DNA of 64,000 bases from Comamonas denitrificans. Its GTDB lineage: Bacteria; Pseudomonadota; Gammaproteobacteria; Burkholderiales; Burkholderiaceae_C. Below are positions 1-64,000 of this stretch, one piece after another. The DNA lies in contig NZ_JAFNME010000010.1 of assembly GCF_017368815.1 (NCBI RefSeq), positions 1 through 64,000 of the forward strand. The letters run 5' to 3'. The number at the start of each line of letters is the position of its first letter. Within the stretch, counting starts at the first letter, position 1. The position numbers and the translations under genes were made by a program. Under the pieces are notes generated by a model that searched no databases, was not told the DNA's origin, and saw nothing but the letters and a program-made list of their open reading frames with translations.

Positions 1-1606
1 GGGCATCGGTGGGGGGCTGGAATTCAAACCGGCTGCTCGCGCCGCCTTCGTAATCCGGCCCTTCGCTGCGGGGGGGGCGGTTGTGGCTGCTGCTGGTGCT
101 AGTGCGGGGAGGGCGGCTTTCTCGCATCGGTGCCAAGCCTTCGCCCGGGCGTGTGCTGCTGCGGCCTGGGCGCTGGCGCGAGCGGTTGTAGCCTTGGCCG
201 CCACGGCGTGGGCCCGTGTCCCCTGGGGTGGCGCTGCCCTGGTCGGGGTGGCCTTCGCCACTGGCTTGGGCGGCGGCTTCGGCCACCGGTTTGCGGCCAC
301 CACGGCCACCGCCTCGGTTGGGTTGGGCGGTTTTAGTGCTGCGGATGCGCTCCATCATCTCTTGGCGCGCGGCTTTGGCCGCTGCCTGCATGACTTCCCG
401 GCTGGGGGGCTTGCCAGCACCGCCCCAAATGGTTTGGCGGCCCATGGCGATGGGCTCGGCTTTTTCACCCTCTTCAGGGCCAAAGTCGGGCAGCACCTGC
501 ACGGGGATTTCTTGCTTGGTGAAGCGCTCGATTTCCATCATGAAACCTTCTTCGTCCAGGCACACCAAGCTGACGGCGTGGCCTTCGCGCCCCGCACGGC
601 CCGTGCGGCCAATGCGGTGTACGTAGTCTTCTGGAACGTTCGGGATTTCGTAGTTCACGACGTGCGGCAGCTCGTCAATATCAATGCCGCGTGCTGCAAT
701 ATCAGTAGCTACCAAAGCACGTAGCTCGCCAGTTTTAAAGCCTGCTAGCGCTTGAGTGCGCGCGCTTTGGCTTTTGTTGCCATGCAAAGCCATAGCGGTG
801 ACACCGTGCTTGGTCAGGTATTCAGCCACATGGTTGGCGCCAAATTTGGTGCGGGTAAAGACCAGCACTTGGCTCCAGTTGTGTTCTTGGATGATGTGCA
901 GCAGGGCTTCTTTTTTCTTGCGGCGGCCAACGGGGTGGATGATCTGGGTGATGCGCTGCACGGTGGTGTTGCGCGGTGTCACTTGGATGCTTTGCGGGTT
1001 TTTCAGCAAGGTGCCCGCCAGCTCGCGGATGTCGTCGCTGAAGGTGGCCGAAAACAGCAGGCTTTGCTTGTCTTTGGGCACCAGGGCCAGGATTTTTTTC
1101 ACATCGTGAATAAAACCCATGTCCAGCATGCGGTCAGCCTCATCGAGCACCAGCACTTCCACGTGGGACAAATCCAGCAGGCCTTGCTGCTGCAAATCGA
1201 GCAAGCGCCCCGGCGTGGCGACCAGGATGTCGATGCCTTTGCGGATACGGTCGATTTGTGGCTTCATGCCCACGCCGCCGAAGATGACGGTCGATTTGAC
1301 GGGCAGATGTTGGGCGTAGGAGCGCAGGTTGTCCTCAATCTGCGCGGCCAATTCGCGCGTGGGGCTCAAGATCAGCGCACGGATGCCGCCAGCGGGTTTT
1401 TGCGTGCCGCCTTGGGTTAGGCGGTGCAGGATGGGCAGCGAAAACGCCGCCGTTTTCCCGGTGCCGGTTTGGGCACCAGCGAGCAAGTCGTGACCGGCCA
1501 AAACGGCGGGGATGGCTTGTTCTTGAATCGGGGTGGGGGTGGTGTAGCCCTGCTCGTGTACGGCTTGGACGATGGCCGGAGCCAAGTTCAGTTCTTCAAA
1601 TGTCAT
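1..1606 (-). CDS. rhlE: DEAD-box ATP-dependent RNA helicase RhlE, C-terminus beyond window
   Basis: RNA helicase of the RhlE group, which unwinds RNA in ribosome maturation and mRNA decay. Reading from the ATG at 1606, the protein shows the Q motif ([12 protein letters not shown]), motif I AQTGTGKT, motif II DEAD (VLDEADRML), motif III SAT and motif [12 protein letters not shown]. These are followed by a long Arg/Gly/Pro-rich basic tail typical of beta-proteobacterial RhlE. About 535 residues are present and the frame is still open at position 1, so the C-terminus is missing. The gene is divergent from ettA across a gap of about 300 bp. The family call is firm; assigning RhlE rather than another DEAD-box paralogue rests on motif spacing and the basic tail. 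Confidence 0.93.
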
Positions 1607-1904
1607 TGTTGTGGCAATACGCCCATCCTGGGCGTTGGGGTTAGGTGCTTGTTTTCAAAATTTACTCACCTTGCAGGGCCGCCCCTTGCGGGCAGCCGGG
1701 CCAGTCTCTAGGTGAATGGGCTGACCTTGGTTTTAAAGACGGTCGCAGTGCGTGGGTAGGCGCTGGAAGGCTTCGCAAAAAGGCCAAAGTCCAGGGTAAC
1801 TGGATCCCTGGGTAGCCGATATTGTCGCATGCGTTGATAATTGCGGGTTGGTTGCTGCAAAAAGACAGCACATTAATTGCAAAAATTTCTTATTTGAAAG
1901 ACCC
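1607..1904. other. Divergent intergenic region between rhlE and ettA
   Basis: About 300 bp separate the two divergent start codons, so it should hold both promoters. I see GC-rich stretches at 1672-1700, then an AT-richer stretch at 1840-1900 just before ettA. I cannot pick out a convincing promoter pair or a small gene. A 69-codon minus-strand frame at 1662-1871 has no ribosome site or recognisable content. Confidence 0.4.
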
Positions 1905-3566
1905 ATGGCTCAATACGTTTTCTCGATGAATCACTTGACCAAGACGGTGCCGCCCAAGCGCCAGATCTTGAAAGATATCTCTTTGTCGTTCTTTCCCGGG
2001 GCCAAAATCGGTGTGCTGGGCCTGAATGGTTCGGGTAAATCTTCGCTCTTGAAGATCATGGCGGGCGTGGACAAGGAATTCGAGGGCGAAGCCATTCCCA
2101 TGGCGGGGCTGTCGATTGGTTACCTGCCCCAAGAGCCCCAGCTCAACCCCGAGCACACGGTGCGCGAAGCGGTGGAAGAGGCCATGGCCGAGGTGAACAA
2201 GGCCAAGGCCCGCCTCGAAGAGGTGTATGCCGCGTATGCCGAAGAAGATGCCGACTTTGATGCCCTGGCGGCCGAGCAAGGCGAGTTGGAGGCCATCATT
2301 GCTGCCGCAGGCACAGACAGTGAGCACCAATTAGAGATTGCCGCCGATGCCTTGCGCCTGCCCCCTTGGGATGCGGTGGTGGGCAAACTCTCGGGCGGTG
2401 AAAAGCGCCGCGTGGCGCTGTGCAAGTTGCTGCTGTCCAAGCCCGATATGCTGCTGCTGGACGAGCCGACCAACCACTTGGACGCTGAATCGGTCGATTG
2501 GCTGGAGCAGTTCTTGCACCGCTTTACCGGCACCGTGGTGGCCATTACCCACGATCGCTATTTCCTGGATAACGCGGCTGAGTGGATTTTGGAGCTGGAC
2601 CGTGGCCATGGCATTCCCTACAAGGGCAATTATTCCGACTGGCTGCTGCAAAAAGGCAACCGCCTGGAGCAAGAGCAAAAAGGGGAAGAGGCCCGCGCCA
2701 AAGCCTTGAAAAAAGAGCTGGAATGGGTGCGCCAAAATGCCAAAGGTCGCCAGACAAAATCCAAAGCCCGCATTGCCCGTTTTGAAGAGCTGAGCGATTA
2801 CGAATACCAAAAACGCAATGAAACCCAGGAAATCTTTATTCCTGTGGCCGAGCGTTTGGGCAGCAAGGTGATCGAATTTAAAAACGTCTCCAAAGCCTTT
2901 GGCGACCGTTTGTTGATTGACAACCTGTCGATGAACGTGCCCGCTGGGGCCATCGTCGGCATCATCGGCCCCAACGGCGCGGGTAAATCCACGCTGTTCA
3001 AGCTGATTGCGGGCAAAGAGCAGCCCGATAGCGGCACGGTGGAAATCGGTCAAACCGTGCAACTGGCCTATGTGGACCAGTCGCGTGACAGTCTCTCGAA
3101 CGATAAAACCGTGTGGGAAGATGTCTCGGGTGGCCTGGATATTTTGAACATCGGCAAATTCCAAATGGCCAGCCGCGCTTACTGCGGGCGCTTTAACTTC
3201 AGCGGTCAGGACCAGCAAAAGAAAGTTGGCAACCTCTCCGGCGGTGAGCGTGGTCGCCTGCACTTGGCGAAAACCTTGATTCAAGGCGGCAACGTGCTGC
3301 TGCTGGACGAGCCCTCCAACGACTTGGACGTGGAAACCCTGCGTGCCCTGGAGGATGCCCTGCTCGAATACGCCGGCACGGTGCTGGTTATCAGCCATGA
3401 CCGCTGGTTTTTGGACCGCATCGCCACCCACATCCTGGCCGCCGAGGGCGACTCGCAATGGGTGTTCTTTGACGGCAACTACCAAGAGTACGAGGCCGAC
3501 AAGAAACGCCGCCTGGGCGAAGAGGGCGCTGCGCCCAAGCGTTTCCGCTACAAGGCACTGAAATAA
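1905..3566 (+). CDS. ettA: Energy-dependent translational throttle protein EttA (ABC-F ATPase)
   Basis: ABC-F protein that binds the ribosomal E site and gates entry of 70S initiation complexes into elongation according to the ATP/ADP ratio. It is soluble and has no membrane domain. Two ATPase cassettes are visible: Walker A GLNGSGKSS, signature LSGGEKRRV and Walker B LLLDEPTNHLD; then GPNGAGKST, LSGGERGRL and LLLDEPSNDLD. The charged linker (KELEWVRQNAKGRQTKSKAR) is the P-site tRNA interaction motif that marks EttA. From the ATG at 1905 it is 553 residues, matching the usual 555. An upstream in-frame start at 1848 would add 19 residues not seen in the family. A hairpin terminator follows. 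Confidence 0.96.
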   Translation: MAQYVFSMNHLTKTVPPKRQILKDISLSFFPGAKIGVLGLNGSGKSSLLKIMAGVDKEFEGEAIPMAGLSIGYLPQEPQLNPEHTVREAVEEAMAEVNKAKARLEEVYAAYAEEDADFDALAAEQGELEAIIAAAGTDSEHQLEIAADALRLPPWDAVVGKLSGGEKRRVALCKLLLSKPDMLLLDEPTNHLDAESVDWLEQFLHRFTGTVVAITHDRYFLDNAAEWILELDRGHGIPYKGNYSDWLLQKGNRLEQEQKGEEARAKALKKELEWVRQNAKGRQTKSKARIARFEELSDYEYQKRNETQEIFIPVAERLGSKVIEFKNVSKAFGDRLLIDNLSMNVPAGAIVGIIGPNGAGKSTLFKLIAGKEQPDSGTVEIGQTVQLAYVDQSRDSLSNDKTVWEDVSGGLDILNIGKFQMASRAYCGRFNFSGQDQQKKVGNLSGGERGRLHLAKTLIQGGNVLLLDEPSNDLDVETLRALEDALLEYAGTVLVISHDRWFLDRIATHILAAEGDSQWVFFDGNYQEYEADKKRRLGEEGAAPKRFRYKALK

Positions 3567-3593
3567 GTCAGTGACTTTAATTGCATAGCAAGA

Positions 3594-3617
3594 GGCGTAC
3601 TGAGTACGCCTTTTTTT
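3594..3617 (+). terminator. Rho-independent terminator of ettA
   Basis: GGCGTAC (3594-3600) pairs with GTACGCC (3604-3610) and is followed by seven T residues. It lies 28 bases after the ettA stop codon. Confidence 0.88.
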
Positions 3618-3713
3618 ATTGAAAAACACCAAAAAATAGCAAAAATAAAGCGGTAGATGCTATTTATTATTCTCTTGTCAGTGCCGCTTGAACTGGGCAC
3701 AGTTCTGGGCACT

Positions 3714-4238
3714 ATGCGCTGCAAAATTTTTCTACCCCTGTTGTTGTTCACGGTTGTTACGGCCTTGCTGCCGGCGCAGGCCCAGGTGCAGCGCTGCACC
3801 GATGCCCGCACGGGCAAGGTGACGTACACCGACGGCAGTTGCAGCGCTGACCAGCGCAGCCAGGAGGTGGTGCCGGCCCTTTCACCGCAGGAAAAAGCCG
3901 CGCAAGAGCGCCAATACGAAGAGGCCCAAGCCCGCTGGCAGGTGGAGCAGGCCCGCACCCAGGCCCAGCGCCGATTAGAGGCGGAAAAAGCCGCAGCCCA
4001 AGCCGCCGCCGCAGCGGCGCGGCAGCCCCCGGTGCAAATCATTCAGCCGCCCGCCAATCCTGTTGCACCTGTGGTGGTGCCTTATCCGGTGTACCCCGGT
4101 TCGGTGGGGGCTTATCCCCCCCACCACCGCCCGCGGCCACCGCATGGCAGGCCCCCGCCGCCCGAGCCCGAAGTGCGCTGGCAGTGCAATGTGTTTCGGT
4201 GCTACGACGGCAAGGGCAATGTGCGGCCCCGGCCTTGA
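3714..4238 (+). CDS. DUF4124-domain exported protein
   Basis: Probable periplasmic or outer-surface protein of unknown role. The ATG at 3714 gives MRCKIFLPLLL, a clean signal peptide with a cleavage region near AQA. The DUF4124 segment follows (QRCTDARTGKVTYTDGSC), then an alanine/glutamate-rich helical stretch, probably coiled coil, then a Pro/His/Arg-rich tail with two late cysteines. An in-frame ATG at 3657 would put about 19 residues ahead of the signal peptide and is less likely. The 3' end overlaps the convergent SDR gene by 37 bp. DUF4124 proteins are common in beta- and gammaproteobacteria, and I know of no established function. Confidence 0.8.
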   Translation: MRCKIFLPLLLFTVVTALLPAQAQVQRCTDARTGKVTYTDGSCSADQRSQEVVPALSPQEKAAQERQYEEAQARWQVEQARTQAQRRLEAEKAAAQAAAAAARQPPVQIIQPPANPVAPVVVPYPVYPGSVGAYPPHHRPRPPHGRPPPPEPEVRWQCNVFRCYDGKGNVRPRP

Positions 4239-5194
4239 TCGGCGGTCGGCCCAAGGCCTGCCGCCAAGCCTTGCAACACATCGGGCCAGCGCAAACGCAT
4301 TCTGAGTTCTGTTTTTAAACGGCGATTGGAGAGGCGGCGCGATTCGCTCATAAAGCTCAAGCTCAGGGGCGAGAGCTGCTCTTGCGCCTGGCTGCGCGAG
4401 ATGCGCGGTGGGCGCGGCAGGCCGTACACATCGGCCGCCTGCTCAAAATAATCGCCCATGCGCAGCTGGCGGTCGTCGCACACGTTCATGGCCCGCAAGG
4501 GCCGAGCGCGAAACAGGGCCAGCAGGCAGGCCAGGGCCAAATCGTCGGCATGAATATGGTTGGTAAACACATCGTCGGCCGCGGCCAAGATGGGCAGGTT
4601 GTTGCGCAACCGCTCTTGGGGCGTGCCATGGGGACGATTGGGCGCATAAATGCCGGGGGCCCGCAAAACGCTCAGGCGCACGCGCCGGTGTTTCGCCCAG
4701 CGCTGCAATTGCGTTTCCGCATCCACACGCCGCTGGGCGCGGGCGGTGCTGGGGGCCACGGGGCGGGTTTCATCCACCCAAGCGCCGGCGCAATCGCCAT
4801 ACACCCCGGTGGTCGAGACATAGGCCAGCGCCTGGGGCGCTGAAGTTTGGCTCAGCGTCTGCAGCAGGGCGCGGGTGCGGGTGTCGTGCGGGCCGTGGCC
4901 CGGTGGCGGGGCCAGGTGCAGCACATAAGGGGCCAAACCGGCCAGGCGGCGCAGGCTGGCCGGGGCATCCAAGTTGCCCAACAAGGGGGTGATGCCCTGG
5001 GCTTGCAGCACGGCCTGGCTCTGTGGGTTGGAAGTTAGCGCCAGCACCCGCACCCCGCGATCGAGCAGCATGCGGGCGCAGCGCTGGCCCACATCGCCAC
5101 ACCCGACAATGAAGACGCGCAGGCGGCGAAATGGGGCCAGCGGCTGGGGGCGGATGCGTGGCGGGCGGGGGTATGGTTTTGCGTTTGTGGGCAC
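4202..5194 (-). CDS. Atypical short-chain dehydrogenase/NAD-dependent epimerase (YeeZ-like)
   Basis: NAD(P)-binding protein of the atypical SDR class. The N-terminal Rossmann motif VGCGDVGQRCARMLLDRG is at residues about 23-40, and YVSTTGVYGDC carries the Ser/Thr-Tyr pair of the active region. Length from the GTG at 5194 is 330 residues. That start is chosen because AGGAAAGG sits 7 bases upstream and because a longer frame would run back through the divergent ferredoxin-reductase gene. The substrate is unknown; E. coli YeeZ is the nearest named relative I can suggest. The gene is convergent with, and overlaps, the DUF4124 gene. Confidence 0.82.
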   Translation of the reverse strand: MPTNAKPYPRPPRIRPQPLAPFRRLRVFIVGCGDVGQRCARMLLDRGVRVLALTSNPQSQAVLQAQGITPLLGNLDAPASLRRLAGLAPYVLHLAPPPGHGPHDTRTRALLQTLSQTSAPQALAYVSTTGVYGDCAGAWVDETRPVAPSTARAQRRVDAETQLQRWAKHRRVRLSVLRAPGIYAPNRPHGTPQERLRNNLPILAAADDVFTNHIHADDLALACLLALFRARPLRAMNVCDDRQLRMGDYFEQAADVYGLPRPPRISRSQAQEQLSPLSLSFMSESRRLSNRRLKTELRMRLRWPDVLQGLAAGLGPTADQGRGRTLPLPS

Positions 5195-5251
5195 AATCCG
5201 GCCTTTCCTGGCGCGGGGCCAGTGCTGAAAATAAGGAAGGATAGCCAAGAT

Positions 5252-6292
5252 ATGAGCGCAGACAACGCTTGCCAAGTCACCATCCAGCCCAGTGGCCGCA
5301 GTTTTATGGTGCGCGAAGGCCAAACCATTTTGGCCGCTGCCATCGAGGCCGGGGTGGGCCTGCCCTATGGCTGCAAGGACGGGGCCTGCGGCTCGTGCAA
5401 GTGCCAAAAATTGAGCGGCAGCACCACGCATGGCAGCCATTCGGCCCATGCCTTGAGCGAGGAAGAGGCGCGCCACGATGTGATCTTGACCTGTCGTGCC
5501 ACCGCCCACAGCGATGTGGTGCTGGAGTCGCGCCAAGTGAGCTTGGAAGGCTTGCCGCCCATCAAGAAAATGCCCGTGCGGGTGCGCAGCCTTGCGCGTT
5601 TGAGCCCCGATGTCATGCAAGTGCAGCTGCAGCTGCCGGCCACCGAAAAATTTGTGTACTTTGCCGGGCAATACATTGAGTTTTTATTGCGCGACGGCAC
5701 CCGCCGGGCGTATTCCATGGCCAACGCACCGCACACCCAGGCCGACAACCCCGGCATGGAGCTGCACATTCGCCACATGCCCGGTGGCGTGTTCACCGAC
5801 CAGGTGTTTGGCGGGATGAAGGAAAAGGACATCCTGCGCGTCGAAGGCCCGTTTGGCAGCTTTTTCTTGCAGCCTAACAGCCAAAAGCCCTTGATTTTTA
5901 TCGCCTCTGGCACCGGTTTTGCCCCCATTCAAGCCATCTTGCAGCACTTGGAATACCTGGGCAGCCGCCGCCCGGTGATGCTGTATTGGGGGGGACGACG
6001 CCCGCACGATATTTACCGGGCCGACTGGATTCAGGCGCATCGCCTGCCGGGGGGCTTGAACTTTGTGCCCGTGGTTTCGGATGCGTTGCCTGAGGACGAT
6101 TGGCAGGGCCGCACAGGGTGGGTACACCAAGCCGTGCTGGATGATTTTGCGGATCTGGCCCCTTTCGAGGTGTACGCCTGCGGTGCCCCGGCGATGGTCG
6201 AGGCGGCGCGACACAGCTTTATCGCGACCCGCAATCTGCCTGCCGAAGCATTTTTTGCCGATGCCTTTACCAGCGCTGCCGATTCAGCGTAA
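5252..6292 (+). CDS. 2Fe-2S ferredoxin / FAD / NAD(P) oxidoreductase (CDP-6-deoxyglucoseen reductase-like)
   Basis: Single-chain electron-transfer flavoprotein moving electrons NAD(P)H to FAD to 2Fe-2S. An N-terminal plant-type ferredoxin domain shows CKDGACGSC plus a later cysteine in VILTCRA. Next come the FAD domain (RRAYSMANAP, GGVFTDQVF) and the nucleotide domain (FIASGTGFAPIQ, YACGAPAMVE). It is 346 residues from the ATG at 5252, which has AAGGAAGG 12 bases upstream. The order matches CDP-6-deoxy-delta-3,4-glucoseen reductase (AscD) and oxygenase reductases. No dideoxysugar genes or oxygenase lie nearby, so the physiological partner is unknown. Confidence 0.88.
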   Translation: MSADNACQVTIQPSGRSFMVREGQTILAAAIEAGVGLPYGCKDGACGSCKCQKLSGSTTHGSHSAHALSEEEARHDVILTCRATAHSDVVLESRQVSLEGLPPIKKMPVRVRSLARLSPDVMQVQLQLPATEKFVYFAGQYIEFLLRDGTRRAYSMANAPHTQADNPGMELHIRHMPGGVFTDQVFGGMKEKDILRVEGPFGSFFLQPNSQKPLIFIASGTGFAPIQAILQHLEYLGSRRPVMLYWGGRRPHDIYRADWIQAHRLPGGLNFVPVVSDALPEDDWQGRTGWVHQAVLDDFADLAPFEVYACGAPAMVEAARHSFIATRNLPAEAFFADAFTSAADSA

Positions 6293-6402
6293 TTGGCCGC
6301 CGCCATACCCACCCGGGAGGCGGACTTTCTTGCCCACGCCCCAGCAGCGTGGGCGTGGCTGCTCTTAAATGGCGGTTTTTTTGACCTTGAAGGAGTGTTT
6401 TC

Positions 6403-6891
6403 ATGCCGCCGTCTGTGTCCCGTTGTGCTTACCAGTTGCATGTGCAGTTGCAAGGCACAACCCCTGCCGTCTGGCGGCGCTTGGTCGTGGCAGAGCGCAC
6501 TTCTTTGGCGCAACTGCACCGCATCGTGCAAACCGTTTTGGGCTGGCACCAGCCCCAGCCGTATTGCTTTGAAATTGCGGGCCAGCGCTACGGCCAGCCC
6601 AACCCGGATGACCCCAACGACCCCACCATGGATGCCCGCCGCTACACCCTGGGGCAATTGCAGCAGCATGGCCCCGTGCCCATGGCGCACAGTGTTGGCG
6701 GTGGCGAGGGCGTTGCACTGCTGCGCATTCGGGTGGAGGCGGTGCAACCGCTGACGGCATTGCTTGTCATCCCCGATTGCCTGGATGGCCGCCACCAGCC
6801 CGATGGCAGCGCGTTTGATATAGCCGCAGCCCGTTTGCGCGTGCAGGCTTTGCAGGCCCAGCCGCAAAAAGCGGGTGAATGCCTGATTTAA
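6403..6891 (+). CDS. Plasmid pRiA4b ORF-3 family protein
   Basis: A 162-residue protein with the pRiA4b ORF-3-like fold signature: an opening beta strand (YQLHVQLQGTTPAVWRRLVV), then LAQLHRIVQTVLGW, then YCFEIAGQRYGQP. A good ribosome site (GAAGGAG) precedes the ATG. The family occurs on plasmids and chromosomes and its biochemical role is not established; some members sit beside transposase or recombinase genes. None is adjacent here. A GCCCACGC/GCGTGGGC inverted repeat without a T-run (6332-6354) lies just upstream. Confidence 0.85.
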   Translation: MPPSVSRCAYQLHVQLQGTTPAVWRRLVVAERTSLAQLHRIVQTVLGWHQPQPYCFEIAGQRYGQPNPDDPNDPTMDARRYTLGQLQQHGPVPMAHSVGGGEGVALLRIRVEAVQPLTALLVIPDCLDGRHQPDGSAFDIAAARLRVQALQAQPQKAGECLI

Positions 6892-6898
6892 AAATAAA

Positions 6899-6974
6899 AG
6901 CTGTTTGCGCTTAATTTAAAACGTTTTCAAGGCAATTTTGCTTTGAATCGCTTATTAAATCAGCGCAAACAGCT
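6899..6974. repeat. Dispersed palindromic repeat, copy A
   Basis: Perfect 13-bp arms AGCTGTTTGCGCT (6899-6911) and AGCGCAAACAGCT (6962-6974) lie around a 50-bp AT-rich centre. They sit between convergent genes. It is one of several related palindromes in gaps of this window (19309, 45904, 49946, 57878). Confidence 0.85.
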
Positions 6975-7004
6975 ATTGTTTTTATGAGGTGGTGTGCAGC
7001 CGCT

Positions 7005-7664
7005 TTAGCGGGCCGCAGCCACCAACCGCTGGCGCGGCAGCAGTTTGAGCAAGGTTTTGAGCAAGGCACCGTACAGCGGCACAAACACCGCCAGGCTCAC
7101 CAGCAGCTTGATCACGTAATCGACCAGGGCAATCTCCATCCAGTTGGCCGCCATAAACGGGTTGGAGCTGCGCCAGAACGCCACGCTGAAAAACATCAGC
7201 GTATCGGCCGCCTGACCAACAATGCCCGAGGCGGCCGGCGCAATCCACCACTGGGGCCATTGGCGCAGGCGGTCAAACACCTGAATATCGAGCAGCTGCC
7301 CCAGCACATAAGCCATAAAGCTGGCCAAGGAAATGCGGAACACAAAGGCGTTGAAGGTGGCCAAGCTCTCCCAGCCGGCAAACGCGCCATCGTGAAACAG
7401 CACCGAGACGATGTAGGAGGCGACCAGTGCGGGCAGCATGACCCGGGCAATGACGATTCTGGCGGCCGGTTTGCCAATCAGGCGCACCGTTAAATCGGTG
7501 GCCAAAAAGATAAACGGAAAGCTGAATGCGCCCCACGTGGTATGCCAGCCCCATAGGGTAATGGGCAGTTGCACCAGGTAGTTGCTGGCAATGATGAGGG
7601 TGATGTGAAAGGCGATCAGGGCCACGAGCGCGTTGCGCTGGGCCGTTGCCGGGAGCTCAAACAT
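7005..7664 (-). CDS. yhhQ: Queuosine precursor (7-cyano-7-deazaguanine) transporter
   Basis: Integral inner-membrane protein of the YhhQ/COG1738 family, which imports preQ0/preQ1 for queuosine tRNA modification. About six hydrophobic segments are visible along 219 residues. Family-like stretches include ITLIIASNYLVQLP near the N-terminus, VLGQLLDIQVFDRLR, and SGIVGQAADTLMFFSVAF. The ATG at 7664 has AAGGA 7 bases before it; an upstream start would add 17 residues without support. It lies downstream of ppsR on the same strand with an 88-bp gap. I looked for a preQ1 riboswitch in that gap and could not establish one. Confidence 0.88.
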   Translation of the reverse strand: MFELPATAQRNALVALIAFHITLIIASNYLVQLPITLWGWHTTWGAFSFPFIFLATDLTVRLIGKPAARIVIARVMLPALVASYIVSVLFHDGAFAGWESLATFNAFVFRISLASFMAYVLGQLLDIQVFDRLRQWPQWWIAPAASGIVGQAADTLMFFSVAFWRSSNPFMAANWMEIALVDYVIKLLVSLAVFVPLYGALLKTLLKLLPRQRLVAAAR

Positions 7665-7752
7665 AAAAGTCCTTTTTGGGCAAAGCAAGCATGGGGGTGA
7701 GGGAACCCATGGCACCGGCCCCCGATGGGCCCGTGCGAAGAGGGGCGCAAGT

Positions 7753-8586
7753 TTAACCGTGCAAATTCACCCCCAGGCGCTGGGGCAGCACTTGCTGCAG
7801 CACGGTGGTGGAGATCTCTTCAATCGATTTGTGCGTGCTCGAGAGCCACTGCACCCCGGCGCGGCGCATCATGGCCTCGGCCTCGGCCACCTCGTGGCGG
7901 CAATTTTGCAAGCTGGCGTAGCGCGAATTGGGGCGGCGCTCGTTGCGAATATCGGACAGGCGCTGGGGGTCAATCGTTAGGCCAAACAGCTTTTTACGGA
8001 TCGGCTCCAGCGCCGGGGGCAGCTGCTTGCGATCAAAATCTTCAGGAATCAGCGGGTAGTTGGCCACTTTTAGGCCAAATTGCATCGCCAGGTACAGGCT
8101 GGTGGGGGTCTTGCCCGAGCGGCTCACGCCAATCAGCACCACATCGGCACCCGACAGGTCGGCGTGTGTCTGCCCATCGTCGTGCGCCAGGGTGTAGTTG
8201 ATGGCCTCCATGCGGTTGAGGTATTCCTTGCTCTGGCTGATATCGCTAAAGCGCCCGACGCGGTGCTGGCTTTTCAGGCCCAGCTCATCTTCCAGCGGCT
8301 GCACAAAGGTGCCAAACATGTCCATGAGCAAACCCTTGCAGTGCTGGGTGATCACGGCCACCACGTCTGGATTGACCAGGGTGCTGAAAACGATGGGGTT
8401 TTTTCCCTCCACTTCACCACTGTGATTGATTTGGCGCACCGCTTGGTGGGCTTTATCGACGGTATCGACAAAGGGAATGCGCACGATGCGGGGGGTGATA
8501 TCAAATTGCGCCATCAACGCGGTGCCAAAGGTCTCGGCGGTGATGCCCGTGCCGTCCGAAATCACAAAAACCGTGCGTGTATGCAT
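7753..8586 (-). CDS. ppsR: Phosphoenolpyruvate synthase regulatory protein (kinase/pyrophosphorylase)
   Basis: Bifunctional DUF299 enzyme that inactivates PEP synthase by ADP-dependent phosphorylation of a threonine and reactivates it by Pi-dependent pyrophosphorolysis. The 277-residue protein begins [16 protein letters not shown], carries the P-loop [16 protein letters not shown] near residues 152-167, and has the conserved [12 protein letters not shown] and [12 protein letters not shown] segments. It is divergent from ppsA, its target, with a 183-bp gap that should contain both promoters. This pairing is the usual proteobacterial arrangement and strongly supports both calls. Confidence 0.96.
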
Positions 8587-8769
8587 ACACTTGCCTCTCC
8601 AGTGGGGTCAGAAACTGCCGGATTTGGCCATTGTTTTGGCTGCCCGGCCCTACAATCGCCGATTATTTGTCAGATTCCTGCCTCTGCCCGATGAAGTCCC
8701 ACAACGAAAACCAAGCAAAGTGACTTGCACCGCGCAGACGCTGCCGATTTTTTAACTTTGGAGTTTGTT

Positions 8770-11160
<2,391 letters not shown>

Positions 11161-11180
11161 GGCCGACTGCGCAGCCCGCC

Positions 11181-11519
11181 ATGCCCGAGCAAGTTTCTGC
11201 CCAGCATGACGAGGCGGCCGCTGTGGCAGTCGAGGTTTTCCCCCCCGACTTGCACGACACCCACCACCTTTGGCTCAAAGCATCGTTGCTGACAGTCTGG
11301 GTGGTGGTCACGTTTGGGGGGGCGTATTTTGCCCGTGTCCTGCAAAAAGGAGGGGGGCAATGGGGCTATTGGATGGCAGCCCAAGGCTCGGTGTTGGTCT
11401 TTTTGGCCATTGTGGTGTTCTACTCGTGGGCCATGGCACGGTTTGAGCGGCGTGATGCCCAAGCGACCGATCCTGGCCCACCCCCTTTGGAAGATGGGGC
11501 TGATGACACAGCCCTCTGA
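11181..11519 (+). CDS. DUF4212 small subunit of sodium:solute symporter
   Basis: A 112-residue membrane protein with two hydrophobic segments, LTVWVVVTFGGAYFARVL and MAAQGSVLVFLAIVVFYSWAM, separated by a GYWMAAQGS turn. This matches the DUF4212 family, which is nearly always encoded just ahead of a VC_2705-type Na+/solute symporter. The symporter start at 11503 lies inside this gene, so the two are probably translationally coupled. The start at 11181, 20 bases after the ppsA stop, gives an N-terminus of normal length. Confidence 0.85.
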   Translation: MPEQVSAQHDEAAAVAVEVFPPDLHDTHHLWLKASLLTVWVVVTFGGAYFARVLQKGGGQWGYWMAAQGSVLVFLAIVVFYSWAMARFERRDAQATDPGPPPLEDGADDTAL

Positions 11520-13578
11520 TCGCCCCGGTATCCATGCCCTGCATGCCCGCGCGTATTCTTCGCGCTGGCACCGTTTTGTGGGGCTGTACGTTGTCGGCGT
11601 GCTGGTGTTTTTGGGCTGTATGGGCTGGGCGGAGCACCTGGGCCTGTCGCGGTTGTGGATTGGCCCGATCTTTTTGTTCGTCACGGTGATGGTGTATGCG
11701 CTGATCGGTATTTCGGGGCGCACGGGCAGTCCCGAGGAATACTACGTCGCTGGGCGGCGCATTCCCCCCATTTACAACGGTATGGCCGCGGCAGCCGACT
11801 GGATGAGTGCGGCTTCCTTTATCAGCTTGGCTGGGGCCTTGTACCTGCAAGGGTATGGCGGCACACCTGAAAACCCGGGGGGGCTGGCCTATGTGCTGGG
11901 CTGGACGGGGGGCTTTGTGCTGGTGGCCTTGCTGGTTGCGCCGCATTTGCGGGCCATGCGCCTGTACACCTTGCCAGACTTTTTTCAGCAGCGCTTTGGG
12001 GGCAGCTGGCCGCGCATCATTGCGGCCTTGTCTGCGGTGCTGTGCTCATTCACCTATGTGGTGGCGCAAATTTATGGGGTAGGGCTGATTGCTTCGCGCT
12101 TGACCGGGGTGCAGTTTGAAATTGGCATCATGCTGGGTTTGGGCGGCGTGCTGGTGTGCTCCTTCCTGGGGGGGATGAAGGCCATCACCTGGACCCAGGT
12201 GTCGCAATACATTGTGGTGTTGCTGGCTTTTCTGGCACCGATGTCGTGGCTGGCGTACAAGCAATTGGGCAACCCGGTGGCCGCTGTGGCCTACGACAGC
12301 CATTTGCAAGCCATTGCCGATATGGAAACGCGGCTGCTGGCGGCCCCTGAAGAGCTGCAAGTGCGCCAGGAGTTTGAGCGCCGCGCCCAGGTGCTGGAAT
12401 ACAAATTGAGCAATGTGGCGCAAAACTTGGAGCAAGAGCGCCAGCTGCTGCAAGAGCGGGTGCGGTATCTGCGCTCTATTCACAGCGATATGGCATCGAT
12501 TGTGCAGGCCAATCGCGAGCTGGTGAACCTGCCGCGCACCCCCGAAGAGGCCAAAATCCTGTGGCAGGAGCAAATGCACGAATACCGCCAGCGCTCCCAG
12601 CCCTTGAATGGGGTGCCCCGCCATACCCTGCCCTTTGCCGGTGATCCTGAAGGCTCGCCGCAGGAGCAAGCCCTGTTTGATAAATCCCGGCGCAACTTTT
12701 TGGCTTTAATGTTTTGCCTGATGCTGGGCACGGCAGGGCTGCCCCACCTGCTGACGCGCTACTACACCGCGCCCTCGGTGGCCGGGGCGCGCTCCTCGGT
12801 AGCGTGGTCGCTGTTTTTTATTGCGCTGTTGTACCTCAGTGCGCCGGCCTTGGCCGCCTTGGTGAAGTACGAGGTGATGCACAAATTGGTCGGTGTGCGC
12901 TTTGATGAGCTGCCCACCTGGATTGCCCAATGGTCACGGGTGGATAGCTCGTTGCTGGCCGTCGAAGATGTGAATGGCGATGGCCGCTTGCAGTGGGGCG
13001 AAATTCGCCTGGGGGCGGACCTCATCATGCTGGCCACCCCAGAAATTGCCGGGCTGCCCTACGTGATGTCGGGGTTGGTGGCGGCCGGTGGTCTGGCGGC
13101 GGCGCTGTCCACGGCCGATGGTTTGCTGCTGACGATCAGCAATGCCTTGGTGCGCGATTTGTACTTTCAAGCCCGCCCGCACCAGGCCAGTACCGAGCAG
13201 CGGGTGATTGTCTCAAAGTTTGTACTTATGGCCGTAGCGTTGGCGGCCGCTTTTGTGGCAAGTCGTCGCTCTTCTGATATTTTGCCTATGGTTGCAGCTT
13301 CATTTTCGATAGCTGCTTCCGCCTTTGTGCCGGTGATGGTGCTGGGCATTTTTTGGCGTGGCACCAACCGCATGGGTGCGGTGGCCGGCATGCTCAGTGG
13401 GCTGGGGGTGACGCTGTACTACATGCTCTCCCATACGGCACTGGCGCAGGCGCTGTTCCCGAAAGCCTGGCTGGCCAATGGGATGTGGTGGGACATCCAG
13501 CCGGTGTCGGCCGCCGTGTTTGGCGTGCCGGTGGGTTTGGTGGTGGCGATAGTGGTCAGCTACTGGAAAAAACCCTAG
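11503..13578 (+). CDS. Sodium:solute symporter, VC_2705 subfamily (acetate/organic acid type)
   Basis: Large SSS-family inner-membrane transporter of 691 residues with about 13 hydrophobic segments. Family stretches include GSPEEYYVAGRRIPPIYNG, AAADWMSAASFISLAGALY and AGGLAAALSTADGLLLTISN. A hydrophilic insert of roughly 140 residues rich in Glu/Arg (about residues 275-405) looks coiled coil. A canonical EF-hand loop, DVNGDGRLQWGE, lies at residues about 489-500. The start ATG at 11503 overlaps the small-subunit gene by 17 bp; ATG 11494 is an alternative. The substrate is unproven, but relatives are annotated for acetate or other short carboxylates, which would fit the adjacent PEP synthase. 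Confidence 0.88.
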   Translation: MTQPSDRPGIHALHARAYSSRWHRFVGLYVVGVLVFLGCMGWAEHLGLSRLWIGPIFLFVTVMVYALIGISGRTGSPEEYYVAGRRIPPIYNGMAAAADWMSAASFISLAGALYLQGYGGTPENPGGLAYVLGWTGGFVLVALLVAPHLRAMRLYTLPDFFQQRFGGSWPRIIAALSAVLCSFTYVVAQIYGVGLIASRLTGVQFEIGIMLGLGGVLVCSFLGGMKAITWTQVSQYIVVLLAFLAPMSWLAYKQLGNPVAAVAYDSHLQAIADMETRLLAAPEELQVRQEFERRAQVLEYKLSNVAQNLEQERQLLQERVRYLRSIHSDMASIVQANRELVNLPRTPEEAKILWQEQMHEYRQRSQPLNGVPRHTLPFAGDPEGSPQEQALFDKSRRNFLALMFCLMLGTAGLPHLLTRYYTAPSVAGARSSVAWSLFFIALLYLSAPALAALVKYEVMHKLVGVRFDELPTWIAQWSRVDSSLLAVEDVNGDGRLQWGEIRLGADLIMLATPEIAGLPYVMSGLVAAGGLAAALSTADGLLLTISNALVRDLYFQARPHQASTEQRVIVSKFVLMAVALAAAFVASRRSSDILPMVAASFSIAASAFVPVMVLGIFWRGTNRMGAVAGMLSGLGVTLYYMLSHTALAQALFPKAWLANGMWWDIQPVSAAVFGVPVGLVVAIVVSYWKKP

Positions 13579-13586
13579 CAACCCGC

Positions 13587-14579
13587 TTAGGCTTGCCCAG
13601 GCGTTTGCGTAATTTGCTGGAAGGTGGGCGTGCTGTTGGTCATCAAGGCCCCCAAGTGCAACAAGCTTTGGGTGTCCAAAAAGGGGCGCACTTCTGAGGA
13701 GGACAGGCTGTGCGTAATGCGCAGCTGCGGCTCTTGGGTGAGCAACAGAATTTGCGGCTGGGCAAACGGCAGTTTGCGCGCATCCAGCAGCTTGGCAATT
13801 TGCGGCTGGTGCGGCTGCTGGGTTCTGCGCAGCACCACGGCGGTGGTTTCATCGTTGAGCGCAATGAACACCCCGGGCGGGTACATGCCCACGCTGTGCA
13901 GCAAGGCATCCCCGGCTTTTTGATAGAGCTGCGAGGAGGGGCCGGTGATCACATGCACCGATTCGGCCACGCTGCGGCCGGCCCGGCTGCGGCGGGGGCT
14001 GATCATGGCGGCATAGCGATCCACCGTGGCCAGCAGGCGGGCCAAACGTTCAGCCGCTTGCTGCTGCAGCAATGGCAGCTGTGGCGGGATGTTGATATGG
14101 TGCAGCGTCACCACGTCCAGCCACAATCCATTGGTGATTTGCATGCGCTCCAGCAAGCGCCGCCCTTCCACCGGATGCATGCGAATGGCTTCTTGCTGGG
14201 CAGCGCTGGGGCGCTCGCGCTGCAAGGCCAGCTGGTCTTGCAGCTGGGTCATGCCGATGTTCATGGTCAGGGCGGCGCGGACCAAGGCATCGCGCTCTTG
14301 CGGTGGCAAATGGTAGGTGTCGGCCAAAATGTGGCTCAGTGTTGCGCATACCAGTGCATGGGCCGCGCTGTAGCCCGTGTGCGAGCTGGAGGCCAGCTGG
14401 TACATCAGGTACAAGCCCGCATCGCGGTCATGCGCCAAGAGCTCTTGCAGCCACGCATCAAGTTGCAGAACTTTGGCTTCAAAATTACCCACCTGCGCCG
14501 GATGCGTCAGCACCAAAGCCAAGGCCGCCTCTAAATCGGCCCACAAGCCTTGCAGGTCTTCGTAGGTGTCGTAGTCCAT
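13587..14579 (-). CDS. Degenerate HD-GYP-like protein
   Basis: A 330-residue soluble protein with the outline of an HD-GYP phosphodiesterase domain at about residues 95-190. AHALVCATLSHILADTYHL, the segment ALTMNIGMTQLQDQL, HPVEGRRLLE and VTLHHIN follow in the family order. The metal-binding HD is replaced (MN-IG where HDIG is expected) and no GYP motif follows the HH, so catalysis on cyclic-di-GMP is unlikely. The ATG at 14579 is preferred; a TTG 33 bases upstream is the alternative. It lies beside yajQ and close to a GGDEF-EAL gene, suggesting a cyclic-di-GMP sensor or regulatory role by inference. Confidence 0.72.
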   Translation of the reverse strand: MDYDTYEDLQGLWADLEAALALVLTHPAQVGNFEAKVLQLDAWLQELLAHDRDAGLYLMYQLASSSHTGYSAAHALVCATLSHILADTYHLPPQERDALVRAALTMNIGMTQLQDQLALQRERPSAAQQEAIRMHPVEGRRLLERMQITNGLWLDVVTLHHINIPPQLPLLQQQAAERLARLLATVDRYAAMISPRRSRAGRSVAESVHVITGPSSQLYQKAGDALLHSVGMYPPGVFIALNDETTAVVLRRTQQPHQPQIAKLLDARKLPFAQPQILLLTQEPQLRITHSLSSSEVRPFLDTQSLLHLGALMTNSTPTFQQITQTPGQA

Positions 14580-14646
14580 GGCAGCGTATCGGCGCAAGTG
14601 CGGCGCAATCAAGAAGGGCAGGCAGGTGCTGGGGCGGTTGCAGGTG

Positions 14647-15132
14647 TTAATCGCGGAAGTTGTTGAACGACAGCGGGTGGTCAGGCAGCTCTTTGCGGAT
14701 CAGCGCCATCGCCGCTTGCAGGTCATCGCGCTTGGCACCAGTGATGCGCACGGCATCGCCCTGGATGGCCGCTTGCACCTTCATCTTGCTCTCTTTAATG
14801 AGTTTTTGAATTTTTTTGGCCAGTTCTGATTCAATGCCGTTTTTGATTTTTACCACCTGCTTGACCTTATCGCCGCCGATTTTTTGCGATGGCTGCACGT
14901 CCATGAAGCGCACATCCACGTTGCGCTTGGTCAGTTTGTTGCGCAGGATGTCCTCGACCTGCTGGAGCTGAAAATCGGCATCGCCAAACAGGGTGATCTC
15001 TTTGTCCTTGAGCTCCAGGCCCGCTGAGCTGCCTTTGAAGTCAAAGCGGGTGCCAATTTCTTTGGCAGAGTTGTCCACGGCGTTTTTGACTTCGACAAAA
15101 TCAGCTTCCAAGACGGTATCAAATGAAGGCAT
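14647..15132 (-). CDS. yajQ: YajQ family cyclic-di-GMP-binding protein
   Basis: A 161-residue protein of the YajQ/UPF0234 family, two ferredoxin-like repeats that bind nucleotides; the Xanthomonas member binds cyclic-di-GMP. The start [20 protein letters not shown], the central [18 protein letters not shown] and the C-terminal [19 protein letters not shown] are near-diagnostic. It is transcribed toward the degenerate HD-GYP gene with a 67-bp gap and divergent from murB with 74 bp between. Binding of cyclic-di-GMP by this protein is inferred from family members. Confidence 0.93.
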
Positions 15133-15206
15133 AGCAGTTCTCTTTCTCTCTTCTCAAACAGGGCGCACCCACCAGACCCACTCAGGCGCAGTGCGACAAT
15201 CGGGGG

Positions 15207-16286
15207 ATGTTAGTCGAGAAAAATACTTCATTACAGAATTTGAATACCTTTGGCATTGCCGCCAGTGCCGATGTGCTGGTGCGCTTGACCAGCACCCAAG
15301 CGGTGCAGGAGGTCGCCTCCAGTGCCATTTTGCGCACCCCGCAAGGGGCCTTGCGCCCCAGCTTGGTGCTGGGTGGGGGCAGCAATATCGTTTTGAGTGG
15401 CGATGTGGTGCATGCCGTGGTGCTAAAAATGGAAATTCCCGGCATGGCCTTGGTGGAAGAAACGGCCAAGCATTGGATTGTGCAGGCTGGGGCGGGGGTG
15501 CGCTGGCATGACTTGGTGGAGTGGACACTGCAGCAGGGCTGGGGCGGTTTAGAGAATTTGGCGTTGATCCCCGGCACCGTGGGCGCAGCCCCTGTGCAAA
15601 ACATTGGGGCCTACGGGGTGGAGCTGCAAGACCGCTTTCACAGTCTGGATGCGGTGGATTTGCGCACGGGGCAGGTCTTTACCCTGGATGCGGCCCAATG
15701 CGCTTTTGCCTACCGTGATTCGGTGTTTAAACATGTGCCGGCGCAGGCGGGTGATTTTGGCTTGGCAGGCCAAGCGGTGATAACCCAGGTGCGCTTGGCC
15801 CTGCCCAAGCAATGGCAGCCCGAGCTGGGCTACCTGGAGCTGCAGCGCAAGGCAGAAAGTTTGGGCATTGCTCAGCCCAGTGCCCAGCAGGTGTGTGATT
15901 GGGTGTGCGCCATTCGCCGTGCCAAGTTGCCCGATCCAGCGCAGATTGGCAATGCGGGCAGTTTTTTTAAAAACCCCACCGTCACCCAAGAGCAATGCCG
16001 CGACACCATTGCCCGCGAGCCCAAAATTGTCTACTACCCCCTGCCCGATGGCCGCATCAAGCTGGCCGCCGGCTGGTTGATTGATGCCTGTGGCTGGAAA
16101 GGCAAAACCCTGGGCCGCGCCGGAGTGTATGAGCACCAAGCGCTGGTGTTGGTCAATCGTGGCACGCTTGGCAGTTGCGACAACAGTGTGACGGGTGGAG
16201 AGGTTATGACCCTGGCGGCTGCGATTCAAACCAGCGTGTACGAGCGCTTTGGCATTCGGCTGGAGCCGGAGCCGATAGTGGTGTGA
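15207..16286 (+). CDS. murB: UDP-N-acetylenolpyruvoylglucosamine reductase
   Basis: FAD-dependent, NADPH-using enzyme of cytoplasmic peptidoglycan precursor synthesis; it makes UDP-N-acetylmuramate. The 359-residue protein opens EKNTSLQNLNTFGI. FAD-binding motifs are VLGGGSNIVLSGD and LIPGTVGAAPVQNIGAYGVE. The catalytic serine lies in GNAGSFFKNP, and the C-terminal glutamate of type I enzymes is in RLEPEP. A strong hairpin terminator follows at 16352. Confidence 0.96.
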   Translation: MLVEKNTSLQNLNTFGIAASADVLVRLTSTQAVQEVASSAILRTPQGALRPSLVLGGGSNIVLSGDVVHAVVLKMEIPGMALVEETAKHWIVQAGAGVRWHDLVEWTLQQGWGGLENLALIPGTVGAAPVQNIGAYGVELQDRFHSLDAVDLRTGQVFTLDAAQCAFAYRDSVFKHVPAQAGDFGLAGQAVITQVRLALPKQWQPELGYLELQRKAESLGIAQPSAQQVCDWVCAIRRAKLPDPAQIGNAGSFFKNPTVTQEQCRDTIAREPKIVYYPLPDGRIKLAAGWLIDACGWKGKTLGRAGVYEHQALVLVNRGTLGSCDNSVTGGEVMTLAAAIQTSVYERFGIRLEPEPIVV

Positions 16287-16351
16287 TTTTGTTTTTGCAA
16301 ACAATACAAAATCGTAAAATTTACCTTTTATTGCAAAGTAAACATATTCTG

Positions 16352-16383
16352 AACCCCACAGCCTGCAAAGCCGTGGGTTTTTT
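16352..16383 (+). terminator. Terminator after murB
   Basis: CCCAC (16355-16359) pairs with GTGGG (16373-16377), with an inner GC/GC extension, and is followed by six T residues. A preceding AA run is too short to make it clearly bidirectional. Confidence 0.8.
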
Positions 16384-16424
16384 CATGGTGCAAATACCTG
16401 TGGTTGGTGGCAAGGAAATTCCCG

Positions 16425-19307
16425 TTGAGTGAGAAAAAAACATCTTTAACAGCCAATGCAACGGCCTTGCCCCGGCTGCATTTGCTGGGCACCCTGGTGC
16501 TGATGCTGGTAGTAACCCTGGCGTTGGCCAGCTTTTATTCTTGGCGCAGCAAAGAGCAGCAGCAGGCGTTTCGTGAGCGAATCATGCAGACCATGGCTGA
16601 GCAACAGCGCCAGCGCCTTTCTTCTGAGCTGCAATCGGCCATAGGCTATCTTGAGTTTTTGCGCAAGCGCACCGAATCGGTCATGCGCCAGAACATGGTC
16701 GAGCAAACCGATGCCGCATTCGTGGTGGCGCAGGCAATTTATAAGCGCGAAGCCCCGCACCGCCCAGCGCAGCAAGTGCAGCAGCTGATTGTTGAAGCCC
16801 TGCGTCCGCTGCGTTTTTTTGAAGGCCGGGGCTACGTGTTTATTGACAGCATGCAAGGCGACTTTGTCCTGCTGCCAACGGCACCAGAGTACGAGGGGCA
16901 ATCGGGCATCAACAACCAAGACGACACCGGCTCCTACATCATGCGGGGCTTGATCAATGCGGCCCTGACCCCGGATGGCAACGGCTTTTTTGAATACCGG
17001 TGGTACCACCCGAAAAACCCGCAAACCATGGCGCGAAAAATCGCCTACGTGCGCCACTTCGCTCCTTTTGACTGGCTGATCGGCACCGGCGACTATGTCC
17101 TGGAGTGGGAAGAGCTGCAGAAAAAAGAAGCCATGCGGCGTCTGCGGGGCTTGCGCTTTGGCAGTACGGGCACCATTGGGCTGATCGACCATGACGGGCG
17201 CTCGCTGCTCAGTCCCAGCGATGCCTCGCTGGAGGGGCTGTTGCCTGAGCAAATGCTGCCCGTGCAGCGCCAAGCCTTAGAAAAGCTGCGCGAGACGGCC
17301 CAGGGCGGTGGCGGCTTTGTCGAATACGACTGGCCCCGTCCTGGAGCGGCACCCGATGCCCCCTTGGGGCGCAAAACCGCCCTGGTCACCACCTATGCCC
17401 CTTGGGGCTGGGTGCTGACCACCACCATGTTCAACAACGAGCTGGAAGCGCCCTGGCAGGCTGAAGTCCAGCAGCAAAACGAGCACAAAGTGCGCCAGCA
17501 GCTGGAGCTGGTGTTGGTCGTGCTGGCCTCTTTGCTGCTGGGCGGGCTGGGCTCGTGGGTGTTTTCGCGCTGGTCGGGGGGCTTGTTTGCCCGCTACCAC
17601 CAAGAGCGCGAAGCCACCCAGGAAAAGCTGCGCATCGCCGCCATTGCCTTTGAATCGCAAGAGGGCATGATCGTCACCGATGCCAAAAGCCGCATCCTGC
17701 AATTCAACCAGGCCTTTACCGATATCACCGGCTACAGCGCCGCAGATGTGGTGGGCAAAACTCCCAGCATCCTGAAATCGGGGCGGCATGGTGCGGCGTT
17801 TTATGCTGCCATGCGCCAGCAATTGCTCAGCCACGGCACCTGGGCGGGAGAGGTCTGGAATCGCCGCAAAAACGGTGAAATCTACCCCGAGTGGCTGACC
17901 ATTACCGCCGTCAAAGACGAGACCCAAACCACCACCCATTACGTCGGTTCGCTGTTTGACATTACCAGCCGCAAAGCTGCCGAGGAAGAAATTCGCCACC
18001 TGGCGTTTTACGACTCGCTGACCCAGCTGCCCAATCGCCGTCTGCTGCTCGATCGCCTGGAGCATGCCGTCAAAACCAGTGCCCAAACCGGCCACCACGG
18101 GGCCTTGGTGTTCATGGATTTGGACAATTTCAAGCGCGTCAATGACATCCTGGGCCATGAGCAAGGCGATGTGCTGCTCATAGAGATCGGCAAGCGTCTG
18201 CGTGCGGCCGTGCGCGAAAGCGACACCATTGCCCGCCTGGGCGGCGATGAGTTTGTGCTGCTCATTGAAGGCTTGGACACCCGTGCCTTCAAGGCCGCCC
18301 GGCAGGTCGAAGCGCTGGCGCAAGAAATCTTGGGCATGCTGGCCACCCCGGTGGTACTCAAAGGGCAAGAGGTCCACACCACCGGCAGCATGGGGGTGGT
18401 GCTGTTCAGTGGTTTGGCCGTGCCCGTGTCCGATTTAATGCAGCACGCCGATTTGGCCATGTACCGCGCCAAAGCCGAAGGGCGCAACACCATGCGCTTT
18501 TTTAACCCGCAAATGCAGGCTGAGGTGCTGGAGCGCTTGGCCCTGGAACAAGCCCTGCGCCAAGCCATTGAACAAAGCCAGCTGACCCTGTGCTACCAAC
18601 CCCAAGTGGGCAGCACCGGGCAGATTGTGGGTGTGGAAGCCTTGGTGCGCTGGCACCACCCCCAGCGCGGGCTGGTGTCCCCTGGCGAATTTATTCCTTT
18701 GGCGGAAGAGACCGGCCTCATCCTCCCCCTGGGGCAGTGGGTGCTGCAGGCCGCGTGCAAGCAGCTGGCGCAATGGGCGCAGCCCGCAGCCGCCGGTGCC
18801 CCGCAGGGCCTGCCCGCGCGCAGCCACTGGACGATTGCGGTGAATGTCAGCGGACAGCAGGTGGGCCAAGAAGATTTTGTTGCCCACGTGCTGCAAATTC
18901 TAGAAACAACCGGGGCCCCCCCGGCGCAGCTGAAGCTGGAGCTGACCGAAACCATCTTGCTGGAAAACCCCGATCAAGTGATTGAAAAAATGGCCGCCTT
19001 GCAACGCCACGGCGTGCGTTTTTCGCTGGATGACTTTGGCACCGGGTACTCCTCGCTGGCCTACTTGCGCGACTTGCCGCTGAGCCAGCTCAAAATTGAC
19101 CGCAGCTTTGTCCAAGCCATGGTGCACGATGCCAAAGCCACGGCCATTGTGCGCACCATCGTCACCATGGCGAACAACCTGGGGCTGGACGTGATTGCCG
19201 AAGGCGTGGAAACCGCCGAGCAGCAGCAAGCCCTGAGCGCCAACGGCTGCCTGATCTACCAAGGCTACCTGTTTGGCAAGCCCATGCCAGTGGAAGAGCT
19301 ATTGTAA
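16425..19307 (+). CDS. Membrane Cache-PAS-GGDEF-EAL cyclic-di-GMP enzyme
   Basis: Dual-domain cyclic-di-GMP synthesis/degradation protein anchored in the inner membrane. A membrane segment lies at about residues 19-41, then a periplasmic double-Cache sensor ([31 protein letters not shown], then a second repeat ending [12 protein letters not shown]), and a second membrane segment at about 360-380. PAS (about 405-520), GGDEF at residues 606-610 and EAL at 738-740 follow. An RxxD inhibitory site (RESD) precedes GGDEF. The EAL domain keeps [20 protein letters not shown] and AEGVET, so both domains look competent. The start is uncertain: TTG at 16425 has AAGGA 8 bases upstream; TTG 16404 and GTG 16407 are alternatives. 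Confidence 0.9.
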
Positions 19308-19308
19308 A

Positions 19309-19390
19309 AATAGCTGTTTCCGCTGATAAATAAACAGATTCAATGCTATTGATGCATAAATATGTTTATTTTTAAGCGCAAAGAGCTATT
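19309..19390. repeat. Dispersed palindromic repeat, copy B
   Basis: Arms of 28 bp (19309-19336 and 19363-19390) pair at about 24 of 28 positions, beginning AATAGCTGTTTCCGCT and ending AGCGCAAAGAGCTATT. It sits between convergent genes, two bases after the GGDEF-EAL stop, and could double as a terminator, though it lacks a T-run. Confidence 0.85.
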
Positions 19391-19395
19391 AAATT

Positions 19396-20061
19396 TTATT
19401 TCTTCTTCTGCTGCTGGTACAGGTACAAATCGTCCGACCAGGTGGCCAACCACTGCGGACGGTAGGCCACAAAGACGGCGGTCAGCATCCCCGTCACCAC
19501 CGCATCGCCCCAGGCCATCAGCCAGCGGGCAATCTTGCCCAGCTCTTGCTGCACACCGGGCAGTTGCTCGCCGGCGGCCTGGGCCAACAGCCCGGCGATG
19601 AACAGGCACACAACCGTGCCGAAAAAGCCCCGGCCAAAGAGATAGACAAACACCTTGGTGCCCAGAAAGCGCCGCAGCAGTGCCCCCCAGCCCATCGCCA
19701 ACGTGGCGGGCACCAGGCCGTGCCAAACGGTCAGCGCCAGCGTGGCCGGCACGCTCAGGCTGGGCGAGAGCAGCCAGGTGATAACGCCCACGGCCAGCAG
19801 TGTCAGCACCGCCAGGGGCCAGCCCAGCATCAGCAGCACCAGGCAAGCCCCCGACCACTGCAGCTGCAGCGGCATCTGGTGCAGCGTGGGCAGCGCCCAC
19901 ATCCAGGGCAGCACCACCAAGGTGGCCAAAAGCGGTGTCCACAGCCCACTGGCATCGCCGCTGCTTTGCGTCACCAGCGGGCGGCGGTTGAGCAGCTGCC
20001 GCCAGGGGCGCAGCAGCAGGGCCAGGATGAGGGCGATGAGGGCCAGGGCGCTTTCAAGCAT
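19396..20061 (-). CDS. CbiM-like integral membrane protein (COG3235)
   Basis: A 221-residue polytopic membrane protein with about six hydrophobic segments. The C-terminal half (RRFLGTKVFVYLFGRGFFG, then GDAVVTGMLTAVFVAYRP) resembles the COG3235/CbiM-like energy-coupling-factor permease family found in Burkholderiales; a role in metal uptake is possible but not shown. Its start overlaps the last 8 bases of mfd, so it is the distal gene of an mfd transcript. It ends in a poly-lysine tail. The function call is tentative; the gene itself is well supported by overlap and composition. Confidence 0.72.
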   Translation of the reverse strand: MLESALALIALILALLLRPWRQLLNRRPLVTQSSGDASGLWTPLLATLVVLPWMWALPTLHQMPLQLQWSGACLVLLMLGWPLAVLTLLAVGVITWLLSPSLSVPATLALTVWHGLVPATLAMGWGALLRRFLGTKVFVYLFGRGFFGTVVCLFIAGLLAQAAGEQLPGVQQELGKIARWLMAWGDAVVTGMLTAVFVAYRPQWLATWSDDLYLYQQQKKK

Positions 20062-23000
20062 GCACTGCCTCGCGTGGCTGGGGCGCTGGCGCGGGTGCCG
20101 GGGTAGTAGGGGTGCCCAGGTTTTTCAAAATATCGCGCACCAGGTGGGCGCGGGCGGCGGGGTCGGGCAGGGCGCGTTCGATGCGCAGTTTGTCGTTGCC
20201 GGCCAGTTTGATGTGTTTGTTTTTTTGGATGAGCTGGATGATGTGCAGCGGGTCGATTGGCGGGTTGGGCTTGAAGGTGATGTTGATCACCCCCGGCGCG
20301 GCATCGACCTTGAGCACGCCGTAGGGTTCGGCCAGCACGCGCAGGCGGTGGGTGTCGATGAGGGTTTGCGTTTGGTGCGGCAGCTTGCCAAAGCGATCGA
20401 CGATTTCTTCCAGCAGCGCATCGATTTGGCCGCTGGTTTTGGCCGAGGCCAGTTTTTTGTACAGCGACAGGCGCAGTTGCACATCGCCGCAGTAGTCGCT
20501 GGGCAGCAGGGCGGGGGCGTGCAGGTTGATGTCGGTGGCCGCCTGCAGGGGCGAGAGCAAATCGGGCTCGTGCCCGGCTTTCAAGCTGCGCACGGCTTCG
20601 GCCAGCATTTCGTTGTAGAGCTGAAAGCCGATTTCGGTCATGTTGCCGCTTTGGTTGTCGCCCAGCACCTCGCCCGCGCCGCGAATTTCCAGGTCGTGCA
20701 TGGCCAGGTAGAAGCCGCTGCCCAGCTCTTCCATCTCTTGAATGGCTTCCAGGCGCTGCTGGGCTTGTTTGGTCAGGCTTTGCACGTCCGGCACCATCAG
20801 GTAGGCATAGGCTTGGTGGTGGCTGCGGCCTACGCGCCCGCGCAGCTGGTGCAGCTGGGCCAGGCCAAATTTGTCGGCCCGCGCCATGATGATGGTGTTG
20901 GCGGTGGGCACGTCGATGCCGGTTTCGATGATGGTCGAGCACAGTAGCAAGTTAAAACGCTGGGCGACAAAGTCGCGCATCACGCGCTCGAGTTCGCGCT
21001 CGGGCATTTGGCCGTGGGCGATGGCGATGCGGGCCTCGGGCAGGATTTCTTGCAGCGCTTGGCGGCGGTTTTCAATGGTGTCCACCTCGTTGTGCAAAAA
21101 GTACACCTGCCCGCCGCGTTTGAATTCACGCAGCACGGCTTCGCGGATCACGCCCTGGCTCTCAGAGCGCACAAAGGTTTTGATAGCTAGCCGCCGTTGC
21201 GGGGCGGTGGCAATCACCGATAAATCCCGCAATCCTTCCAGGGCCATGCCCATGGTACGGGGAATGGGCGTGGCGGTCAGCGTGAGCACGTCCACCTCGG
21301 CGCGCAGCTGCTTCATGGCCTCTTTGTGGCGCACGCCAAAGCGGTGCTCTTCGTCGATGATGAGCAGGCCCAAATCCTTGAACTTGGTGTTGGCGCTGAG
21401 CAGCTTGTGCGTGCCCACCACAATGTCGATGCTGCCTTCGGCCAGGCCCTTGAGGGCGGCGTTGATCTCTTTGGTGGTGCGAAAGCGGCTCATCTCGGCA
21501 ATGCGCACCGGCCATTTGGCAAAGCGATCGACCAGGGTTTGGTAATGCTGCTCGGCCAGCAAGGTGGTGGGGGCCAAAAAGGCCACTTGCTTGCCGCCCA
21601 TGGCGGCCACAAAAGCGGCGCGCAGGGCCACCTCGGTCTTGCCAAAGCCCACGTCGCCGCAGACTAGGCGGTCCATGGGCTGGGGGCTGATCAGGTCGTG
21701 AACGACGGCGTTGATGGCCGCTTGCTGGTCGGCGGTTTCTTCAAAGCCAAAATCCTCGGCAAACTGCTCGTAATCGTGCGCGTTCAGGCGAAAAGCGTGG
21801 CCTTGGCGCGCGGCGCGGCGGGCGTAGATGTTGAGCAGCTCGGCCGCCGCATCGCGCACCTGCTCGGCGGCTTTGCGTTTGGCTTTTTCCCACTGGCTGC
21901 CGCCCAGCTTGTGCAGCGGGGCCGATTCGGGCGTGACCCCGGTGTAGCGGCCAATTTGCTGTAGCTGGCTTACCGGCACGTACAGCGCAGCCTTGTCGGC
22001 GTATTCGAGGTGCAAAAATTCTTGCAGGGCGGGGTTGCCGTCGGGGTCGGTTTGGCCCATGTCCATGTGGATCAGGCCCAGGTAGCGGCCAATGCCGTGC
22101 TGGCTGTGGACGACGGGGTCACCGATTTTTAGCTCCGACAGGTCGCGAATCAGCATGTCCACATCGCTGACCTGCTCTTGCTTTTTGCTGCGTCGGCGCA
22201 CGCCGCCGCTGGTGGCAAACAGCTCGGTTTCGGTCACCAAGTCCAGCCCGGCTTCTAGCCAGGCAAAGCCGCGCACCAGGGGGCCGACGGCCATGCCCAG
22301 CGCCGCTTGCCCTTGCTGAAAGGCTTGCAGGCTGGCAAAGGCCGTGGGGGTGATGCCGCTGGCGCGCAAAAAGTCCTGCAGGCTTTCGCTGCGCCCAGCG
22401 CTTTCAGCCAAGATGAGCGTGCGCCGCCCGCTGCTGCGCAGGTGGTCTTGCAGGCGCTGCAGGGGCTCTGCGTGGCTGCGCTCGGCCGTCAGCGGGGGCA
22501 GGGGGGCGATACCGTCCAGCGCCTGCGGGTGGGCCGGGCTGCCTGCCACGGCGGCGGTGCCATCGGCCCCAGGGCGCAGGGCCAGCTGGGCGTAAGGCTT
22601 GGCCAGGGTGTAGAACTGCTCGGCCGTTAAAAACAGCGCTTGCGGCGCCAGGGCGGGGTGGTCGGGGTCGCCTTGCACCATGCGCCAGCGCTCTTGCGTG
22701 TCGTGCCAGAAGCGTTGCAGCGGCACTTGCAGGTCGCCGTGCAGTACCAGGGTGGCTTGCGCGCCCAGGTAGTCAAACACGGTGGCGGTGTCGTCAAAAA
22801 ACAGCGGTAGGTAGTATTCGATGCCGGCGGTGGCCAGGCCCGCGCCCATGTCTTTGTAGATGCGGCTTTTGGTGGGGTCGCCCTCCAGCAGCTCGCGCCA
22901 GCGGGTGCGAAACTGGGCGCGGGCGGCCTCGTCCATCGGAAATTCGCGCCCCGGCAGCAGGCGCACGGTTTTTACCTCGTGCTGGCTGCGCTGGGTGTCG

Positions 23001-23587
23001 GGGTCAAAGGTGCGGATGCTGTCGATCTCGTCGTCAAACAAATCCACCCGGTAGGGGCTGCTGCTGCCCATGGGGAACAGGTCAATCAGGCTGCCGCGCA
23101 CGGCGTATTCACCCGGGCTGACCACTTGGCTGACGTGCTGGTAGCCGGCCAAACTCAGTTGTGCTTTGAGTTTGGCTTCATCGAGCTGCTGGCCCTGGGT
23201 GAACGAGAAGGTGTAGGCGGCCAAAAACGACGGTGGTGCCAGCCGGTACAGCGCCGTGCTGGCGGGCAGCAGCACCACATCGACCTCGCCCTGGCGAATG
23301 GCCCACAGCGTGGCCAGGCGCTCGCTGATCAAGTCTTGGTGGGGCGAGAACTGGTCGTAGGGCAGCGTCTCCCAGTCCGGAAACAAAGCGCAGCGCAAGC
23401 CGGGCAGAAAGAAGGCGATCTCGTCCTGCAGGCGGCGGGCATCGCTGGCATCGGCACAAATAATGGCCGTGACCCGCCCGGCCGCTTTCTCTTGCCGCGC
23501 CAGCTGGGCCAGTAACAGCGCATCGGCGCTGGCAGCGGGTAAAGGGTGGGTAAAGCGTTGTCCGAGGGTGAGTTTGGGCAAGTGCAT
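20054..23587 (-). CDS. mfd: Transcription-repair coupling factor Mfd
   Basis: ATP-dependent translocase that removes RNA polymerase stalled at DNA lesions and recruits UvrA. At 1177 residues it is near the usual 1150. An N-terminal UvrB-homology part is followed by the RNA-polymerase-interaction domain (VHSQHGIGRYLGL) and the RecG-like motor: motif I CGDVGFGKTEVALRAAF, PTTLLAEQHYQT, the DEEH box LLIIDEEHRFGVRHKE, TATPIPRTMGMAL and RGRVGRSHHQAYAYL. The C-terminal TRCF domain is present. The start ATG at 23587 is chosen over a TTG 33 bases upstream; its ribosome site is weak. Confidence 0.97.
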   Translation of the reverse strand: MHLPKLTLGQRFTHPLPAASADALLLAQLARQEKAAGRVTAIICADASDARRLQDEIAFFLPGLRCALFPDWETLPYDQFSPHQDLISERLATLWAIRQGEVDVVLLPASTALYRLAPPSFLAAYTFSFTQGQQLDEAKLKAQLSLAGYQHVSQVVSPGEYAVRGSLIDLFPMGSSSPYRVDLFDDEIDSIRTFDPDTQRSQHEVKTVRLLPGREFPMDEAARAQFRTRWRELLEGDPTKSRIYKDMGAGLATAGIEYYLPLFFDDTATVFDYLGAQATLVLHGDLQVPLQRFWHDTQERWRMVQGDPDHPALAPQALFLTAEQFYTLAKPYAQLALRPGADGTAAVAGSPAHPQALDGIAPLPPLTAERSHAEPLQRLQDHLRSSGRRTLILAESAGRSESLQDFLRASGITPTAFASLQAFQQGQAALGMAVGPLVRGFAWLEAGLDLVTETELFATSGGVRRRSKKQEQVSDVDMLIRDLSELKIGDPVVHSQHGIGRYLGLIHMDMGQTDPDGNPALQEFLHLEYADKAALYVPVSQLQQIGRYTGVTPESAPLHKLGGSQWEKAKRKAAEQVRDAAAELLNIYARRAARQGHAFRLNAHDYEQFAEDFGFEETADQQAAINAVVHDLISPQPMDRLVCGDVGFGKTEVALRAAFVAAMGGKQVAFLAPTTLLAEQHYQTLVDRFAKWPVRIAEMSRFRTTKEINAALKGLAEGSIDIVVGTHKLLSANTKFKDLGLLIIDEEHRFGVRHKEAMKQLRAEVDVLTLTATPIPRTMGMALEGLRDLSVIATAPQRRLAIKTFVRSESQGVIREAVLREFKRGGQVYFLHNEVDTIENRRQALQEILPEARIAIAHGQMPERELERVMRDFVAQRFNLLLCSTIIETGIDVPTANTIIMARADKFGLAQLHQLRGRVGRSHHQAYAYLMVPDVQSLTKQAQQRLEAIQEMEELGSGFYLAMHDLEIRGAGEVLGDNQSGNMTEIGFQLYNEMLAEAVRSLKAGHEPDLLSPLQAATDINLHAPALLPSDYCGDVQLRLSLYKKLASAKTSGQIDALLEEIVDRFGKLPHQTQTLIDTHRLRVLAEPYGVLKVDAAPGVINITFKPNPPIDPLHIIQLIQKNKHIKLAGNDKLRIERALPDPAARAHLVRDILKNLGTPTTPAPAPAPQPREAVHA

Positions 23588-23748
23588 GGCAGGCAGATCA
23601 AGGCGGAAAAGCAACAACAACAGCCGCAGGCAGCGGCTGGGGCAATTTTAGGGCGGCGCCACAACCCGCGCAGCGCAACCGCCGGTGGCGCCAGCCAGGG
23701 CCAGCGCGCTCGGTTTTTTCAGCGGTGTTTAGCGGTATTCAGCCGTGT

Positions 23749-25254
23749 TCAGCGCTTGCGCTTGGCAGGCGTTCCGCCGCGTTTTTGCGGTGCAGCTTGG
23801 GCAACGCGCTTGGCGGGGGCGGCTTTTTTGTTGTTGGCCGTTGTGCGTTTGCCGCTGGCTTGGCTGCGAATGGCTTGTTGCACCTCGGTGTAAATGCTCA
23901 GTGTTTGGCCGATGCGCAGGCCCGCGTTGGCCGGCAGTTTGTTCCAGCTGGTCAATTGGTGGGCGCTGACGTTGTGGCGTTTGGCCAGGCTGGACAGGGT
24001 GTCGCCACGCTGCACGCGGATGGCTTTGCGTTTGGTGACCAGGCTGTATTCGGGGGTGAACTCTAGGCGGGCGTTGTTGGCCAGCTGCTGGGGGACATCC
24101 TGCGTGTGCGGCTCCAGCCGGGGCACGATCAGGGCCGAGCCAGCTTTGATCATCATGCGCGGCGGGATGTCATTGACCTCGCGCAGCTGCGCTTCGCTGG
24201 CCCCGGTTTGCGCCATGACATCGGCCAGGCGCATGGTTTTGGGGGCTTTCCACACCGTCCAGCTGGCCAATTTGGGGTTTTTGCCGGATTTAAGCTCTTG
24301 CAGGTTTTGCTTGAAGACTTTGGCGTTGTCCCAGGGCAGCAGGATTTTTTGCGTGGCGGCGGCAAAGATCACCGGTTTTTTCAGCGAGGGGTTGAGCGCT
24401 TTGAAATCGTCCATGGACACATCGGCCAGCTCGGCGGCAACTTGGGCATCCATGTCGTGCTGGATTTCGACCACATCAAAGAAGGGGTGGTTCTCGATGA
24501 CGGGTAGCTCCGTGTCAAAGGCTTCGGGGTTGGCGATGATGTTTTTCACCGCTTGCAGCTTGGGCACGTAAAACTGGGTTTCTGCCGGCATGGTCAGATC
24601 GGTGTAGCTCGTACCCAGCTGGGCTTTTTCATTGCGCTTAATGGCGCGGCTGACACTGCCTTCGCCCCAGTTGTAGGCGGCCAGGGCCAGGTGCCAGTCG
24701 CCAAACATAGCGTGCAGTTTTTCCAGGTAATCCAGCGCCGCGCGGGTGGAGGCCAGCACATCGCGCCGATCGTCACGCAGCATGTTTTGCTGCAGGTCAA
24801 AGTAGGTGCCGGTGGCCGGCATGAATTGCCACATGCCAGCGGCCTTGGCGCTGGAGACGGCCTGCGGGTTAAACGCGCTTTCGATGTAGGGCAGCAGCGC
24901 CAGCTCGGTGGGCATGTTGCGCTTTTCCAGCTCTTCGACAATGTGGAACAGGTATTTTTTGGAGCGCTCGGTCATGCGCAGGATGTAGTCCGGGCGGCTG
25001 CTGTACCACTGCTCGCGATCGGTGACTTTGTCGCTTTCCAGGTCGGGCATGGCAAAGCCGCTGCGGATGCGTTCCCACAGGTCTTGGGGCGGCTCCAGCG
25101 AGGCGACCTTGCCCGAGGCGAGGCTCGATTGCGATAAGGGTTTCAGTGGCCCGCTGGCCTGCGGGCCGGAGGGCGTGGTGGCGGCACAACCGGCCAGCCA
25201 CAGCGAAAACAGGACAAGAAAAAGGCGCAAGGTGGGCATGCAAGGGGGGCGCAT
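23749..25254 (-). CDS. mltD: Membrane-bound lytic murein transglycosylase D
   Basis: Outer-membrane lipoprotein that cleaves peptidoglycan glycan strands. The N-terminus LRLFLVLFSLWLAGCAA is a lipoprotein signal with lipobox LAGC. The SLT domain holds the catalytic glutamate in LLPYIESAFNPQAVSSAKAA followed by GMWQFMPATG. The C-terminal half has a LysM-like region (KTMRLADVMAQTG) and a clear LysM (IRVQRGDTLSSLAKRHNV), ending in a strongly basic Lys/Arg tail. ATG 25254 and ATG 25239 are both possible starts; neither has a good ribosome site. Its neighbour upstream is gloB, the common proteobacterial order. Confidence 0.93.
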   Translation of the reverse strand: MRPPCMPTLRLFLVLFSLWLAGCAATTPSGPQASGPLKPLSQSSLASGKVASLEPPQDLWERIRSGFAMPDLESDKVTDREQWYSSRPDYILRMTERSKKYLFHIVEELEKRNMPTELALLPYIESAFNPQAVSSAKAAGMWQFMPATGTYFDLQQNMLRDDRRDVLASTRAALDYLEKLHAMFGDWHLALAAYNWGEGSVSRAIKRNEKAQLGTSYTDLTMPAETQFYVPKLQAVKNIIANPEAFDTELPVIENHPFFDVVEIQHDMDAQVAAELADVSMDDFKALNPSLKKPVIFAAATQKILLPWDNAKVFKQNLQELKSGKNPKLASWTVWKAPKTMRLADVMAQTGASEAQLREVNDIPPRMMIKAGSALIVPRLEPHTQDVPQQLANNARLEFTPEYSLVTKRKAIRVQRGDTLSSLAKRHNVSAHQLTSWNKLPANAGLRIGQTLSIYTEVQQAIRSQASGKRTTANNKKAAPAKRVAQAAPQKRGGTPAKRKR

Positions 25255-25262
25255 CAGGCAAG

Positions 25263-26036
25263 TTATGCAAAAACGTTTTTCCAAGCCCGCAGCGTGGCCA
25301 AGGTGGCTTCAGGTGTGGGGGCCGTGGTGGGGTCGAAAGTGACAGCACTGCGCTGCACCGTCGGCACGTTGCAGCGCAAAAACGGGTTAATGGCCAACTC
25401 CTGCGCCATGGTGGAGGGCAGGGTGGGCAGGCCACGGTCCCGTTGCTGCTGGCACCAGTGCTGGTACTGCTGCAGCACGGCATTATCAGGCTCTACAGTC
25501 AAGGCAAAGCGCAAGTTGCTCAGTGTGTATTCGTGCGCACAGAAAACCTGGGTGCTCGCTGGCAAGGCCGCCAATTGCTGCAGCGAGGCGTGCATTTGCG
25601 CGGCCGTGCCCTCAAACAAGCGGCCACAGCCGCCAGAAAACAGGGTGTCGCCACAAAATAGCGCACCACCTGCGACCAGGTCGGGGGCGTACCAGGCAAT
25701 ATGCCCTGCGGTGTGGCCGGGCACGGCCAACACCTGCCAGTCGGTGCCCAGCAATGCGATGCGTTGCCCGGCGTGTACGCGCTCGACGGGCTCGGGCAGT
25801 TTTTCTTGGGCTGGCCCCAGCACGCGGCACTGGGTGGCTTGGCGCAGCGCAGCCACACCGCCGGTATGGTCGCCATGGTGGTGGGTCAATACAATCGCCT
25901 GCAGGGTCAATTGCTGGGCTTGCAATGCGGCCAGCACCGGTTGGGCATCGCCCGGATCGACGACCACGGCGTTTTTTCCGTCGTGGGCCAGCCAAAGGTA
26001 GTTGTCGTTAAAAGCGGGCAGGGGCTGAATCAACAT
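25263..26036 (-). CDS. gloB: Hydroxyacylglutathione hydrolase (glyoxalase II)
   Basis: Metallo-beta-lactamase-fold enzyme that hydrolyses S-lactoylglutathione in methylglyoxal detoxification. The metal-binding motif THHHGDHTGG lies near residue 50, with AVPGHTAGHIAWY, FCGDTLFSGGCGRLFEG and CAHEYTLSNLRFA further on. It is 257 residues from the ATG at 26036, the normal length. It is divergent from the yafS-like methyltransferase, with rnhA beyond, an order kept from E. coli to beta-proteobacteria. Confidence 0.95.
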   Translation of the reverse strand: MLIQPLPAFNDNYLWLAHDGKNAVVVDPGDAQPVLAALQAQQLTLQAIVLTHHHGDHTGGVAALRQATQCRVLGPAQEKLPEPVERVHAGQRIALLGTDWQVLAVPGHTAGHIAWYAPDLVAGGALFCGDTLFSGGCGRLFEGTAAQMHASLQQLAALPASTQVFCAHEYTLSNLRFALTVEPDNAVLQQYQHWCQQQRDRGLPTLPSTMAQELAINPFLRCNVPTVQRSAVTFDPTTAPTPEATLATLRAWKNVFA

Positions 26037-26077
26037 AAGCAGGATGAAATAAACAAGGTCCAAAAGAGGAGTAAAGA

Positions 26078-26827
26078 TTGCACGATGTCACGCCACAGGC
26101 CAGGGCCTGGCAGCAGTATTTGCTCGACTGGCAGCAGCAGCGCTGCGATGAGGCCGTGGCCGATATTTTTGGCTACTACGCAGTGCAAGTGGGGTGGCCC
26201 GCTTTGCAGGCTTTGCGCTGCAACCGCATGCCCCGGCGCTGGCTGGCGGCACAAGAGGCGGATTTGACCTGCGAAAACCAATCTTGCCAAGCGCCAGCGC
26301 AGGCCCAACTGGTCTGCCACCCCGAAGCCCTGCCCTTTGCCGAGGCCAGCATCGACTTGCTGGTGCTACCGCACACCTTGGAGCGCTGCCAATCACCCCA
26401 CGCTGCCGTGCGCGAAGTGGCGCGGGTGTTGGTGCCTGAGGGGCGGGTGCTGATTTTTGGCCTCAATCGCTGGAGTGTGTGGGGTGCGCAGCATGGGCTG
26501 GAGCGCCCAGCGCAACTCAATGCCGCCCGGGGTTTGAGTTATTGGCGGCTGCGCGATTGGTTGCAATTGCTTGATTTAGAGGTGCTGGCGGTTGATTTTG
26601 GCTGCCATGCTCCGGCTTTGGAAACGGCCCTGTGGCAGCAGCGCTGGGCGTGGCTGGATGCGCTGGGGCAACGCGCTTGGCCGGTGCTGGGCGGGGCATA
26701 CTGCGTGCTGGCGGTGAAAAAAGTCCCCGGCATGCGCCTACTGGGACCCGCTTGGCGGCGGCAAACGCTGGCAGGTGCCGCTGCTGCCGCTGCTGCGCAA
26801 AAAAATGTAGGAAAACAAATTGAATGA
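26078..26827 (+). CDS. Class I SAM-dependent methyltransferase-like protein (YafS neighbourhood)
   Basis: A 249-residue protein with the Methyltransf_11 pattern [19 protein letters not shown] followed by [24 protein letters not shown]. The glycine-rich SAM motif I is not obvious, as in the YafS family of E. coli, which sits in the same gloB-yafS-rnhA order. It starts with TTG at 26078, preceded by AGAGGAG at 7 bases; no ATG fits. Its end overlaps the rnhA start by 8 bases. Substrate unknown. Confidence 0.82.
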
Positions 26828-27263
26828 AGTTGTGATTTACACCGACGGGGCTTGCAAAGGCAATCCCGGCCCCGGTGGTTGGGGGGTTTTGCTGCAAGCG
26901 GGGCCCCATGTCAAAGAGTTGTATGGCGGCGAGCGCCAAACCACCAATAACCGCATGGAGCTGACCGCTGTGATCGAGGCGCTGCAGGCACTCAAACGCC
27001 CTTGTGATGTGCAGCTTTACCTGGATAGCCAGTACGTGCGCCAGGGCATTACCGAGTGGATTCACGGCTGGAAAGCCAAAGGGTGGCGCACGGCGGCCAA
27101 GCAACCCGTGAAAAATGCCGATTTATGGCAGGCTTTGGATGCCTTGGTGCAAAACTCGGGCCACCGCATTACCTGGCATTGGGTCAAGGGCCATGCGGGC
27201 GACCCAGGCAATGAGCGGGCCGATGCCTTGGCTAACCTGGGCGTGGAGCAGGTGCTGGCGTAA
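26820..27263 (+). CDS. rnhA: Ribonuclease HI
   Basis: Endonuclease that cuts RNA in RNA-DNA hybrids. The 147-residue protein has all four catalytic acids: the Asp in [18 protein letters not shown], Glu in NNRMELTAV, Asp in [10 protein letters not shown] and Asp in [10 protein letters not shown]. It appears to start at TTG 26820, inside the preceding gene and after AGGAAAA, since no ATG is available ahead of the first beta strand. Translational coupling to the upstream methyltransferase gene is likely. Confidence 0.95.
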
Positions 27264-27307
27264 GAACGTATTCACGATCTCCTCGCGGGTGTGCCGCCCT
27301 CTACCCT

Positions 27308-28621
27308 CTACAGCAAGCCATCGAGCAGCCACACCGGCACGCTGTCACCGGCGGTCACGCTGCCTTGGTCGTGCGCCAGCACGATGAGGCAGTTGGCCTG
27401 CACCATGGAGTGCAGCAGGCCCGAGCCTTGCGCCCCGGTGGTGCGCACGGCCAACTGCCCATCAGCCCCCGTGCTGACCTGGGCCCGCAGGTATTCGGTG
27501 CGCCCAGGCTGTTTGCGAATGCTGTGGCTGCACCGGGCCGGAACCAGCAAAGGGGCCGTGGGGGTGGCCCCCATCAAGCGCTGCAGCGCCGGACGCACCA
27601 AAGCCAAAAAGCTGACCATGGCCGCCACAGGGTTGCCAGGCAGGCCAAAAAGCCAAGTCGATTCGCTATTTTGAGAGCTGTTAGCGCTTTCTGGTATTGC
27701 GAAATCGCTGTTTTTGTTCGTAATTTTTTTATGAATTTTGCCAACAGCAAAAGGCCGCCCTGGGCGCAGCGCCAAGCGCCAAAACGCCACTTCGCCCAGT
27801 TCTTGCATCAAAGCTTGGGTGTGGTCGGCGGTGCCCATGCTGACACCACCGCTGGTGATGATGGCATCGGCCACTTCAGATGCTTGTAAAAAGCTAGCAC
27901 TTAGCGCTTGTGGATTATCAGAAATAGCTCCAAGATCAATAATTTCTACGCCCATATTGCGCAACATGCTTGTGATCGTATAGCGATTGCTGTCAAACAC
28001 CGCCCCTGGGCGGGGGGCATCGCCCAGGGTCAGAATTTCATCGCCCGTCGAAAAATACGCGACACGCAAACGCCGTACCACGGGCAGCGTGGCCAGCCCC
28101 AAGCTGGCGGCCAAGCCCAAGGCGGCGGCGTGTAAGGGCTGGCCTTGGGGCAGGGCGATGTGCCCCTGGGCCAAGTCTTCACCGCGCAGGCGGACATTGG
28201 CCCCAGGCGGCAGGCCGTTGGCAGGCAGGGTGACGGTGGTGCCGGTCACGGTCACCTGCTCTTGCGCTACCACGGTATCGGCCCCGGTGGGGATCACCGC
28301 CCCGGTCATGATGCGCACGGCTTGCCCCGCCTGCAGCGTACCGTCCCAAGGTTGGCCCGCCAAGGCGGTGCCGACGATGGTCAGCGCCAGCGTTTGCCCG
28401 GCTGGCACAGTGCCCAGGGCGCAGCCCGCAAACGCATAGCCATCCATCGCGCTGTTGTTGTGCGGTGGCACATCGACGGGGCTGATGAGGTCTTGCGCCA
28501 GAATGCGCCCCCCGGCTTGGGGCAGGGGCAGGTGCTCTGTCGCGCCAGCACACACGGTCAGTGGCGTGATCATTTGTGCCAGCAGGGCTTGGGCCTGGGG
28601 GACGGGAAGGTCGGGGTGCAT
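27308..28621 (-). CDS. moeA: Molybdopterin molybdenumtransferase MoeA
   Basis: Inserts molybdate into adenylylated molybdopterin, the last step of molybdenum-cofactor assembly. The 437-residue protein shows NNSAMDGYAFAG, ITSGGVSMGTADHTQALMQ and GLPGNPVAAMVSF. Just before GLPGNP there is an extra Asn/Ser/Lys-rich stretch of about 25 residues not usual in the family. The DNA encoding it contains AGCTGTTAGCGCT (27677-27689), the same sequence as an arm of the dispersed palindrome at 57878, suggesting an in-frame repeat insertion. It is the last gene of moaA-mobA-moeA, 5 bases after mobA. Confidence 0.95.
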   Translation of the reverse strand: MHPDLPVPQAQALLAQMITPLTVCAGATEHLPLPQAGGRILAQDLISPVDVPPHNNSAMDGYAFAGCALGTVPAGQTLALTIVGTALAGQPWDGTLQAGQAVRIMTGAVIPTGADTVVAQEQVTVTGTTVTLPANGLPPGANVRLRGEDLAQGHIALPQGQPLHAAALGLAASLGLATLPVVRRLRVAYFSTGDEILTLGDAPRPGAVFDSNRYTITSMLRNMGVEIIDLGAISDNPQALSASFLQASEVADAIITSGGVSMGTADHTQALMQELGEVAFWRLALRPGRPFAVGKIHKKITNKNSDFAIPESANSSQNSESTWLFGLPGNPVAAMVSFLALVRPALQRLMGATPTAPLLVPARCSHSIRKQPGRTEYLRAQVSTGADGQLAVRTTGAQGSGLLHSMVQANCLIVLAHDQGSVTAGDSVPVWLLDGLL

Positions 28622-28626
28622 GCGGT

Positions 28627-29265
28627 TTATTCCAAGGTTTGCAGCTCGGCCAAGGTGTTGATATTGACAAAGCTGCGCAAAGGGTGGTCGGTGGCTCGGT
28701 CAAAAGGGCACAGGATGCGGCCTTGCTCCTGGGCCCACTGGCCAATTTTGTGGCCCCCTTGCTGCAAAAAATCGGCCAGGCTGGGGGCCAGGCTGCGATG
28801 CAGCAAGGCAAAGGTGGGCTGGGGGCGCAGCTGGCCGGTGGCATCCGGGGCCGCGGCCAGTACCAATCTGGCGTGATGGGTGTGCGCACAGGCGGTCAGC
28901 CGCTGGGCCAAATCGTGGGGGAAGAAAGGGCTGTCGCACGGCACCGTCAGCAGCCATGGCGTGCTGCAGTGGGTCAGCCCGGTCAAAAATCCGGCCAAAG
29001 GCCCCGGGTACGGGGGCAGGTGATCGGGCAACTGGTCGGGCAGCACCGGCACCCCCCAGCCGGTGTAGTGGTCAAAATGGCGATTGGCGCTGACCAGGCA
29101 GCGGCTCACTTGTGGCTGCAGCCGCTGCAGTGCGTGGTAGGCCAAAGGCTGCCCCGCAAAAAGTTGCAGGCCTTTGTCGCGCCCCCCCATGCGTGAGCCC
29201 TGGCCGCCGGCCAAAACCAGGCCGGTGGTGTGGTCACGGGTGGGCGTTGTCCATGGGGTTTGCAT
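28627..29265 (-). CDS. mobA: Molybdenum cofactor guanylyltransferase MobA
   Basis: Attaches GMP to molybdenum cofactor to form the bis-MGD form used by DMSO-reductase-family enzymes such as nitrate reductase and formate dehydrogenase. The nucleotidyltransferase signature TGLVLAGGQGSRMGGRDKGL is at the N-terminus, with PGPLAGFLTGL and TVPCDSPFFP following. It is 212 residues from the ATG at 29265; a GTG at 29277 is an alternative start. It sits between moaA and moeA on the same strand. Confidence 0.93.
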   Translation of the reverse strand: MQTPWTTPTRDHTTGLVLAGGQGSRMGGRDKGLQLFAGQPLAYHALQRLQPQVSRCLVSANRHFDHYTGWGVPVLPDQLPDHLPPYPGPLAGFLTGLTHCSTPWLLTVPCDSPFFPHDLAQRLTACAHTHHARLVLAAAPDATGQLRPQPTFALLHRSLAPSLADFLQQGGHKIGQWAQEQGRILCPFDRATDHPLRSFVNINTLAELQTLE

Positions 29266-29281
29266 TGCGCTAGGCACGCCA

Positions 29282-30415
29282 TTAGCCGCCGATGTAGCTC
29301 ATTTCAATGCGTTTGCGCTGTACCGTGGTGGTCGGCTGGCTGGGTGCATTGCCTTGGTTTTCGGGAGCCAGGCCTTGGGTGCGCAGTTCGGAATAGCGGT
29401 CGGTGCGCTGGCCCCAAATCTGGGCAATGCGGGCGCTGATGTCGGCATCGCTGCTGCCATTGCGCAGCAGGCTGCGCAAATCCCAGCCCTGGTGGGCAAA
29501 CAAGCACAGGTAAAGCTGCCCCTCGGTCGAGAGGCGGGCACGGTTGCAACCGCCACAAAAAGCCTGCGTCACGCTGCTGATAACCCCCACCTCGCCCAGG
29601 GCCGGGTCGTGCTGCCCCTGGGCATTGGCGTAGCCCCAGCGCTGGGCGGTCTCGCCTGGGGCCGAGGGCTCTAGCGGTACCAGTGGGAATTGCGCTTGCA
29701 GCCGGGTGATGATTTCGGCAGAGGGCACCACCTCGTCCATGCACCAGCCATTGGTGGCCCCCACGTCCATGTATTCAATAAAGCGCAGCGTCACCCCGGT
29801 GCCGCGAAAATGCGCTGCCATGGGCAGGATGTCGTGCGCATTGGTGCTGCGCTTGACGACCATATTCACCTTGATGCGCTCAAACCCGGCCGCTTGCGCA
29901 GCGGCAATGCCATCGAGCACTTTGGCCACCGGGAAATCCACATCATTCATGCGCCGAAAGGTGGCATCGTCCAGGCTGTCCAGGCTGATGGAAAGGCGGC
30001 TTAAACCCGCATTTTTCAAGCTGCGGGCCTGGCGCTGCAGCAGCGAGCCATTGGTGGTGAGTGTGACCTCTAAGGGCTGCCCCTCCAAAGTGGTCAGCGC
30101 GGCCAATTGGCCAATCAGCTGCCCTAAATCCTTGCGCAGCAAAGGCTCGCCCCCCGTCAGGCGAATTTTGCCCACGCCATGGGCAATAAAAAGCCGGGCC
30201 AGTCGGGTGATCTCTTCAAAGTCCAGCAAAGCACTGCGGGGCAAATAAACGTGGTCTTTGCCAAACACCTCTTTGGGCATGCAATAAGTGCAGCGAAAAT
30301 TGCAGCGATCAGTCACGCTAATGCGTAAATCGCGCAGCGCACGGCCCCGGGTATCGCGCAGCAAGGTGGGCTGGACAGCAGGCGGCAGGGGGGAGGAGGG
30401 CAGGCAGGCAGACAT
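29282..30415 (-). CDS. moaA: GTP 3',8-cyclase MoaA
   Basis: Radical SAM enzyme that opens molybdopterin synthesis from GTP. The N-terminal 4Fe-4S motif is [13 protein letters not shown], followed by [14 protein letters not shown]. The C-terminal cluster cysteines are in [21 protein letters not shown], and the chain ends in the catalytic GG. Length is 377 residues, slightly long because of an N-terminal extension and a C-terminal Gln/Pro-rich insert. It is the first gene of the operon and the last chromosomal gene before the integrated element. Confidence 0.95.
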
Positions 30416-30500
30416 GGCTGCCGATTGTGCCTGAGTGCTTTTTTAGTCGGAGCAAAGCCCGTAATTTTTCCAAGCTTTACTGTGCCGACTTTTGCATGGC

Positions 30501-30547
30501 TGGCCCGCCTGGCTGGACTCGAACCAGCTACCTATTGCTTAGAAGGC
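30501..30547 (-). other. Displaced 3' half of tRNA-Arg (left attachment site)
   Basis: Read on the minus strand this is a tRNA 3' half: anticodon-loop side, variable region, T arm and acceptor with CCA. It has no 5' half. Its inner 19 bases (30529-30547, TACCTATTGCTTAGAAGGC on the plus strand) are identical to 44668-44686 in the intact tRNA-Arg. The T arm differs from that of the intact gene by paired changes. This is what integration into a tRNA gene leaves behind, so it marks the left junction. Confidence 0.88.
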
Positions 30548-30604
30548 CATGGAATGAGCGTGCAACCTATTGAAATAGAGCTGTTTTTTTAAAAAAATGT
30601 GTTA

Positions 30605-30625
30605 TTGTCACCCCGTTGTCACCCG
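30605..30625 (+). repeat. Left-end TTGTCACCC direct repeats
   Basis: TTGTCACCCC (30605-30614) and TTGTCACCCG (30616-30625) lie 11 bp apart between the left attachment site and the integrase. The same boxes with the same 11-bp spacing occur at the right end (44538-44558). They may be arm-type integrase sites or operators of the integrase gene. Confidence 0.75.
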
Positions 30626-30644
30626 AGAATGAGGATTCTAAAAA

Positions 30645-31649
30645 ATGCCAACGGTCAGAAAAAGAGGCGATTTGCAGTGGCAAGCAATCGTGAAAAGACA
30701 AGGGATCGGCTTTGCCTCCAAGACCTTCACCACAAAAAAAGATGCCGAGGCCTGGGCAAAAATTACTGAAGCTGAGATGCTGCGCGGGGCTTACATTTCG
30801 AGGCGAGACGCGGAAAAAATAACTCTTGCTGAGTGCATAGAGCGCTACAAAAAAGATGTGCTGCCGGGTCTGCGGGGCGTGGGCCATGAATACATCCTGG
30901 CGCGGCTCGCGGAAGCCTTCGGAAAACTCGCGCTGGCACATATCACCCCCGCCAAGGTCGCCGCACATCGTGATGCGCGGTTGCGTGCTGGGCGCAGCCC
31001 CAGCACGGTTAAAAAGGAGTTGGCCAAGCTCTCCGTTATTTATAAACTGGCCGGCCAGGAATGGGGCATTGCCGGGCTTGAGAACCCGGTTTTGAATGTG
31101 TCCAGGCCAAAAGAAAAAAACAGCCGCACCAGGCGGCTAGAGAATGGAGAGCTGGAGAAGCTGCTGGCGGCTGCGCCCAAGCCTGTCGAGTTGCTCATCC
31201 GCTTGGCGCTTGAAACTGCGGCGCGGCTGGGTGAGCTGCTGGCCCTGGAGTGGCGCGATGTGGACAGCGCCCGGCGCGTGGCCCTGCTGCGTGGCGTTGG
31301 TGGGCGTGGGACGAAGAACGGGGACGATGTGAGGGCTGTTCCCCTCTCCAGCGCTGCCCTGGTCGTCCTGCAGGAGCTGCAGGCGCTACCCCTGAGCATT
31401 GACGGGCGCGTTTTTTATTGGTGGGCCGGTTCCGATAGCTTTAACAAGCCATGGGCGCGGCTTTGTAAAAAAGCGGAAATCGAGGATTTGCGATTCCATG
31501 ACCTACGCCATGAGGCAACCTCGCGCCTATTTGAAAAAGGGGTTTTCGAGGGCGTGGAAGTGGCCGCAATCACCGGGCACAAAACGCTGCAGATGCTCAA
31601 GCGCTACACCCACTTGAGGGCGGCGGATCTGGCGCAGAAGCTGGGCTAG
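30645..31649 (+). CDS. int: Tyrosine recombinase integrase
   Basis: Site-specific recombinase expected to integrate and excise the element at tRNA-Arg. The 334-residue protein has a short N-terminal arm-binding region, a SAM-like core-binding domain (about 60-150) and the catalytic domain. Catalytic residues are Arg194 (ETAARLGELLAL), Lys224, His285 and Arg288 (HDLRHE), His312 (TGHKT) and Tyr321 (KRYTHL), so the set is complete. GAGG precedes the ATG. It lies about 100 bp inside the left junction and reads into the element. Confidence 0.95.
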   Translation: MPTVRKRGDLQWQAIVKRQGIGFASKTFTTKKDAEAWAKITEAEMLRGAYISRRDAEKITLAECIERYKKDVLPGLRGVGHEYILARLAEAFGKLALAHITPAKVAAHRDARLRAGRSPSTVKKELAKLSVIYKLAGQEWGIAGLENPVLNVSRPKEKNSRTRRLENGELEKLLAAAPKPVELLIRLALETAARLGELLALEWRDVDSARRVALLRGVGGRGTKNGDDVRAVPLSSAALVVLQELQALPLSIDGRVFYWWAGSDSFNKPWARLCKKAEIEDLRFHDLRHEATSRLFEKGVFEGVEVAAITGHKTLQMLKRYTHLRAADLAQKLG

Positions 31650-31677
31650 GCCAATGGATGCAGCAACGTGCTGGGCG

Positions 31678-31854
31678 TCATCGTTCGGCGGCTTGTTTTA
31701 GTGCCTTTCGGATGCCGTCACTGACGTTGCCGTTGCCCAGCTTTGCCGCGATGGCAAGACTTTCGGCATCCAGATAGACCTGAACGCGCTTGCCGCCGAC
31801 ATCGGCCGGGCGGCCAACGGGGCGCTTCTCCGGGGGCTGTTTAGTGTCTGGCAT
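31678..31854 (-). CDS. Small ribbon-helix-helix DNA-binding protein
   Basis: A 58-residue protein whose basic N-terminus (EKRPVGRPADVGGKR) is followed by a CopG/Arc-like beta strand VQVYLDAES and two helices ending VSDGIRKALKQAAER. This is a typical antitoxin or plasmid regulator size. The start ATG at 31854 overlaps the preceding gene by 14 bp. It is the last gene of the module behind the palindromic promoter at 32412-32455, which makes autoregulation plausible but unproven. Confidence 0.7.
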   Translation of the reverse strand: MPDTKQPPEKRPVGRPADVGGKRVQVYLDAESLAIAAKLGNGNVSDGIRKALKQAAER

Positions 31855-32083
31855 TGCGAGCCTCGATATAGATGTCGCCGGCTTCACGGGCGACACGCGC
31901 CGCTTGCAATATGTGCACCGGCAACAGTGGAGATGGCTGCTCGATACACTCGCCATCGAATGCGCCCGGCTCGCCATCAACGGGAGAGAACTTGAATACC
32001 CAGCCATCACAGTGAGTAGCTGTTGCGGATTCAATGTCGATGGACCAGCGAGAACGCCAGCCACGATTAGGGTGATTTGCCAT
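31841..32083 (-). CDS. Hypothetical 80-residue protein
   Basis: I do not recognise a named family. The protein is 80 residues with a Trp/Arg-rich start (GWRSRWSIDIES), a central acidic portion and a helical C-terminus (ILQAARVAREAGDIYIEA). GAGGA precedes the ATG with good spacing, and the gene overlaps the ribbon-helix-helix gene by 14 bp, supporting expression as a pair. A toxin role next to an RHH protein can be imagined, but nothing in the sequence shows it. Confidence 0.6.
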   Translation of the reverse strand: MANHPNRGWRSRWSIDIESATATHCDGWVFKFSPVDGEPGAFDGECIEQPSPLLPVHILQAARVAREAGDIYIEARNARH

Positions 32084-32095
32084 GTAATCCTCGAT

Positions 32096-32119
32096 AAAAA
32101 AAAAGCCCCTTTCGGGGGC
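32096..32119 (-). terminator. Terminator between the two genes at 32126 and 32083
   Basis: On the minus strand GCCCC (32119-32115) pairs with GGGGC (32109-32105) around a 4-base loop and runs into nine U residues (32104-32096). It stops transcription after the 73-residue gene and only 13 bases before the next start codon, so it may act as an attenuator for the downstream pair. Confidence 0.82.
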
Positions 32120-32125
32120 GATTTG

Positions 32126-32347
32126 TTATTCAGGGCGCGGGCCACGCGTAGCTTTCGGCTTATTCAGCCACGCAAGCTGTTCGCGCTCCAGTCTAGTCGA
32201 TTCATGGTGAGTAGCCATTCCGGCGCTGAACCCTTCGTCGTAATCTCGACGGCTCTGACCACCAGCCTTGCGATTGGCTGGCTTGTAGTTATTTGTGCTG
32301 CCGTAGTTGTTTCCATGGTTGAAGCCGATTTCGTAGGACTTGCTCAT
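32126..32347 (-). CDS. Hypothetical 73-residue protein
   Basis: A small hydrophilic protein rich in Asn, Gly, Tyr and Arg (FNHGNNYGSTNNYKPANRK) with DYDEGFSAGMATHHES in the middle. I do not recognise it. GGAGAAG lies before the ATG at 32347. It is the first gene after a near-consensus promoter with a palindromic operator and is followed directly by a strong terminator, so it is probably the most highly expressed gene of this end of the element. Confidence 0.6.
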   Translation of the reverse strand: MSKSYEIGFNHGNNYGSTNNYKPANRKAGGQSRRDYDEGFSAGMATHHESTRLEREQLAWLNKPKATRGPRPE

Positions 32348-32411
32348 TTTCTTCTCCAGCCCCTGTTATCCCCGAGGCGCGGTTGGTAGCGATGTGCTAT
32401 CCATGGACTTA

Positions 32412-32455
32412 ATTATATACACACAAAACTAGGTGTCAAGCATTTTGTGTGTATA
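32412..32455 (-). promoter_or_regulatory. Sigma-70 promoter overlapped by a 13-bp palindromic operator
   Basis: On the minus strand TTGACA (32439-32434) and TATAAT (32417-32412) are spaced by 16 bp. Both are perfect consensus hexamers. Inverted arms of 13 bp (32416-32428 and 32443-32455; core ATACACACAAAA / TTTTGTGTGTAT) are separated by 14 bp. They cover the -10/spacer and the region just upstream of -35. A dimeric repressor bound here would block the promoter of the 32347 gene. Confidence 0.88.
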
Positions 32456-32576
32456 AAACTAAATATTTTTCATCAACCAGGGAATCCGAAGAAAGCGATT
32501 GTTCTGTCAGCCTTCCGGGCGGCCAGAATCAACCGCTAAATCCGAATACCCGAAGTTTTTACCGAGTAGGGCCCAA

Positions 32577-33050
32577 CTAGTGCAGCCACAGGTGCGGGCA
32601 ATGTCTGCCGGACAACTTGTCGGGGCCCCTGGTAATCTCGACCTCGCCCGCTACCACGCGGCAAAACGACGCATCAAAAACCAGCCGCTGGCCTGGCTGG
32701 GGCACCTCCAGAACCTGGCCGAGGGGGTGGAGCAGATGGCAATACGTGATCCAGCGCTGCAGGCGGTACGCAGCCCCGGTCTTGACGATCTGCCGCGTTT
32801 GGCATACGCCATCGCCCCCAGGGTCTGGTACATCAAGATCGCGCGGTTGGAGCCCCTGGGCGATGGCCTGCCAGCTCAGGCCTGGTAGCCAGAGGGGCCA
32901 GCCGTGCAAAACGGCCATATCGACCCCACAGCATTCGAACCCGCTGACGCTGGCCGGGGTGCGCCGGGCCAGCAGCACCCGCCCAAGGAACCGGCGGCGG
33001 GCCAGCTCAACGGCGGTCACGCCGGGCAAAAGCTCAAAGGCGACAGGCAT
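32577..33050 (-). CDS. Hypothetical 157-residue protein
   Basis: I do not recognise a family. The protein starts MPVAFELLPGVTAVELARRR and has several Cys/Trp/His positions (GFECCGVDMAVLHGWPLWLPG, and a C-terminal HCPHLWLH). The start ATG shares its A with the TGA of the preceding gene (TGATG), a translational-coupling arrangement, and that is the main support for reality. GC content is high compared with the element's mobility genes. Confidence 0.55.
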   Translation of the reverse strand: MPVAFELLPGVTAVELARRRFLGRVLLARRTPASVSGFECCGVDMAVLHGWPLWLPGLSWQAIAQGLQPRDLDVPDPGGDGVCQTRQIVKTGAAYRLQRWITYCHLLHPLGQVLEVPQPGQRLVFDASFCRVVAGEVEITRGPDKLSGRHCPHLWLH

Positions 33051-33394
33051 CACTTCTTACCGCCCTCTCTCCAAGCGTTGCGCACGGGCTCGGGTTTGGT
33101 TTTTTTAGAGTCGCGGCCCACTGCGTAAACGTTTTGACCTGCTTTTGGTGGTGGCGGTGGTGGTGGTGATTGAAAACCGCCGGTGCCCCCCGTCGTCATG
33201 GTCTTCGCTCTGCTGGCGGCGCTCCCACCAGCACCAGCAGCACCAGGAGGAGGGGGAGGGGGAGGGGTGCCCCCGCTGGGGGCCCCAGTGGTCTTACTGG
33301 CTGCGCTGGCGGCACGGCCAGCAATTGCGTTTTTGGCGGCTTTGGCAGGAAGGCCAATAGAGGCGAGAGTTGCTATTTTTCCAAAAAGTCCCAT
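33050..33394 (-). CDS. Hypothetical proline-rich small protein
   Basis: A 114-residue protein with a short amphipathic start (MGLFGKIATLASIGLPAKAA), a low-complexity Ala/Gly/Ser linker with two polyproline runs of seven residues, and a basic C-terminus. AAGGAG stands 10 bases before the ATG. It is the middle gene of a three-gene operon (33686 to 32577). Polyproline runs suggest a need for EF-P in translation and possible interaction with SH3-like partners; function unknown. Confidence 0.65.
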   Translation of the reverse strand: MGLFGKIATLASIGLPAKAAKNAIAGRAASAASKTTGAPSGGTPPPPPPPGAAGAGGSAASRAKTMTTGGTGGFQSPPPPPPPKAGQNVYAVGRDSKKTKPEPVRNAWREGGKK

Positions 33395-33410
33395 TTTTAT
33401 TACTCCTTTT

Positions 33411-33686
33411 TTAGTTGCTGGTGAATTGGTGGGCGTGAAGGCGCAGCATTGTTGTTTTATCTTTTAAATTAAGAGAGTTCCATTTATAAATTTCATAAAT
33501 TCCCGCATCCTCTAGTAATTTCCCGGCTTGGGCGGCGGCGGCTTCAATGGCGTGATCGCGGCTGGGAAATAATACTTCGTCTGGGAAATCGTGAAATGAA
33601 AAATAATACCAATCGTTATCAGTTTTCCAAAAATAAAAACCCACGCCAATTAGAGATTCTTCAAGTTTTTTATTAACGAGATTCAT
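33411..33686 (-). CDS. Hypothetical 91-residue protein
   Basis: A small protein with aromatic-rich beta-like stretches (GVGFYFWKTDNDWYYFSFHDFP) followed by a helical segment (RDHAIEAAAAQAGKLLEDAG). I do not recognise it. The ATG at 33686 begins the compositionally distinct AT-rich part; the frame continues upstream through a GC-rich non-coding stretch, which I exclude. It is the first gene of the 33686-32577 operon, 16 bases ahead of the proline-rich gene. Confidence 0.65.
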   Translation of the reverse strand: MNLVNKKLEESLIGVGFYFWKTDNDWYYFSFHDFPDEVLFPSRDHAIEAAAAQAGKLLEDAGIYEIYKWNSLNLKDKTTMLRLHAHQFTSN

Positions 33687-33689
33687 GAT

Positions 33690-33897
33690 ATTTTTTGTTC
33701 CTAAGCGGTTGAAAAATTGGCTGTTTGGCTGTCCGAGGGCGTGCCCCCTTGGGGGCTGGCCCTGGATGTTTGCCAGTCTCGAAGAGTCTGGCGGCTGTTT
33801 GCGATAGGGATCGTTAGGCGGCTTCGCCGCTCGAAACCCCGCAGGGGGTTCGACCCGCAGGGCCAGAGCCCGGGCCGAAGGCATCGCCCGAGAATCT
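33690..33897. other. GC-rich intergenic region with inverted repeats
   Basis: About 200 bp with no gene I can support. It contains GCCCCC/GGGGGC, GGCGGC/GCCGCT and an ACCCC/GGGGGT hairpin. The 16-mer GGCTGTTTGGCTGTCC (about 33718-33733) recurs at about 41401-41416. GC content jumps sharply relative to genes on either side. It may be a remnant or a cis-acting site of the element. Confidence 0.5.
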
Positions 33898-34083
33898 TCA
33901 TTTAACCCCCTGCGAATCAATTAATTTATTAATTTGCTGCACATGCTCCACCTGCTCGGGCGTGTCATTTGATCGGCTAATAAACACAATTAACGCCAAA
34001 GTAATGACCACTGAATAAAAAAAGAAAAAAGTTAATGCCCCGCCTAAAGTGACTTTTGCCAATGCGCTCATAAGTTTTTCCAT
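33898..34083 (-). CDS. Small single-pass membrane protein
   Basis: A 61-residue protein with one long hydrophobic segment (LTFFFFYSVVITLALIVFI) at about residues 16-34 and a charged C-terminal tail. AAGGGTC precedes the ATG. It follows the relaxase gene but is separated by a terminator and by a conserved hairpin leader (34110-34152) also found before another small membrane gene at 40818. The role is unknown; entry exclusion or helper-system interaction are possibilities only. Confidence 0.6.
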   Translation of the reverse strand: MEKLMSALAKVTLGGALTFFFFYSVVITLALIVFISRSNDTPEQVEHVQQINKLIDSQGVK

Positions 34084-34109
34084 GATGACCCTTTAAAAAA
34101 GTTACTGAA

Positions 34110-34152
34110 CGGCGAAAAGTGCCGCTGACCTCCTTCAGCATTTCGCGGACAT
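34110..34152 (-). promoter_or_regulatory. Hairpin leader element, copy 1 (Shine-Dalgarno-like AGGAGG in loop)
   Basis: On the minus strand GCGAAA (34146-34141) pairs with TTTCGC (34017-equivalent arm at 34117-34112), enclosing GCTGA (34139-34135) paired with TCAGC (34128-34124) around the loop AGGAGG. The leading ATGTCCGCGAAATGCTGA could be a five-codon leader peptide. A second copy at 40836-40879 occupies the same place before another small membrane protein gene. Confidence 0.65.
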
Positions 34153-34211
34153 GGTGCGGTCTTAATCATCGTTAAATAAGAATGGATTTATTTATGAGTT
34201 TGTGATAAACA

Positions 34212-34259
34212 CAAAAAAATATAGCACTAAAACAGGCTGTTAAGCGTGTTTTGGTGCTA
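34212..34259 (-). terminator. Terminator of the relaxase operon
   Basis: Arms TAGCACTAAAACA (34222-34234) and TGTTTTGGTGCTA (34247-34259) pair at 12 of 13 positions. On the minus strand the hairpin runs into TATTTTTTTG. It lies 55 bases beyond the relaxase stop codon. Confidence 0.85.
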
Positions 34260-34313
34260 TCTTGTGATTTACTAATGCAGTTTTATGAAATGTGCAAGTA
34301 TTATTTTACGATG

Positions 34314-37300
34314 TCACATTTCCATTTCTCTGCCCTTGCTGGGGGTTGGTGCTGGTGCTGGTGCGGGCGTGGGGGTCGGCGTTGGCGTGGGGGCTGCTGT
34401 GGCCCCTTGACTGGCCTTGCCCTCAAGGGCTGCACGTGTGGCCTCTCGAAGCTGGGCGGCCTCATGGGCGGCTCCCAGCTTCGCCCTGATCGCCTCCTGC
34501 GTGGTGGCCTTGCGGAAGCCTTCGGCGTTGAAGCTTTTATAAATGTTGTCCTGGGCCTTGGCCCAGGCCTTGGCGGCGCTGCCGGTTTCCTTGCTGTTCA
34601 TGCGCTGGCGCAGCTCGTCCCGATCCCGGCCCGCCATGCGCTGGCCGGTGGTTTCGCGGCTGATGAGCACCTCGGTTTTTTGGCCAACTTTGAACCCCAA
34701 AACCTTTACATCACGTTGCACCAGGGTCGCGGTTTTGGTCGTCATGCCCAGGGTTTTGGCCTGGCGTAGCTGCACCTGGCGGGGGCCTGCGCCGTGTAAG
34801 CCCTGGTGATAGGTGCGCCCGTCCTTGTATTGCAAGTAGCGCTCCCCCTGGCTATCGAATTTGTAGCTGGCCTTGCCTTTTTCGATGTCCTTGGCAATCT
34901 TGGCGGGCGTGGGCATTTTGCCCTTGGTGTCGAGGGCTGACCTGGCAAGCTGTGCGTCTTTCGTGCGTTCTGTGTGGCTGCGGCGGTCTGGTTTTTGCTC
35001 TTGTGCGCGATCCTGGAAACGTGGCCCAAGCTGTTCGCGGATGCCCTGGCCCAAGGCCTTCAGCGGGTCGGGGTGGCGGGCCTCAAGTGCCCGGCGCTGC
35101 TCCTGGCCGTAGGCCTTGGCCTGGGCTTCTTGGCGTTCCGCGAACCTCTCCCAGCTCTCTTGAGCGGTGGCGGGGGCTGGCTCTTTTTGGAGTTCTTGGG
35201 TAGCGGGTTTGCCCTGTTGCTGGTCTGCAAGCCGGTCGCGGCGGTTTTCCACGGCTTCGGCTACCAGGTGCGCGGCCTCCAGCCTCTCGCTGGCGCGGTC
35301 GATTTGGCCCTCATCGCCAAAGCGCTGGGCGTGGTCGTACTCGGCCTTTGCGGCCTTCAGCTCCTCGGCGGCGCTCTTTGCGTCACGCTCGATCTGCTCG
35401 GCGCTGTCCCGGCTCTCCCGGTCGTTGCCTGGCCCTGCATCAGCCTGCTGATAGTCTGTTGAGCTGTCCTTGTCCCGGTTGCGACTCATTTCGGATTTCA
35501 GCTCGTCGCGCTGGGCCTGGGTGTGGTGGTAGCTCATGCTTTCGCGGTGGCGCGATGCCCCCACGTAGGCCAAGCTGCGGTCGGTCATTGCGGAATCGTG
35601 CGCTATGTGAGCACGATCAACAGTTACGCCCTGGCTTTTGTGGACGGTCGCGCCATAGGCGTGGTCGATCGCCTGGTACTGCTTTTCGGTAATCTTGACC
35701 TCCCGCCCGGTTTCGTCCTGGCGAAGGGTCAGGCGGCCTTCGGCGGCGGCTGTGACCTGCCACGTTTGGCCGTTTTTCAAATCGAGAGAACGATCATTTT
35801 TTAGGGTAATTACCCGATCACCCACGGCGAAATTTTTAGTTTTTTCTGTGGCCTCTTTGCTGGTTTTTGTTTTGAATGTGTGGTCTTCCCCCTTCAAAAG
35901 CCCCTTTTCTCGCGCCATCTCCCGCGCGGCGTTATTGATAGCCGCAACATCTGCCCGTCGGCCAGCAAGGGCAATACTTGTTTTGCCCTCGGCCAAATCT
36001 TTGACCACCTCGCCCGCCATGGCCTGGCGCAGCTTCTCGGGGTCGGCGTGTTCCCTTAAATACCCTTGCTTTTCCATTATTTCGATTGCCCGGCCTGCCT
36101 GGCCATCCTTGAGGGCGTGAACCATCTCACGGTCGGGGGCGGCGTGCTGCCGCCGGATTTCGTCGATTTTGGCGGTGGCGGCGCTGGCTGCCCCCATTGA
36201 TCGCATCGCGCCACCTGCGTCAATAGGCTGGAGCTGCCGGGTATCGCCCACCAGTACCACCTTGGCCCCGGCGGCCTGGGCTCGATCGGTTAGCTTGGCC
36301 ATCAGGCGGCTGCCTGTCATGCCCGCCTCGTCCACGACCAAAACGGACTTTTCATTTAATTGCAGCTCGCCTTTGTCGATTTTGTTAATGGTGCTGTGAA
36401 TGGTGTCGCTGGCAATGCCGCTGCCCTCGGCAAGCCCGGCGGCGGCTTTGCCCGAGGGAGCGCAGCCAAAAACTTGACTACCGCCAGCCTCCCAGGCCTC
36501 GCGGGCTGCGCCTAGCATGTAGGACTTGCCAGCCCCGGCTACACCTTCAACCACGGCAAAATTGTTTTTGCTGTCGGTAATCGTTTTTAAACAATTTGCC
36601 TGCTGGGTTGATAATTCTTTTTTCTCAATAATTGATTCCACGTCGGCGGCGTGGGCCTGGCTTGGCCCCCTGGATTCTTTAAAAGCGTAGCTGTGCAAGT
36701 CTTTTTCGATTTCCAGCATTTCGCGCGAAGTCCAGCGTTCTCCTCCCTCCTGGTCGTAGAGTTTGACCAGCTCGCCCGAGTTCTCCAGCTCGCGCAGCTC
36801 TTGCAAAGCGCTGCCAATATCCTGCCCGGTGATTTGCGCACGTTCAAACGCTGCGCGGTGTAGCTGTGTTTGAGTTAGCGTGCTGGCCTGGTCAAAGGCG
36901 GTGGCGGTTAAGGGCTGGATTTCTTTTTCTGCAGGCTGGCGGTTCAAAAGGTCTTCGGTTTTGAAATTGTGTTTTGTAGCCGTTTCCTTAGCCAAATTAA
37001 AAGCCTCTTCGCGTGGTTTTTCTGTTTTTTTATCGCGGGTTTCGACTTGGTGAATATCTCGGGCTTTTTCCGATTTCATCCCGGTTTTTGCTTCGCGTTC
37101 GGCAATTTGGGCTGAACGAGTGGATAACTCTTTTTCTAAATCTTTTGAAAAACCCTCGATGCGGAAAGATTTCCCGTCTTGCTCAATTGAAAACCCCATT
37201 TTCTCCAGCTCTCGCGCCATTTCCACGCGATAAGCTGTTCCAATTGCGTGGGTGTGGGCGGCCCGGAAATCTACCCGTTTGCCATTATCTGAGACATTTA

Positions 37301-37841
37301 AAACAACTGCATGGGTGTGCAAATGCGGTTCACCTGCCCTATTAGAACTGTGCTCAAAAGTGGCTGCAGCAATTTCTCCGTGGGCGACTTTAAATTCTCC
37401 TGCGTGGCCTTCCCGCTGAACAAATGCGCCGGATTGCTCGGCATATTTAAGAGCTGATTCAATGGCCTTTTGGTGGGCGGCGCTAATCTGTTTTTGCAAT
37501 TCCGGCGGTGCGCTGGCCCATGCGATAGAAACCGATTTTGGAGCGCTAAAAGTTAAATCATAGCCCGGTTTATGTCGTTCGTCCCCGGCGTTATTAGAAA
37601 GTGCCTGACCTGTTTTTGGGTCAAACCCTCTTAGGCCACGCTGCATTTCCCCTCGATGAACTAATTCATTAGCAAAACCGCGTTTTTCTGCATAGCTTCC
37701 AATCCATTTACCCATTGGCTCATCATGCTGGCGAGTGGTTTCTTTTTCATTTGGATTTTCTTTGCCCAGCTGATAGCCTTCATAATATGCGGCGATTTTG
37801 GAAACCCCGCCTTCGGCATTAATACTTTTAAAAGACAGCAT
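34314..37841 (-). CDS. MobF relaxase/helicase (TrwC/TraI-like)
   Basis: Conjugative relaxase that nicks oriT, stays covalently bound to the 5' end and unwinds the plasmid strand. The 1175-residue protein has N-terminal tyrosines Tyr19-Tyr20, three-histidine metal motif at His173, His175 and His177 ([11 protein letters not shown]), a RecD-like helicase with Walker A GVAGAGKS (433-440), Walker B DEAG (504-507) and GDTRQLQPI, and a long Gln/Glu-rich C-terminus ending in about 10 Thr/Ala-Pro repeats. AAAGGA precedes the ATG. It is last in an operon after the RHH and 77-residue genes. Naming it trwC or traI is a class-level analogy. Confidence 0.94.
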
Positions 37842-37843
37842 AT

Positions 37844-38077
37844 TTAATCCTTTACTTTCTCTTTTAAAACCTTTTTAATAATAGGTTCTAAATCGTCAAT
37901 GGTTAATTTGTGTTTTTGCAAGATATTTAAAACTTTTTCTGCCCGGCCTTCTTTCTCGGCTTTCATTTTGATTTTATATCTCTGGATTTCTATATCTAAT
38001 AAATGGGCCTGATATATCAAATCATCGCGTTTTCGGGCAACTGCATTTAAATCGTCGAAGGAAATAATTTTGTTCAT
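37844..38077 (-). CDS. Small helical protein upstream of relaxase
   Basis: A 77-residue, Lys/Glu/Ile-rich, probably coiled-coil protein ([40 protein letters not shown]). AGGAT precedes the ATG at 38077 and only short gaps separate it from its neighbours (RHH gene upstream, relaxase downstream). It resembles the oligomerisation part of H-NS-like proteins in length and charge, but no DNA-binding tail is present. An accessory role in relaxosome formation is an inference from position. Confidence 0.6.
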
Positions 38078-38080
38078 AAT

Positions 38081-38587
38081 TTAAATCCTGGGAGCTTTAG
38101 GAAAATTGGCTTTTGTTTCGTCGGAAATTTTTCCAAAAATATTTATATTCGTTGGGTCAGGCCAAACCTTATAAATTAAATAATAACGGTTTGCCAAGCG
38201 AATTAAGAAATTTAATTCGGTTTCCCCTGGTTTCTGAATACTGCCCTCGACCGCATCCCGGGCTCGATATTCTCGAAAGGAGGGGACGCGCAGAAACTCG
38301 CCCAGGTTCTGAACCAGCGCGTTAAAAGATTCTGCGGCCTGGGCCTGGGCGGCATTCATTTCTTCTTGCTGGGTTTTCAGCGCTGCAATATCAGCCTGGA
38401 GAATGGATAAATCGGGCGCTGGCGCGGTTTCAGCGGTTGGGCTAGGGGTACCCACAGGGGCAGGCGCTCCGAACGCTACAGCGCGTAAATAATCGCTACG
38501 CGATAGCCCCAGGGTTTTACAGATGCGGTCGATTTCGCGGGCTTCTTCTTGGGTTGCGCGAAATTTTAGATATTCGGTTTTAATCAT
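38081..38587 (-). CDS. Ribbon-helix-helix mobilization accessory protein (TrwA/MobC-like)
   Basis: A 168-residue protein with an N-terminal RHH domain: strand TEYLKFRATQEEAREIDRIC and helix KTLGLSRSDYLRAVAFG, then a Pro-rich linker, a coiled-coil stretch (ADIAALKTQQEEMNAAQAQA) and a C-terminal domain. MobC and TrwA proteins of this type bind oriT and assist the relaxase. The ATG at 38587 follows GGAAGGAAT. It lies just next to the candidate oriT and ahead of the relaxase. The class is clear, the exact family is not. Confidence 0.75.
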   Translation of the reverse strand: MIKTEYLKFRATQEEAREIDRICKTLGLSRSDYLRAVAFGAPAPVGTPSPTAETAPAPDLSILQADIAALKTQQEEMNAAQAQAAESFNALVQNLGEFLRVPSFREYRARDAVEGSIQKPGETELNFLIRLANRYYLIYKVWPDPTNINIFGKISDETKANFPKAPRI

Positions 38588-38611
38588 TTTTTTGATTCCT
38601 TCCGTGTCACG

Positions 38612-38761
38612 CGGAAACCCGCATGGCTGTTGGGTTTTGGCCGTTTTAGGCCGTTTTTGTGGTCTGGCCGTGGCCCGCCTGTGCCACCCGGAAACCCGCA
38701 TGGCTATTGGGCGCGGCGGTTATGCACCCCTCACCCCTGGTGGGTAGGGTGCGGGCTTTTT
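38612..38761. other. Candidate origin of transfer (oriT)
   Basis: A 236-bp gap between the coupling-protein gene and the RHH gene holds two 23-bp direct repeats (38612-38634 and 38689-38711, 22 of 23 identical, beginning CGGAAACCCGCATGGCT). It also holds an imperfect hairpin GCACCC/CACC...GGTG/GGGTGC (38724-38752) followed by GGGCTTTTTG. The GGGTGCGGGCTTTT stretch recalls the nick region of F-type MobF plasmids (GGGTGT-GGTGCTTTT). The position next to relaxosome genes fits. No plus-strand gene ends here, so a plain terminator is less likely. Confidence 0.5.
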
Positions 38762-38787
38762 GCTGAGGAAACTGTTTTTAAAATACA

Positions 38788-38816
38788 ACCCCAGGAAAGA
38801 ATATATTCCCAGGGGT
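38788..38816 (-). terminator. Possible terminator after coupling-protein gene
   Basis: An imperfect hairpin with ACCCC/GGGGT outer and GGAA/TTCC inner pairs lies just past the stop codon of the coupling-protein gene. On the minus strand it is followed by TTGTATTTT rather than a clean T-run. Confidence 0.45.
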
Positions 38817-38823
38817 CGAACAT

Positions 38824-40539
38824 TTAGAAATCTCCTTCCATACCCGGTGGCAAATCGCTATCAGAAATGTTATTAACCTCGGCCTGTTTTGTTTCTGCCA
38901 TCACTTGAATAGCTGGTTTGATTTTGATTGCCTCCCGGGTGGCTTGCTCAAAAGTGGTGGCGGTTTGGGGGCGGTTCACTGGCTCCAGCAAAATCGGGGC
39001 AGCAGGAATAGAACCGGCGAAATTCAGAAAGCCATGTAAGGTTTCCAGATTCTGTAGTTCACCTGGCAAGACAATGCGATCATTGGTAATCTGCTGCTGC
39101 CAATTCTCGTTTTTGGATTTTGAGCCGAAAACTTGCTGAAAGGATTTGTTTTCGCTTTCCCCGCCACTTGCGACGATGCGGCTAATCTGCGCCTCCCCGA
39201 GTAATCGGCTCATAACGTCCGAAGTTTCCGGATCTGGGACGCGGAAAACGACCTGGCTGGAGCAGTTAGCCAAAATGGTGTGGGCTTCTGCGCGTGTATA
39301 AGGAATTTCTAATTGGGAAACGGTTTGAAGGCCAAGAATTGCACGGCCCCCGTTTTTACGGGCTTTCGTTAGAAAATCGAGAATTGAGCCAATACGGCCC
39401 AGGCTGGCGAATTCGTCAATGATCATCCAGAATTTGCGAGTTTTTGATTCTTCCATTGACAAAATGGTTTTGCTGATAATGTCGGCCATGGCCGCGATAA
39501 TTGGCTTTAATGTTTCTAATTGATCGTCGCGAAAGTTGAAAAATAGCCAGCCCTTGGCTTTGTCAGACGAAACAATATCTTTTAGAGAGAAACCATTCTC
39601 TACCCCTGCGGCTGCCTCCAGGTATTGGAAGGGGCTGATATAACGCCCGACGATGGCGCGAACACTGCCAAACATCCGCTCGTTACCCTCTTCGGCAAAC
39701 GGCTGCGCAGGAGTGCCCGCGAAAATCTCGCGTAACTCCTTAATATCTGCAACGGTTGCCAATTTGAAAATATCGGCATTGGTCAAATTGTTTTGCCAGC
39801 AGTGTTTTAAAATCGCAGAAACAATTGTTTGTGCATATCCGTTCCATTCTGCGCTCGACCCCTCCGCGTCCGGGATAATAGATTTAGCGATTTGATCAAC
39901 GTCCCAAACCGATTTAATTTCGGCCAAAGGTGACCAATTAATAGCGCGAGAATCCAAGGGATTCAAGATTAAATCGTGGCGCTCTTCGTTGTAGTAGGCT
40001 TTTAAGAAGTTGCCTCCAGCATCGGAAAGAAAAACACGATCACCACGCGCTGCAATGCCGTCTAAAACCTCGCAAATCGCCACCGATTTGCCTACCCCTG
40101 TGGAGCCAGCAATTAGAAAATGCAGGGCTTCTAAACGCTCGGGGATTTTTTGACTGCCTATTGTCAAATCACCTTCTTCTTTTTTGAGAATTTTTTGTAA
40201 TTGTTTACCAGTTACCAAACGCGCCCCGCGTAAATGACCGTTATCGTTTTCTGATTCACCATTACTGAAAAAACTAAATACGCCTTCTAAAATGGTTGAA
40301 AACCGATGATAAATAATCGTGCCGATATTAATAAAAATAAAACCTAATAATGAATTGCCAATAAATGTATTAATTACAAATTCTTCTTTTCCCGTAAATG
40401 CAGAACTCGCGCCCACTAAGGCACCCGCGATAAAAAACCGGCCAAGGTACACGCCAAAACGGCCAAAACGGCCTCGGGAAATGAACCACGCACCAGCACA
40501 AATAATTGCAGAAATTGCAAATAAAAAGAAATTAATCAT
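38824..40539 (-). CDS. Type IV coupling protein (TrwB/TraD-like)
   Basis: Inner-membrane hexameric ATPase that delivers the relaxase-DNA complex to a type IV secretion channel. The 571-residue protein has N-terminal membrane segments (about 1-20, 33-48 and 57-77), Walker A GSTGVGKS at 145-152, Walker B WMIIDEF at 371-377, and the family stretches HFLIAGSTGVGKS, GGRAILGLQTVSQL and CSSQVVFRVPD. AAGGAGT stands 9 bases before the ATG. It is relatively AT-rich. With no secretion genes on the element, this coupling protein must pair with a channel encoded elsewhere. Confidence 0.93.
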   Translation of the reverse strand: MINFFLFAISAIICAGAWFISRGRFGRFGVYLGRFFIAGALVGASSAFTGKEEFVINTFIGNSLLGFIFINIGTIIYHRFSTILEGVFSFFSNGESENDNGHLRGARLVTGKQLQKILKKEEGDLTIGSQKIPERLEALHFLIAGSTGVGKSVAICEVLDGIAARGDRVFLSDAGGNFLKAYYNEERHDLILNPLDSRAINWSPLAEIKSVWDVDQIAKSIIPDAEGSSAEWNGYAQTIVSAILKHCWQNNLTNADIFKLATVADIKELREIFAGTPAQPFAEEGNERMFGSVRAIVGRYISPFQYLEAAAGVENGFSLKDIVSSDKAKGWLFFNFRDDQLETLKPIIAAMADIISKTILSMEESKTRKFWMIIDEFASLGRIGSILDFLTKARKNGGRAILGLQTVSQLEIPYTRAEAHTILANCSSQVVFRVPDPETSDVMSRLLGEAQISRIVASGGESENKSFQQVFGSKSKNENWQQQITNDRIVLPGELQNLETLHGFLNFAGSIPAAPILLEPVNRPQTATTFEQATREAIKIKPAIQVMAETKQAEVNNISDSDLPPGMEGDF

Positions 40540-40551
40540 TTTGAATACTCC

Positions 40552-40818
40552 TTATTTCTTGAAAATCAAAACAAATGGGCCAAAACTGCCAACCAAAAAA
40601 CCGAAAATTGAGCTTAAATAAAAGCTTTTAAGGCCTTCTGCGTATTCTGGGTTTGCAAATAGCTCTTTAAAAAAGAATATGTAATAATCAAAACCGGCGA
40701 TTTTCCAATGCAGGTGATTTTGAATAAAGATAATGGGGCCGATGATCGCGCCCATGAAACCGAGAATTAAGGCCCATTTCAAAATCCAGCCAATTTCGCG
40801 TGCTTCTTGCTTTGCCAC
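40552..40818 (-). CDS. Small inner-membrane protein upstream of coupling protein
   Basis: An 88-residue protein with two hydrophobic segments (ILKWALILGFMGAIIGPIIF and FYLSSIFGFLVGSFGPFVLI) around a polar loop. It starts at GTG 40818, preceded by AAAGGAAACC; the frame upstream runs through a terminator and the iteron region and is not coding. The coupling-protein gene begins 12 bases after its stop. A membrane partner of the coupling protein is the likeliest role from position; I know no named family. Confidence 0.65.
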   Translation of the reverse strand: MAKQEAREIGWILKWALILGFMGAIIGPIIFIQNHLHWKIAGFDYYIFFFKELFANPEYAEGLKSFYLSSIFGFLVGSFGPFVLIFKK

Positions 40819-40835
40819 TTTGGTTTCCTTTCTCA

Positions 40836-40879
40836 CGGCGAAAAATGCCGCTCCCCCTCCTTCTGCGTTTCGCGGACAT
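40836..40879 (-). promoter_or_regulatory. Hairpin leader element, copy 2
   Basis: Second copy of the element at 34110-34152: the ends are the same (GCGAAA/TTTCGC pair at 40838-40843 and 40868-40873, then ATGTCC on the minus strand), AGGAGG is in the centre, and an inner CGC/GCG pair replaces the GCTGA/TCAGC stem. It lies 18 bases ahead of a small membrane protein start and abuts a terminator on its upstream side. Confidence 0.65.
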
Positions 40880-40903
40880 AAAAAAACCCAGCGGTGTGCT
40901 GGG
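40880..40903 (-). terminator. Terminator directly upstream of leader copy 2
   Basis: On the minus strand CCCAGC (40903-40898) pairs with GCTGGG (40892-40887), followed by seven T residues. It precedes, rather than follows, the 40818 gene, and no gene ends just before it. This suggests a short RNA or an attenuator between the iterons and the gene. Confidence 0.82.
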
Positions 40904-40944
40904 CGTGGGGGTGGCGATGCCGTGGGCATGGGAGTCGGTTGTAG

Positions 40945-41012
40945 ATATCCGAATCGGATATGCAATAGCGCTATCGGATATGCAATAGCGCTATCGGATA
41001 TGTATTAGTGCA
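40945..41012. repeat. Iteron-like tandem repeats with palindromes
   Basis: Three head-to-tail 20-bp units begin at 40953, 40973 and 40993. The first two are identical (ATCGGATATGCAATAGCGCT) and the third is diverged at its end. The first is entered through the palindrome ATATCCGA-A-TCGGATAT (40945-40961), and ATAGCGCTAT palindromes sit at the joints. The arrangement resembles initiator or regulator binding sites. Confidence 0.85.
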
Positions 41013-41922
41013 AAGCCTTACAGGCCGCGCCTAGGGCGCTCCTCGACGGCGGGGCGTGCCGCCCCCCGGCCCCCCTCTGGGCTGCGCCCCCTGCGCACCT
41101 TCGGCGCGTGGGCCCCTGCATGCGGCTGGACATTGAAGGGGAGGGCACCAGGCGGCGGCGGTGGTGATGGTGGTGATGGTGGTGATGGTGGTGGTGATGG
41201 TGGTGGTGATGGTGGTGGTGGTGGTGATGGTGGTGATGGTGATGGTGGTGATGGTGGCGTTCTGACGGCTTCGCCTTGCCTTCTGCTAGTTGGCATAACA
41301 GCCGGGGCCCGTGGCCGGGAGGCCACAGGGGGCGCAGCCCTGGGGGTCTGGGGGGCGCAGCCCCCGCAGTCCGGGAGCGCCCTAGGCGCGGCGGGTACGG
41401 CGGCTGTTTGGCTGTCCCAAAGAGGAATTTTTTAAAAATTGGTAGCAGGCGCTGGCGGTGGGCAACGCGCAGCGTTGTCCACGGACGAGCCTGGGATGTT
41501 TTGCAGCGAAGGCGGTGGGCAGACCTGCGTACCGCGCTTGCGCGGCAGTGCCCAGGCTTGCCCTGGGTGCTGGCAGGTTGTCCATGGTCGTAGCGGGCCA
41601 TCGGGCGCAGCGGTGCCGGGCTGGGCGTTAAAACCGCCCCCCAGCGCGTTTTAAGGGCTGGGGGGATGGCTACCCCTGGGCGTGGCTCTTAAAACCGCGT
41701 GGCGGCTGTTTTGGTGGCTTTCGTGATCTTTCTCTCGTGGGCGCGTGCGCGTAACCCTTGCGAAGAGATGTTTTGTTATTTCTTTTCTTTGTTATTTCTT
41801 AGGCTGCTGTTTTCCAGGTCTGCAAAATCCAGGACTGCAAAACAGCATTGTGGTGAATTGACTCCAAAGTATTGCAGGTATTAGCAATGATGCTATTGTT
41901 TGAGTAGCGTTTTTTGGCGCGA
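41013..41922. other. 900-bp non-coding GC-rich region with microsatellite
   Basis: I support no gene here. It holds a GGTGAT/GGTGGT microsatellite (about 41151-41258), GGGGGCGCAGCCC-type palindromic stretches (about 41320-41395), the 16-mer shared with 33718, and a CCCCCCAGC/GCTGGGGGG hairpin (41637-41665). Frames through the microsatellite would encode poly-His or Gly-Asp runs and have no ribosome sites. It lies between the replication module and the mobility genes, so an origin of replication is possible. Confidence 0.6.
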
Positions 41923-41948
41923 AAAAAAAGCCAGCGTGGTGCTGGCTT
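41923..41948 (-). terminator. Terminator of the replication operon
   Basis: On the minus strand AGCCAGC and GCTGGCT pair around ACCAC and lead into eight T residues. It is separated from the P-like gene stop by a 50-bp tract of GGTGCTGGTGTT tandem repeats (about 41949-42000). Confidence 0.88.
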
Positions 41949-42000
41949 TGGTGCTGGTGCTGGTGTTGGTGCTGGTGTTGGTGCTGGTGTTGGTGCTGGT
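41949..42000. repeat. 12-bp tandem repeat tract
   Basis: About four copies of GGTGCTGGTGTT lie between the P-like gene stop and its terminator. Similar GGTGCTGGTGCT tracts encode the Thr/Ala-Pro tail of the relaxase near 34345, so this may be a decayed coding tail or a slippage-prone tract. Confidence 0.7.
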
Positions 42001-42563
42001 TATGCCTGTGCGGCGGAGAACTGTTTTTTTATGGCCGAAGCCTCTTTTTCTCCTATCATTTTTATAGCGCACCGGATGTCGTCAGCTCTTGTTTTGTGGC
42101 CTAAATAGAACCGTGCGAGTTTTATTCGCCAATTGTCCAAGCCATCACCGCGACTTGTTATTTTTGGTGCGGCGCAGGCGATCATTTTAATGATCTGCGG
42201 ATTTTTAATTGCTTTATCATCATTTGCTTTTTGAATTTTTAATTCTTCACATTTTTTTATAAAATGGCCTAAATTTGGCGGATAATTTAAATTTTCAAGC
42301 TGAATTTTCTTGGTTGCTTTTTCTATAACATCATCCTCATAATTATTTAAGCTGCGATCCCAAACCAATAATGCTGCACGCATCCCTTTATCGCTTCCCT
42401 CGGAATTTAATTCGCCTGTGCTGAATTTACTTGTAAATAAAGAGCCGTAACTTGCATGAAAAATCATAAATAATTTTCTTGTCCTGGCTGAAACCTCAAG
42501 TTTTTGCTGTGCGGTGGCCTTGATTTCTTGAGCTGTGAAATTTGAAATGTTGTGCATTTTCAT
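42000..42563 (-). CDS. Lambda P-like replication protein (helicase loader)
   Basis: A 187-residue protein with the outline of phage replication protein P: FMIFHASYGSLFTSKFSTGE, ALLVWDRSLNNYEDDVIEKA and LENLNYPPNLGHFIKKCEEL, where the W...L...YPP-F--C pattern is typical. Such proteins recruit the host DnaB helicase to an origin. The gene is AT-rich. Its ATG overlaps the preceding stop as ATGA, and a strong terminator follows. The call rests on pattern recognition and would benefit from a profile match. Confidence 0.65.
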   Translation of the reverse strand: MKMHNISNFTAQEIKATAQQKLEVSARTRKLFMIFHASYGSLFTSKFSTGELNSEGSDKGMRAALLVWDRSLNNYEDDVIEKATKKIQLENLNYPPNLGHFIKKCEELKIQKANDDKAIKNPQIIKMIACAAPKITSRGDGLDNWRIKLARFYLGHKTRADDIRCAIKMIGEKEASAIKKQFSAAQA

Positions 42564-43219
42564 AAGTCTATGTCTCCGAAAATTGCTTTTGCAGCGCCGT
42601 TGTTTTTGTTAAAACTTGATGCCTTAGTTACTCTTTGCGTTTTGGCTTTAAAATCATTTGCTTTATGCAGCCATGATTTAAAAATTGATTGCCAATCTTT
42701 ATATTGGCTGCCTACTCCTGTGTAATAATCAATAAATTTTGTAATTTCTTGATTTATATTTAAGCCATAATCTTTAGCGAGATTTATTGCGGAATCCCCT
42801 GGTTTAAAATCAGGCGGGATGGGTTTTTTTGTATCTGCTGCAGGCCTTGTTTTTGTTGGCGCTGGCGCTACAATTTTTGACTTTGCCTTTGCCTTTGCCC
42901 ATGAAGCATTTTCCGGATCATCTGTTATATGCCATATTGTTTTAACAAATTCTCCGTGGTCGCCTCTCTCTTTTTCAATATATAAATAGCCTGAATTTTC
43001 AAGTTCCTGAAGACCTGCGCGAGTGCTTCTTTCACCATCTGTTTTCTGATGTGATAAATGTTTTAAATTGAAACTCCAGCCGTCCGCCATACTCAGCATG
43101 TAACAAAGTAGGCCTGTTGCTTTCCAGCTCAAATTTTTATTACGCAGCAATGCGTTTTTGATGATGGTAAAATGACTGCTGCTGGCATAATTTTTAATCT
43201 CAATATTTGCTTCGCTCAT
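42560..43219 (-). CDS. Replication initiator-like protein with winged helix and DnaT-like C-terminus
   Basis: A 219-residue protein with an N-terminal winged-helix region (LLRNKNLSWKATGLLCYMLS, then RSTRAGLQELENSGYLYIEK) of the kind found in phage O-type and plasmid initiators. A Lys/Ala/Pro linker follows, then a C-terminal domain (FIDYYTGVGSQYKDWQSIFK SWLHKA region) resembling the DnaT/primosomal DNA-binding fold. ATGA overlaps join it to genes on both sides. With the P-like gene it makes an O/P-type replication pair. Confidence 0.68.
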   Translation of the reverse strand: MSEANIEIKNYASSSHFTIIKNALLRNKNLSWKATGLLCYMLSMADGWSFNLKHLSHQKTDGERSTRAGLQELENSGYLYIEKERGDHGEFVKTIWHITDDPENASWAKAKAKSKIVAPAPTKTRPAADTKKPIPPDFKPGDSAINLAKDYGLNINQEITKFIDYYTGVGSQYKDWQSIFKSWLHKANDFKAKTQRVTKASSFNKNNGAAKAIFGDIDL

Positions 43220-43608
43220 GCCGCTTCCCCCCCGAAAAAGTCACCCTGGCCGGTGGCTTTTTTCTTTTGCGCGGCGATCACGCGCCGCGCGTGGCGCGTT
43301 GATTTGCCCAGCGCTTTCGCTACACTTTCTGTAAGTTCTCGCTGGCGCTGGCGTTTGCCCACGATGGGCTGTGGCCTGGCTGATTCGTCATCTGCAACGA
43401 GGTCGAAGGCCTGGGCCTCCTCGCTAAGGCGGCTGCAATTGCGCATAAAGTTGCGCACGTTTGAACGTGCTTTTTTTAGAGCATCCGCAAGGGTCAGTTG
43501 CTCCCCTTTTGCTAGCGCCTCATAGAAAATGAGTGCTGCCGTTTGCTGGAGCTCTTGCGACTCAAAGCTATCGGTTTTGCGCGTGAAAATGCTGGGGGCG
43601 GTGGTCAT
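43216..43608 (-). CDS. Hypothetical basic protein of the replication operon
   Basis: A 130-residue protein with a helical middle (LADALKKARSNVRNFMRNCSRL) and a basic helix-turn-helix-like C-terminus (TESVAKALGKSTRHARRVIA) ending KKKATGQGDFFGGEAA. I do not recognise it. It is coupled by ATGA overlaps both upstream and downstream, so it is certainly part of the four-gene operon 43949-42000. DNA binding is plausible from charge. Confidence 0.62.
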   Translation of the reverse strand: MTTAPSIFTRKTDSFESQELQQTAALIFYEALAKGEQLTLADALKKARSNVRNFMRNCSRLSEEAQAFDLVADDESARPQPIVGKRQRQRELTESVAKALGKSTRHARRVIAAQKKKATGQGDFFGGEAA

Positions 43609-43949
43609 GCTGCACCCCCTTTGCCTTGGGCCTGCTGGGCTGCTGCGGCCTCCTTGGCCTGCTGGCGCTCAAGCTGTTCTCGCTTGGTGGGGCGGCCTTG
43701 GCGCTTTTTGACCGGCGCAGGTGCGGGCTGTTTTTGAAACTGACGAAGCCAGTCAAGAACATCTTGCAGTATCCAAAGCGGCTGGCGCGTGCCCGGTGGC
43801 GTGCAACATGGGGGCAGGCGGTGCGGTGCGCGGACGCGGTCTGCAAGAATGACTCCAGGGCTTTTATGCAAAAGCACAGAGAGTTCGGTAACGCCCAGGA
43901 CGGGCGGCAAGTAGCTGCCGGTGACAGCATCAAAGTTTTGAAATTCCAT
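43605..43949 (-). CDS. Helix-turn-helix/excisionase-like protein
   Basis: A 114-residue protein whose first 70 residues resemble a small winged-helix excisionase or AlpA-like regulator: PPVLGVTELSVLLHKSPGVI, then PPGTRQPLWILQDVLDWLRQF. A Lys/Gln/Ala-rich tail follows. It is first in the operon and its ribosome site lies inside a perfect hairpin (43952-43974). It could serve as recombination directionality factor for the integrase or as operon regulator; the sequence does not decide. Confidence 0.6.
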   Translation of the reverse strand: MEFQNFDAVTGSYLPPVLGVTELSVLLHKSPGVILADRVRAPHRLPPCCTPPGTRQPLWILQDVLDWLRQFQKQPAPAPVKKRQGRPTKREQLERQQAKEAAAAQQAQGKGGAA

Positions 43950-43951
43950 TT

Positions 43952-43974
43952 CCTCGACTCCGAAGAAGTCGAGG
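43952..43974 (-). promoter_or_regulatory. 8-bp hairpin burying the ribosome site of the 43949 gene
   Basis: CCTCGACT and AGTCGAGG (43952-43959 and 43967-43974) are perfect complements with a 7-base loop. On the minus strand the GAGG of the second arm is the only Shine-Dalgarno candidate, two bases from the AAATG start. Folding would hide it. Confidence 0.7.
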
Positions 43975-44020
43975 CCGCTTGGCTAATGCTGGCGGGGAGA
44001 GGCGGCGCGGCCTCAGTAGC

Positions 44021-44473
44021 TCACCTGCCCACCAGCGTGGCGGCGGGGACTTGAGCGAGGAGGCGAGGGGTTAGGCAGATGCCAGGGGTAGCCCTGGGCA
44101 GCCCAGGGGGGGGTGGTGGCTGCATTAGCAGCAACGAAGCCACGCGATCAAAAGCGGCGGCGATCAAAGAGGACAGCACGGCGATGCTGTCGCCTGTCTG
44201 GTCTTGCTGCTGTTTAAAAAATTCGCCATTCGGGTGGGAGGCCGCACGATTCCTAAAACCGTGTGCGCGTTGCAGGAGCTCTTCCTCGGAAAGAAACAAT
44301 TCTTTATTGATCTCGACCATGCGACGCAGCTCCCGTGTCCAGCGACGGCGGGCGGTTAGCCCAAGTGCTGCAAAGAAGTGGTACTCGTAGTCGGTGCGAG
44401 TCAAAAAACGCACGGCCTTGCCCTGAGCCTTGGGGCCCTTGGCGGGGAGTGCGTCTTTGTCCTTCGGTTGCAT
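44021..44473 (-). CDS. Hypothetical protein at right end of element
   Basis: A 150-residue protein with a basic N-terminus (QPKDKDALPAKGPKAQGKAV), a central helical region (RRRWTRELRRMVEINKELFLSEEELLQR) and a Pro-rich C-terminus ([17 protein letters not shown]). I do not recognise it. The ATG at 44473 is taken, with GGGA just before; a TTG 39 bases upstream is possible. It is transcribed away from the tRNA, behind TGTCACCC boxes that may control it. Confidence 0.6.
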   Translation of the reverse strand: MQPKDKDALPAKGPKAQGKAVRFLTRTDYEYHFFAALGLTARRRWTRELRRMVEINKELFLSEEELLQRAHGFRNRAASHPNGEFFKQQQDQTGDSIAVLSSLIAAAFDRVASLLLMQPPPPPGLPRATPGICLTPRLLAQVPAATLVGR

Positions 44474-44503
44474 GTCCCGATCATACACATAAAGAAAACT
44501 TTT

Positions 44504-44570
44504 GGGTGACAAAAGTTTTGGCCTTTTCCCCTCTGACTTGTCACCCCACTGTCACCCGACGGGGTGACAA
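44504..44570. repeat. Right-end TGTCACCC boxes
   Basis: Four boxes: GGGTGACAA (44504-44512), TTGTCACCCC (44538-44547), CTGTCACCCG (44549-44558) and inverted GGGGTGACAA (44561-44570). The first and last of the cluster form a 10-bp-armed palindrome. The two direct boxes keep the 11-bp spacing seen at the left end (30605-30625). Confidence 0.8.
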
Positions 44571-44639
44571 ACGAAAGAAATCCAAAGTAATCGAAAGAAA
44601 CCGAAAGTCTTGTAAATCGTTGAATTTCTTGGGGAATTT

Positions 44640-44716
44640 TGGCCCGCCTGACAGGGCTCGAACCTGTTACCTATTGCTTAGAAGGCAATTGCTCTATCCG
44701 GATGAGCTACAGGCGG
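44640..44716 (-). tRNA. tRNA-Arg(UCU), rebuilt at the element junction
   Basis: 77 nt including encoded CCA. The acceptor stem CCGCCTG pairs with CAGGCGG, D arm AGCTC...GAGC, anticodon loop CTTCTAA (anticodon TCT), T arm ACAGG-TTCGAGC-CCTGT, discriminator G. The 5' half is chromosomal; the 3' half, from about 44686 down, belongs to the integrated element. The displaced original 3' half is at 30501-30547. Confidence 0.93.
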
Positions 44717-44774
44717 ATGATTTAAAAAATAAACCCTGGTACTTGCGCAAAGTAGCAGGGTTTATTGGTTGTTT

Positions 44775-44850
44775 TGGTGCCGGAGAAAGGAATCGAACCC
44801 TCGACCTTCTCATTACGAATGAGCTGCTCTACCAACTGAGCTACACCGGC
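44775..44850 (-). tRNA. tRNA-Thr(CGU)
   Basis: 76 nt with encoded CCA. The acceptor is GCCGGTG with CTCCGGC (one T-T mismatch), anticodon loop TTCGTAA between GCTCA and TGAGA, T arm GAGGG-TTCGATT-CCTTT. It lies 58 bp beyond the tRNA-Arg and 12 bp before the fbp stop codon. Confidence 0.93.
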
Positions 44851-44862
44851 GAAAGACCGCAA

Positions 44863-45885
44863 TTATAACGAGTTTTTATCTGCTTCCAGGTGGTACTGGG
44901 TGACGCGCTCGACTTCGTTTTTGGAGCCGAGGACGACGCTGACACGCTGGTGCAGCTGGGTGGGCTGCACGTCCATGATGCGTTGGCGGCCATCGGTGGC
45001 CAGGCCGCCAGCTTGTTCCACCAGCCAGGCCATGGGGTTGGCCTCGTACATCAGGCGCAGCTTGCCCGGTTTGTTCGGTTCGCGCTTGTCCCAGGGGTAC
45101 ATGAAGATGCCGCCCCGGCACAGGATGCGGTGCACGTCGGCCACCATGGCGGCGACCCAGCGCATGTTGAAGTCCTTGCCGCGTGGGCCATCTTTGCCGG
45201 CCAGCACTTCATCGATATAGCGCTTCACGGGGGCATCCCAGTGGCGCATGTTGGACATGTTGATAGCAAATTCTTTGGTGTCTTCGGGGATGCGTACGTT
45301 CTCTTGCGTGAGGATGAACGAGCCTTGCTCGCGGTCCAGGGTGAACATCGAGACACCGTCGCCTACCGTCAGCACCAGGGTGGTTTGCGGGCCGTAGATG
45401 CAATAACCGGCCGCCACTTGCTTGGTGCCCGGCTGGAAGAAGTCGCTGTCGTGTACGCCAGGGTGGCCTTCGGGTTTTTTTAGCACGCTGAAGATGGTGC
45501 CAATGGACATGTTGATGTCGATGTTGCTGGAGCCGTCCAGCGGGTCAAACATCAGCAGGTATTCGCCCTGGGGGTAGCGGTTGGGCACGACGTAGATGCC
45601 TTCCATCTCTTCGCTGGCCATGGCCGCCAAGTGGCCGCCCCATTCGTTGGCTTCAATCAGGGTTTCGTTGGCGATGATGTCCAGCTTTTTCTGCACTTCG
45701 CCTTGTACGTTTTCGCTGCCGGCGGTGCCCATGACTTCGCCCAGCTCGCCTTTGTTCACGGCAAAGCTGATGCGCTTGCAGGCGCGGGCAACCACTTCTA
45801 GCAGCAGGCGCAGTTGCGGGGGGATGCGGCCATCGACCCGTTGTTTTTCCACCAGGTAACGGGTAAAGCTATCGCGGCGTGGCAT
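44863..45885 (-). CDS. fbp: Fructose-1,6-bisphosphatase class I
   Basis: Gluconeogenic or Calvin-cycle phosphatase converting fructose-1,6-bisphosphate to fructose-6-phosphate. The 340-residue protein has the metal and phosphate motifs [20 protein letters not shown] and [16 protein letters not shown], plus [16 protein letters not shown] precedes the ATG at 45885. No Calvin-cycle genes lie nearby, so a gluconeogenic role is the simplest reading. Confidence 0.96.
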
Positions 45886-45903
45886 GAAAACTCCTTAAAA
45901 AGA

Positions 45904-45978
45904 AGCGTCTACCGCTTGTTTGGCAAGGGATTGACGCTTTTTATTGATAAATTCTTTGCTGAATAAGCGGTAGAAGCT
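45904..45978. repeat. Dispersed palindromic repeat, copy C
   Basis: Arms AGCGTCTACCGCTT (45904-45917) and AAGCGGTAGAAGCT (45965-45978) pair at 13 of 14 positions around an AT-rich centre. It lies between pepN and fbp, both on the minus strand. Confidence 0.8.
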
Positions 45979-45998
45979 ATGTTTTTTAGAATGTTGCT

Positions 45999-48704
45999 TC
46001 ACTCACCCAAGGCCCGTGCCACGACTTCGCGCACGTCGTTGGACAGGTCGGCCTTGGCGGCGACGCGGGCAATGGCTTCGCGGGCGGCTTCCCGGTAGGG
46101 TGGGGCGAGCTTTTGCCAGCGGTCCAGGGCGCGGGCCAAGCGGGCGGCCATTTGGGGGTTGATGGCATCCAGCGCCAGCACGTGGTCGGCCCAGAAGATG
46201 TAGCCGGCCGCATCCAGGCGGTGAAAGCCCCCAGGGTTGGCATTGCAGTAGGTAAAGACCAGGCTGCGGGCGCGGTTGGGGTTTTTCAGCACAAAGTCTG
46301 GGTGCTTGAGCAGGGCTTTGACGGCGGGCAGCACGCTGCCTTGCACATCGGGGGCGGCCGCTTGCAGGGCAAACCATTTGTCCAGCACCAGGGGCTCGTG
46401 GCGCAGTTGGCGGTAAAAATAATCCAGCGCGTTGCTTGCCAGGGGGCTGGCGCTTTGGACCAGGGCTTGCAGGGCGTTGGCCTTGTCGGTCATGTTGCCC
46501 GCGTCTTTGACGCGCTGGTAGGCTTTGCCGGCCCACACACCGTCGCCCTGGGCGGCCAAGCAAAGCATGTTCAGCGCCAATCCGGCCAGGGCGCGGCGGC
46601 CTGCGGCGATGGGTTCGGGCTGGTAAGCGCCGGTGTGGGCGTGGGCTTCGTAGGCGGCTTGCCACTGCGGTTGCAGGGCCAGGGCCAGTTGCCGGCGCAT
46701 GGCTTCGCGCACGCTGTGGATGCGCTGGGGATCGACGCTGTCCAGCTGCTCGGCGATGTAGCTTTCGGAGGGCAGGGTCAGCACCAGCTCTTTGAAGGCG
46801 GCATCGAGTTGCGGGTGCTCTAGCACCAGACGCAGAGCATCCACCACGCTCTGCGGCAGGAGATTGGCAGGGTTTTGCTCTTTTTCTGTTGCTGTTTCAG
46901 CGGTAGCAGCTATGGCATTGGTAGCAATGCGTAAGCTCAGGCGCTGTGCGGCTTCCCAGCGGTTGAAGGCATCGCTGTCGTGGGCCAGCAGGGTGAGCAG
47001 TTCGGCCTCGGTGAACGGGTAGTCCAGCAGGACAGGGGCGCTCAGGCTGCGCAGCAGCGAGGGGGTGGGCTGGCTGGTGATGCCGGTGAAGGTCCACGCT
47101 TGCTCTTCTTGGTGCAGCACCAAGGTGTGCTCTGTGCCGACGTTGAGGCCCTGCAGCTGCAAGGGCAGTGCCTTGCCTTGGCCATCGAGCAGCCCCAGGG
47201 TGACGGGGATGACGAAGGGCTGTTTTGCGCTTGCACTTTGGCCGGGGGTGGCCGGGCAGCTTTGGCGCAGGGTGAGGGTGTAGGTTTGTGCCTGTGCATC
47301 GAACACGCCGCTGGCATGCACGGTGGGGGTGCCAGCTTGGCTGTACCAGCGCTTGAATGCATCCAGGTGTTGGGCCAGGGGGCTGGCGGGGTTGGCATCG
47401 GCCATGGCCTGAACAAAGTCGTCGCAGGTCACTGCTTGGCCATCAAAGCGCTCGAAATACAGCTTCATGCCTTGGGCAAAACCGTCTTTGCCGACCAGGT
47501 TGTGCTGCATGCGCACCACTTCGGCGCCTTTTTCGTAGATGGTGACGGTGTAGAAGTTGTTGATTTCGACGTAGCTGTCCGGGCGCACGGGGTGGGCCAT
47601 GGGGCCAGCGTCTTCGGCAAACTGCACGGTGCGCAGCACGCGCACGTCTTCGATGCGCTTGACGGCGCGCGCTGAGGCGCTGCCGGCCATGTCCATGGAA
47701 AATTCTTGGTCGCGGAACACGGTCAGCCCCTCTTTGAGCGAGAGCTGGAACCAGTCGCGGCAGGTGATGCGGTTGCCCGTCCAGTTGTGGAAGTATTCGT
47801 GCCCGACCACGCTTTCGATGTTGGCAAAGTCAGCGTCGGTGGCGGTGGCTTGGTTGGCTAGCACGTACTTGGTGTTGAAGATGTTCAGGCCCTTGTTTTC
47901 CATCGCGCCCATGTTGAAGTCGCTGGTGGCGACGATCATGAAGCGCTCCAGGTCCAGCGGCAGGCCAAAGCGGGCTTCGTCCCAGGCGATGGCGTGCATG
48001 AGCGAGCGCATGGCGTGCTCGGTCTTTTCCAGGTCGCCGGGGCGCACCCAGACTTGCAGCAGGTGCTCTTTGCCGGTGCGGCTGGTGATTTTTTGCTCGC
48101 GCGCGACCAGTTTGCCCGCCACCAGGGCGAACAAATAGCTGGGCTTTTTGTGCGGGTCGTGCCAGCGGGCAAAGTGGCGGCCATCGTCCAGATCGCCGCT
48201 TTCCACCAGGTTGCCGTTGGACAGCAGCACCGGGTAGTGCGCCTTGTCGGCCCGCAGCAACACGCTGTAGCTGGCCATCACATCGGGGCGATCCAGGAAG
48301 TAGGTGATGCGCCGAAAGCCTTGGGCTTCGCACTGGGTGAAAAAGGTCTCTTGGCTGACGTACAGACCCGATAGCTGGGTGTTTTTCAGCGGGGCGCAGG
48401 TGGTGAAAATCTCCAGCGCAAAGGGCTCGGGCCCTTCGGGCAGGTTTTCCAGCACGAGCTGGCCACCGTCCAGTTTGAAGCTGGTGCCACTGCCATTGAC
48501 CAGCACGCGCGCCAGGTTCAAGTCTTCGCCATCCAGGCGCAGGGGCTGGGCGGGCACCTCTGGATTGCGGCGCACCTGCATTTTGTTCAGGACGCGGGTT
48601 TTGGCCGGGTCCAGGTCGAAGGCCAGCTCCACCGTCTCGATCCAGAAGGCCGGGGCGGTGTAGTCCAGGCGCTGCACCACGGTGGGGGTTTGCTCTGTTT
48701 TCAT
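45999..48704 (-). CDS. pepN: Aminopeptidase N
   Basis: M1-family zinc metallopeptidase removing N-terminal residues in cytoplasmic peptide turnover. The 901-residue protein has the exopeptidase motif GAMENKGLNIFN and the zinc site VVGHEYFHNWTGNRITCRDWFQ with the downstream Glu in LKEGLTVFRDQEF. A DUF3458-type C-terminal half follows. The ATG at 48704 is chosen over a frame extending 44 residues upstream into prfB. It follows prfB by 10 bases. Confidence 0.96.
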   Translation of the reverse strand: MKTEQTPTVVQRLDYTAPAFWIETVELAFDLDPAKTRVLNKMQVRRNPEVPAQPLRLDGEDLNLARVLVNGSGTSFKLDGGQLVLENLPEGPEPFALEIFTTCAPLKNTQLSGLYVSQETFFTQCEAQGFRRITYFLDRPDVMASYSVLLRADKAHYPVLLSNGNLVESGDLDDGRHFARWHDPHKKPSYLFALVAGKLVAREQKITSRTGKEHLLQVWVRPGDLEKTEHAMRSLMHAIAWDEARFGLPLDLERFMIVATSDFNMGAMENKGLNIFNTKYVLANQATATDADFANIESVVGHEYFHNWTGNRITCRDWFQLSLKEGLTVFRDQEFSMDMAGSASARAVKRIEDVRVLRTVQFAEDAGPMAHPVRPDSYVEINNFYTVTIYEKGAEVVRMQHNLVGKDGFAQGMKLYFERFDGQAVTCDDFVQAMADANPASPLAQHLDAFKRWYSQAGTPTVHASGVFDAQAQTYTLTLRQSCPATPGQSASAKQPFVIPVTLGLLDGQGKALPLQLQGLNVGTEHTLVLHQEEQAWTFTGITSQPTPSLLRSLSAPVLLDYPFTEAELLTLLAHDSDAFNRWEAAQRLSLRIATNAIAATAETATEKEQNPANLLPQSVVDALRLVLEHPQLDAAFKELVLTLPSESYIAEQLDSVDPQRIHSVREAMRRQLALALQPQWQAAYEAHAHTGAYQPEPIAAGRRALAGLALNMLCLAAQGDGVWAGKAYQRVKDAGNMTDKANALQALVQSASPLASNALDYFYRQLRHEPLVLDKWFALQAAAPDVQGSVLPAVKALLKHPDFVLKNPNRARSLVFTYCNANPGGFHRLDAAGYIFWADHVLALDAINPQMAARLARALDRWQKLAPPYREAAREAIARVAAKADLSNDVREVVARALGE

Positions 48705-48714
48705 GGTTGTTCGT

Positions 48715-49819
48715 TTAAACGCCTTGCTTGAGCGAGGCTTCAATAAATACATCCAGGTCGCCGTCCAGCACTTTTTGCGTGGCCGAGACTTCGACGTTGG
48801 TGCGCAAGTCCTTGATGCGGCTGTTGTCCAGCACATAGCTGCGGATTTGGTGGCCCCAGCCTACATCGGTTTTGCTGTCTTCCAGCTTTTGCTGCTCTTC
48901 TTGGCGTTTGCGCATTTCAAAGTCGTACAAGCGCGAGCGCAGGCGCTGCCACGCTACATCGCGGTTGCTGTGCTGGCTGCGGCCATCTTGGCACTGCACG
49001 ACGATGCCGGTGGGGATGTGCGTCAGGCGCACGGCCGAGTCGGTTTTGTTGATGTGCTGGCCGCCCGCGCCCGAGGCGCGGTAGGTGTCGGTGCGCACGT
49101 CAGCGGGGTTGATGTGGATTTCGATGGAGTCATCAATCTCTGGATAGACGAACAGCGAGGCAAACGAGGTGTGCCGCCCGCCCGAGCTGTCAAAAGGCGA
49201 TTTGCGCACCAGGCGGTGCACGCCGGTTTCGGTGCGCAGCAGGCCGTAGGCGTATTCGCCCTCAATGTGAATGGTCGCGCCCTTGATGCCAGCCACGTCA
49301 CCGGGGGTTTCGTCATCGACGGTGGCCTTGAAGCCTTTGCGCTCGGCGTACTTTAGGTACTGGCGCAGCAAGATGCTGGCCCAGTCGCAGGCCTCGGTGC
49401 CGCCCGCGCCGGCCTGGATGTCGATGTAGCAGTTCAGCGGATCGGCCTCGTGGCTGAACATGCGGCGAAACTCCAGCTCTTCAATCAGGGGCTGGAGTTT
49501 GGCGGTTTCCGCTTCGATGGTCAGCAGCCCGGCCTCGTCGCCTTCTTCGCGGCTCATTTCGAACAGTTCGCTGTTGTCCGCCAGCTCGGTAGTGAGCTTT
49601 TCCAGGGTGAGGACCACGGCATCGAGCGATTTTTTTTCTTTGCCCAGCTCTTGGGCTTTTTTCGGGTCGTTCCAGATGCTGGGGTCTTCTAGCGAGGCAT
49701 TGACGGTGCGCAGGCGTTCAAACTTGGCATCGTAGTCAAAGATACCTCCGTAAGTCCTGGGTGCGCTCACTCAGGTCTTCAAGGGTGTTGCCAATTTGGT
49801 TGATGCGTTCTGCTTCCAT
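48715..49819 (-). CDS. prfB: Peptide chain release factor 2, with programmed +1 frameshift
   Basis: Class I release factor for UGA and UAA. Translation starts at ATG 49819 and reads 27 codons to CTT, then meets in-frame TGA (49738-49736); a +1 shift at CTTTGAC (preceded by CGGAGGTAT, an internal Shine-Dalgarno) enters the main frame, giving 367 residues. The main body shows the SPF motif ([17 protein letters not shown]) and GGQ motif ([16 protein letters not shown]). The shift is the classical autoregulation by RF2 level, so this is an intact gene. The frame read without the shift would start at about 49770. Confidence 0.96.
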
Positions 49820-49846
49820 GATCGTGTCCTGTTTTTAATAAAGAAA

Positions 49847-49882
49847 ACAAGGGCTGCCCCATCGCATGTTGGCAGCCCTTGT
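49847..49882 (-). terminator. Terminator after lapB / upstream of prfB
   Basis: Perfect 12-bp arms ACAAGGGCTGCC (49847-49858) and GGCAGCCCTTGT (49871-49882). On the minus strand the hairpin is followed by TTTTCTTTATT. It lies between the lapB stop (50020) and the prfB start. Confidence 0.75.
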
Positions 49883-49945
49883 GAATTGAAAATTGCGGCG
49901 CTGATTTTCGCATGTGCCGCCCCTTTCTACCAATTACTTAAAAAA

Positions 49946-49965
49946 TAATAGCTGTTTGCGCTTAC
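49946..49965. repeat. Single arm of the dispersed palindromic repeat
   Basis: AATAGCTGTTTGCGCTTA is one arm of the family seen at 6899 (13 bp identical). No matching second arm is present in the following 60 bases, so it is a half copy. Confidence 0.65.
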
Positions 49966-50019
49966 CCAGTAAGGGTTTTAACGTTTTTCTATACCAGGTT
50001 TGAGTGTGCAGCTTTTGGC

Positions 50020-51198
50020 TTACAGCTCTTCCACCCGCCGCGCCGGGTAGCTGTCCCAGCTTTGGCAGCCGGGACAATGCCAAAAATGCTGGCGCGCCTC
50101 AAAGCCGCAGGCCGCGCAGCGGTAGCGCATCAGGGGGCGGCTGGCATGCTCCAACGCTTGCAGCACTGTGGGCGGTATGGCGTGCTCCCCTTGCGTGGCC
50201 AGCCATTGGTGGGCAATCGCTAAAGAGGGTTCTTGCTCCAAGTGGCGCAGCAGCCAGCCTTGGCTGCAGGTGCCGTCTTGCTGCTGGCAGCGCTGCCCGG
50301 CTTGGCCTTGGGGGTCTGCCTGCAATTGCACCAAGGCCAGCACCAGGTCCAGCGATGGGGTTTGGGCATAACGCTGGCGCAGCAGGGCAATGGCTGGCGC
50401 TTCTTGGCCACTGGCTTGGGCAATGTCTTGCAGCAGTGGCAGGGCCAGGGGCAGGGCCTGCGGGGCTTGCTCGGCCAGGGCGAGCAGACTGTTCCATGCG
50501 GCATCGGTGGCCCCTTGGTGGTGCTGCAAGCGGGCCAAATCCAGCCAGGGGCGCGGTGCCGTGGGGGCCGTCTGGGTGGCCTGGGTGAGCAAGGCCAGGG
50601 CGGGTTCGAGTTCGCCTTGGTTGGCCAAGGCGGCGGCCTGCTCGCATTGATAGTGCGAGAGGCGCTGGCTAAAGTCGCCTTGGCCACTGGCTTGCAGCTT
50701 GCGCACGATGGCGGCGGCTTGGGGCCAGTCGCGGGCACGCTCATAAATGCTCAGCAGCGCTAAACGGGCATCGGTTTCGTAAGCGGTCGCTTCCAGGCGG
50801 TGCAGTGCTTCTTCGGCGCGGTCTAAGAGTCCGGCTTTCAAATAGTCTTGCGCCAAGCCGTTTTGGGCACGCTGGCGATCGGCATCGCTTAAATCAGCAC
50901 GGTGCAGCAAGTGCTCATGCACACGCACGGCCCGCAGGTATTCGCCCCGGCGGCGAAACAAATTGCCCAGGGCAAAGTGCAGCTCGGCCGTGTCCGGGTC
51001 GTTTTGCATGGCCTCAATAAAGGCATCAATGGCCTGGTCTTGCTGCTCGTTGAGCAGGTAGTTCAGCCCTTTGAAGTAGGCCTTGGGGGCGCGTTGGCTT
51101 TCCAGGCGCATTTGGCGCCAATCCATGCGCGAGGCCAGCCAGCCCAGCACAAAGGCCAAGGGCAGGCCCAGCAAAATCCAGCTTAAATCAAAGTTCAT
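50020..51198 (-). CDS. lapB: Lipopolysaccharide assembly protein LapB
   Basis: Inner-membrane-anchored TPR protein that controls LpxC turnover and so LPS amount. The 392-residue protein begins with a membrane segment (WILLGLPLAFVLGWLASRMD), followed by TPR-like helices and a C-terminal rubredoxin-type metal site with two CxxC pairs (YRCAACGF and HCPGCQSW). The ATG at 51198 overlaps lapA by 11 bases. The lapA-lapB pair behind ihfB is the usual arrangement. Confidence 0.93.
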   Translation of the reverse strand: MNFDLSWILLGLPLAFVLGWLASRMDWRQMRLESQRAPKAYFKGLNYLLNEQQDQAIDAFIEAMQNDPDTAELHFALGNLFRRRGEYLRAVRVHEHLLHRADLSDADRQRAQNGLAQDYLKAGLLDRAEEALHRLEATAYETDARLALLSIYERARDWPQAAAIVRKLQASGQGDFSQRLSHYQCEQAAALANQGELEPALALLTQATQTAPTAPRPWLDLARLQHHQGATDAAWNSLLALAEQAPQALPLALPLLQDIAQASGQEAPAIALLRQRYAQTPSLDLVLALVQLQADPQGQAGQRCQQQDGTCSQGWLLRHLEQEPSLAIAHQWLATQGEHAIPPTVLQALEHASRPLMRYRCAACGFEARQHFWHCPGCQSWDSYPARRVEEL

Positions 51199-51481
51199 GG
51201 AGTGTGGTCGGGTGGGCGGCAGCGGCGGAGGATTCTGCCAGGGCAGGGGCGGGCGAGGCTGCGGCATTGGCCTGTTGGCGGGCTTGCCACCAGCGCGGCA
51301 GCATGACCAAGATGCCAGTGAGCAGCCCCAAGCAAAATGCCGCCAAGACGATCAGCACCAGTGGCCCGCTCCAATACTGGCCAAAGAACCAGTGCACGGT
51401 GGTGCTGTGCTGGTTATTCAGTGCAAATGCAAACAAGGTAAAAAAAATGGCTGCCTTGAGCAGCCATACGAGGTATTTCAT
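51188..51481 (-). CDS. lapA: LapA family protein (DUF1049)
   Basis: A 97-residue inner-membrane protein with two hydrophobic segments (LVWLLKAAIFFTLFAFAL and LVLIVLAAFCLGLLTGILVM) and the DUF1049 motif NNQHSTTVHWFFGQ between them. A helical Ala/Gln-rich tail follows. It works with LapB in LPS assembly control. The ATG at 51481 gives the standard length; its stop overlaps the lapB start. Confidence 0.9.
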   Translation of the reverse strand: MKYLVWLLKAAIFFTLFAFALNNQHSTTVHWFFGQYWSGPLVLIVLAAFCLGLLTGILVMLPRWWQARQQANAAASPAPALAESSAAAAHPTTLHEL

Positions 51482-51509
51482 CGCAAGCCCTTCCGAAGAA
51501 GGTTGCATT

Positions 51510-51800
51510 CTAGGCGGTGGGCGCAAAGTCAACGGCTTCACGCAAGGCCTTGCCTGGTTTGAAGTGGGGCAGACGCTTGGCGGGTACCAGCACCGATTCG
51601 CCGCTGCGCGGATTGCGGCCCGTGCGCTCCGGGCGGTGGTGGATGGAGAAGCTGCCAAACCCACGAATTTCGATGCGCTGGCCCTGCACCAAGGCATCGA
51701 CGATGGCATCTTGCAAGGCTTTGACAGCTTGCTCGGCATCGCGTTGCATTAAAAATGGAAGCAGAGCAGCGAGTTCTTCAACAAGGTCAGAGCGGGTCAT
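51510..51800 (-). CDS. ihfB: Integration host factor subunit beta
   Basis: DNA-bending nucleoid protein subunit. The 96-residue protein starts [12 protein letters not shown], has [19 protein letters not shown], the arm region [13 protein letters not shown] and the C-terminal helix [14 protein letters not shown]. Located behind rpsA and three hairpins, which is the usual rpsA-ihfB order. IHF is also the host factor most tyrosine integrases need, though the link to the element here is only general. Confidence 0.95.
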
Positions 51801-51827
51801 GGCGGAAAACAATCAATGTCAAACAGG

Positions 51828-51930
51828 GGGGAAGGTGCTTTGCGTGCAAGCACCTTCCCCTTAATAGCCAACGGGCGCTGATGGCAGCGCCCGTTGTGAG
51901 AAGGCAAAACTAAAAACTTCAGTTTGCCTT
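51828..51930. promoter_or_regulatory. Three consecutive hairpins between rpsA and ihfB
   Basis: (1) GGGGAAGGTGCTT/AAGCACCTTCCCC at 51828-51840 and 51848-51860; (2) AACGGGCGCTG/CAGCGCCCGTT at 51870-51880 and 51885-51895; (3) AAGGCAAAACT/AGTTTGCCTT at 51901-51911 and 51921-51930. None has a clean T-run on the minus strand. They likely terminate or process the rpsA transcript. Confidence 0.72.
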
Positions 51931-51943
51931 GTGCGTGGTTGGA

Positions 51944-53626
51944 TTACTTGTCAGCGTCCAGCTTGGCGCGCAGCAGTGCGCCCAGGCTGGTGGTGCCGGC
52001 GTTCTCTTTCGAGGATTGGGCCGACAGGCTGGCCATGGCTTCTTGCTGCTCGACGTGGTCTTTTTGCTTGATCGACAACTGGATGTTGCGGGTCTTGCGG
52101 TCCACGTTGGTCACCACGGCGGTTACTTCGTCGCCTTCTTTCAGGACGCTGCGGGCATCTTCCACGCGGTCTTGCGAGATTTCAGAAACGCGCAGGTAGC
52201 CCAGGATGTCTTCGCCCAGTTCGATTTCAGCGCCCTTGGCATCCACGGTCTTGACCTTGCCGGTCACGATCGAGCCTTTGTCATTCACGGTGACAAAGGT
52301 GGTGAAGGGATCTTGGTCCAGTTGTTTGATGCCCAGGCTGATGCGCTCGCGCTCCACATCCACGGCCAGCACGATGGCTTCGACTTCTTGGCCTTTTTTG
52401 TAGTTGCGCACAGCGGCTTCGCCGGTTTCGTTCCACGACAGGTCAGACAAGTGCACCAGGCCGTCGATGCCAGCGGCCAAGCCCACGAACACGCCAAAGT
52501 CGGTGATCGACTTGATCGGGCCCTTGACGCGGTCGCCGCGCTTGGTGTTCTGGGCAAATTCTTGCCAAGGGTTGGCGCGGCACTGCTTCATGCCCAGGCT
52601 GATGCGGCGCTTGTCTTCGTCGATCTCCAGGACCATGACTTCGACTTCGTCGCCCAGGGACACCAGCTTGTTGGGGGCCACGTTTTTGTTGGTCCAGTCC
52701 ATTTCGGAAACGTGCACCAAGCCTTCGATGCCGGGTTCCAGTTCCACGAAGGCACCGTAGTCAGCGATATTGGTGACTTTGCCGAACAGGCGGGTGCTGG
52801 CTGGGTAGCGGCGGCCTACGCCCATCCAGGGGTCGTCGCCCATTTGCTTCAGGCCCAGCGAGACGCGGTTTTTGTCGGTATCGAACTTGAGGATCTTGGC
52901 CATGATTTCCTGGCCAGCGGTCACCACTTCAGAGGGGTGACGCACGCGGCGCCAGGCCATGTCGGTGATGTGCAGCAGGCCGTCGATGCCGCCCAGGTCC
53001 ACAAATGCGCCGTATTCGGTGATGTTTTTCACCACACCTTGCACGATGGCGCCTTCTTTCAGGTTCTCCATCAGCTTGGCACGCTCTTCACCCATCGAGG
53101 CTTCCACCACAGCGCGGCGGCTCAGTACCACGTTGTTGCGCTTGCGGTCCAGCTTGATGACCTTGAATTCGAGGGTTTTGTTTTCGTAGGGGGTCAGGTC
53201 TTTGACCGGACGGGTGTCGATCAGCGAGCCGGGCAGGAAAGCGCGGATGCCATTGACCAACACGGTCAGGCCACCCTTGACGCGGCCGCTGGTGGTGCCG
53301 GTGACGAATTCGCCAGATTCCAGCGCTTGCTCCAGCGACAGCCACGAGGCCAGGCGCTTGGCGGTGTCGCGCGACAGCACGGTGTCGCCGTAGCCGTTTT
53401 CGATGACACCAACGGCCACCGAGACGAAGTCACCCACTTGGACTTCGATTTCGCCCTGGTCGTTTTTGAACTCTTCAATTGGCACATAGGCTTCGGATTT
53501 GAGGCCAGCGTCCACGATCACAAAGTTTTGATCGACGGCAACCACTTCGGCAGTGATTACTTCGCCAGGACGCATTTCGGTGCGTTGCAGGGATTCTTCA
53601 AACAGGGCGGCAAAAGATTCGGACAT
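51944..53626 (-). CDS. rpsA: 30S ribosomal protein S1
   Basis: mRNA-binding ribosomal protein required for initiation on most messages. The 560-residue protein has six S1 repeats, recognisable by [41 protein letters not shown] and [20 protein letters not shown] stretches, with a C-terminal basic tail. The ATG at 53626 gives the standard start [12 protein letters not shown]. It is located downstream of aroA-cmk, as cmk-rpsA is in many proteobacteria. Confidence 0.97.
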
Positions 53627-53811
53627 GTGTTTCCTTGGTCGCAAGGGCAGGTTTCCGGCAGCACTATTGCTGCGCGTTTTTAAGGCTGCCCGCGATCGGG
53701 GTGCAGAAAAAGATCTGCGGGTTAAAAGTGAAAAACCGCAACGGGTTGGCCGCTGTGTGACAGCGTTGGCCAACCCCGTGCGGGCGTGGTCTTGAGCAGC
53801 AGCGCTGGGCG

Positions 53812-55854
53812 TTATGGGCGCTGGGCGGCTGCAAAAGGCTGGCGTTGCTCCCACCAGGCCAGCACCTGCTGCACGGCTTGTTCAATCGTGCGTTCGGCGT
53901 GGTTGTCCCAGTGCAAAGCATCCTCGGCGGGCTTTAAGGGCGCTGCGCTGCGCTGCATATCGCGGGCATCGCGCGCCTGAAGGTCTGCCAAAAGGTCGGC
54001 AATATTAGCAGAAAGACCTTTATCTATCAACTGTTTAAAGCGCCTTTCTGCACGGCATTGAGCGCTGGCGCTCAAGTACACCTTCAGCGCTGCATCGGGG
54101 AAGATGACCGTGCCCATGTCGCGCCCGTCGGCCACCAGGCCAGGCAAGCGGCGAAAATCGCGCTGCAATTGTAGTAGCGCTTGGCGCACAGCAGGAAAGG
54201 CTGAAACGCGTGAAGCATTCATACCAGCGGCTTCGGTGCGAATGGCCAGGCTGATGTCTTCGGCCCCGAGGAGTACGCGCTGGTCCGGGGTAAAAACAAT
54301 GTGCAGTGTGGCGACCAGATCGGCAATTTGCTGGGCGTGCGCCGCTTCCAAAGGAATGCCGGCCCGGGTGGCGGCCAAGCCGGCAATGCGGTAGAGCGCC
54401 CCCGAGTCGAGCAAGGCAAACCCCAGACGCTGGGCCACCAAACTGGCCACCGTGCCTTTGCCCGAGGCGGTGGGGCCATCAATGCAGATGACCGGGGCCG
54501 GGACGCTGGGCTGCACCAGGGTGAACAGGGCCTCAAAATAATCGGGGAAGGTTTTGGCCACGCATTGGGGGTCTTCAATGCGCACGGGCAGGCCCGCCGG
54601 ATTAAAGGCCGCAAGCGAAAAGCACATGGCCACGCGGTGGTCGTCGTAGGTGTGGATGCTGGCGGCTTGCCAGTCTTGCACCGACGCCGGGGGGGTGATG
54701 CGGATGAAGTCGGCCCCTTCTTCCACCGTAGCACCCAATTTGCGCAGTTCGCAGGCCATGGCGGCGATGCGGTCGGTCTCTTTGACGCGCCAGCTGGCGA
54801 TGTTGCGCAAGGTGGTGGTGCCATCGGCGTACAAGGCCATGGCGGCCAGGGTCATGGCCGCGTCGGGGATGTGGTTGCAATCGAGATCAATGGCTTTGAG
54901 TGGCCACGCGCCCCGCTGCACTTGCAGCCAATTGGGGCCGCCGGTGACCACCGCGCCCATGGCTTGGGCGGCTTCAGCGAAGCGGATGTCGCCCTGGATC
55001 GAGTCCAGCCCAACGCCTTCGATTTTGATGCTTTTTTGGCCATTATCGCCCGTGGCTATTGCGCCTAATGCTATGAAATAGCTGGCCGATGAGGCATCTG
55101 CCTCGACATGAATGGCTCCGGGCGATTGGTAGTGGCTGCCCGCTGGGATGACAAAGCGCTGCCAGCCGTGGTTTTCCACGCGGATGCCAAAACGCGCCAG
55201 CAATTCCAGGGTGATGTGGATGTAGGGCTTGGAAATCAGCTCTCCTTGCACGTCGATGGTGATGGCTTGCGTGCGTGCCAGCAGGGGCAGTGCCATGAGC
55301 AGCGAGGTCAAAAACTGGCTGGAGACATCGCCGCGCACGCGGATGGGTGCAGCCAAATGGGCGGCAAAGTCGGGGTGGCCGATTTTCAGCGGCGGGTAGC
55401 CTGGGGTGCCCAGGTAGTCAATCTGGCAGCCCAATTGGCGCAGGGCATCGACCAGATCGCCAATGGGGCGCTCATACATGCGCGCGATGCCGGTCATTTC
55501 AAACTGACCGCCCAGCACCGCCAAGGCGGCCGTCAAGGGGCGCATGGCGGTGCCGGCGTTGCCTAAAAACAGCGTGGCTGCGGCATCGGCCGGCAACGCA
55601 CCGCCCAGTCCGGTGATGTGCAATGGCTGGCCCGGTGTGACTTGGCCGGGGGTGATGGTGCAGCCCAGGGCGTGCAGGGCATCAAGCATGACCCGCGTGT
55701 CGTCCGAGTCGAGCAGGTCGTGCAGCACGGTGGTGCCGTGGCTGAGTGCGGCCAGCAAAAGGACGCGGTTGGAGATGCTTTTGGAGCCGGGCAGCTGCAC
55801 GCAGCCGTGGGCGCTGGCCAGGTGGGGCAGGTCAAGAAATGCGGTGGTAAACAT
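53812..55854 (-). CDS. aroA-cmk: Bifunctional EPSP synthase / cytidylate kinase fusion
   Basis: One 680-residue protein joining two normally separate enzymes. The N-terminal AroA part (about 1-445) makes 5-enolpyruvylshikimate-3-phosphate: [45 protein letters not shown]. The C-terminal Cmk part (about 450-670) phosphorylates CMP/d[21 protein letters not shown] and [15 protein letters not shown]. The linker is short (about [10 protein letters not shown]). The start ATG at 55854 follows the tyrA stop by 4 bases. Both active sites look intact. I recall this fusion from other Comamonadaceae. Confidence 0.95.
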
Positions 55855-55858
55855 GCCG

Positions 55859-56731
55859 TTAGTCTTTTTTCGGGGCCGCAAAGCATTGGCTGCGGGCGGC
55901 GCTGGCGTGCTCGATCATGCTTTCGAGGGCGGCGGTGTCGTTGGCTTGCAAGGCGGCTTCAAAAGCCTGCAAGGCGTGGCGGTAGTGCTGCAGCTGGCTG
56001 AGCACTTCTTCCTGGTTGGCGTGCAGAATGTCGCGCCACACTTTGGCATCGGCAGCGGCAATGCGGGTGAAATCTTTGAACCCGGGGCCGGCCAGCTGCA
56101 GGTAATCCTCGCCATGCAGTTGCCCGGTGATGCTGTGCATCATGGCAAAGGCCAACAGGTGGGGCAGGTGGCTGACGGCGGCAAAGGCCGCATCGTGCGC
56201 CTGCGGGCTCATGGTGCTGACCTCGCAGCCCAGGGCCAACCACAGCAGCTGGGCTTTGTGCAGTTGGGCGGTCAAGGTGCGCTCAGTGGGCGTGATGACC
56301 ACTTTGGCCCCCCGGTACAGATTGGCATCGGCGTGCTCAACCCCGGCCAACTCTTTGCCGGTAATGGGGTGGGCGGGAATAAAGCTGCCCAAGCGTGACC
56401 CCAGGGCGCTGCGCGCGGCGCTGACGACATCGGCTTTGGTGGAGCCGACATCCATGACCAGCATTTGCGGGGTGATCAAGTGCTTGATGGATTTGAGGGT
56501 GCGCTCGGTGGCCGCAACCGGTACGGCCAGCAAAACGATGTCGGCCCCGGCCACGGCCAGCAGGGCCGAGGGCGCTTCAACATCGATCACGCCCATTTTG
56601 CGGGCGCGTTCGGTGGTGGAGGGTGATTTGCTGTAGCCGACCACGCGCTTGACCAAGCCGGCTTGCTTCAAGGCCAGCGCAAACGAGCCGCCCATCAAGC
56701 CGCAGCCAATCAAACCCAGTTGTTCAAACAT
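55859..56731 (-). CDS. tyrA: Prephenate dehydrogenase
   Basis: NAD-dependent conversion of prephenate to 4-hydroxyphenylpyruvate for tyrosine. The 290-residue protein has an N-terminal Rossmann motif [20 protein letters not shown], then [10 protein letters not shown] and [18 protein letters not shown]. There is no chorismate mutase or ACT domain. It lies between pheA and aroA-cmk, completing the aromatic block. Confidence 0.93.
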
Positions 56732-56759
56732 TGGTGTCTTCCTTTACGCATTGCGCCGT

Positions 56760-57860
56760 TCAGGCCGCCACCGGGTAGGTGCCCAGTTGTTTGTAGAAGG
56801 CGCTCAGGTGCTGCAGCTCTTGCAGTGCCTGGGCGACATGGGGGTGGGCAGGGTGGCCTTCGATGTCGATGTAAAAGTAATACTCCCACTGGCCGGTGCG
56901 CGCCGGGCGCGATTCAAAACGCGTCATCGAAACGCCGTGCTTTTTCAGTGGCACCAATAAATCATGGACGGCACCGGGGCGATTGGGCACCGAGATGATC
57001 AGGCTGGTGCAGTCTTTGGCCGACGGCGCAGGCGTGGGCAGGGTGTGCGGCAGGCAAATGATGGCAAAGCGCGTGCGGTTGTAAGCCTGGTCCTGGATGG
57101 CGTGGCTGACGATGTGCAGGCCAAACTGCTGCGCTGCGCGCTCACCGGCAATGGCGGCCCAGCCAGGGTGCAAGGCGGCCAGGCGGGCCCCTTCTGCATT
57201 GCTCTCGACCGGGCGGCGCTCGGCATCGGGCAGGTGCTTGGACAGCCAAGCTTGGCATTGCGCCAGCGCTTGGGGGTGGGCGACGACGACCTCGATGTCT
57301 TGCAGGCTGTTGGTCGAGCGCATCAGGTTGTGGCGCACCAGCAGGCTGACCTCGCCCACGATGTGGCAAGGGGTGTGCAGCAGCATGTCGAGCGAGCGGG
57401 TGACCACGCCCTCGGTGGAGTTTTCAATGCCCACCACGCCGTACTGGGCACTGCCGGCGGCGGTGGCATGAAACACCTCTTCAAAGCTGTTGCAGTACAT
57501 GAAGTTGGCCGCGCCGCCAAAGTATTCGATGGCCGCCTGCTCGCAAAAAGTGCCCTCCGGCCCGAGCACCGCCACGCGCTGGGGCGACTCCAGGGCCAGG
57601 CAGGCGGACATGATTTCGCGCCAGATGGCGGCCACATGCGTGCCTTTGAGCGGCCCGGGGTTGGCAGTTTTGATCTTCTCAATCACCTGGGCCACGCGGT
57701 CGGGGCGAAAGAAGGTGGAGCCTTCGCGCTTCTTCACCTCGCCCACCTGCTCGGCCACACGGGCACGCTGGTTGAGCAGGTGCAGCAGCTGGTGATCGAG
57801 GCTGTCAATTTGGTCGCGCAACTGGGCCAATTCGGGGCTGGCTTGGGGGGTGATGCTCAT
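56760..57860 (-). CDS. pheA: Chorismate mutase / prephenate dehydratase
   Basis: P-protein of phenylalanine synthesis. The 366-residue protein has a mutase domain (about 1-90; LRDQIDSLDHQLLHLLNQRA), a dehydratase domain (VAVLGPEGTFCEQAAIEYFG, GVVGIENSTEGVVTRSLD) and a C-terminal ACT domain (SLIISVPNRPGAVHDLL, with the ESRP motif) for feedback control by phenylalanine. It is upstream of tyrA with a 28-base gap. Confidence 0.95.
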   Translation of the reverse strand: MSITPQASPELAQLRDQIDSLDHQLLHLLNQRARVAEQVGEVKKREGSTFFRPDRVAQVIEKIKTANPGPLKGTHVAAIWREIMSACLALESPQRVAVLGPEGTFCEQAAIEYFGGAANFMYCNSFEEVFHATAAGSAQYGVVGIENSTEGVVTRSLDMLLHTPCHIVGEVSLLVRHNLMRSTNSLQDIEVVVAHPQALAQCQAWLSKHLPDAERRPVESNAEGARLAALHPGWAAIAGERAAQQFGLHIVSHAIQDQAYNRTRFAIICLPHTLPTPAPSAKDCTSLIISVPNRPGAVHDLLVPLKKHGVSMTRFESRPARTGQWEYYFYIDIEGHPAHPHVAQALQELQHLSAFYKQLGTYPVAA

Positions 57861-57877
57861 GGTGTCTCTTTTGTTAT

Positions 57878-57953
57878 AGCTGTTAGCGCTGATAAATAGG
57901 CGTTTTATGGGCTGATTGACTGTGAAAGCAGCTATTTATCAGCGCAAATAGCT
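57878..57953. repeat. Dispersed palindromic repeat, copy E
   Basis: Arms of 22 bp (57878-57899 and 57932-57953, beginning AGCTGTTAGCGCTGATAAAT) pair at 20 of 22 positions. Located between serC and pheA. The AGCTGTTAGCGCT part recurs inside moeA (27677-27689). Confidence 0.85.
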
Positions 57954-57968
57954 TCTGTAATGAAGGTT

Positions 57969-59075
57969 TTAAGCGCTGGTGCGCTCGAACTCTTGCATAA
58001 AGGCAATCAGGGCCTGCACGCCTGCCATGGGCATGGCGTTGTAGAGGCTGGCGCGCATGCCGCCCACCGATTTGTGGCCTTTGAGCTGCAGCAGCCCGGC
58101 GGCTTTGGCACCGGCCAGAAAGGCTTCGTTGCGGCTGGCATCGCGCAGCTGGAAGGGGATGTTCATGCGCGAGCGCCAGGCCGGGTCGATGGCATTGACG
58201 TACAGCTGCGAGCCGTCCACATAGTCATAAAAGCGCTGGGCCTTGGCGATGTTGCGCTGCTCCATGGCGGCGATGCCGGTCAGCTCGCCCTCGCGCTGGC
58301 GCTTGAGCCACTGAAAGGTCAGACCCGCCATGTAGATGCCCCAGGTTGGCGGGGTGTTGAACATGGAGTGGTTGTCGGCCACGGTTTTAAAGTCAAACGC
58401 GCTGGGCGTAATCGGCAGGGCGTGGCCCAGCAGGTCTTCGCGCACGACCACGATGGTCAGCCCTGCGGGGCCGATGTTTTTCTGCGCCCCGCCAAAGGCC
58501 AGGCCAACGCGGCTCCAATCCACCGGGCGCGAGGCGACGTGCGAGGAAAAATCAATCACCAGCGGCGCATCGCAGCCCAGGGCTCGCAGGTCGGGCAGTT
58601 CGTGAAATTCCACGCCGTCAATGGTTTCATTGCTGCAAATGTGAACGTAGGCCGGGTTGCTGGACAGCTGCCAGTCCTTTGGGGCCACGGGGCGGGTAAA
58701 GCCGCTGTCCTTGCCGCTGGCGGCCAAGTGTGGCTGCGCGTATTTGGCCGCCTCTTTGAAGGATTTTTGGCTCCAGCTACCGGTCACGACAAAGTCCACC
58801 ACGCCAGCGCGCGAGAGGTTCATGGGCACGATGGCGTTTTCGGCAATGCCGCCGCCTTGCATGAACAGGATTTTGAAGTGGGCCGGAATGGCCAACAGTT
58901 CGCGCACATCGGCTTCAGCGGTTTCGTAGATGCTGATGAACTCTTTGCCCCGGTGGCTCATCTCCATCACACCCATGCCGCAGCCATGCCAATCGAGCAT
59001 TTCTGCAGCCGCTTGCTGCAAGACTTCTTCAGGGATGGCGGCGGGGCCAGCAGAAAAGTTAAAGGGGCGGTTCAT
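57969..59075 (-). CDS. serC: Phosphoserine aminotransferase
   Basis: PLP enzyme converting 3-phosphohydroxypyruvate to phosphoserine; also used in pyridoxine synthesis. The 368-residue protein begins [18 protein letters not shown]. The PLP-lysine motif is [20 protein letters not shown], and [15 protein letters not shown] and [18 protein letters not shown] are present. It is downstream of gyrA and upstream of pheA, the common proteobacterial gyrA-serC-pheA order. Confidence 0.95.
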
Positions 59076-59132
59076 TTTTATCAGATCAAAAGTGGTTAAA
59101 ACCTAGGTGGTGCAAGCGCAAAGTGCTCTTAT

Positions 59133-61886
59133 TTATTCTTCAGCCGTAGTCTCGGGGCTGCCTGCCGCACTGTTGCTTTGGGTGGTGTCAGCATCTGCCT
59201 GGGCATCGCTGCCTGCATCGCTTTCAACATCGTTTTCGGCATCGTTCACGGCATCATTTTCCGCAATGCGCTGCAAACCGGAGAGCTTGGCCCCTGCGTC
59301 CAAATTCATCAGCGTCACGCCCTGGGTGGCGCGGCCCATTTCACGGATTTCGGCCACGCGGGTGCGCACCAGCACGCCGGTGTCGGTAATCAGCATGATT
59401 TCATCCTCGGGGGCGACCAAGGTGGCGGCGACCACTTTGCCGTTGCGCTCGGACTGCTGGATGGCAATCATCCCCTTGGTGCCCCGGCCGTGGCGCGTGT
59501 ATTCGCGGATGTGGGTGCGCTTGCCGTAGCCGTTTTCGGTGGCGGTCAGCACGCTTTGGGCGTTGCTGTCGGGCGAGGTAGCGTCGAGGGTGTCTGGCGT
59601 GGCCGGCACTTCTTCGCTGGCATCGGCCACCAGCAGGGCGATGACGCTTTGGCCTTCGTCAATATTCATGCCGCGCACGCCCCGGGCATTGCGGCCCATG
59701 GGGCGCACATCGTTTTCGTCAAAGCGCACGGCCTTGCCACCGTCGCTGAACAGCATCACATCGTGCTTGCCGTCGGTCAGCGCCGCGCCAATCAGGTAGT
59801 CGCCTTCGTCCAAGCCGACGGCGATGATGCCCACCTTGCGCGGGTTGGAAAATTCGGACAGCGCCGTTTTCTTCACCGTGCCCATGCTGGTGGCCATGAA
59901 GATGTAGTGGTCTTCCGGGAAGTTGCGCATCTCGCCGGTCAGCGGCAGCACCACGTTGATTTTTTCGCCTTCCTGCAGCGGGAACATGTTCACGATGGGC
60001 CGCCCGCGCGAGTTGCGCGAACCGGCGGGCACTTCCCACACCTTGAGCCAGTACAGCCGCCCCCGGTTGGAGAAGCACAAAATCCAGTCGTGCGTGTTGG
60101 CGATAAAGAGCTGGTCGATCCAGTCATCCTCTTTGGTTGCCGTGGCCTGCTTGCCGCGCCCGCCACGCTTTTGCGCGCGGTATTCGCTCAACGGCTGGCT
60201 CTTGATGTAGCCGGTGTGGCTAAGGGTGACCACCATGTCGGTGGGCGTGATCAGGTCTTCGGTCGAGAGGTCTTGCGCACTGTGCTCGATGGTGGAGCGG
60301 CGCGCGCCCAGCTTGGTTTGGCCAAACTCGGTTTTCAGCGCAGTCAGCTCATCGCCGATGATGGTGGAGACACGCCCAGGCTTGGCCAAGATGTCCAGCA
60401 AGTCTTCAATGACCGCCATGATGTCTTTGTATTCGGCGACGATTTTGTCCTGCTCCAGGCCAGTCAGGCGCTGCAGGCGCATTTGCAAAATCTCTTGCGC
60501 TTGGGTGTCGGACAGGCGGTACAGACCATCGTCTTGCATGCCCAATTCTGCTTCCAAGCCTTCCGGGCGGTAATCGTCAGCATTGACCACGCCGCCATCC
60601 GTGTTGGTGCGGGTCAGCATCTCGCGCACCAGCTGGCTGTCCCAACGCCGGTTCATCAGCTCGGCTTTGGCCACAGGGGGCGTGGGGGCATTGCGGATGA
60701 TGGCGATGAAGTCGTCAATATTGGCCAGCGCCACCGCCAAGCCTTCCAGCACATGGCCACGCTCGCGGGCTTTGCGCAGCTCAAATACGGTGCGGCGGGT
60801 GACCACTTCGCGGCGATGCTGCAGGAAAACGGAGATCAAGTCCTTCAAATTGCACAGGCGCGGCTGGCCGTCGATCAGGGCCACCATGTTCATGCCGAAG
60901 GTGTCTTGCAGCTGCGTTTGTTTGTACAGATTGTTCAGCACCACTTCGGGCACTTCGCCGCGCTTGAGCTCAATCACCAGGCGCATACCGGATTTGTCCG
61001 ATTCGTCCTGGATGTGGCTGATGCCTTCGAGCTTTTTCTCGTGCACCAGCTCGGCCATGCGCTCTTGCAGCGTTTTTTTATTCACCTGGTAGGGCAGCTC
61101 ATCGACGATGATGGCCTGGCGCTGGCCCCGGTCAATGTCCTCGAAGTGCACCTTGGCCCGCATCACCACGCGGCCACGGCCGGTGCGGTAGCCGTCCTTG
61201 ACACCCTGAATACCGTAAATGATCCCGGCGGTAGGGAAGTCTGGGGCGGGAATGATTTCCATCAGCTCGTCAATCGATGCCTCTGGCGTGTGCAGTAGGT
61301 GCAGGCAAGCATCGACCACTTCATTCAAGTTGTGCGGCGGAATGTTGGTGGCCATCCCCACCGCAATACCCGAGCTGCCATTGACCAGCAGGCTGGGCAA
61401 GCGGGCGGGCAACACCAGGGGCTCGTTTTCGCTGCCGTCGTAGTTGGGGCCAAAGTCCACGGTCTGTTTGTCGATGTCGGCCAGCATTTCGTGGGCAATT
61501 TTCGACAGGCGAATTTCCGTGTAACGCATCGCTGCCGCGTTATCACCATCGACCGAGCCGAAGTTGCCCTGGCCATCGACCAGCATGTGGCGCAGCGAAA
61601 AATCCTGCGCCATGCGCACGATGGTGTCGTACACCGCTGTGTCGCCGTGCGGGTGGTATTTACCAATCACGTCACCGACGATACGTGCCGATTTTTTGTA
61701 CGGGCGATTCCAATCGTTGTTCAGCTCGTGCATGGCAAACAGCACCCGCCGATGCACCGGTTTTAAGCCGTCGCGTGCATCGGGCAGGGCCCGCCCCACA
61801 ATCACACTCATGGCGTAGTCGAGGTAGCTGCGGCGCATCTCCTCTTCAAGGCTGATCGGTAGGGTTTCTTTGGCAAACTGGGTCAT
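59133..61886 (-). CDS. gyrA: DNA gyrase subunit A
   Basis: Breakage-reunion subunit of gyrase. The 917-residue protein has the N-terminal core, catalytic tyrosine in [11 protein letters not shown], and a beta-pinwheel C-terminal domain with the GyrA-box (QKRGGRGKQ). The quinolone-resistance region reads [20 protein letters not shown], with threonine where E. coli has Ser83 and the usual Asp87 kept. The C-terminus ends in a long acidic tail rich in Asn, Asp, Glu and Ser. It is divergent from ompA. Confidence 0.97.
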
Positions 61887-62118
61887 GGACGGCTTCTAGT
61901 TATGCTGAGGCAGCGAAACAGTTAATTCTAGAGGGAATAGACTGTTGCTGGAGGGCCACACATTTTTAAGAATGTTTAAGCGCTGGGCATTTACCGCCAG
62001 CTGGCATCTGTATTTTTAGGCATCGTGTGGCACAATTCCAAACAGCGCTCGCTAGTGGTGGTCATTGGCGACGTTTACGAATTTCGCGAATAGCGGCTTT
62101 ATCCCAAAGAGGAGAATC

Positions 62119-62721
62119 ATGAAGAAACTCAACAAAGTGGCGATTTTGTTTGCTGGTGCAGCCCTGGCTACGGCCGCTGGCGCTCAGTCCATCGATAACT
62201 GGAAAAACGGCACCAACGAACTGGTCTGGAAAAACGGTACCAATGAATTGTGCTGGCGCGATGCCAACTGGACACCTGCTACAGCCGCTCCTGGCTGCGA
62301 TGGTGCACTGCAAGTTGCCGCTGCCCCAGCAGCTGCACCTGCTGCTGCCGCTGCGCCTGTCGCTGCTGCTTCCAAAGTGACTTTTGCTGCTGATGCGTTC
62401 TTTGACTTTGACAAGGCTGTTCTCAAGCCCGCAGGCAAAGCCAAGCTGGACGAAGTGGCCAACAAAATTGGTGGCATCAACCTGGAAGTGATCATTGCTG
62501 TGGGGCACACTGACTCGGTTGGCTCGGATGCTTACAACCAAAAACTGTCTGTGCGTCGCGCTGAAGCTGTGAAAGCCTACTTGGTGAACAAAGGCGTTGA
62601 TAAAGCACGCGTGTACACCGAAGGCAAGGGAGAATCCCAGCCTGTGGCCGACAACAAGACCAAAGAAGGTCGTGCAAAAAATCGTCGCGTAGAAATCGAA
62701 GTGGTTGGCACTGCCAAGTAA
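62119..62721 (+). CDS. OmpA family outer-membrane protein
   Basis: A 200-residue outer-membrane/peptidoglycan-binding protein. A signal peptide (MKKLNKVAILFAGAALATAA-GA) is followed by a short N-terminal part with a tandem WKNGTNEL repeat and two cysteines. An Ala/Pro-rich linker and an OmpA C-terminal domain (FDFDKAVLKPAGKAKLDEVA, HTDSVGSDAYNQKLSVRRAE, GRAKNRRVEIEV) follow. There is no 8-strand barrel, so it is shorter than enteric OmpA. AAGAGGAG stands before the ATG. A strong terminator follows. Confidence 0.92.
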   Translation: MKKLNKVAILFAGAALATAAGAQSIDNWKNGTNELVWKNGTNELCWRDANWTPATAAPGCDGALQVAAAPAAAPAAAAAPVAAASKVTFAADAFFDFDKAVLKPAGKAKLDEVANKIGGINLEVIIAVGHTDSVGSDAYNQKLSVRRAEAVKAYLVNKGVDKARVYTEGKGESQPVADNKTKEGRAKNRRVEIEVVGTAK

Positions 62722-62739
62722 TAACCCCTATGATTCGCT

Positions 62740-62769
62740 AAAAAAGCCCCGGTAACGGGGCTTTTTTTT
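62740..62769 (+). terminator. Terminator after the OmpA-family gene
   Basis: GCCCCG (62746-62751) and CGGGGC (62756-62761) pair around GTAA, followed by eight T residues. The preceding A-run (62740-62745) makes it potentially bidirectional. Confidence 0.92.
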
Positions 62770-62800
62770 ATCATCTTTAAGCTGTTTTTTTAGTCCTGCC

Positions 62801-63517
62801 ATGACTGCACCTATGAATGTTGATCCCGCTGAATTAGAGAAATTTTCTGCCTTAGCCCATCACTGGTGGGATCCAGAAAGTGAATTTAAACCACTGCACC
62901 AAATGAATCCTTTGCGCTTAGGGTGGATTGATCAAATTGCAGGGCTGAAGGATAAAAAAATAGTGGATATTGGCTGCGGCGGCGGTATTTTGGCCGATGC
63001 CATGGCACGTAGCGGTGCAGCAGAAGTGCTGGGCGTTGATCTGGCCAAAAAATCCTTGCAAGTAGCACAACTGCATGCACTAGAAGCAGGTACCCCGCAC
63101 ATTGCGTATCGCGAGATTTCTGCAGAGGCTTTGGCTGCCGAGCAACCTGCCGCTTTTGACATTGTGACCTGCATGGAAATGTTGGAGCACGTACCTGATC
63201 CAGCATCCGTGGTTCATGCCTGCGCCAATTTGGTCAAGCCGGGAGGCTGGGTATTTTTCTCAACATTAAATAGAAATTTGAAATCATTTGGCTTAGCCAT
63301 TGTGGCCGCAGAATATATTTTAAAAATGCTTCCTACAGGCACCCATGAATATCAGAAATTTTTACGACCTAGCGAACTGACGCGATTTTGTCGAGAGGCT
63401 GGTTTGGACGTTAAAGCCAGCTCTGGCTTGCAGTACAACCCTTTGACAGGTCGTTATTGGTTAAGCCAAGACTGCAGCGTTAATTATTTATTGGCAGCAC
63501 AGCGCCCCGTCGTATGA
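62801..63517 (+). CDS. ubiG: Ubiquinone biosynthesis O-methyltransferase
   Basis: SAM-dependent enzyme performing both O-methylations of ubiquinone synthesis. The 238-residue protein begins AELEKFSALAHHWWDPESEF, has KPLHQMNPLRLGWID, the SAM-binding motif KIVDIGCGGGILADAMARSG, and CMEMLEHVPDPASVV. The ATG at 62801 is the natural start. The stop overlaps the gph start as ATGA, a frequent ubiG-gph arrangement. Confidence 0.95.
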   Translation: MTAPMNVDPAELEKFSALAHHWWDPESEFKPLHQMNPLRLGWIDQIAGLKDKKIVDIGCGGGILADAMARSGAAEVLGVDLAKKSLQVAQLHALEAGTPHIAYREISAEALAAEQPAAFDIVTCMEMLEHVPDPASVVHACANLVKPGGWVFFSTLNRNLKSFGLAIVAAEYILKMLPTGTHEYQKFLRPSELTRFCREAGLDVKASSGLQYNPLTGRYWLSQDCSVNYLLAAQRPVV

Positions 63518-64000
63518 GTCGTTGGAGAAATATTCAAGCCGTCCTGTTCGATTTGGACGGTACCTTGCTCGATAGTGCCCCAGACTTAGCAGCGGCAGCA
63601 AATGCGTTGCGCATTCAGCGACAGCTGCTCCCACTTCCCTTGGCTCACTACCGGCCCTTTGTAGGCACCGGGGCACGTGGCATGCTTCGCTTAGCCTTGG
63701 GTATCCAGGAAACCGATCCTGAGTTTTGTGATTTAAAGGAAGCATTTTTTCAAGCGTATGAAGCTTGCATGGGCGCACATTCCAGAATTTTTCCTGGGGT
63801 GCCAGAAGTGTTGCAAGGCGTGGAGAAAAACTGCCAATCTTGGGGAATTGTCACCAACAAGATAGAACGTTTTACCAAGCCTATCGTGCAAGCAGATGAA
63901 TTACTGTCTAAAAACCAAGTTCTAGTGTGTGGCGATACCACGGCTTTTAGCAAGCCACACCCAGCCCCATTGTTGGCGGCGGCCAGCACTTTGCGAGTTG
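63514..64000 (+). CDS. gph: Phosphoglycolate phosphatase, N-terminal part
   Basis: HAD-superfamily phosphatase removing 2-phosphoglycolate formed in DNA repair or photorespiration-like metabolism. The first 162 residues are present, with the nucleophile motif VLFDLDGTLLDSAPDL at residues 10-25, FVGTGARGMLRLALG in the cap, and VTNK as motif II. The ATG at 63514 overlaps the ubiG stop. The frame is open at the end of the window. The ubiG neighbourhood favours gph over other HAD phosphatases. Confidence 0.9.
   Translation, partial: MSRWRNIQAVLFDLDGTLLDSAPDLAAAANALRIQRQLLPLPLAHYRPFVGTGARGMLRLALGIQETDPEFCDLKEAFFQAYEACMGAHSRIFPGVPEVLQGVEKNCQSWGIVTNKIERFTKPIVQADELLSKNQVLVCGDTTAFSKPHPAPLLAAASTLRV

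Follow-up and report, generated by a model that had tools for sequence, protein, structure and literature searches.

A probable integrative and mobilizable element of Comamonas denitrificans with a MobF relaxase, its own TrwB-like coupling protein and an O/P-like gene pair

The window analyzed in this study, a 64,000-nt stretch of Comamonas denitrificans DNA (GCF_017368815.1, contig NZ_JAFNME010000010.1, positions 1 to 64,000), contains a 14,139-bp unit that encodes an integrase, a MobF relaxase and a TrwB-like type IV coupling protein (T4CP). We conclude, with a probability of about 0.8, that this unit is an integrative and mobilizable element (IME), to which its own T4CP gives access to the channel of a helper. 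A sequence-only reading had placed such an element at 30501-44716. Both the coordinates and the content were right, and the limits could be refined to two copies of a 19-nt core on the minus strand (30529-30547 and 44668-44686), the element proper being 30529-44667 or 30548-44686 according to the core copy counted.

Both core copies lie in sequences of tRNA-Arg(TCT). The left copy is within the displaced native 3' part of the gene (30501-30547), the 47 nt of which are identical to the 3' part of a congener tRNA-Arg (L147:7404-7450). The right copy is within a hybrid tRNA-Arg(TCT) called at 44640-44716 on the minus strand. The core begins in the anticodon arm, and the T-arm supplied by the element is seen in the sequence to restore the tRNA. 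When the element was removed in silico, the resulting tRNA-Arg(TCT) was identical to the intact congener gene at 77/77 positions. The direct repeat (30501-30550 and 44640-44689) is identical at 44/50 positions, as against a best match of 30 among 200 base shuffles of the window. Because the tRNA is regenerated and the shuffles fall so far short, a chance origin of the repeats, which the sequence-only reading had named as a result that would overturn it, is excluded. The G+C content is 52.5% in the element and 60-61% in the flanks. An Rfam scan found two tRNAs and nothing else, and the DnaA-box pattern occurred 4 times in 64 kb (4.2 expected), once inside the element, at 32448.

Both chromosomal flanks are unlike the usual tRNA-Arg neighbourhood in congeners, and the tRNA-Arg is off its usual genomic position. 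The locus was therefore rearranged, or the assembly was wrongly joined there. The named fbp loci, in which the empty site was sought, were rejected: they contained tRNA-Thr in 73/80 cases and tRNA-Arg and moaA in 0/80, and tRNA-Arg is therefore located elsewhere in the relatives.

The tyrosine integrase gene (30645..31649, plus strand) lies inside the att sites that flank the unit on both sides, as in an IME. Its product matched PF00589 (3.2e-22, 79.5 bits) and phrog_1 (6.8e-63) and contains the strings HDLRH and YTH, which we take to be the tyrosine integrase motifs. Together with the regenerated tRNA, this bears out the earlier assignment of a tRNA-Arg-targeting integrase. All other genes described below are on the minus strand. 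Three small genes (31678..32347), encoding an RHH-like protein of ~58 aa (by eye) and products of 80 and 73 aa, gave no family match in the libraries tried. This set, which is preceded by a 12/12 sigma-70 consensus and an inverted repeat (32409-32462) and is partly common to a Citrobacter plasmid, is a candidate passenger or regulatory cassette. The three ORFs at 32577..33920 (158, 114 and 169 aa as listed) each lacked a family match in the libraries tried, and no recognisable cargo was found in them. Near the right end, profile searches gave no meaningful match for a 130-aa ORF (43216..43608) and none for a 163-aa ORF adjoining the att site (44021..44512). The 114-aa ORF between them (43605..43949) matched phrog_6355 (5.7e-8), a family without assigned function, and, at 0.085, the excisionase family phrog_66; its sequence weakly suggests a possible excisionase-type DNA-binding protein. 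No PADLOC match to defence genes was obtained at E 0.01 for 10/10 element ORFs, a set from which the integrase, relaxase, T4CP and O were excluded.

Two overlapping genes appear to form a replication module. The O-like initiator (42560..43219, 219 aa) matched phrog_4707 (5.6e-19) and phrog_428 (1.9e-14). Its best PHROG is a replication initiation family, and tblastn also matched phage initiators; Pfam HTH_36 and DnaT stayed below cut-off. The P-like helicase-loader candidate (42000..42563, 187 aa) reached 21.1 bits with a G39P-like profile, vs a cut-off of 22. The gene following O in a lambda-type prophage found within the family (L126, genome G088) matches it at 45% across 107 aa, with 104 bits as against at most 20.8 in 200 shuffles; this homologue is itself weak by profile (phrog_109 at 0.0098). 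This prophage, which also encodes a CI-like repressor, NinG, a portal and a protease, shares with the element the order O then P with a 4-nt overlap. AlphaFold models of O and P were too poor to use (pLDDT 38 and 41). Of the AT-rich O/P-type pair claimed from sequence, the base composition and the O assignment stood; the P assignment is weak by profile.

It is rather unlikely, in our estimation, that O/P is a stray prophage fragment which lies beside the transfer genes but has no part in replicating the element, an interpretation otherwise compatible with an IME. The G+C content of O and P (37.6%) is unlike that of the rest of the element, and P is weak by profile; no clear iterons were found in the O gene, with only one imperfect 13-nt direct pair within 150 nt. 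Against this, neither reading frame is broken, the gene order and the overlap are intact, and the pair lies inside the att-bounded unit, where phage structural genes were not recognised. Beside P, terminator-like sites enclose a 1-kb non-coding island (40966..41999) that contains 20-bp tandem repeats, inverted repeats of 60 nt and a GGTGAT tract. The DNA fold of 40940-41450 gave z = -9.6. The island is a candidate oriT and/or oriV.

The transfer genes are compact, open along their full length and, for T4CP, RHH and MobF, co-directional in one array. The MobF relaxase-helicase (34314..37841, 1175 aa) scored 193.9 bits with TrwC (cut-off 25) and 166.6 with NCBIfam NF041492 (cut-off 100). It has YY..Y in motif I, HLHTH and a helicase Walker A; the tyrosine pair, the three-histidine motif and the C-terminal SF1 helicase are those of MOBF, as described in PMC12857230. 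A 77-aa ORF of the ORF list (37844..38077) separates it from the RHH gene (38081..38701), which encodes a NikA-like relaxosome accessory protein (PF21983, 1.6e-8, 35.0 bits, cut-off 27); the listed start gives 206 aa, and the true start may be internal. The 571-aa T4CP (38824..40539) matched TrwB_AAD_bind (PF10412, 7.7e-102, 341.5 bits, cut-off 20.5) and TrwB structures (1.1e-56), and its motifs GSTGVGKS and FWMIIDE provide the Walker A and B of the VirD4/TrwB type. It is not an F-type TraD (TIGR02759, 268.3 bits vs a cut-off of 521.35). The relaxase, T4CP and RHH protein expected from the sequence were thus all confirmed by domains over cut-off. Upstream of the T4CP lies a small membrane protein gene (40552..40965) that matched only DUF5453, below cut-off, and probably starts after a terminator-like site at 40904-40886. 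A conflict between the relaxase and T4CP trees was considered as proof of a module swap and was not upheld. A clade uniting the window with L035-L038 is rejected by the T4CP data (AU p 0.005; group picked after the first tree), and the relaxase was placed beside an R388-like group. Since the support for this placement is only 64/80, a swap is not shown.

Another possible interpretation is that the unit began as an ICE or conjugative plasmid and degenerated after integration by losing its T4SS genes, with the T4CP and relaxase as leftovers. R388-like MobF plasmids do hold T4CP and MobF adjacent on virB-bearing records. We consider this interpretation improbable, and the full-length, compact transfer genes already argue against it. 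Sixteen VirB/Trb/TraC protein queries (tblastn, E 1e-3) gave no match in the window or in the remaining 25 kb of its contig (C2). In non-self controls 6/16 queries gave matches (VirB4, B9, B10, B11, TrbI and TraC, the last weakly, at 8e-4); the other 10/16 were silent except for self-matches, tblastn being blind to VirB2, B3, B5, B6 and B8. Absence by tblastn is therefore claimed only for the VirB4, B9, B10, B11 and TrbI types. VirB2, B3, B5, B6 and B8 were covered by Pfam scans of the tested element ORFs, which found no channel family. Within these limits the element has its own relaxase without mating-pore genes, as an IME does, and the VirB4 and channel genes of an ICE were not found in it, nor VirB4/B9/B10/B11-type fragments on the contig. 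To this extent the claim that the element lacks a secretion channel survived: secretion genes within the element, which the sequence-only reading had named as a refutation, were not found.

The family relatives speak against such a loss as well. A related MobF relaxase (E <= 1e-15) was found in 13/249 other genomes of the family. All 10 neighbourhoods inspected from these 13 genomes had a T4CP in the same stretch as MobF, and in none of the 10 were VirB4/B9/B10/B11-type genes found; VirB4 of the two families searched was absent from 6/13 related genomes. Repeats of 17 and 18 nt bound two relatives at tRNA-His, both of them MobF and T4CP islands. Among the whole relatives fetched, L186 is the best; its T4CP, NikA-like RHH and MobF genes follow the order seen in the element, and a 136-aa gene occupies the place of the small membrane protein gene. 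L186 with L189 and L190 (58 kb) showed no VirB4/B9/B10/B11-type gene. With the window T4CP as query, a T4CP beside MobF was not found in 2 of the 4 relatives fetched at order level, namely L187 and the 8.6-kb contig L185. Peptide-pattern searches yielded 0 relatives, with 58 pattern matches for the relaxase in genome contigs and 3 each for T4CP and O in viral contigs. The relatives point to a recurrence in the family of MobF islands that have a T4CP of their own and are overlooked by counts limited to loci with VirB4.

A search of the genome for VirB/Trw genes, advised by the sequence-only reading, had a mixed outcome: none of the VirB4, B9, B10, B11 and TrbI types on the element's contig, and VirB4-type genes on two others, C9 (PF03135) and C5 (PF11130). 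The C9 gene stands beside VirB9-, VirB10- and VirB11-like matches in a Trb-type cluster, and the C5 locus is, as we take it from gene order, MPF_G-like. Both could act as helper channels. That the T4CP instead serves defence against or exclusion of other conjugative elements, for example by jamming a helper channel, in an element that itself rarely moves, would agree with these loci, the tentative nature of the oriT and the lack of recognised cargo, and is very improbable given the retained MobF catalytic motifs and the co-directional T4CP, RHH and MobF array, as in transfer regions.

Since no channel was recognisable, the IME probably travels via channels built by other elements. The integrase would recombine the core in tRNA-Arg(TCT), the element's T-arm restoring the tRNA. 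By homology, the excised circle may be copied by the O-like initiator, with the P-like loader bringing the host replicative helicase. The RHH protein and relaxase would nick oriT, probably in the 40966-41999 island; at a T4SS that is either resident or incoming, the T4CP would take the place of the helper's coupling protein, and the relaxase-DNA complex would exit through the foreign channel. Tentatively, and with the odds somewhat against it, Burkholderiales might hold a broad, largely undescribed set of channel-less MobF islands, in which the T4CP is an exchangeable adaptor to various helper channels; some of the islands would also retain a VirB6-like part. This element would have taken a lambda-type O/P replicon to amplify the circle ahead of its transfer, and would thereby combine prophage replication with conjugation in a working hybrid. 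IME replication after excision had never been studied according to a 2017 review (PMC5704250), and the element is a test case for it. It is also a compact, fully bounded test case of whether a T4CP alone can re-aim a foreign T4SS.

Among plasmids, megablast of the element DNA found 2 records, one matching 2% of the query and the other less than 1%. The IncW/R388-type transfer region consists of TrwA-TrwB-TrwC, and the element likewise has an RHH protein, a TrwB-like T4CP and MobF in one array; these plasmids, however, carry virB/trw channel genes, and none were found in the element. The relaxase is 27-34% identical to plasmid MobF proteins among the best 25 matches listed. A Variovorax replicon with no relaxase nearby carries the nearest plasmid T4CP (38.7%). 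Among the nearer plasmid T4CPs are those of the small MOBP plasmids NZ_CP048556 and NZ_CP084549 (36% and 34%). Besides the T4CP, these have VirB5 and one more T4SS gene, with no VirB4 listed in an incomplete gene table; their channel, as listed, is incomplete too, but they differ in their MOBP relaxase, RepA/ParA plasmid replicon and VirB5. The Collimonas plasmid NZ_CP009963, 'mobilizable' in PLSDB, was rejected as a channel-less MobF plasmid, the full gene table having virB genes. The O/P pair of prophage L126 belongs to a phage with head genes, that of the window to an element with transfer genes.

MOBF IMEs of Mesorhizobium are already published. According to PMC8627217, they too are chromosomal MobF elements without their own T4SS, many at tRNA genes; they mostly have a Ti-like traACD locus, whereas the present element has a TrwB-like T4CP, a NikA-like RHH protein and phage O/P, and is from Betaproteobacteria. 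Given these elements and the 10/10 alike family stretches, the description of a compact mobilizable MobF island as uncommon is borne out only in part. According to PMC5704250, a MobF relaxase occurs in no known canonical IME. Streptococcal IMEs with their own VirD4 are described there as having relaxase and coupling protein and no mating-pore genes, as here, and the proposal is that their VirD4 stands in for the coupling protein of the helper; they differ in being MobC elements of Firmicutes. Tn6104 and streptococcal IMEs with a prophage-type replisome organizer and DnaC, in the same text, share phage-type theta initiation genes with the element but have other relaxases, the streptococcal cases being from Firmicutes. 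What stands of the claimed rarity is the combination of MobF, T4CP and lambda-type O/P, which looks new.

The G000 assembly of Comamonas denitrificans comprises 3.0 Mb in 74 contigs, and the window corresponds to C2:1-64000. The tRNA-Arg(TCT) gene is located on the minus strand at 44640-44716, and a stretch of its 3' part recurs at 30501-30550. The two are alike at 44 of 50 bases, whereas the best value among 200 base-shuffled windows was 30/50. A 19-nt core without mismatch is shared by the copies (30529-30547 and 44668-44686). Since this core is identical at both ends, the unit is 14,139 bp long. When the 5' half at the right end was joined in silico to the 3' half at the left end, the resultant tRNA gene was identical at 77/77 positions to the uninterrupted tRNA-Arg(TCT) of the congener G279. 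The gene now present in the window has five differences from the G279 gene, all past the core, in the part supplied by the element. As judged from the sequence, the repeat and the rejoined tRNA are what an integrase acting in a tRNA gene leaves behind, with the gene restored. The direct repeats are not a chance occurrence.

The same tRNA site showed another arrangement in two congeners (L152 of G264, 1036-1367; L157 of G219, 6690-7049). The native tRNA-Arg(TCT) was seen there as its 5' half only, and a different complete tRNA-Arg(TCT), of the same sequence in both, was located 0.2-0.3 kb from it. These loci look like sites where other elements bring in a complete tRNA gene as a replacement.

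Without the element, the order in the window would be fbp, tRNA-Thr, tRNA-Arg and moaA. This placement of tRNA-Arg(TCT) beside tRNA-Thr/fbp and moaA (44640-44850 and 30400-30547) is atypical compared with the congeners looked at in a genus draw of 53 genomes. The tRNA gene comes after what we read as a lipoprotein-like gene in G279 and G286, and the DNA upstream of it is alike in other congeners. A tRNA-Arg following fbp-tRNA-Thr was found in 0 of 80 named loci, and moaA had other upstream neighbours in all four congeners looked at. The fbp of the window showed 94% identity to that of an uncultured Comamonas sp., and no second tRNA-Arg(TCT) was present among the matches listed for G000. Either the host chromosome was rearranged at tRNA-Arg(TCT) or the contig is misjoined. 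The atypical flanks leave the 77/77 match untouched; they lower confidence in a simple history.

Leftwards from the tRNA, the minus strand encodes ORFs of 163, 114 (weakly excisionase-like) and 130 aa, the replication genes O and P, and, beyond a 1-kb non-coding island, a small membrane protein, a TrwB-like type IV coupling protein (T4CP), an RHH protein, a 77-aa ORF, the MobF relaxase-helicase and small ORFs; the integrase follows on the plus strand. The relaxase scored above cut-off for both TrwC (193.9 bits) and the MobF equivalog (166.6 bits), and carries YY..Y near the N-terminus, HLHTH and a helicase Walker A motif. The T4CP matched PF10412 (341.5 bits) and TrwB structures (1e-56), with Walker A and B found; the NCBIfam cut-off for F-type TraD was not reached. 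Neither cargo nor defence genes were recognised, and none of the 10 ORFs tested had a PADLOC hit. A small-gene cassette at 31678-32551 has a sigma-70 promoter of perfect consensus and an operator in the form of an inverted repeat. A 1.4-kb query covering it matched, over 45% of its length and at 82% identity, DNA beside an ISL3 transposase gene on a Citrobacter freundii plasmid.

The non-coding island (40966-41999), between terminator-like sites, holds 20-bp tandem repeats, 60-nt inverted repeats and a GGTGAT tract. The single-stranded DNA fold of 40940-41450 was far more stable than 100 shuffles (z = -9.6); scores of this kind are raised by G+C-rich arms and simple repeats. The count of terminator-like sites there barely exceeded the shuffled value (34 vs 28.6). 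The island is a candidate oriT/oriV.

O matched a phage replication initiator family (phrog_4707, 5.6e-19). By tblastn, 297 phage records matched O at E <= 0.01, each over less than 80% of the length of O; P on its own gave weak matches. Among 249 other family genomes, O was matched in two (E <= 1e-8). In one of these (G088, L126), O is directly followed by a homologue of P (45% over 107 aa; 104 bits, where 200 shuffles reached at most 20.8), with the same 4-nt O/P overlap as in the window. L126 is a lambda-type prophage with a CI-like repressor, an O-like gene, a P-like loader (weak, phrog_109 at 0.0098), NinG, a portal and a head protease. In the other (G051, L125), O was found and no P homologue. 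A lambda-like ori was not seen inside the O gene. The assignment of O and P as a phage-type replication pair therefore stands, by homology and gene order.

Channel genes were searched by tblastn (E 1e-3) with 16 proteins against the window and the remaining 25 kb of C2. The queries were VirB2, B3, B4, B5, B6, B8, B9, B10 and B11 from a Collimonas plasmid, TrbE/TrbI/TrbL and TraC from G000, and three further VirB5/B6-type proteins. Non-self controls were positive for VirB4, B9, B10, B11, TrbI and, weakly, TraC, and for no other query; the controls being silent for VirB2, B3, B5, B6 and B8, tblastn is uninformative on these. Within that sensitivity no match was found in the window or the rest of C2, and a Pfam scan of the element ORFs gave no channel family, in agreement with the earlier view that the element has no secretion channel. 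Across the genome, VirB4-type genes were located off the element: PF03135 on C9, clustered with VirB9-, VirB10- and VirB11-like matches, and PF11130 on C5. From gene order, we take the C9 cluster to be Tn4371-like and the C5 locus to be MPF_G/MobH-like. We read C9:25000-44999 (L033) as a Trb-type T4SS cluster with a TraG-like T4CP; it is a possible helper for the element.

Of the 250 genomes in a family draw, own included, 14 matched the relaxase N-terminus (E <= 1e-15) and 10 matched the T4CP (E <= 1e-40). We read 10 of 13 MobF neighbourhoods (G049, G149, G167, G173, G180, G183, G189, G190, G228 and G237; outside these are G027, G110 and G194). All ten hold a T4CP within the same 12.5-20 kb stretch as MobF; elements of this kind are less rare than the sequence-only reading had claimed. 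A VirB4/B9/B10/B11-type homologue was found in 0 of the 10 stretches, by a search that could miss VirB5/B6-type genes. Whole-genome VirB4 matches in MobF relatives lay either on a different contig or no nearer than 390 kb, distances partly unknowable in fragmented drafts, and no member of the two VirB4 families searched was found in six of the 13 genomes (G110, G149, G173, G180, G189 and G237). Two relatives are bounded at tRNA-His: L035 of G189, a genome in which neither VirB4 family was found (17-nt repeat, ~13.4 kb, 6337-19773; MobF, T4CP, EcoO109I-type restriction-modification pair, integrase), and L032 of G190 (18-nt repeat, ~10.7 kb, N6 methylase). No boundary repeat was found for L031, which adjoins tRNA-Pro with an integrase. 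G149 carries the same MobF and T4CP region twice, ~11.6 kb apart, in a tandem array (L029, L030) with a recombinase gene and what we read as a CHC2-like primase gene.

An order draw of 399 genomes, own included, gave nine matches (E <= 1e-25), and four of the eight others were fetched. G652 (L186) encodes MobF (39.6% over 888 aa) and T4CP (40% over 462 aa) with a NikA-like RHH protein between them (27.8 bits, cut-off 27), and tblastn gave no channel match in 58 kb. G346 (L188) holds MobF, T4CP and a TrbL/VirB6 gene (61.5 bits, cut-off 25.9), an integrase 46% alike to that of the window and, on the same contig, tRNA-Ser; it is possibly an integrative and mobilizable element (IME) also bringing a pore subunit. 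The MobF loci of G355 (L185, 8.6-kb contig) and G354 (L187) had no match to the window T4CP. The nearer plasmid T4CPs sit on MOBP plasmids; the three read whole (L014, L015, L176) carry VirB5 plus one more T4SS gene, and no VirB4 is listed for them in the PLSDB gene table, itself incomplete. Trees did not settle separate exchange of T4CP and relaxase.

The element is real, well bounded and was sensibly interpreted at first reading. Its mechanism, of which we infer the transfer, replication and helper steps, is testable. Passages of a 2017 review (PMC5704250) state that no canonical IMEs with a MobF relaxase are known, that IMEs with their own VirD4 are MobC elements of Streptococcus, and that phage-type replisome organizers occur in some IMEs. 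Parts of later and earlier surveys report 24 putative MOBF-carrying IMEs delimited in Mesorhizobium, with virD4-like genes in IMEs without traACD (2021, PMC8627217), marine MOBF contigs classed as mobilizable ICE-type (2024, PMC11104534), and 402 chromosomal relaxases without a T4SS nearby (2011, PMC3158045). By title and abstract opening, in literature mostly outside subscription papers, no MobF IME with T4CP and O/P genes was recognised. The parts are each known and their combination has no recognised precedent; the union of MobF, T4CP and O/P in one probable IME is therefore, as far as we have seen, new.
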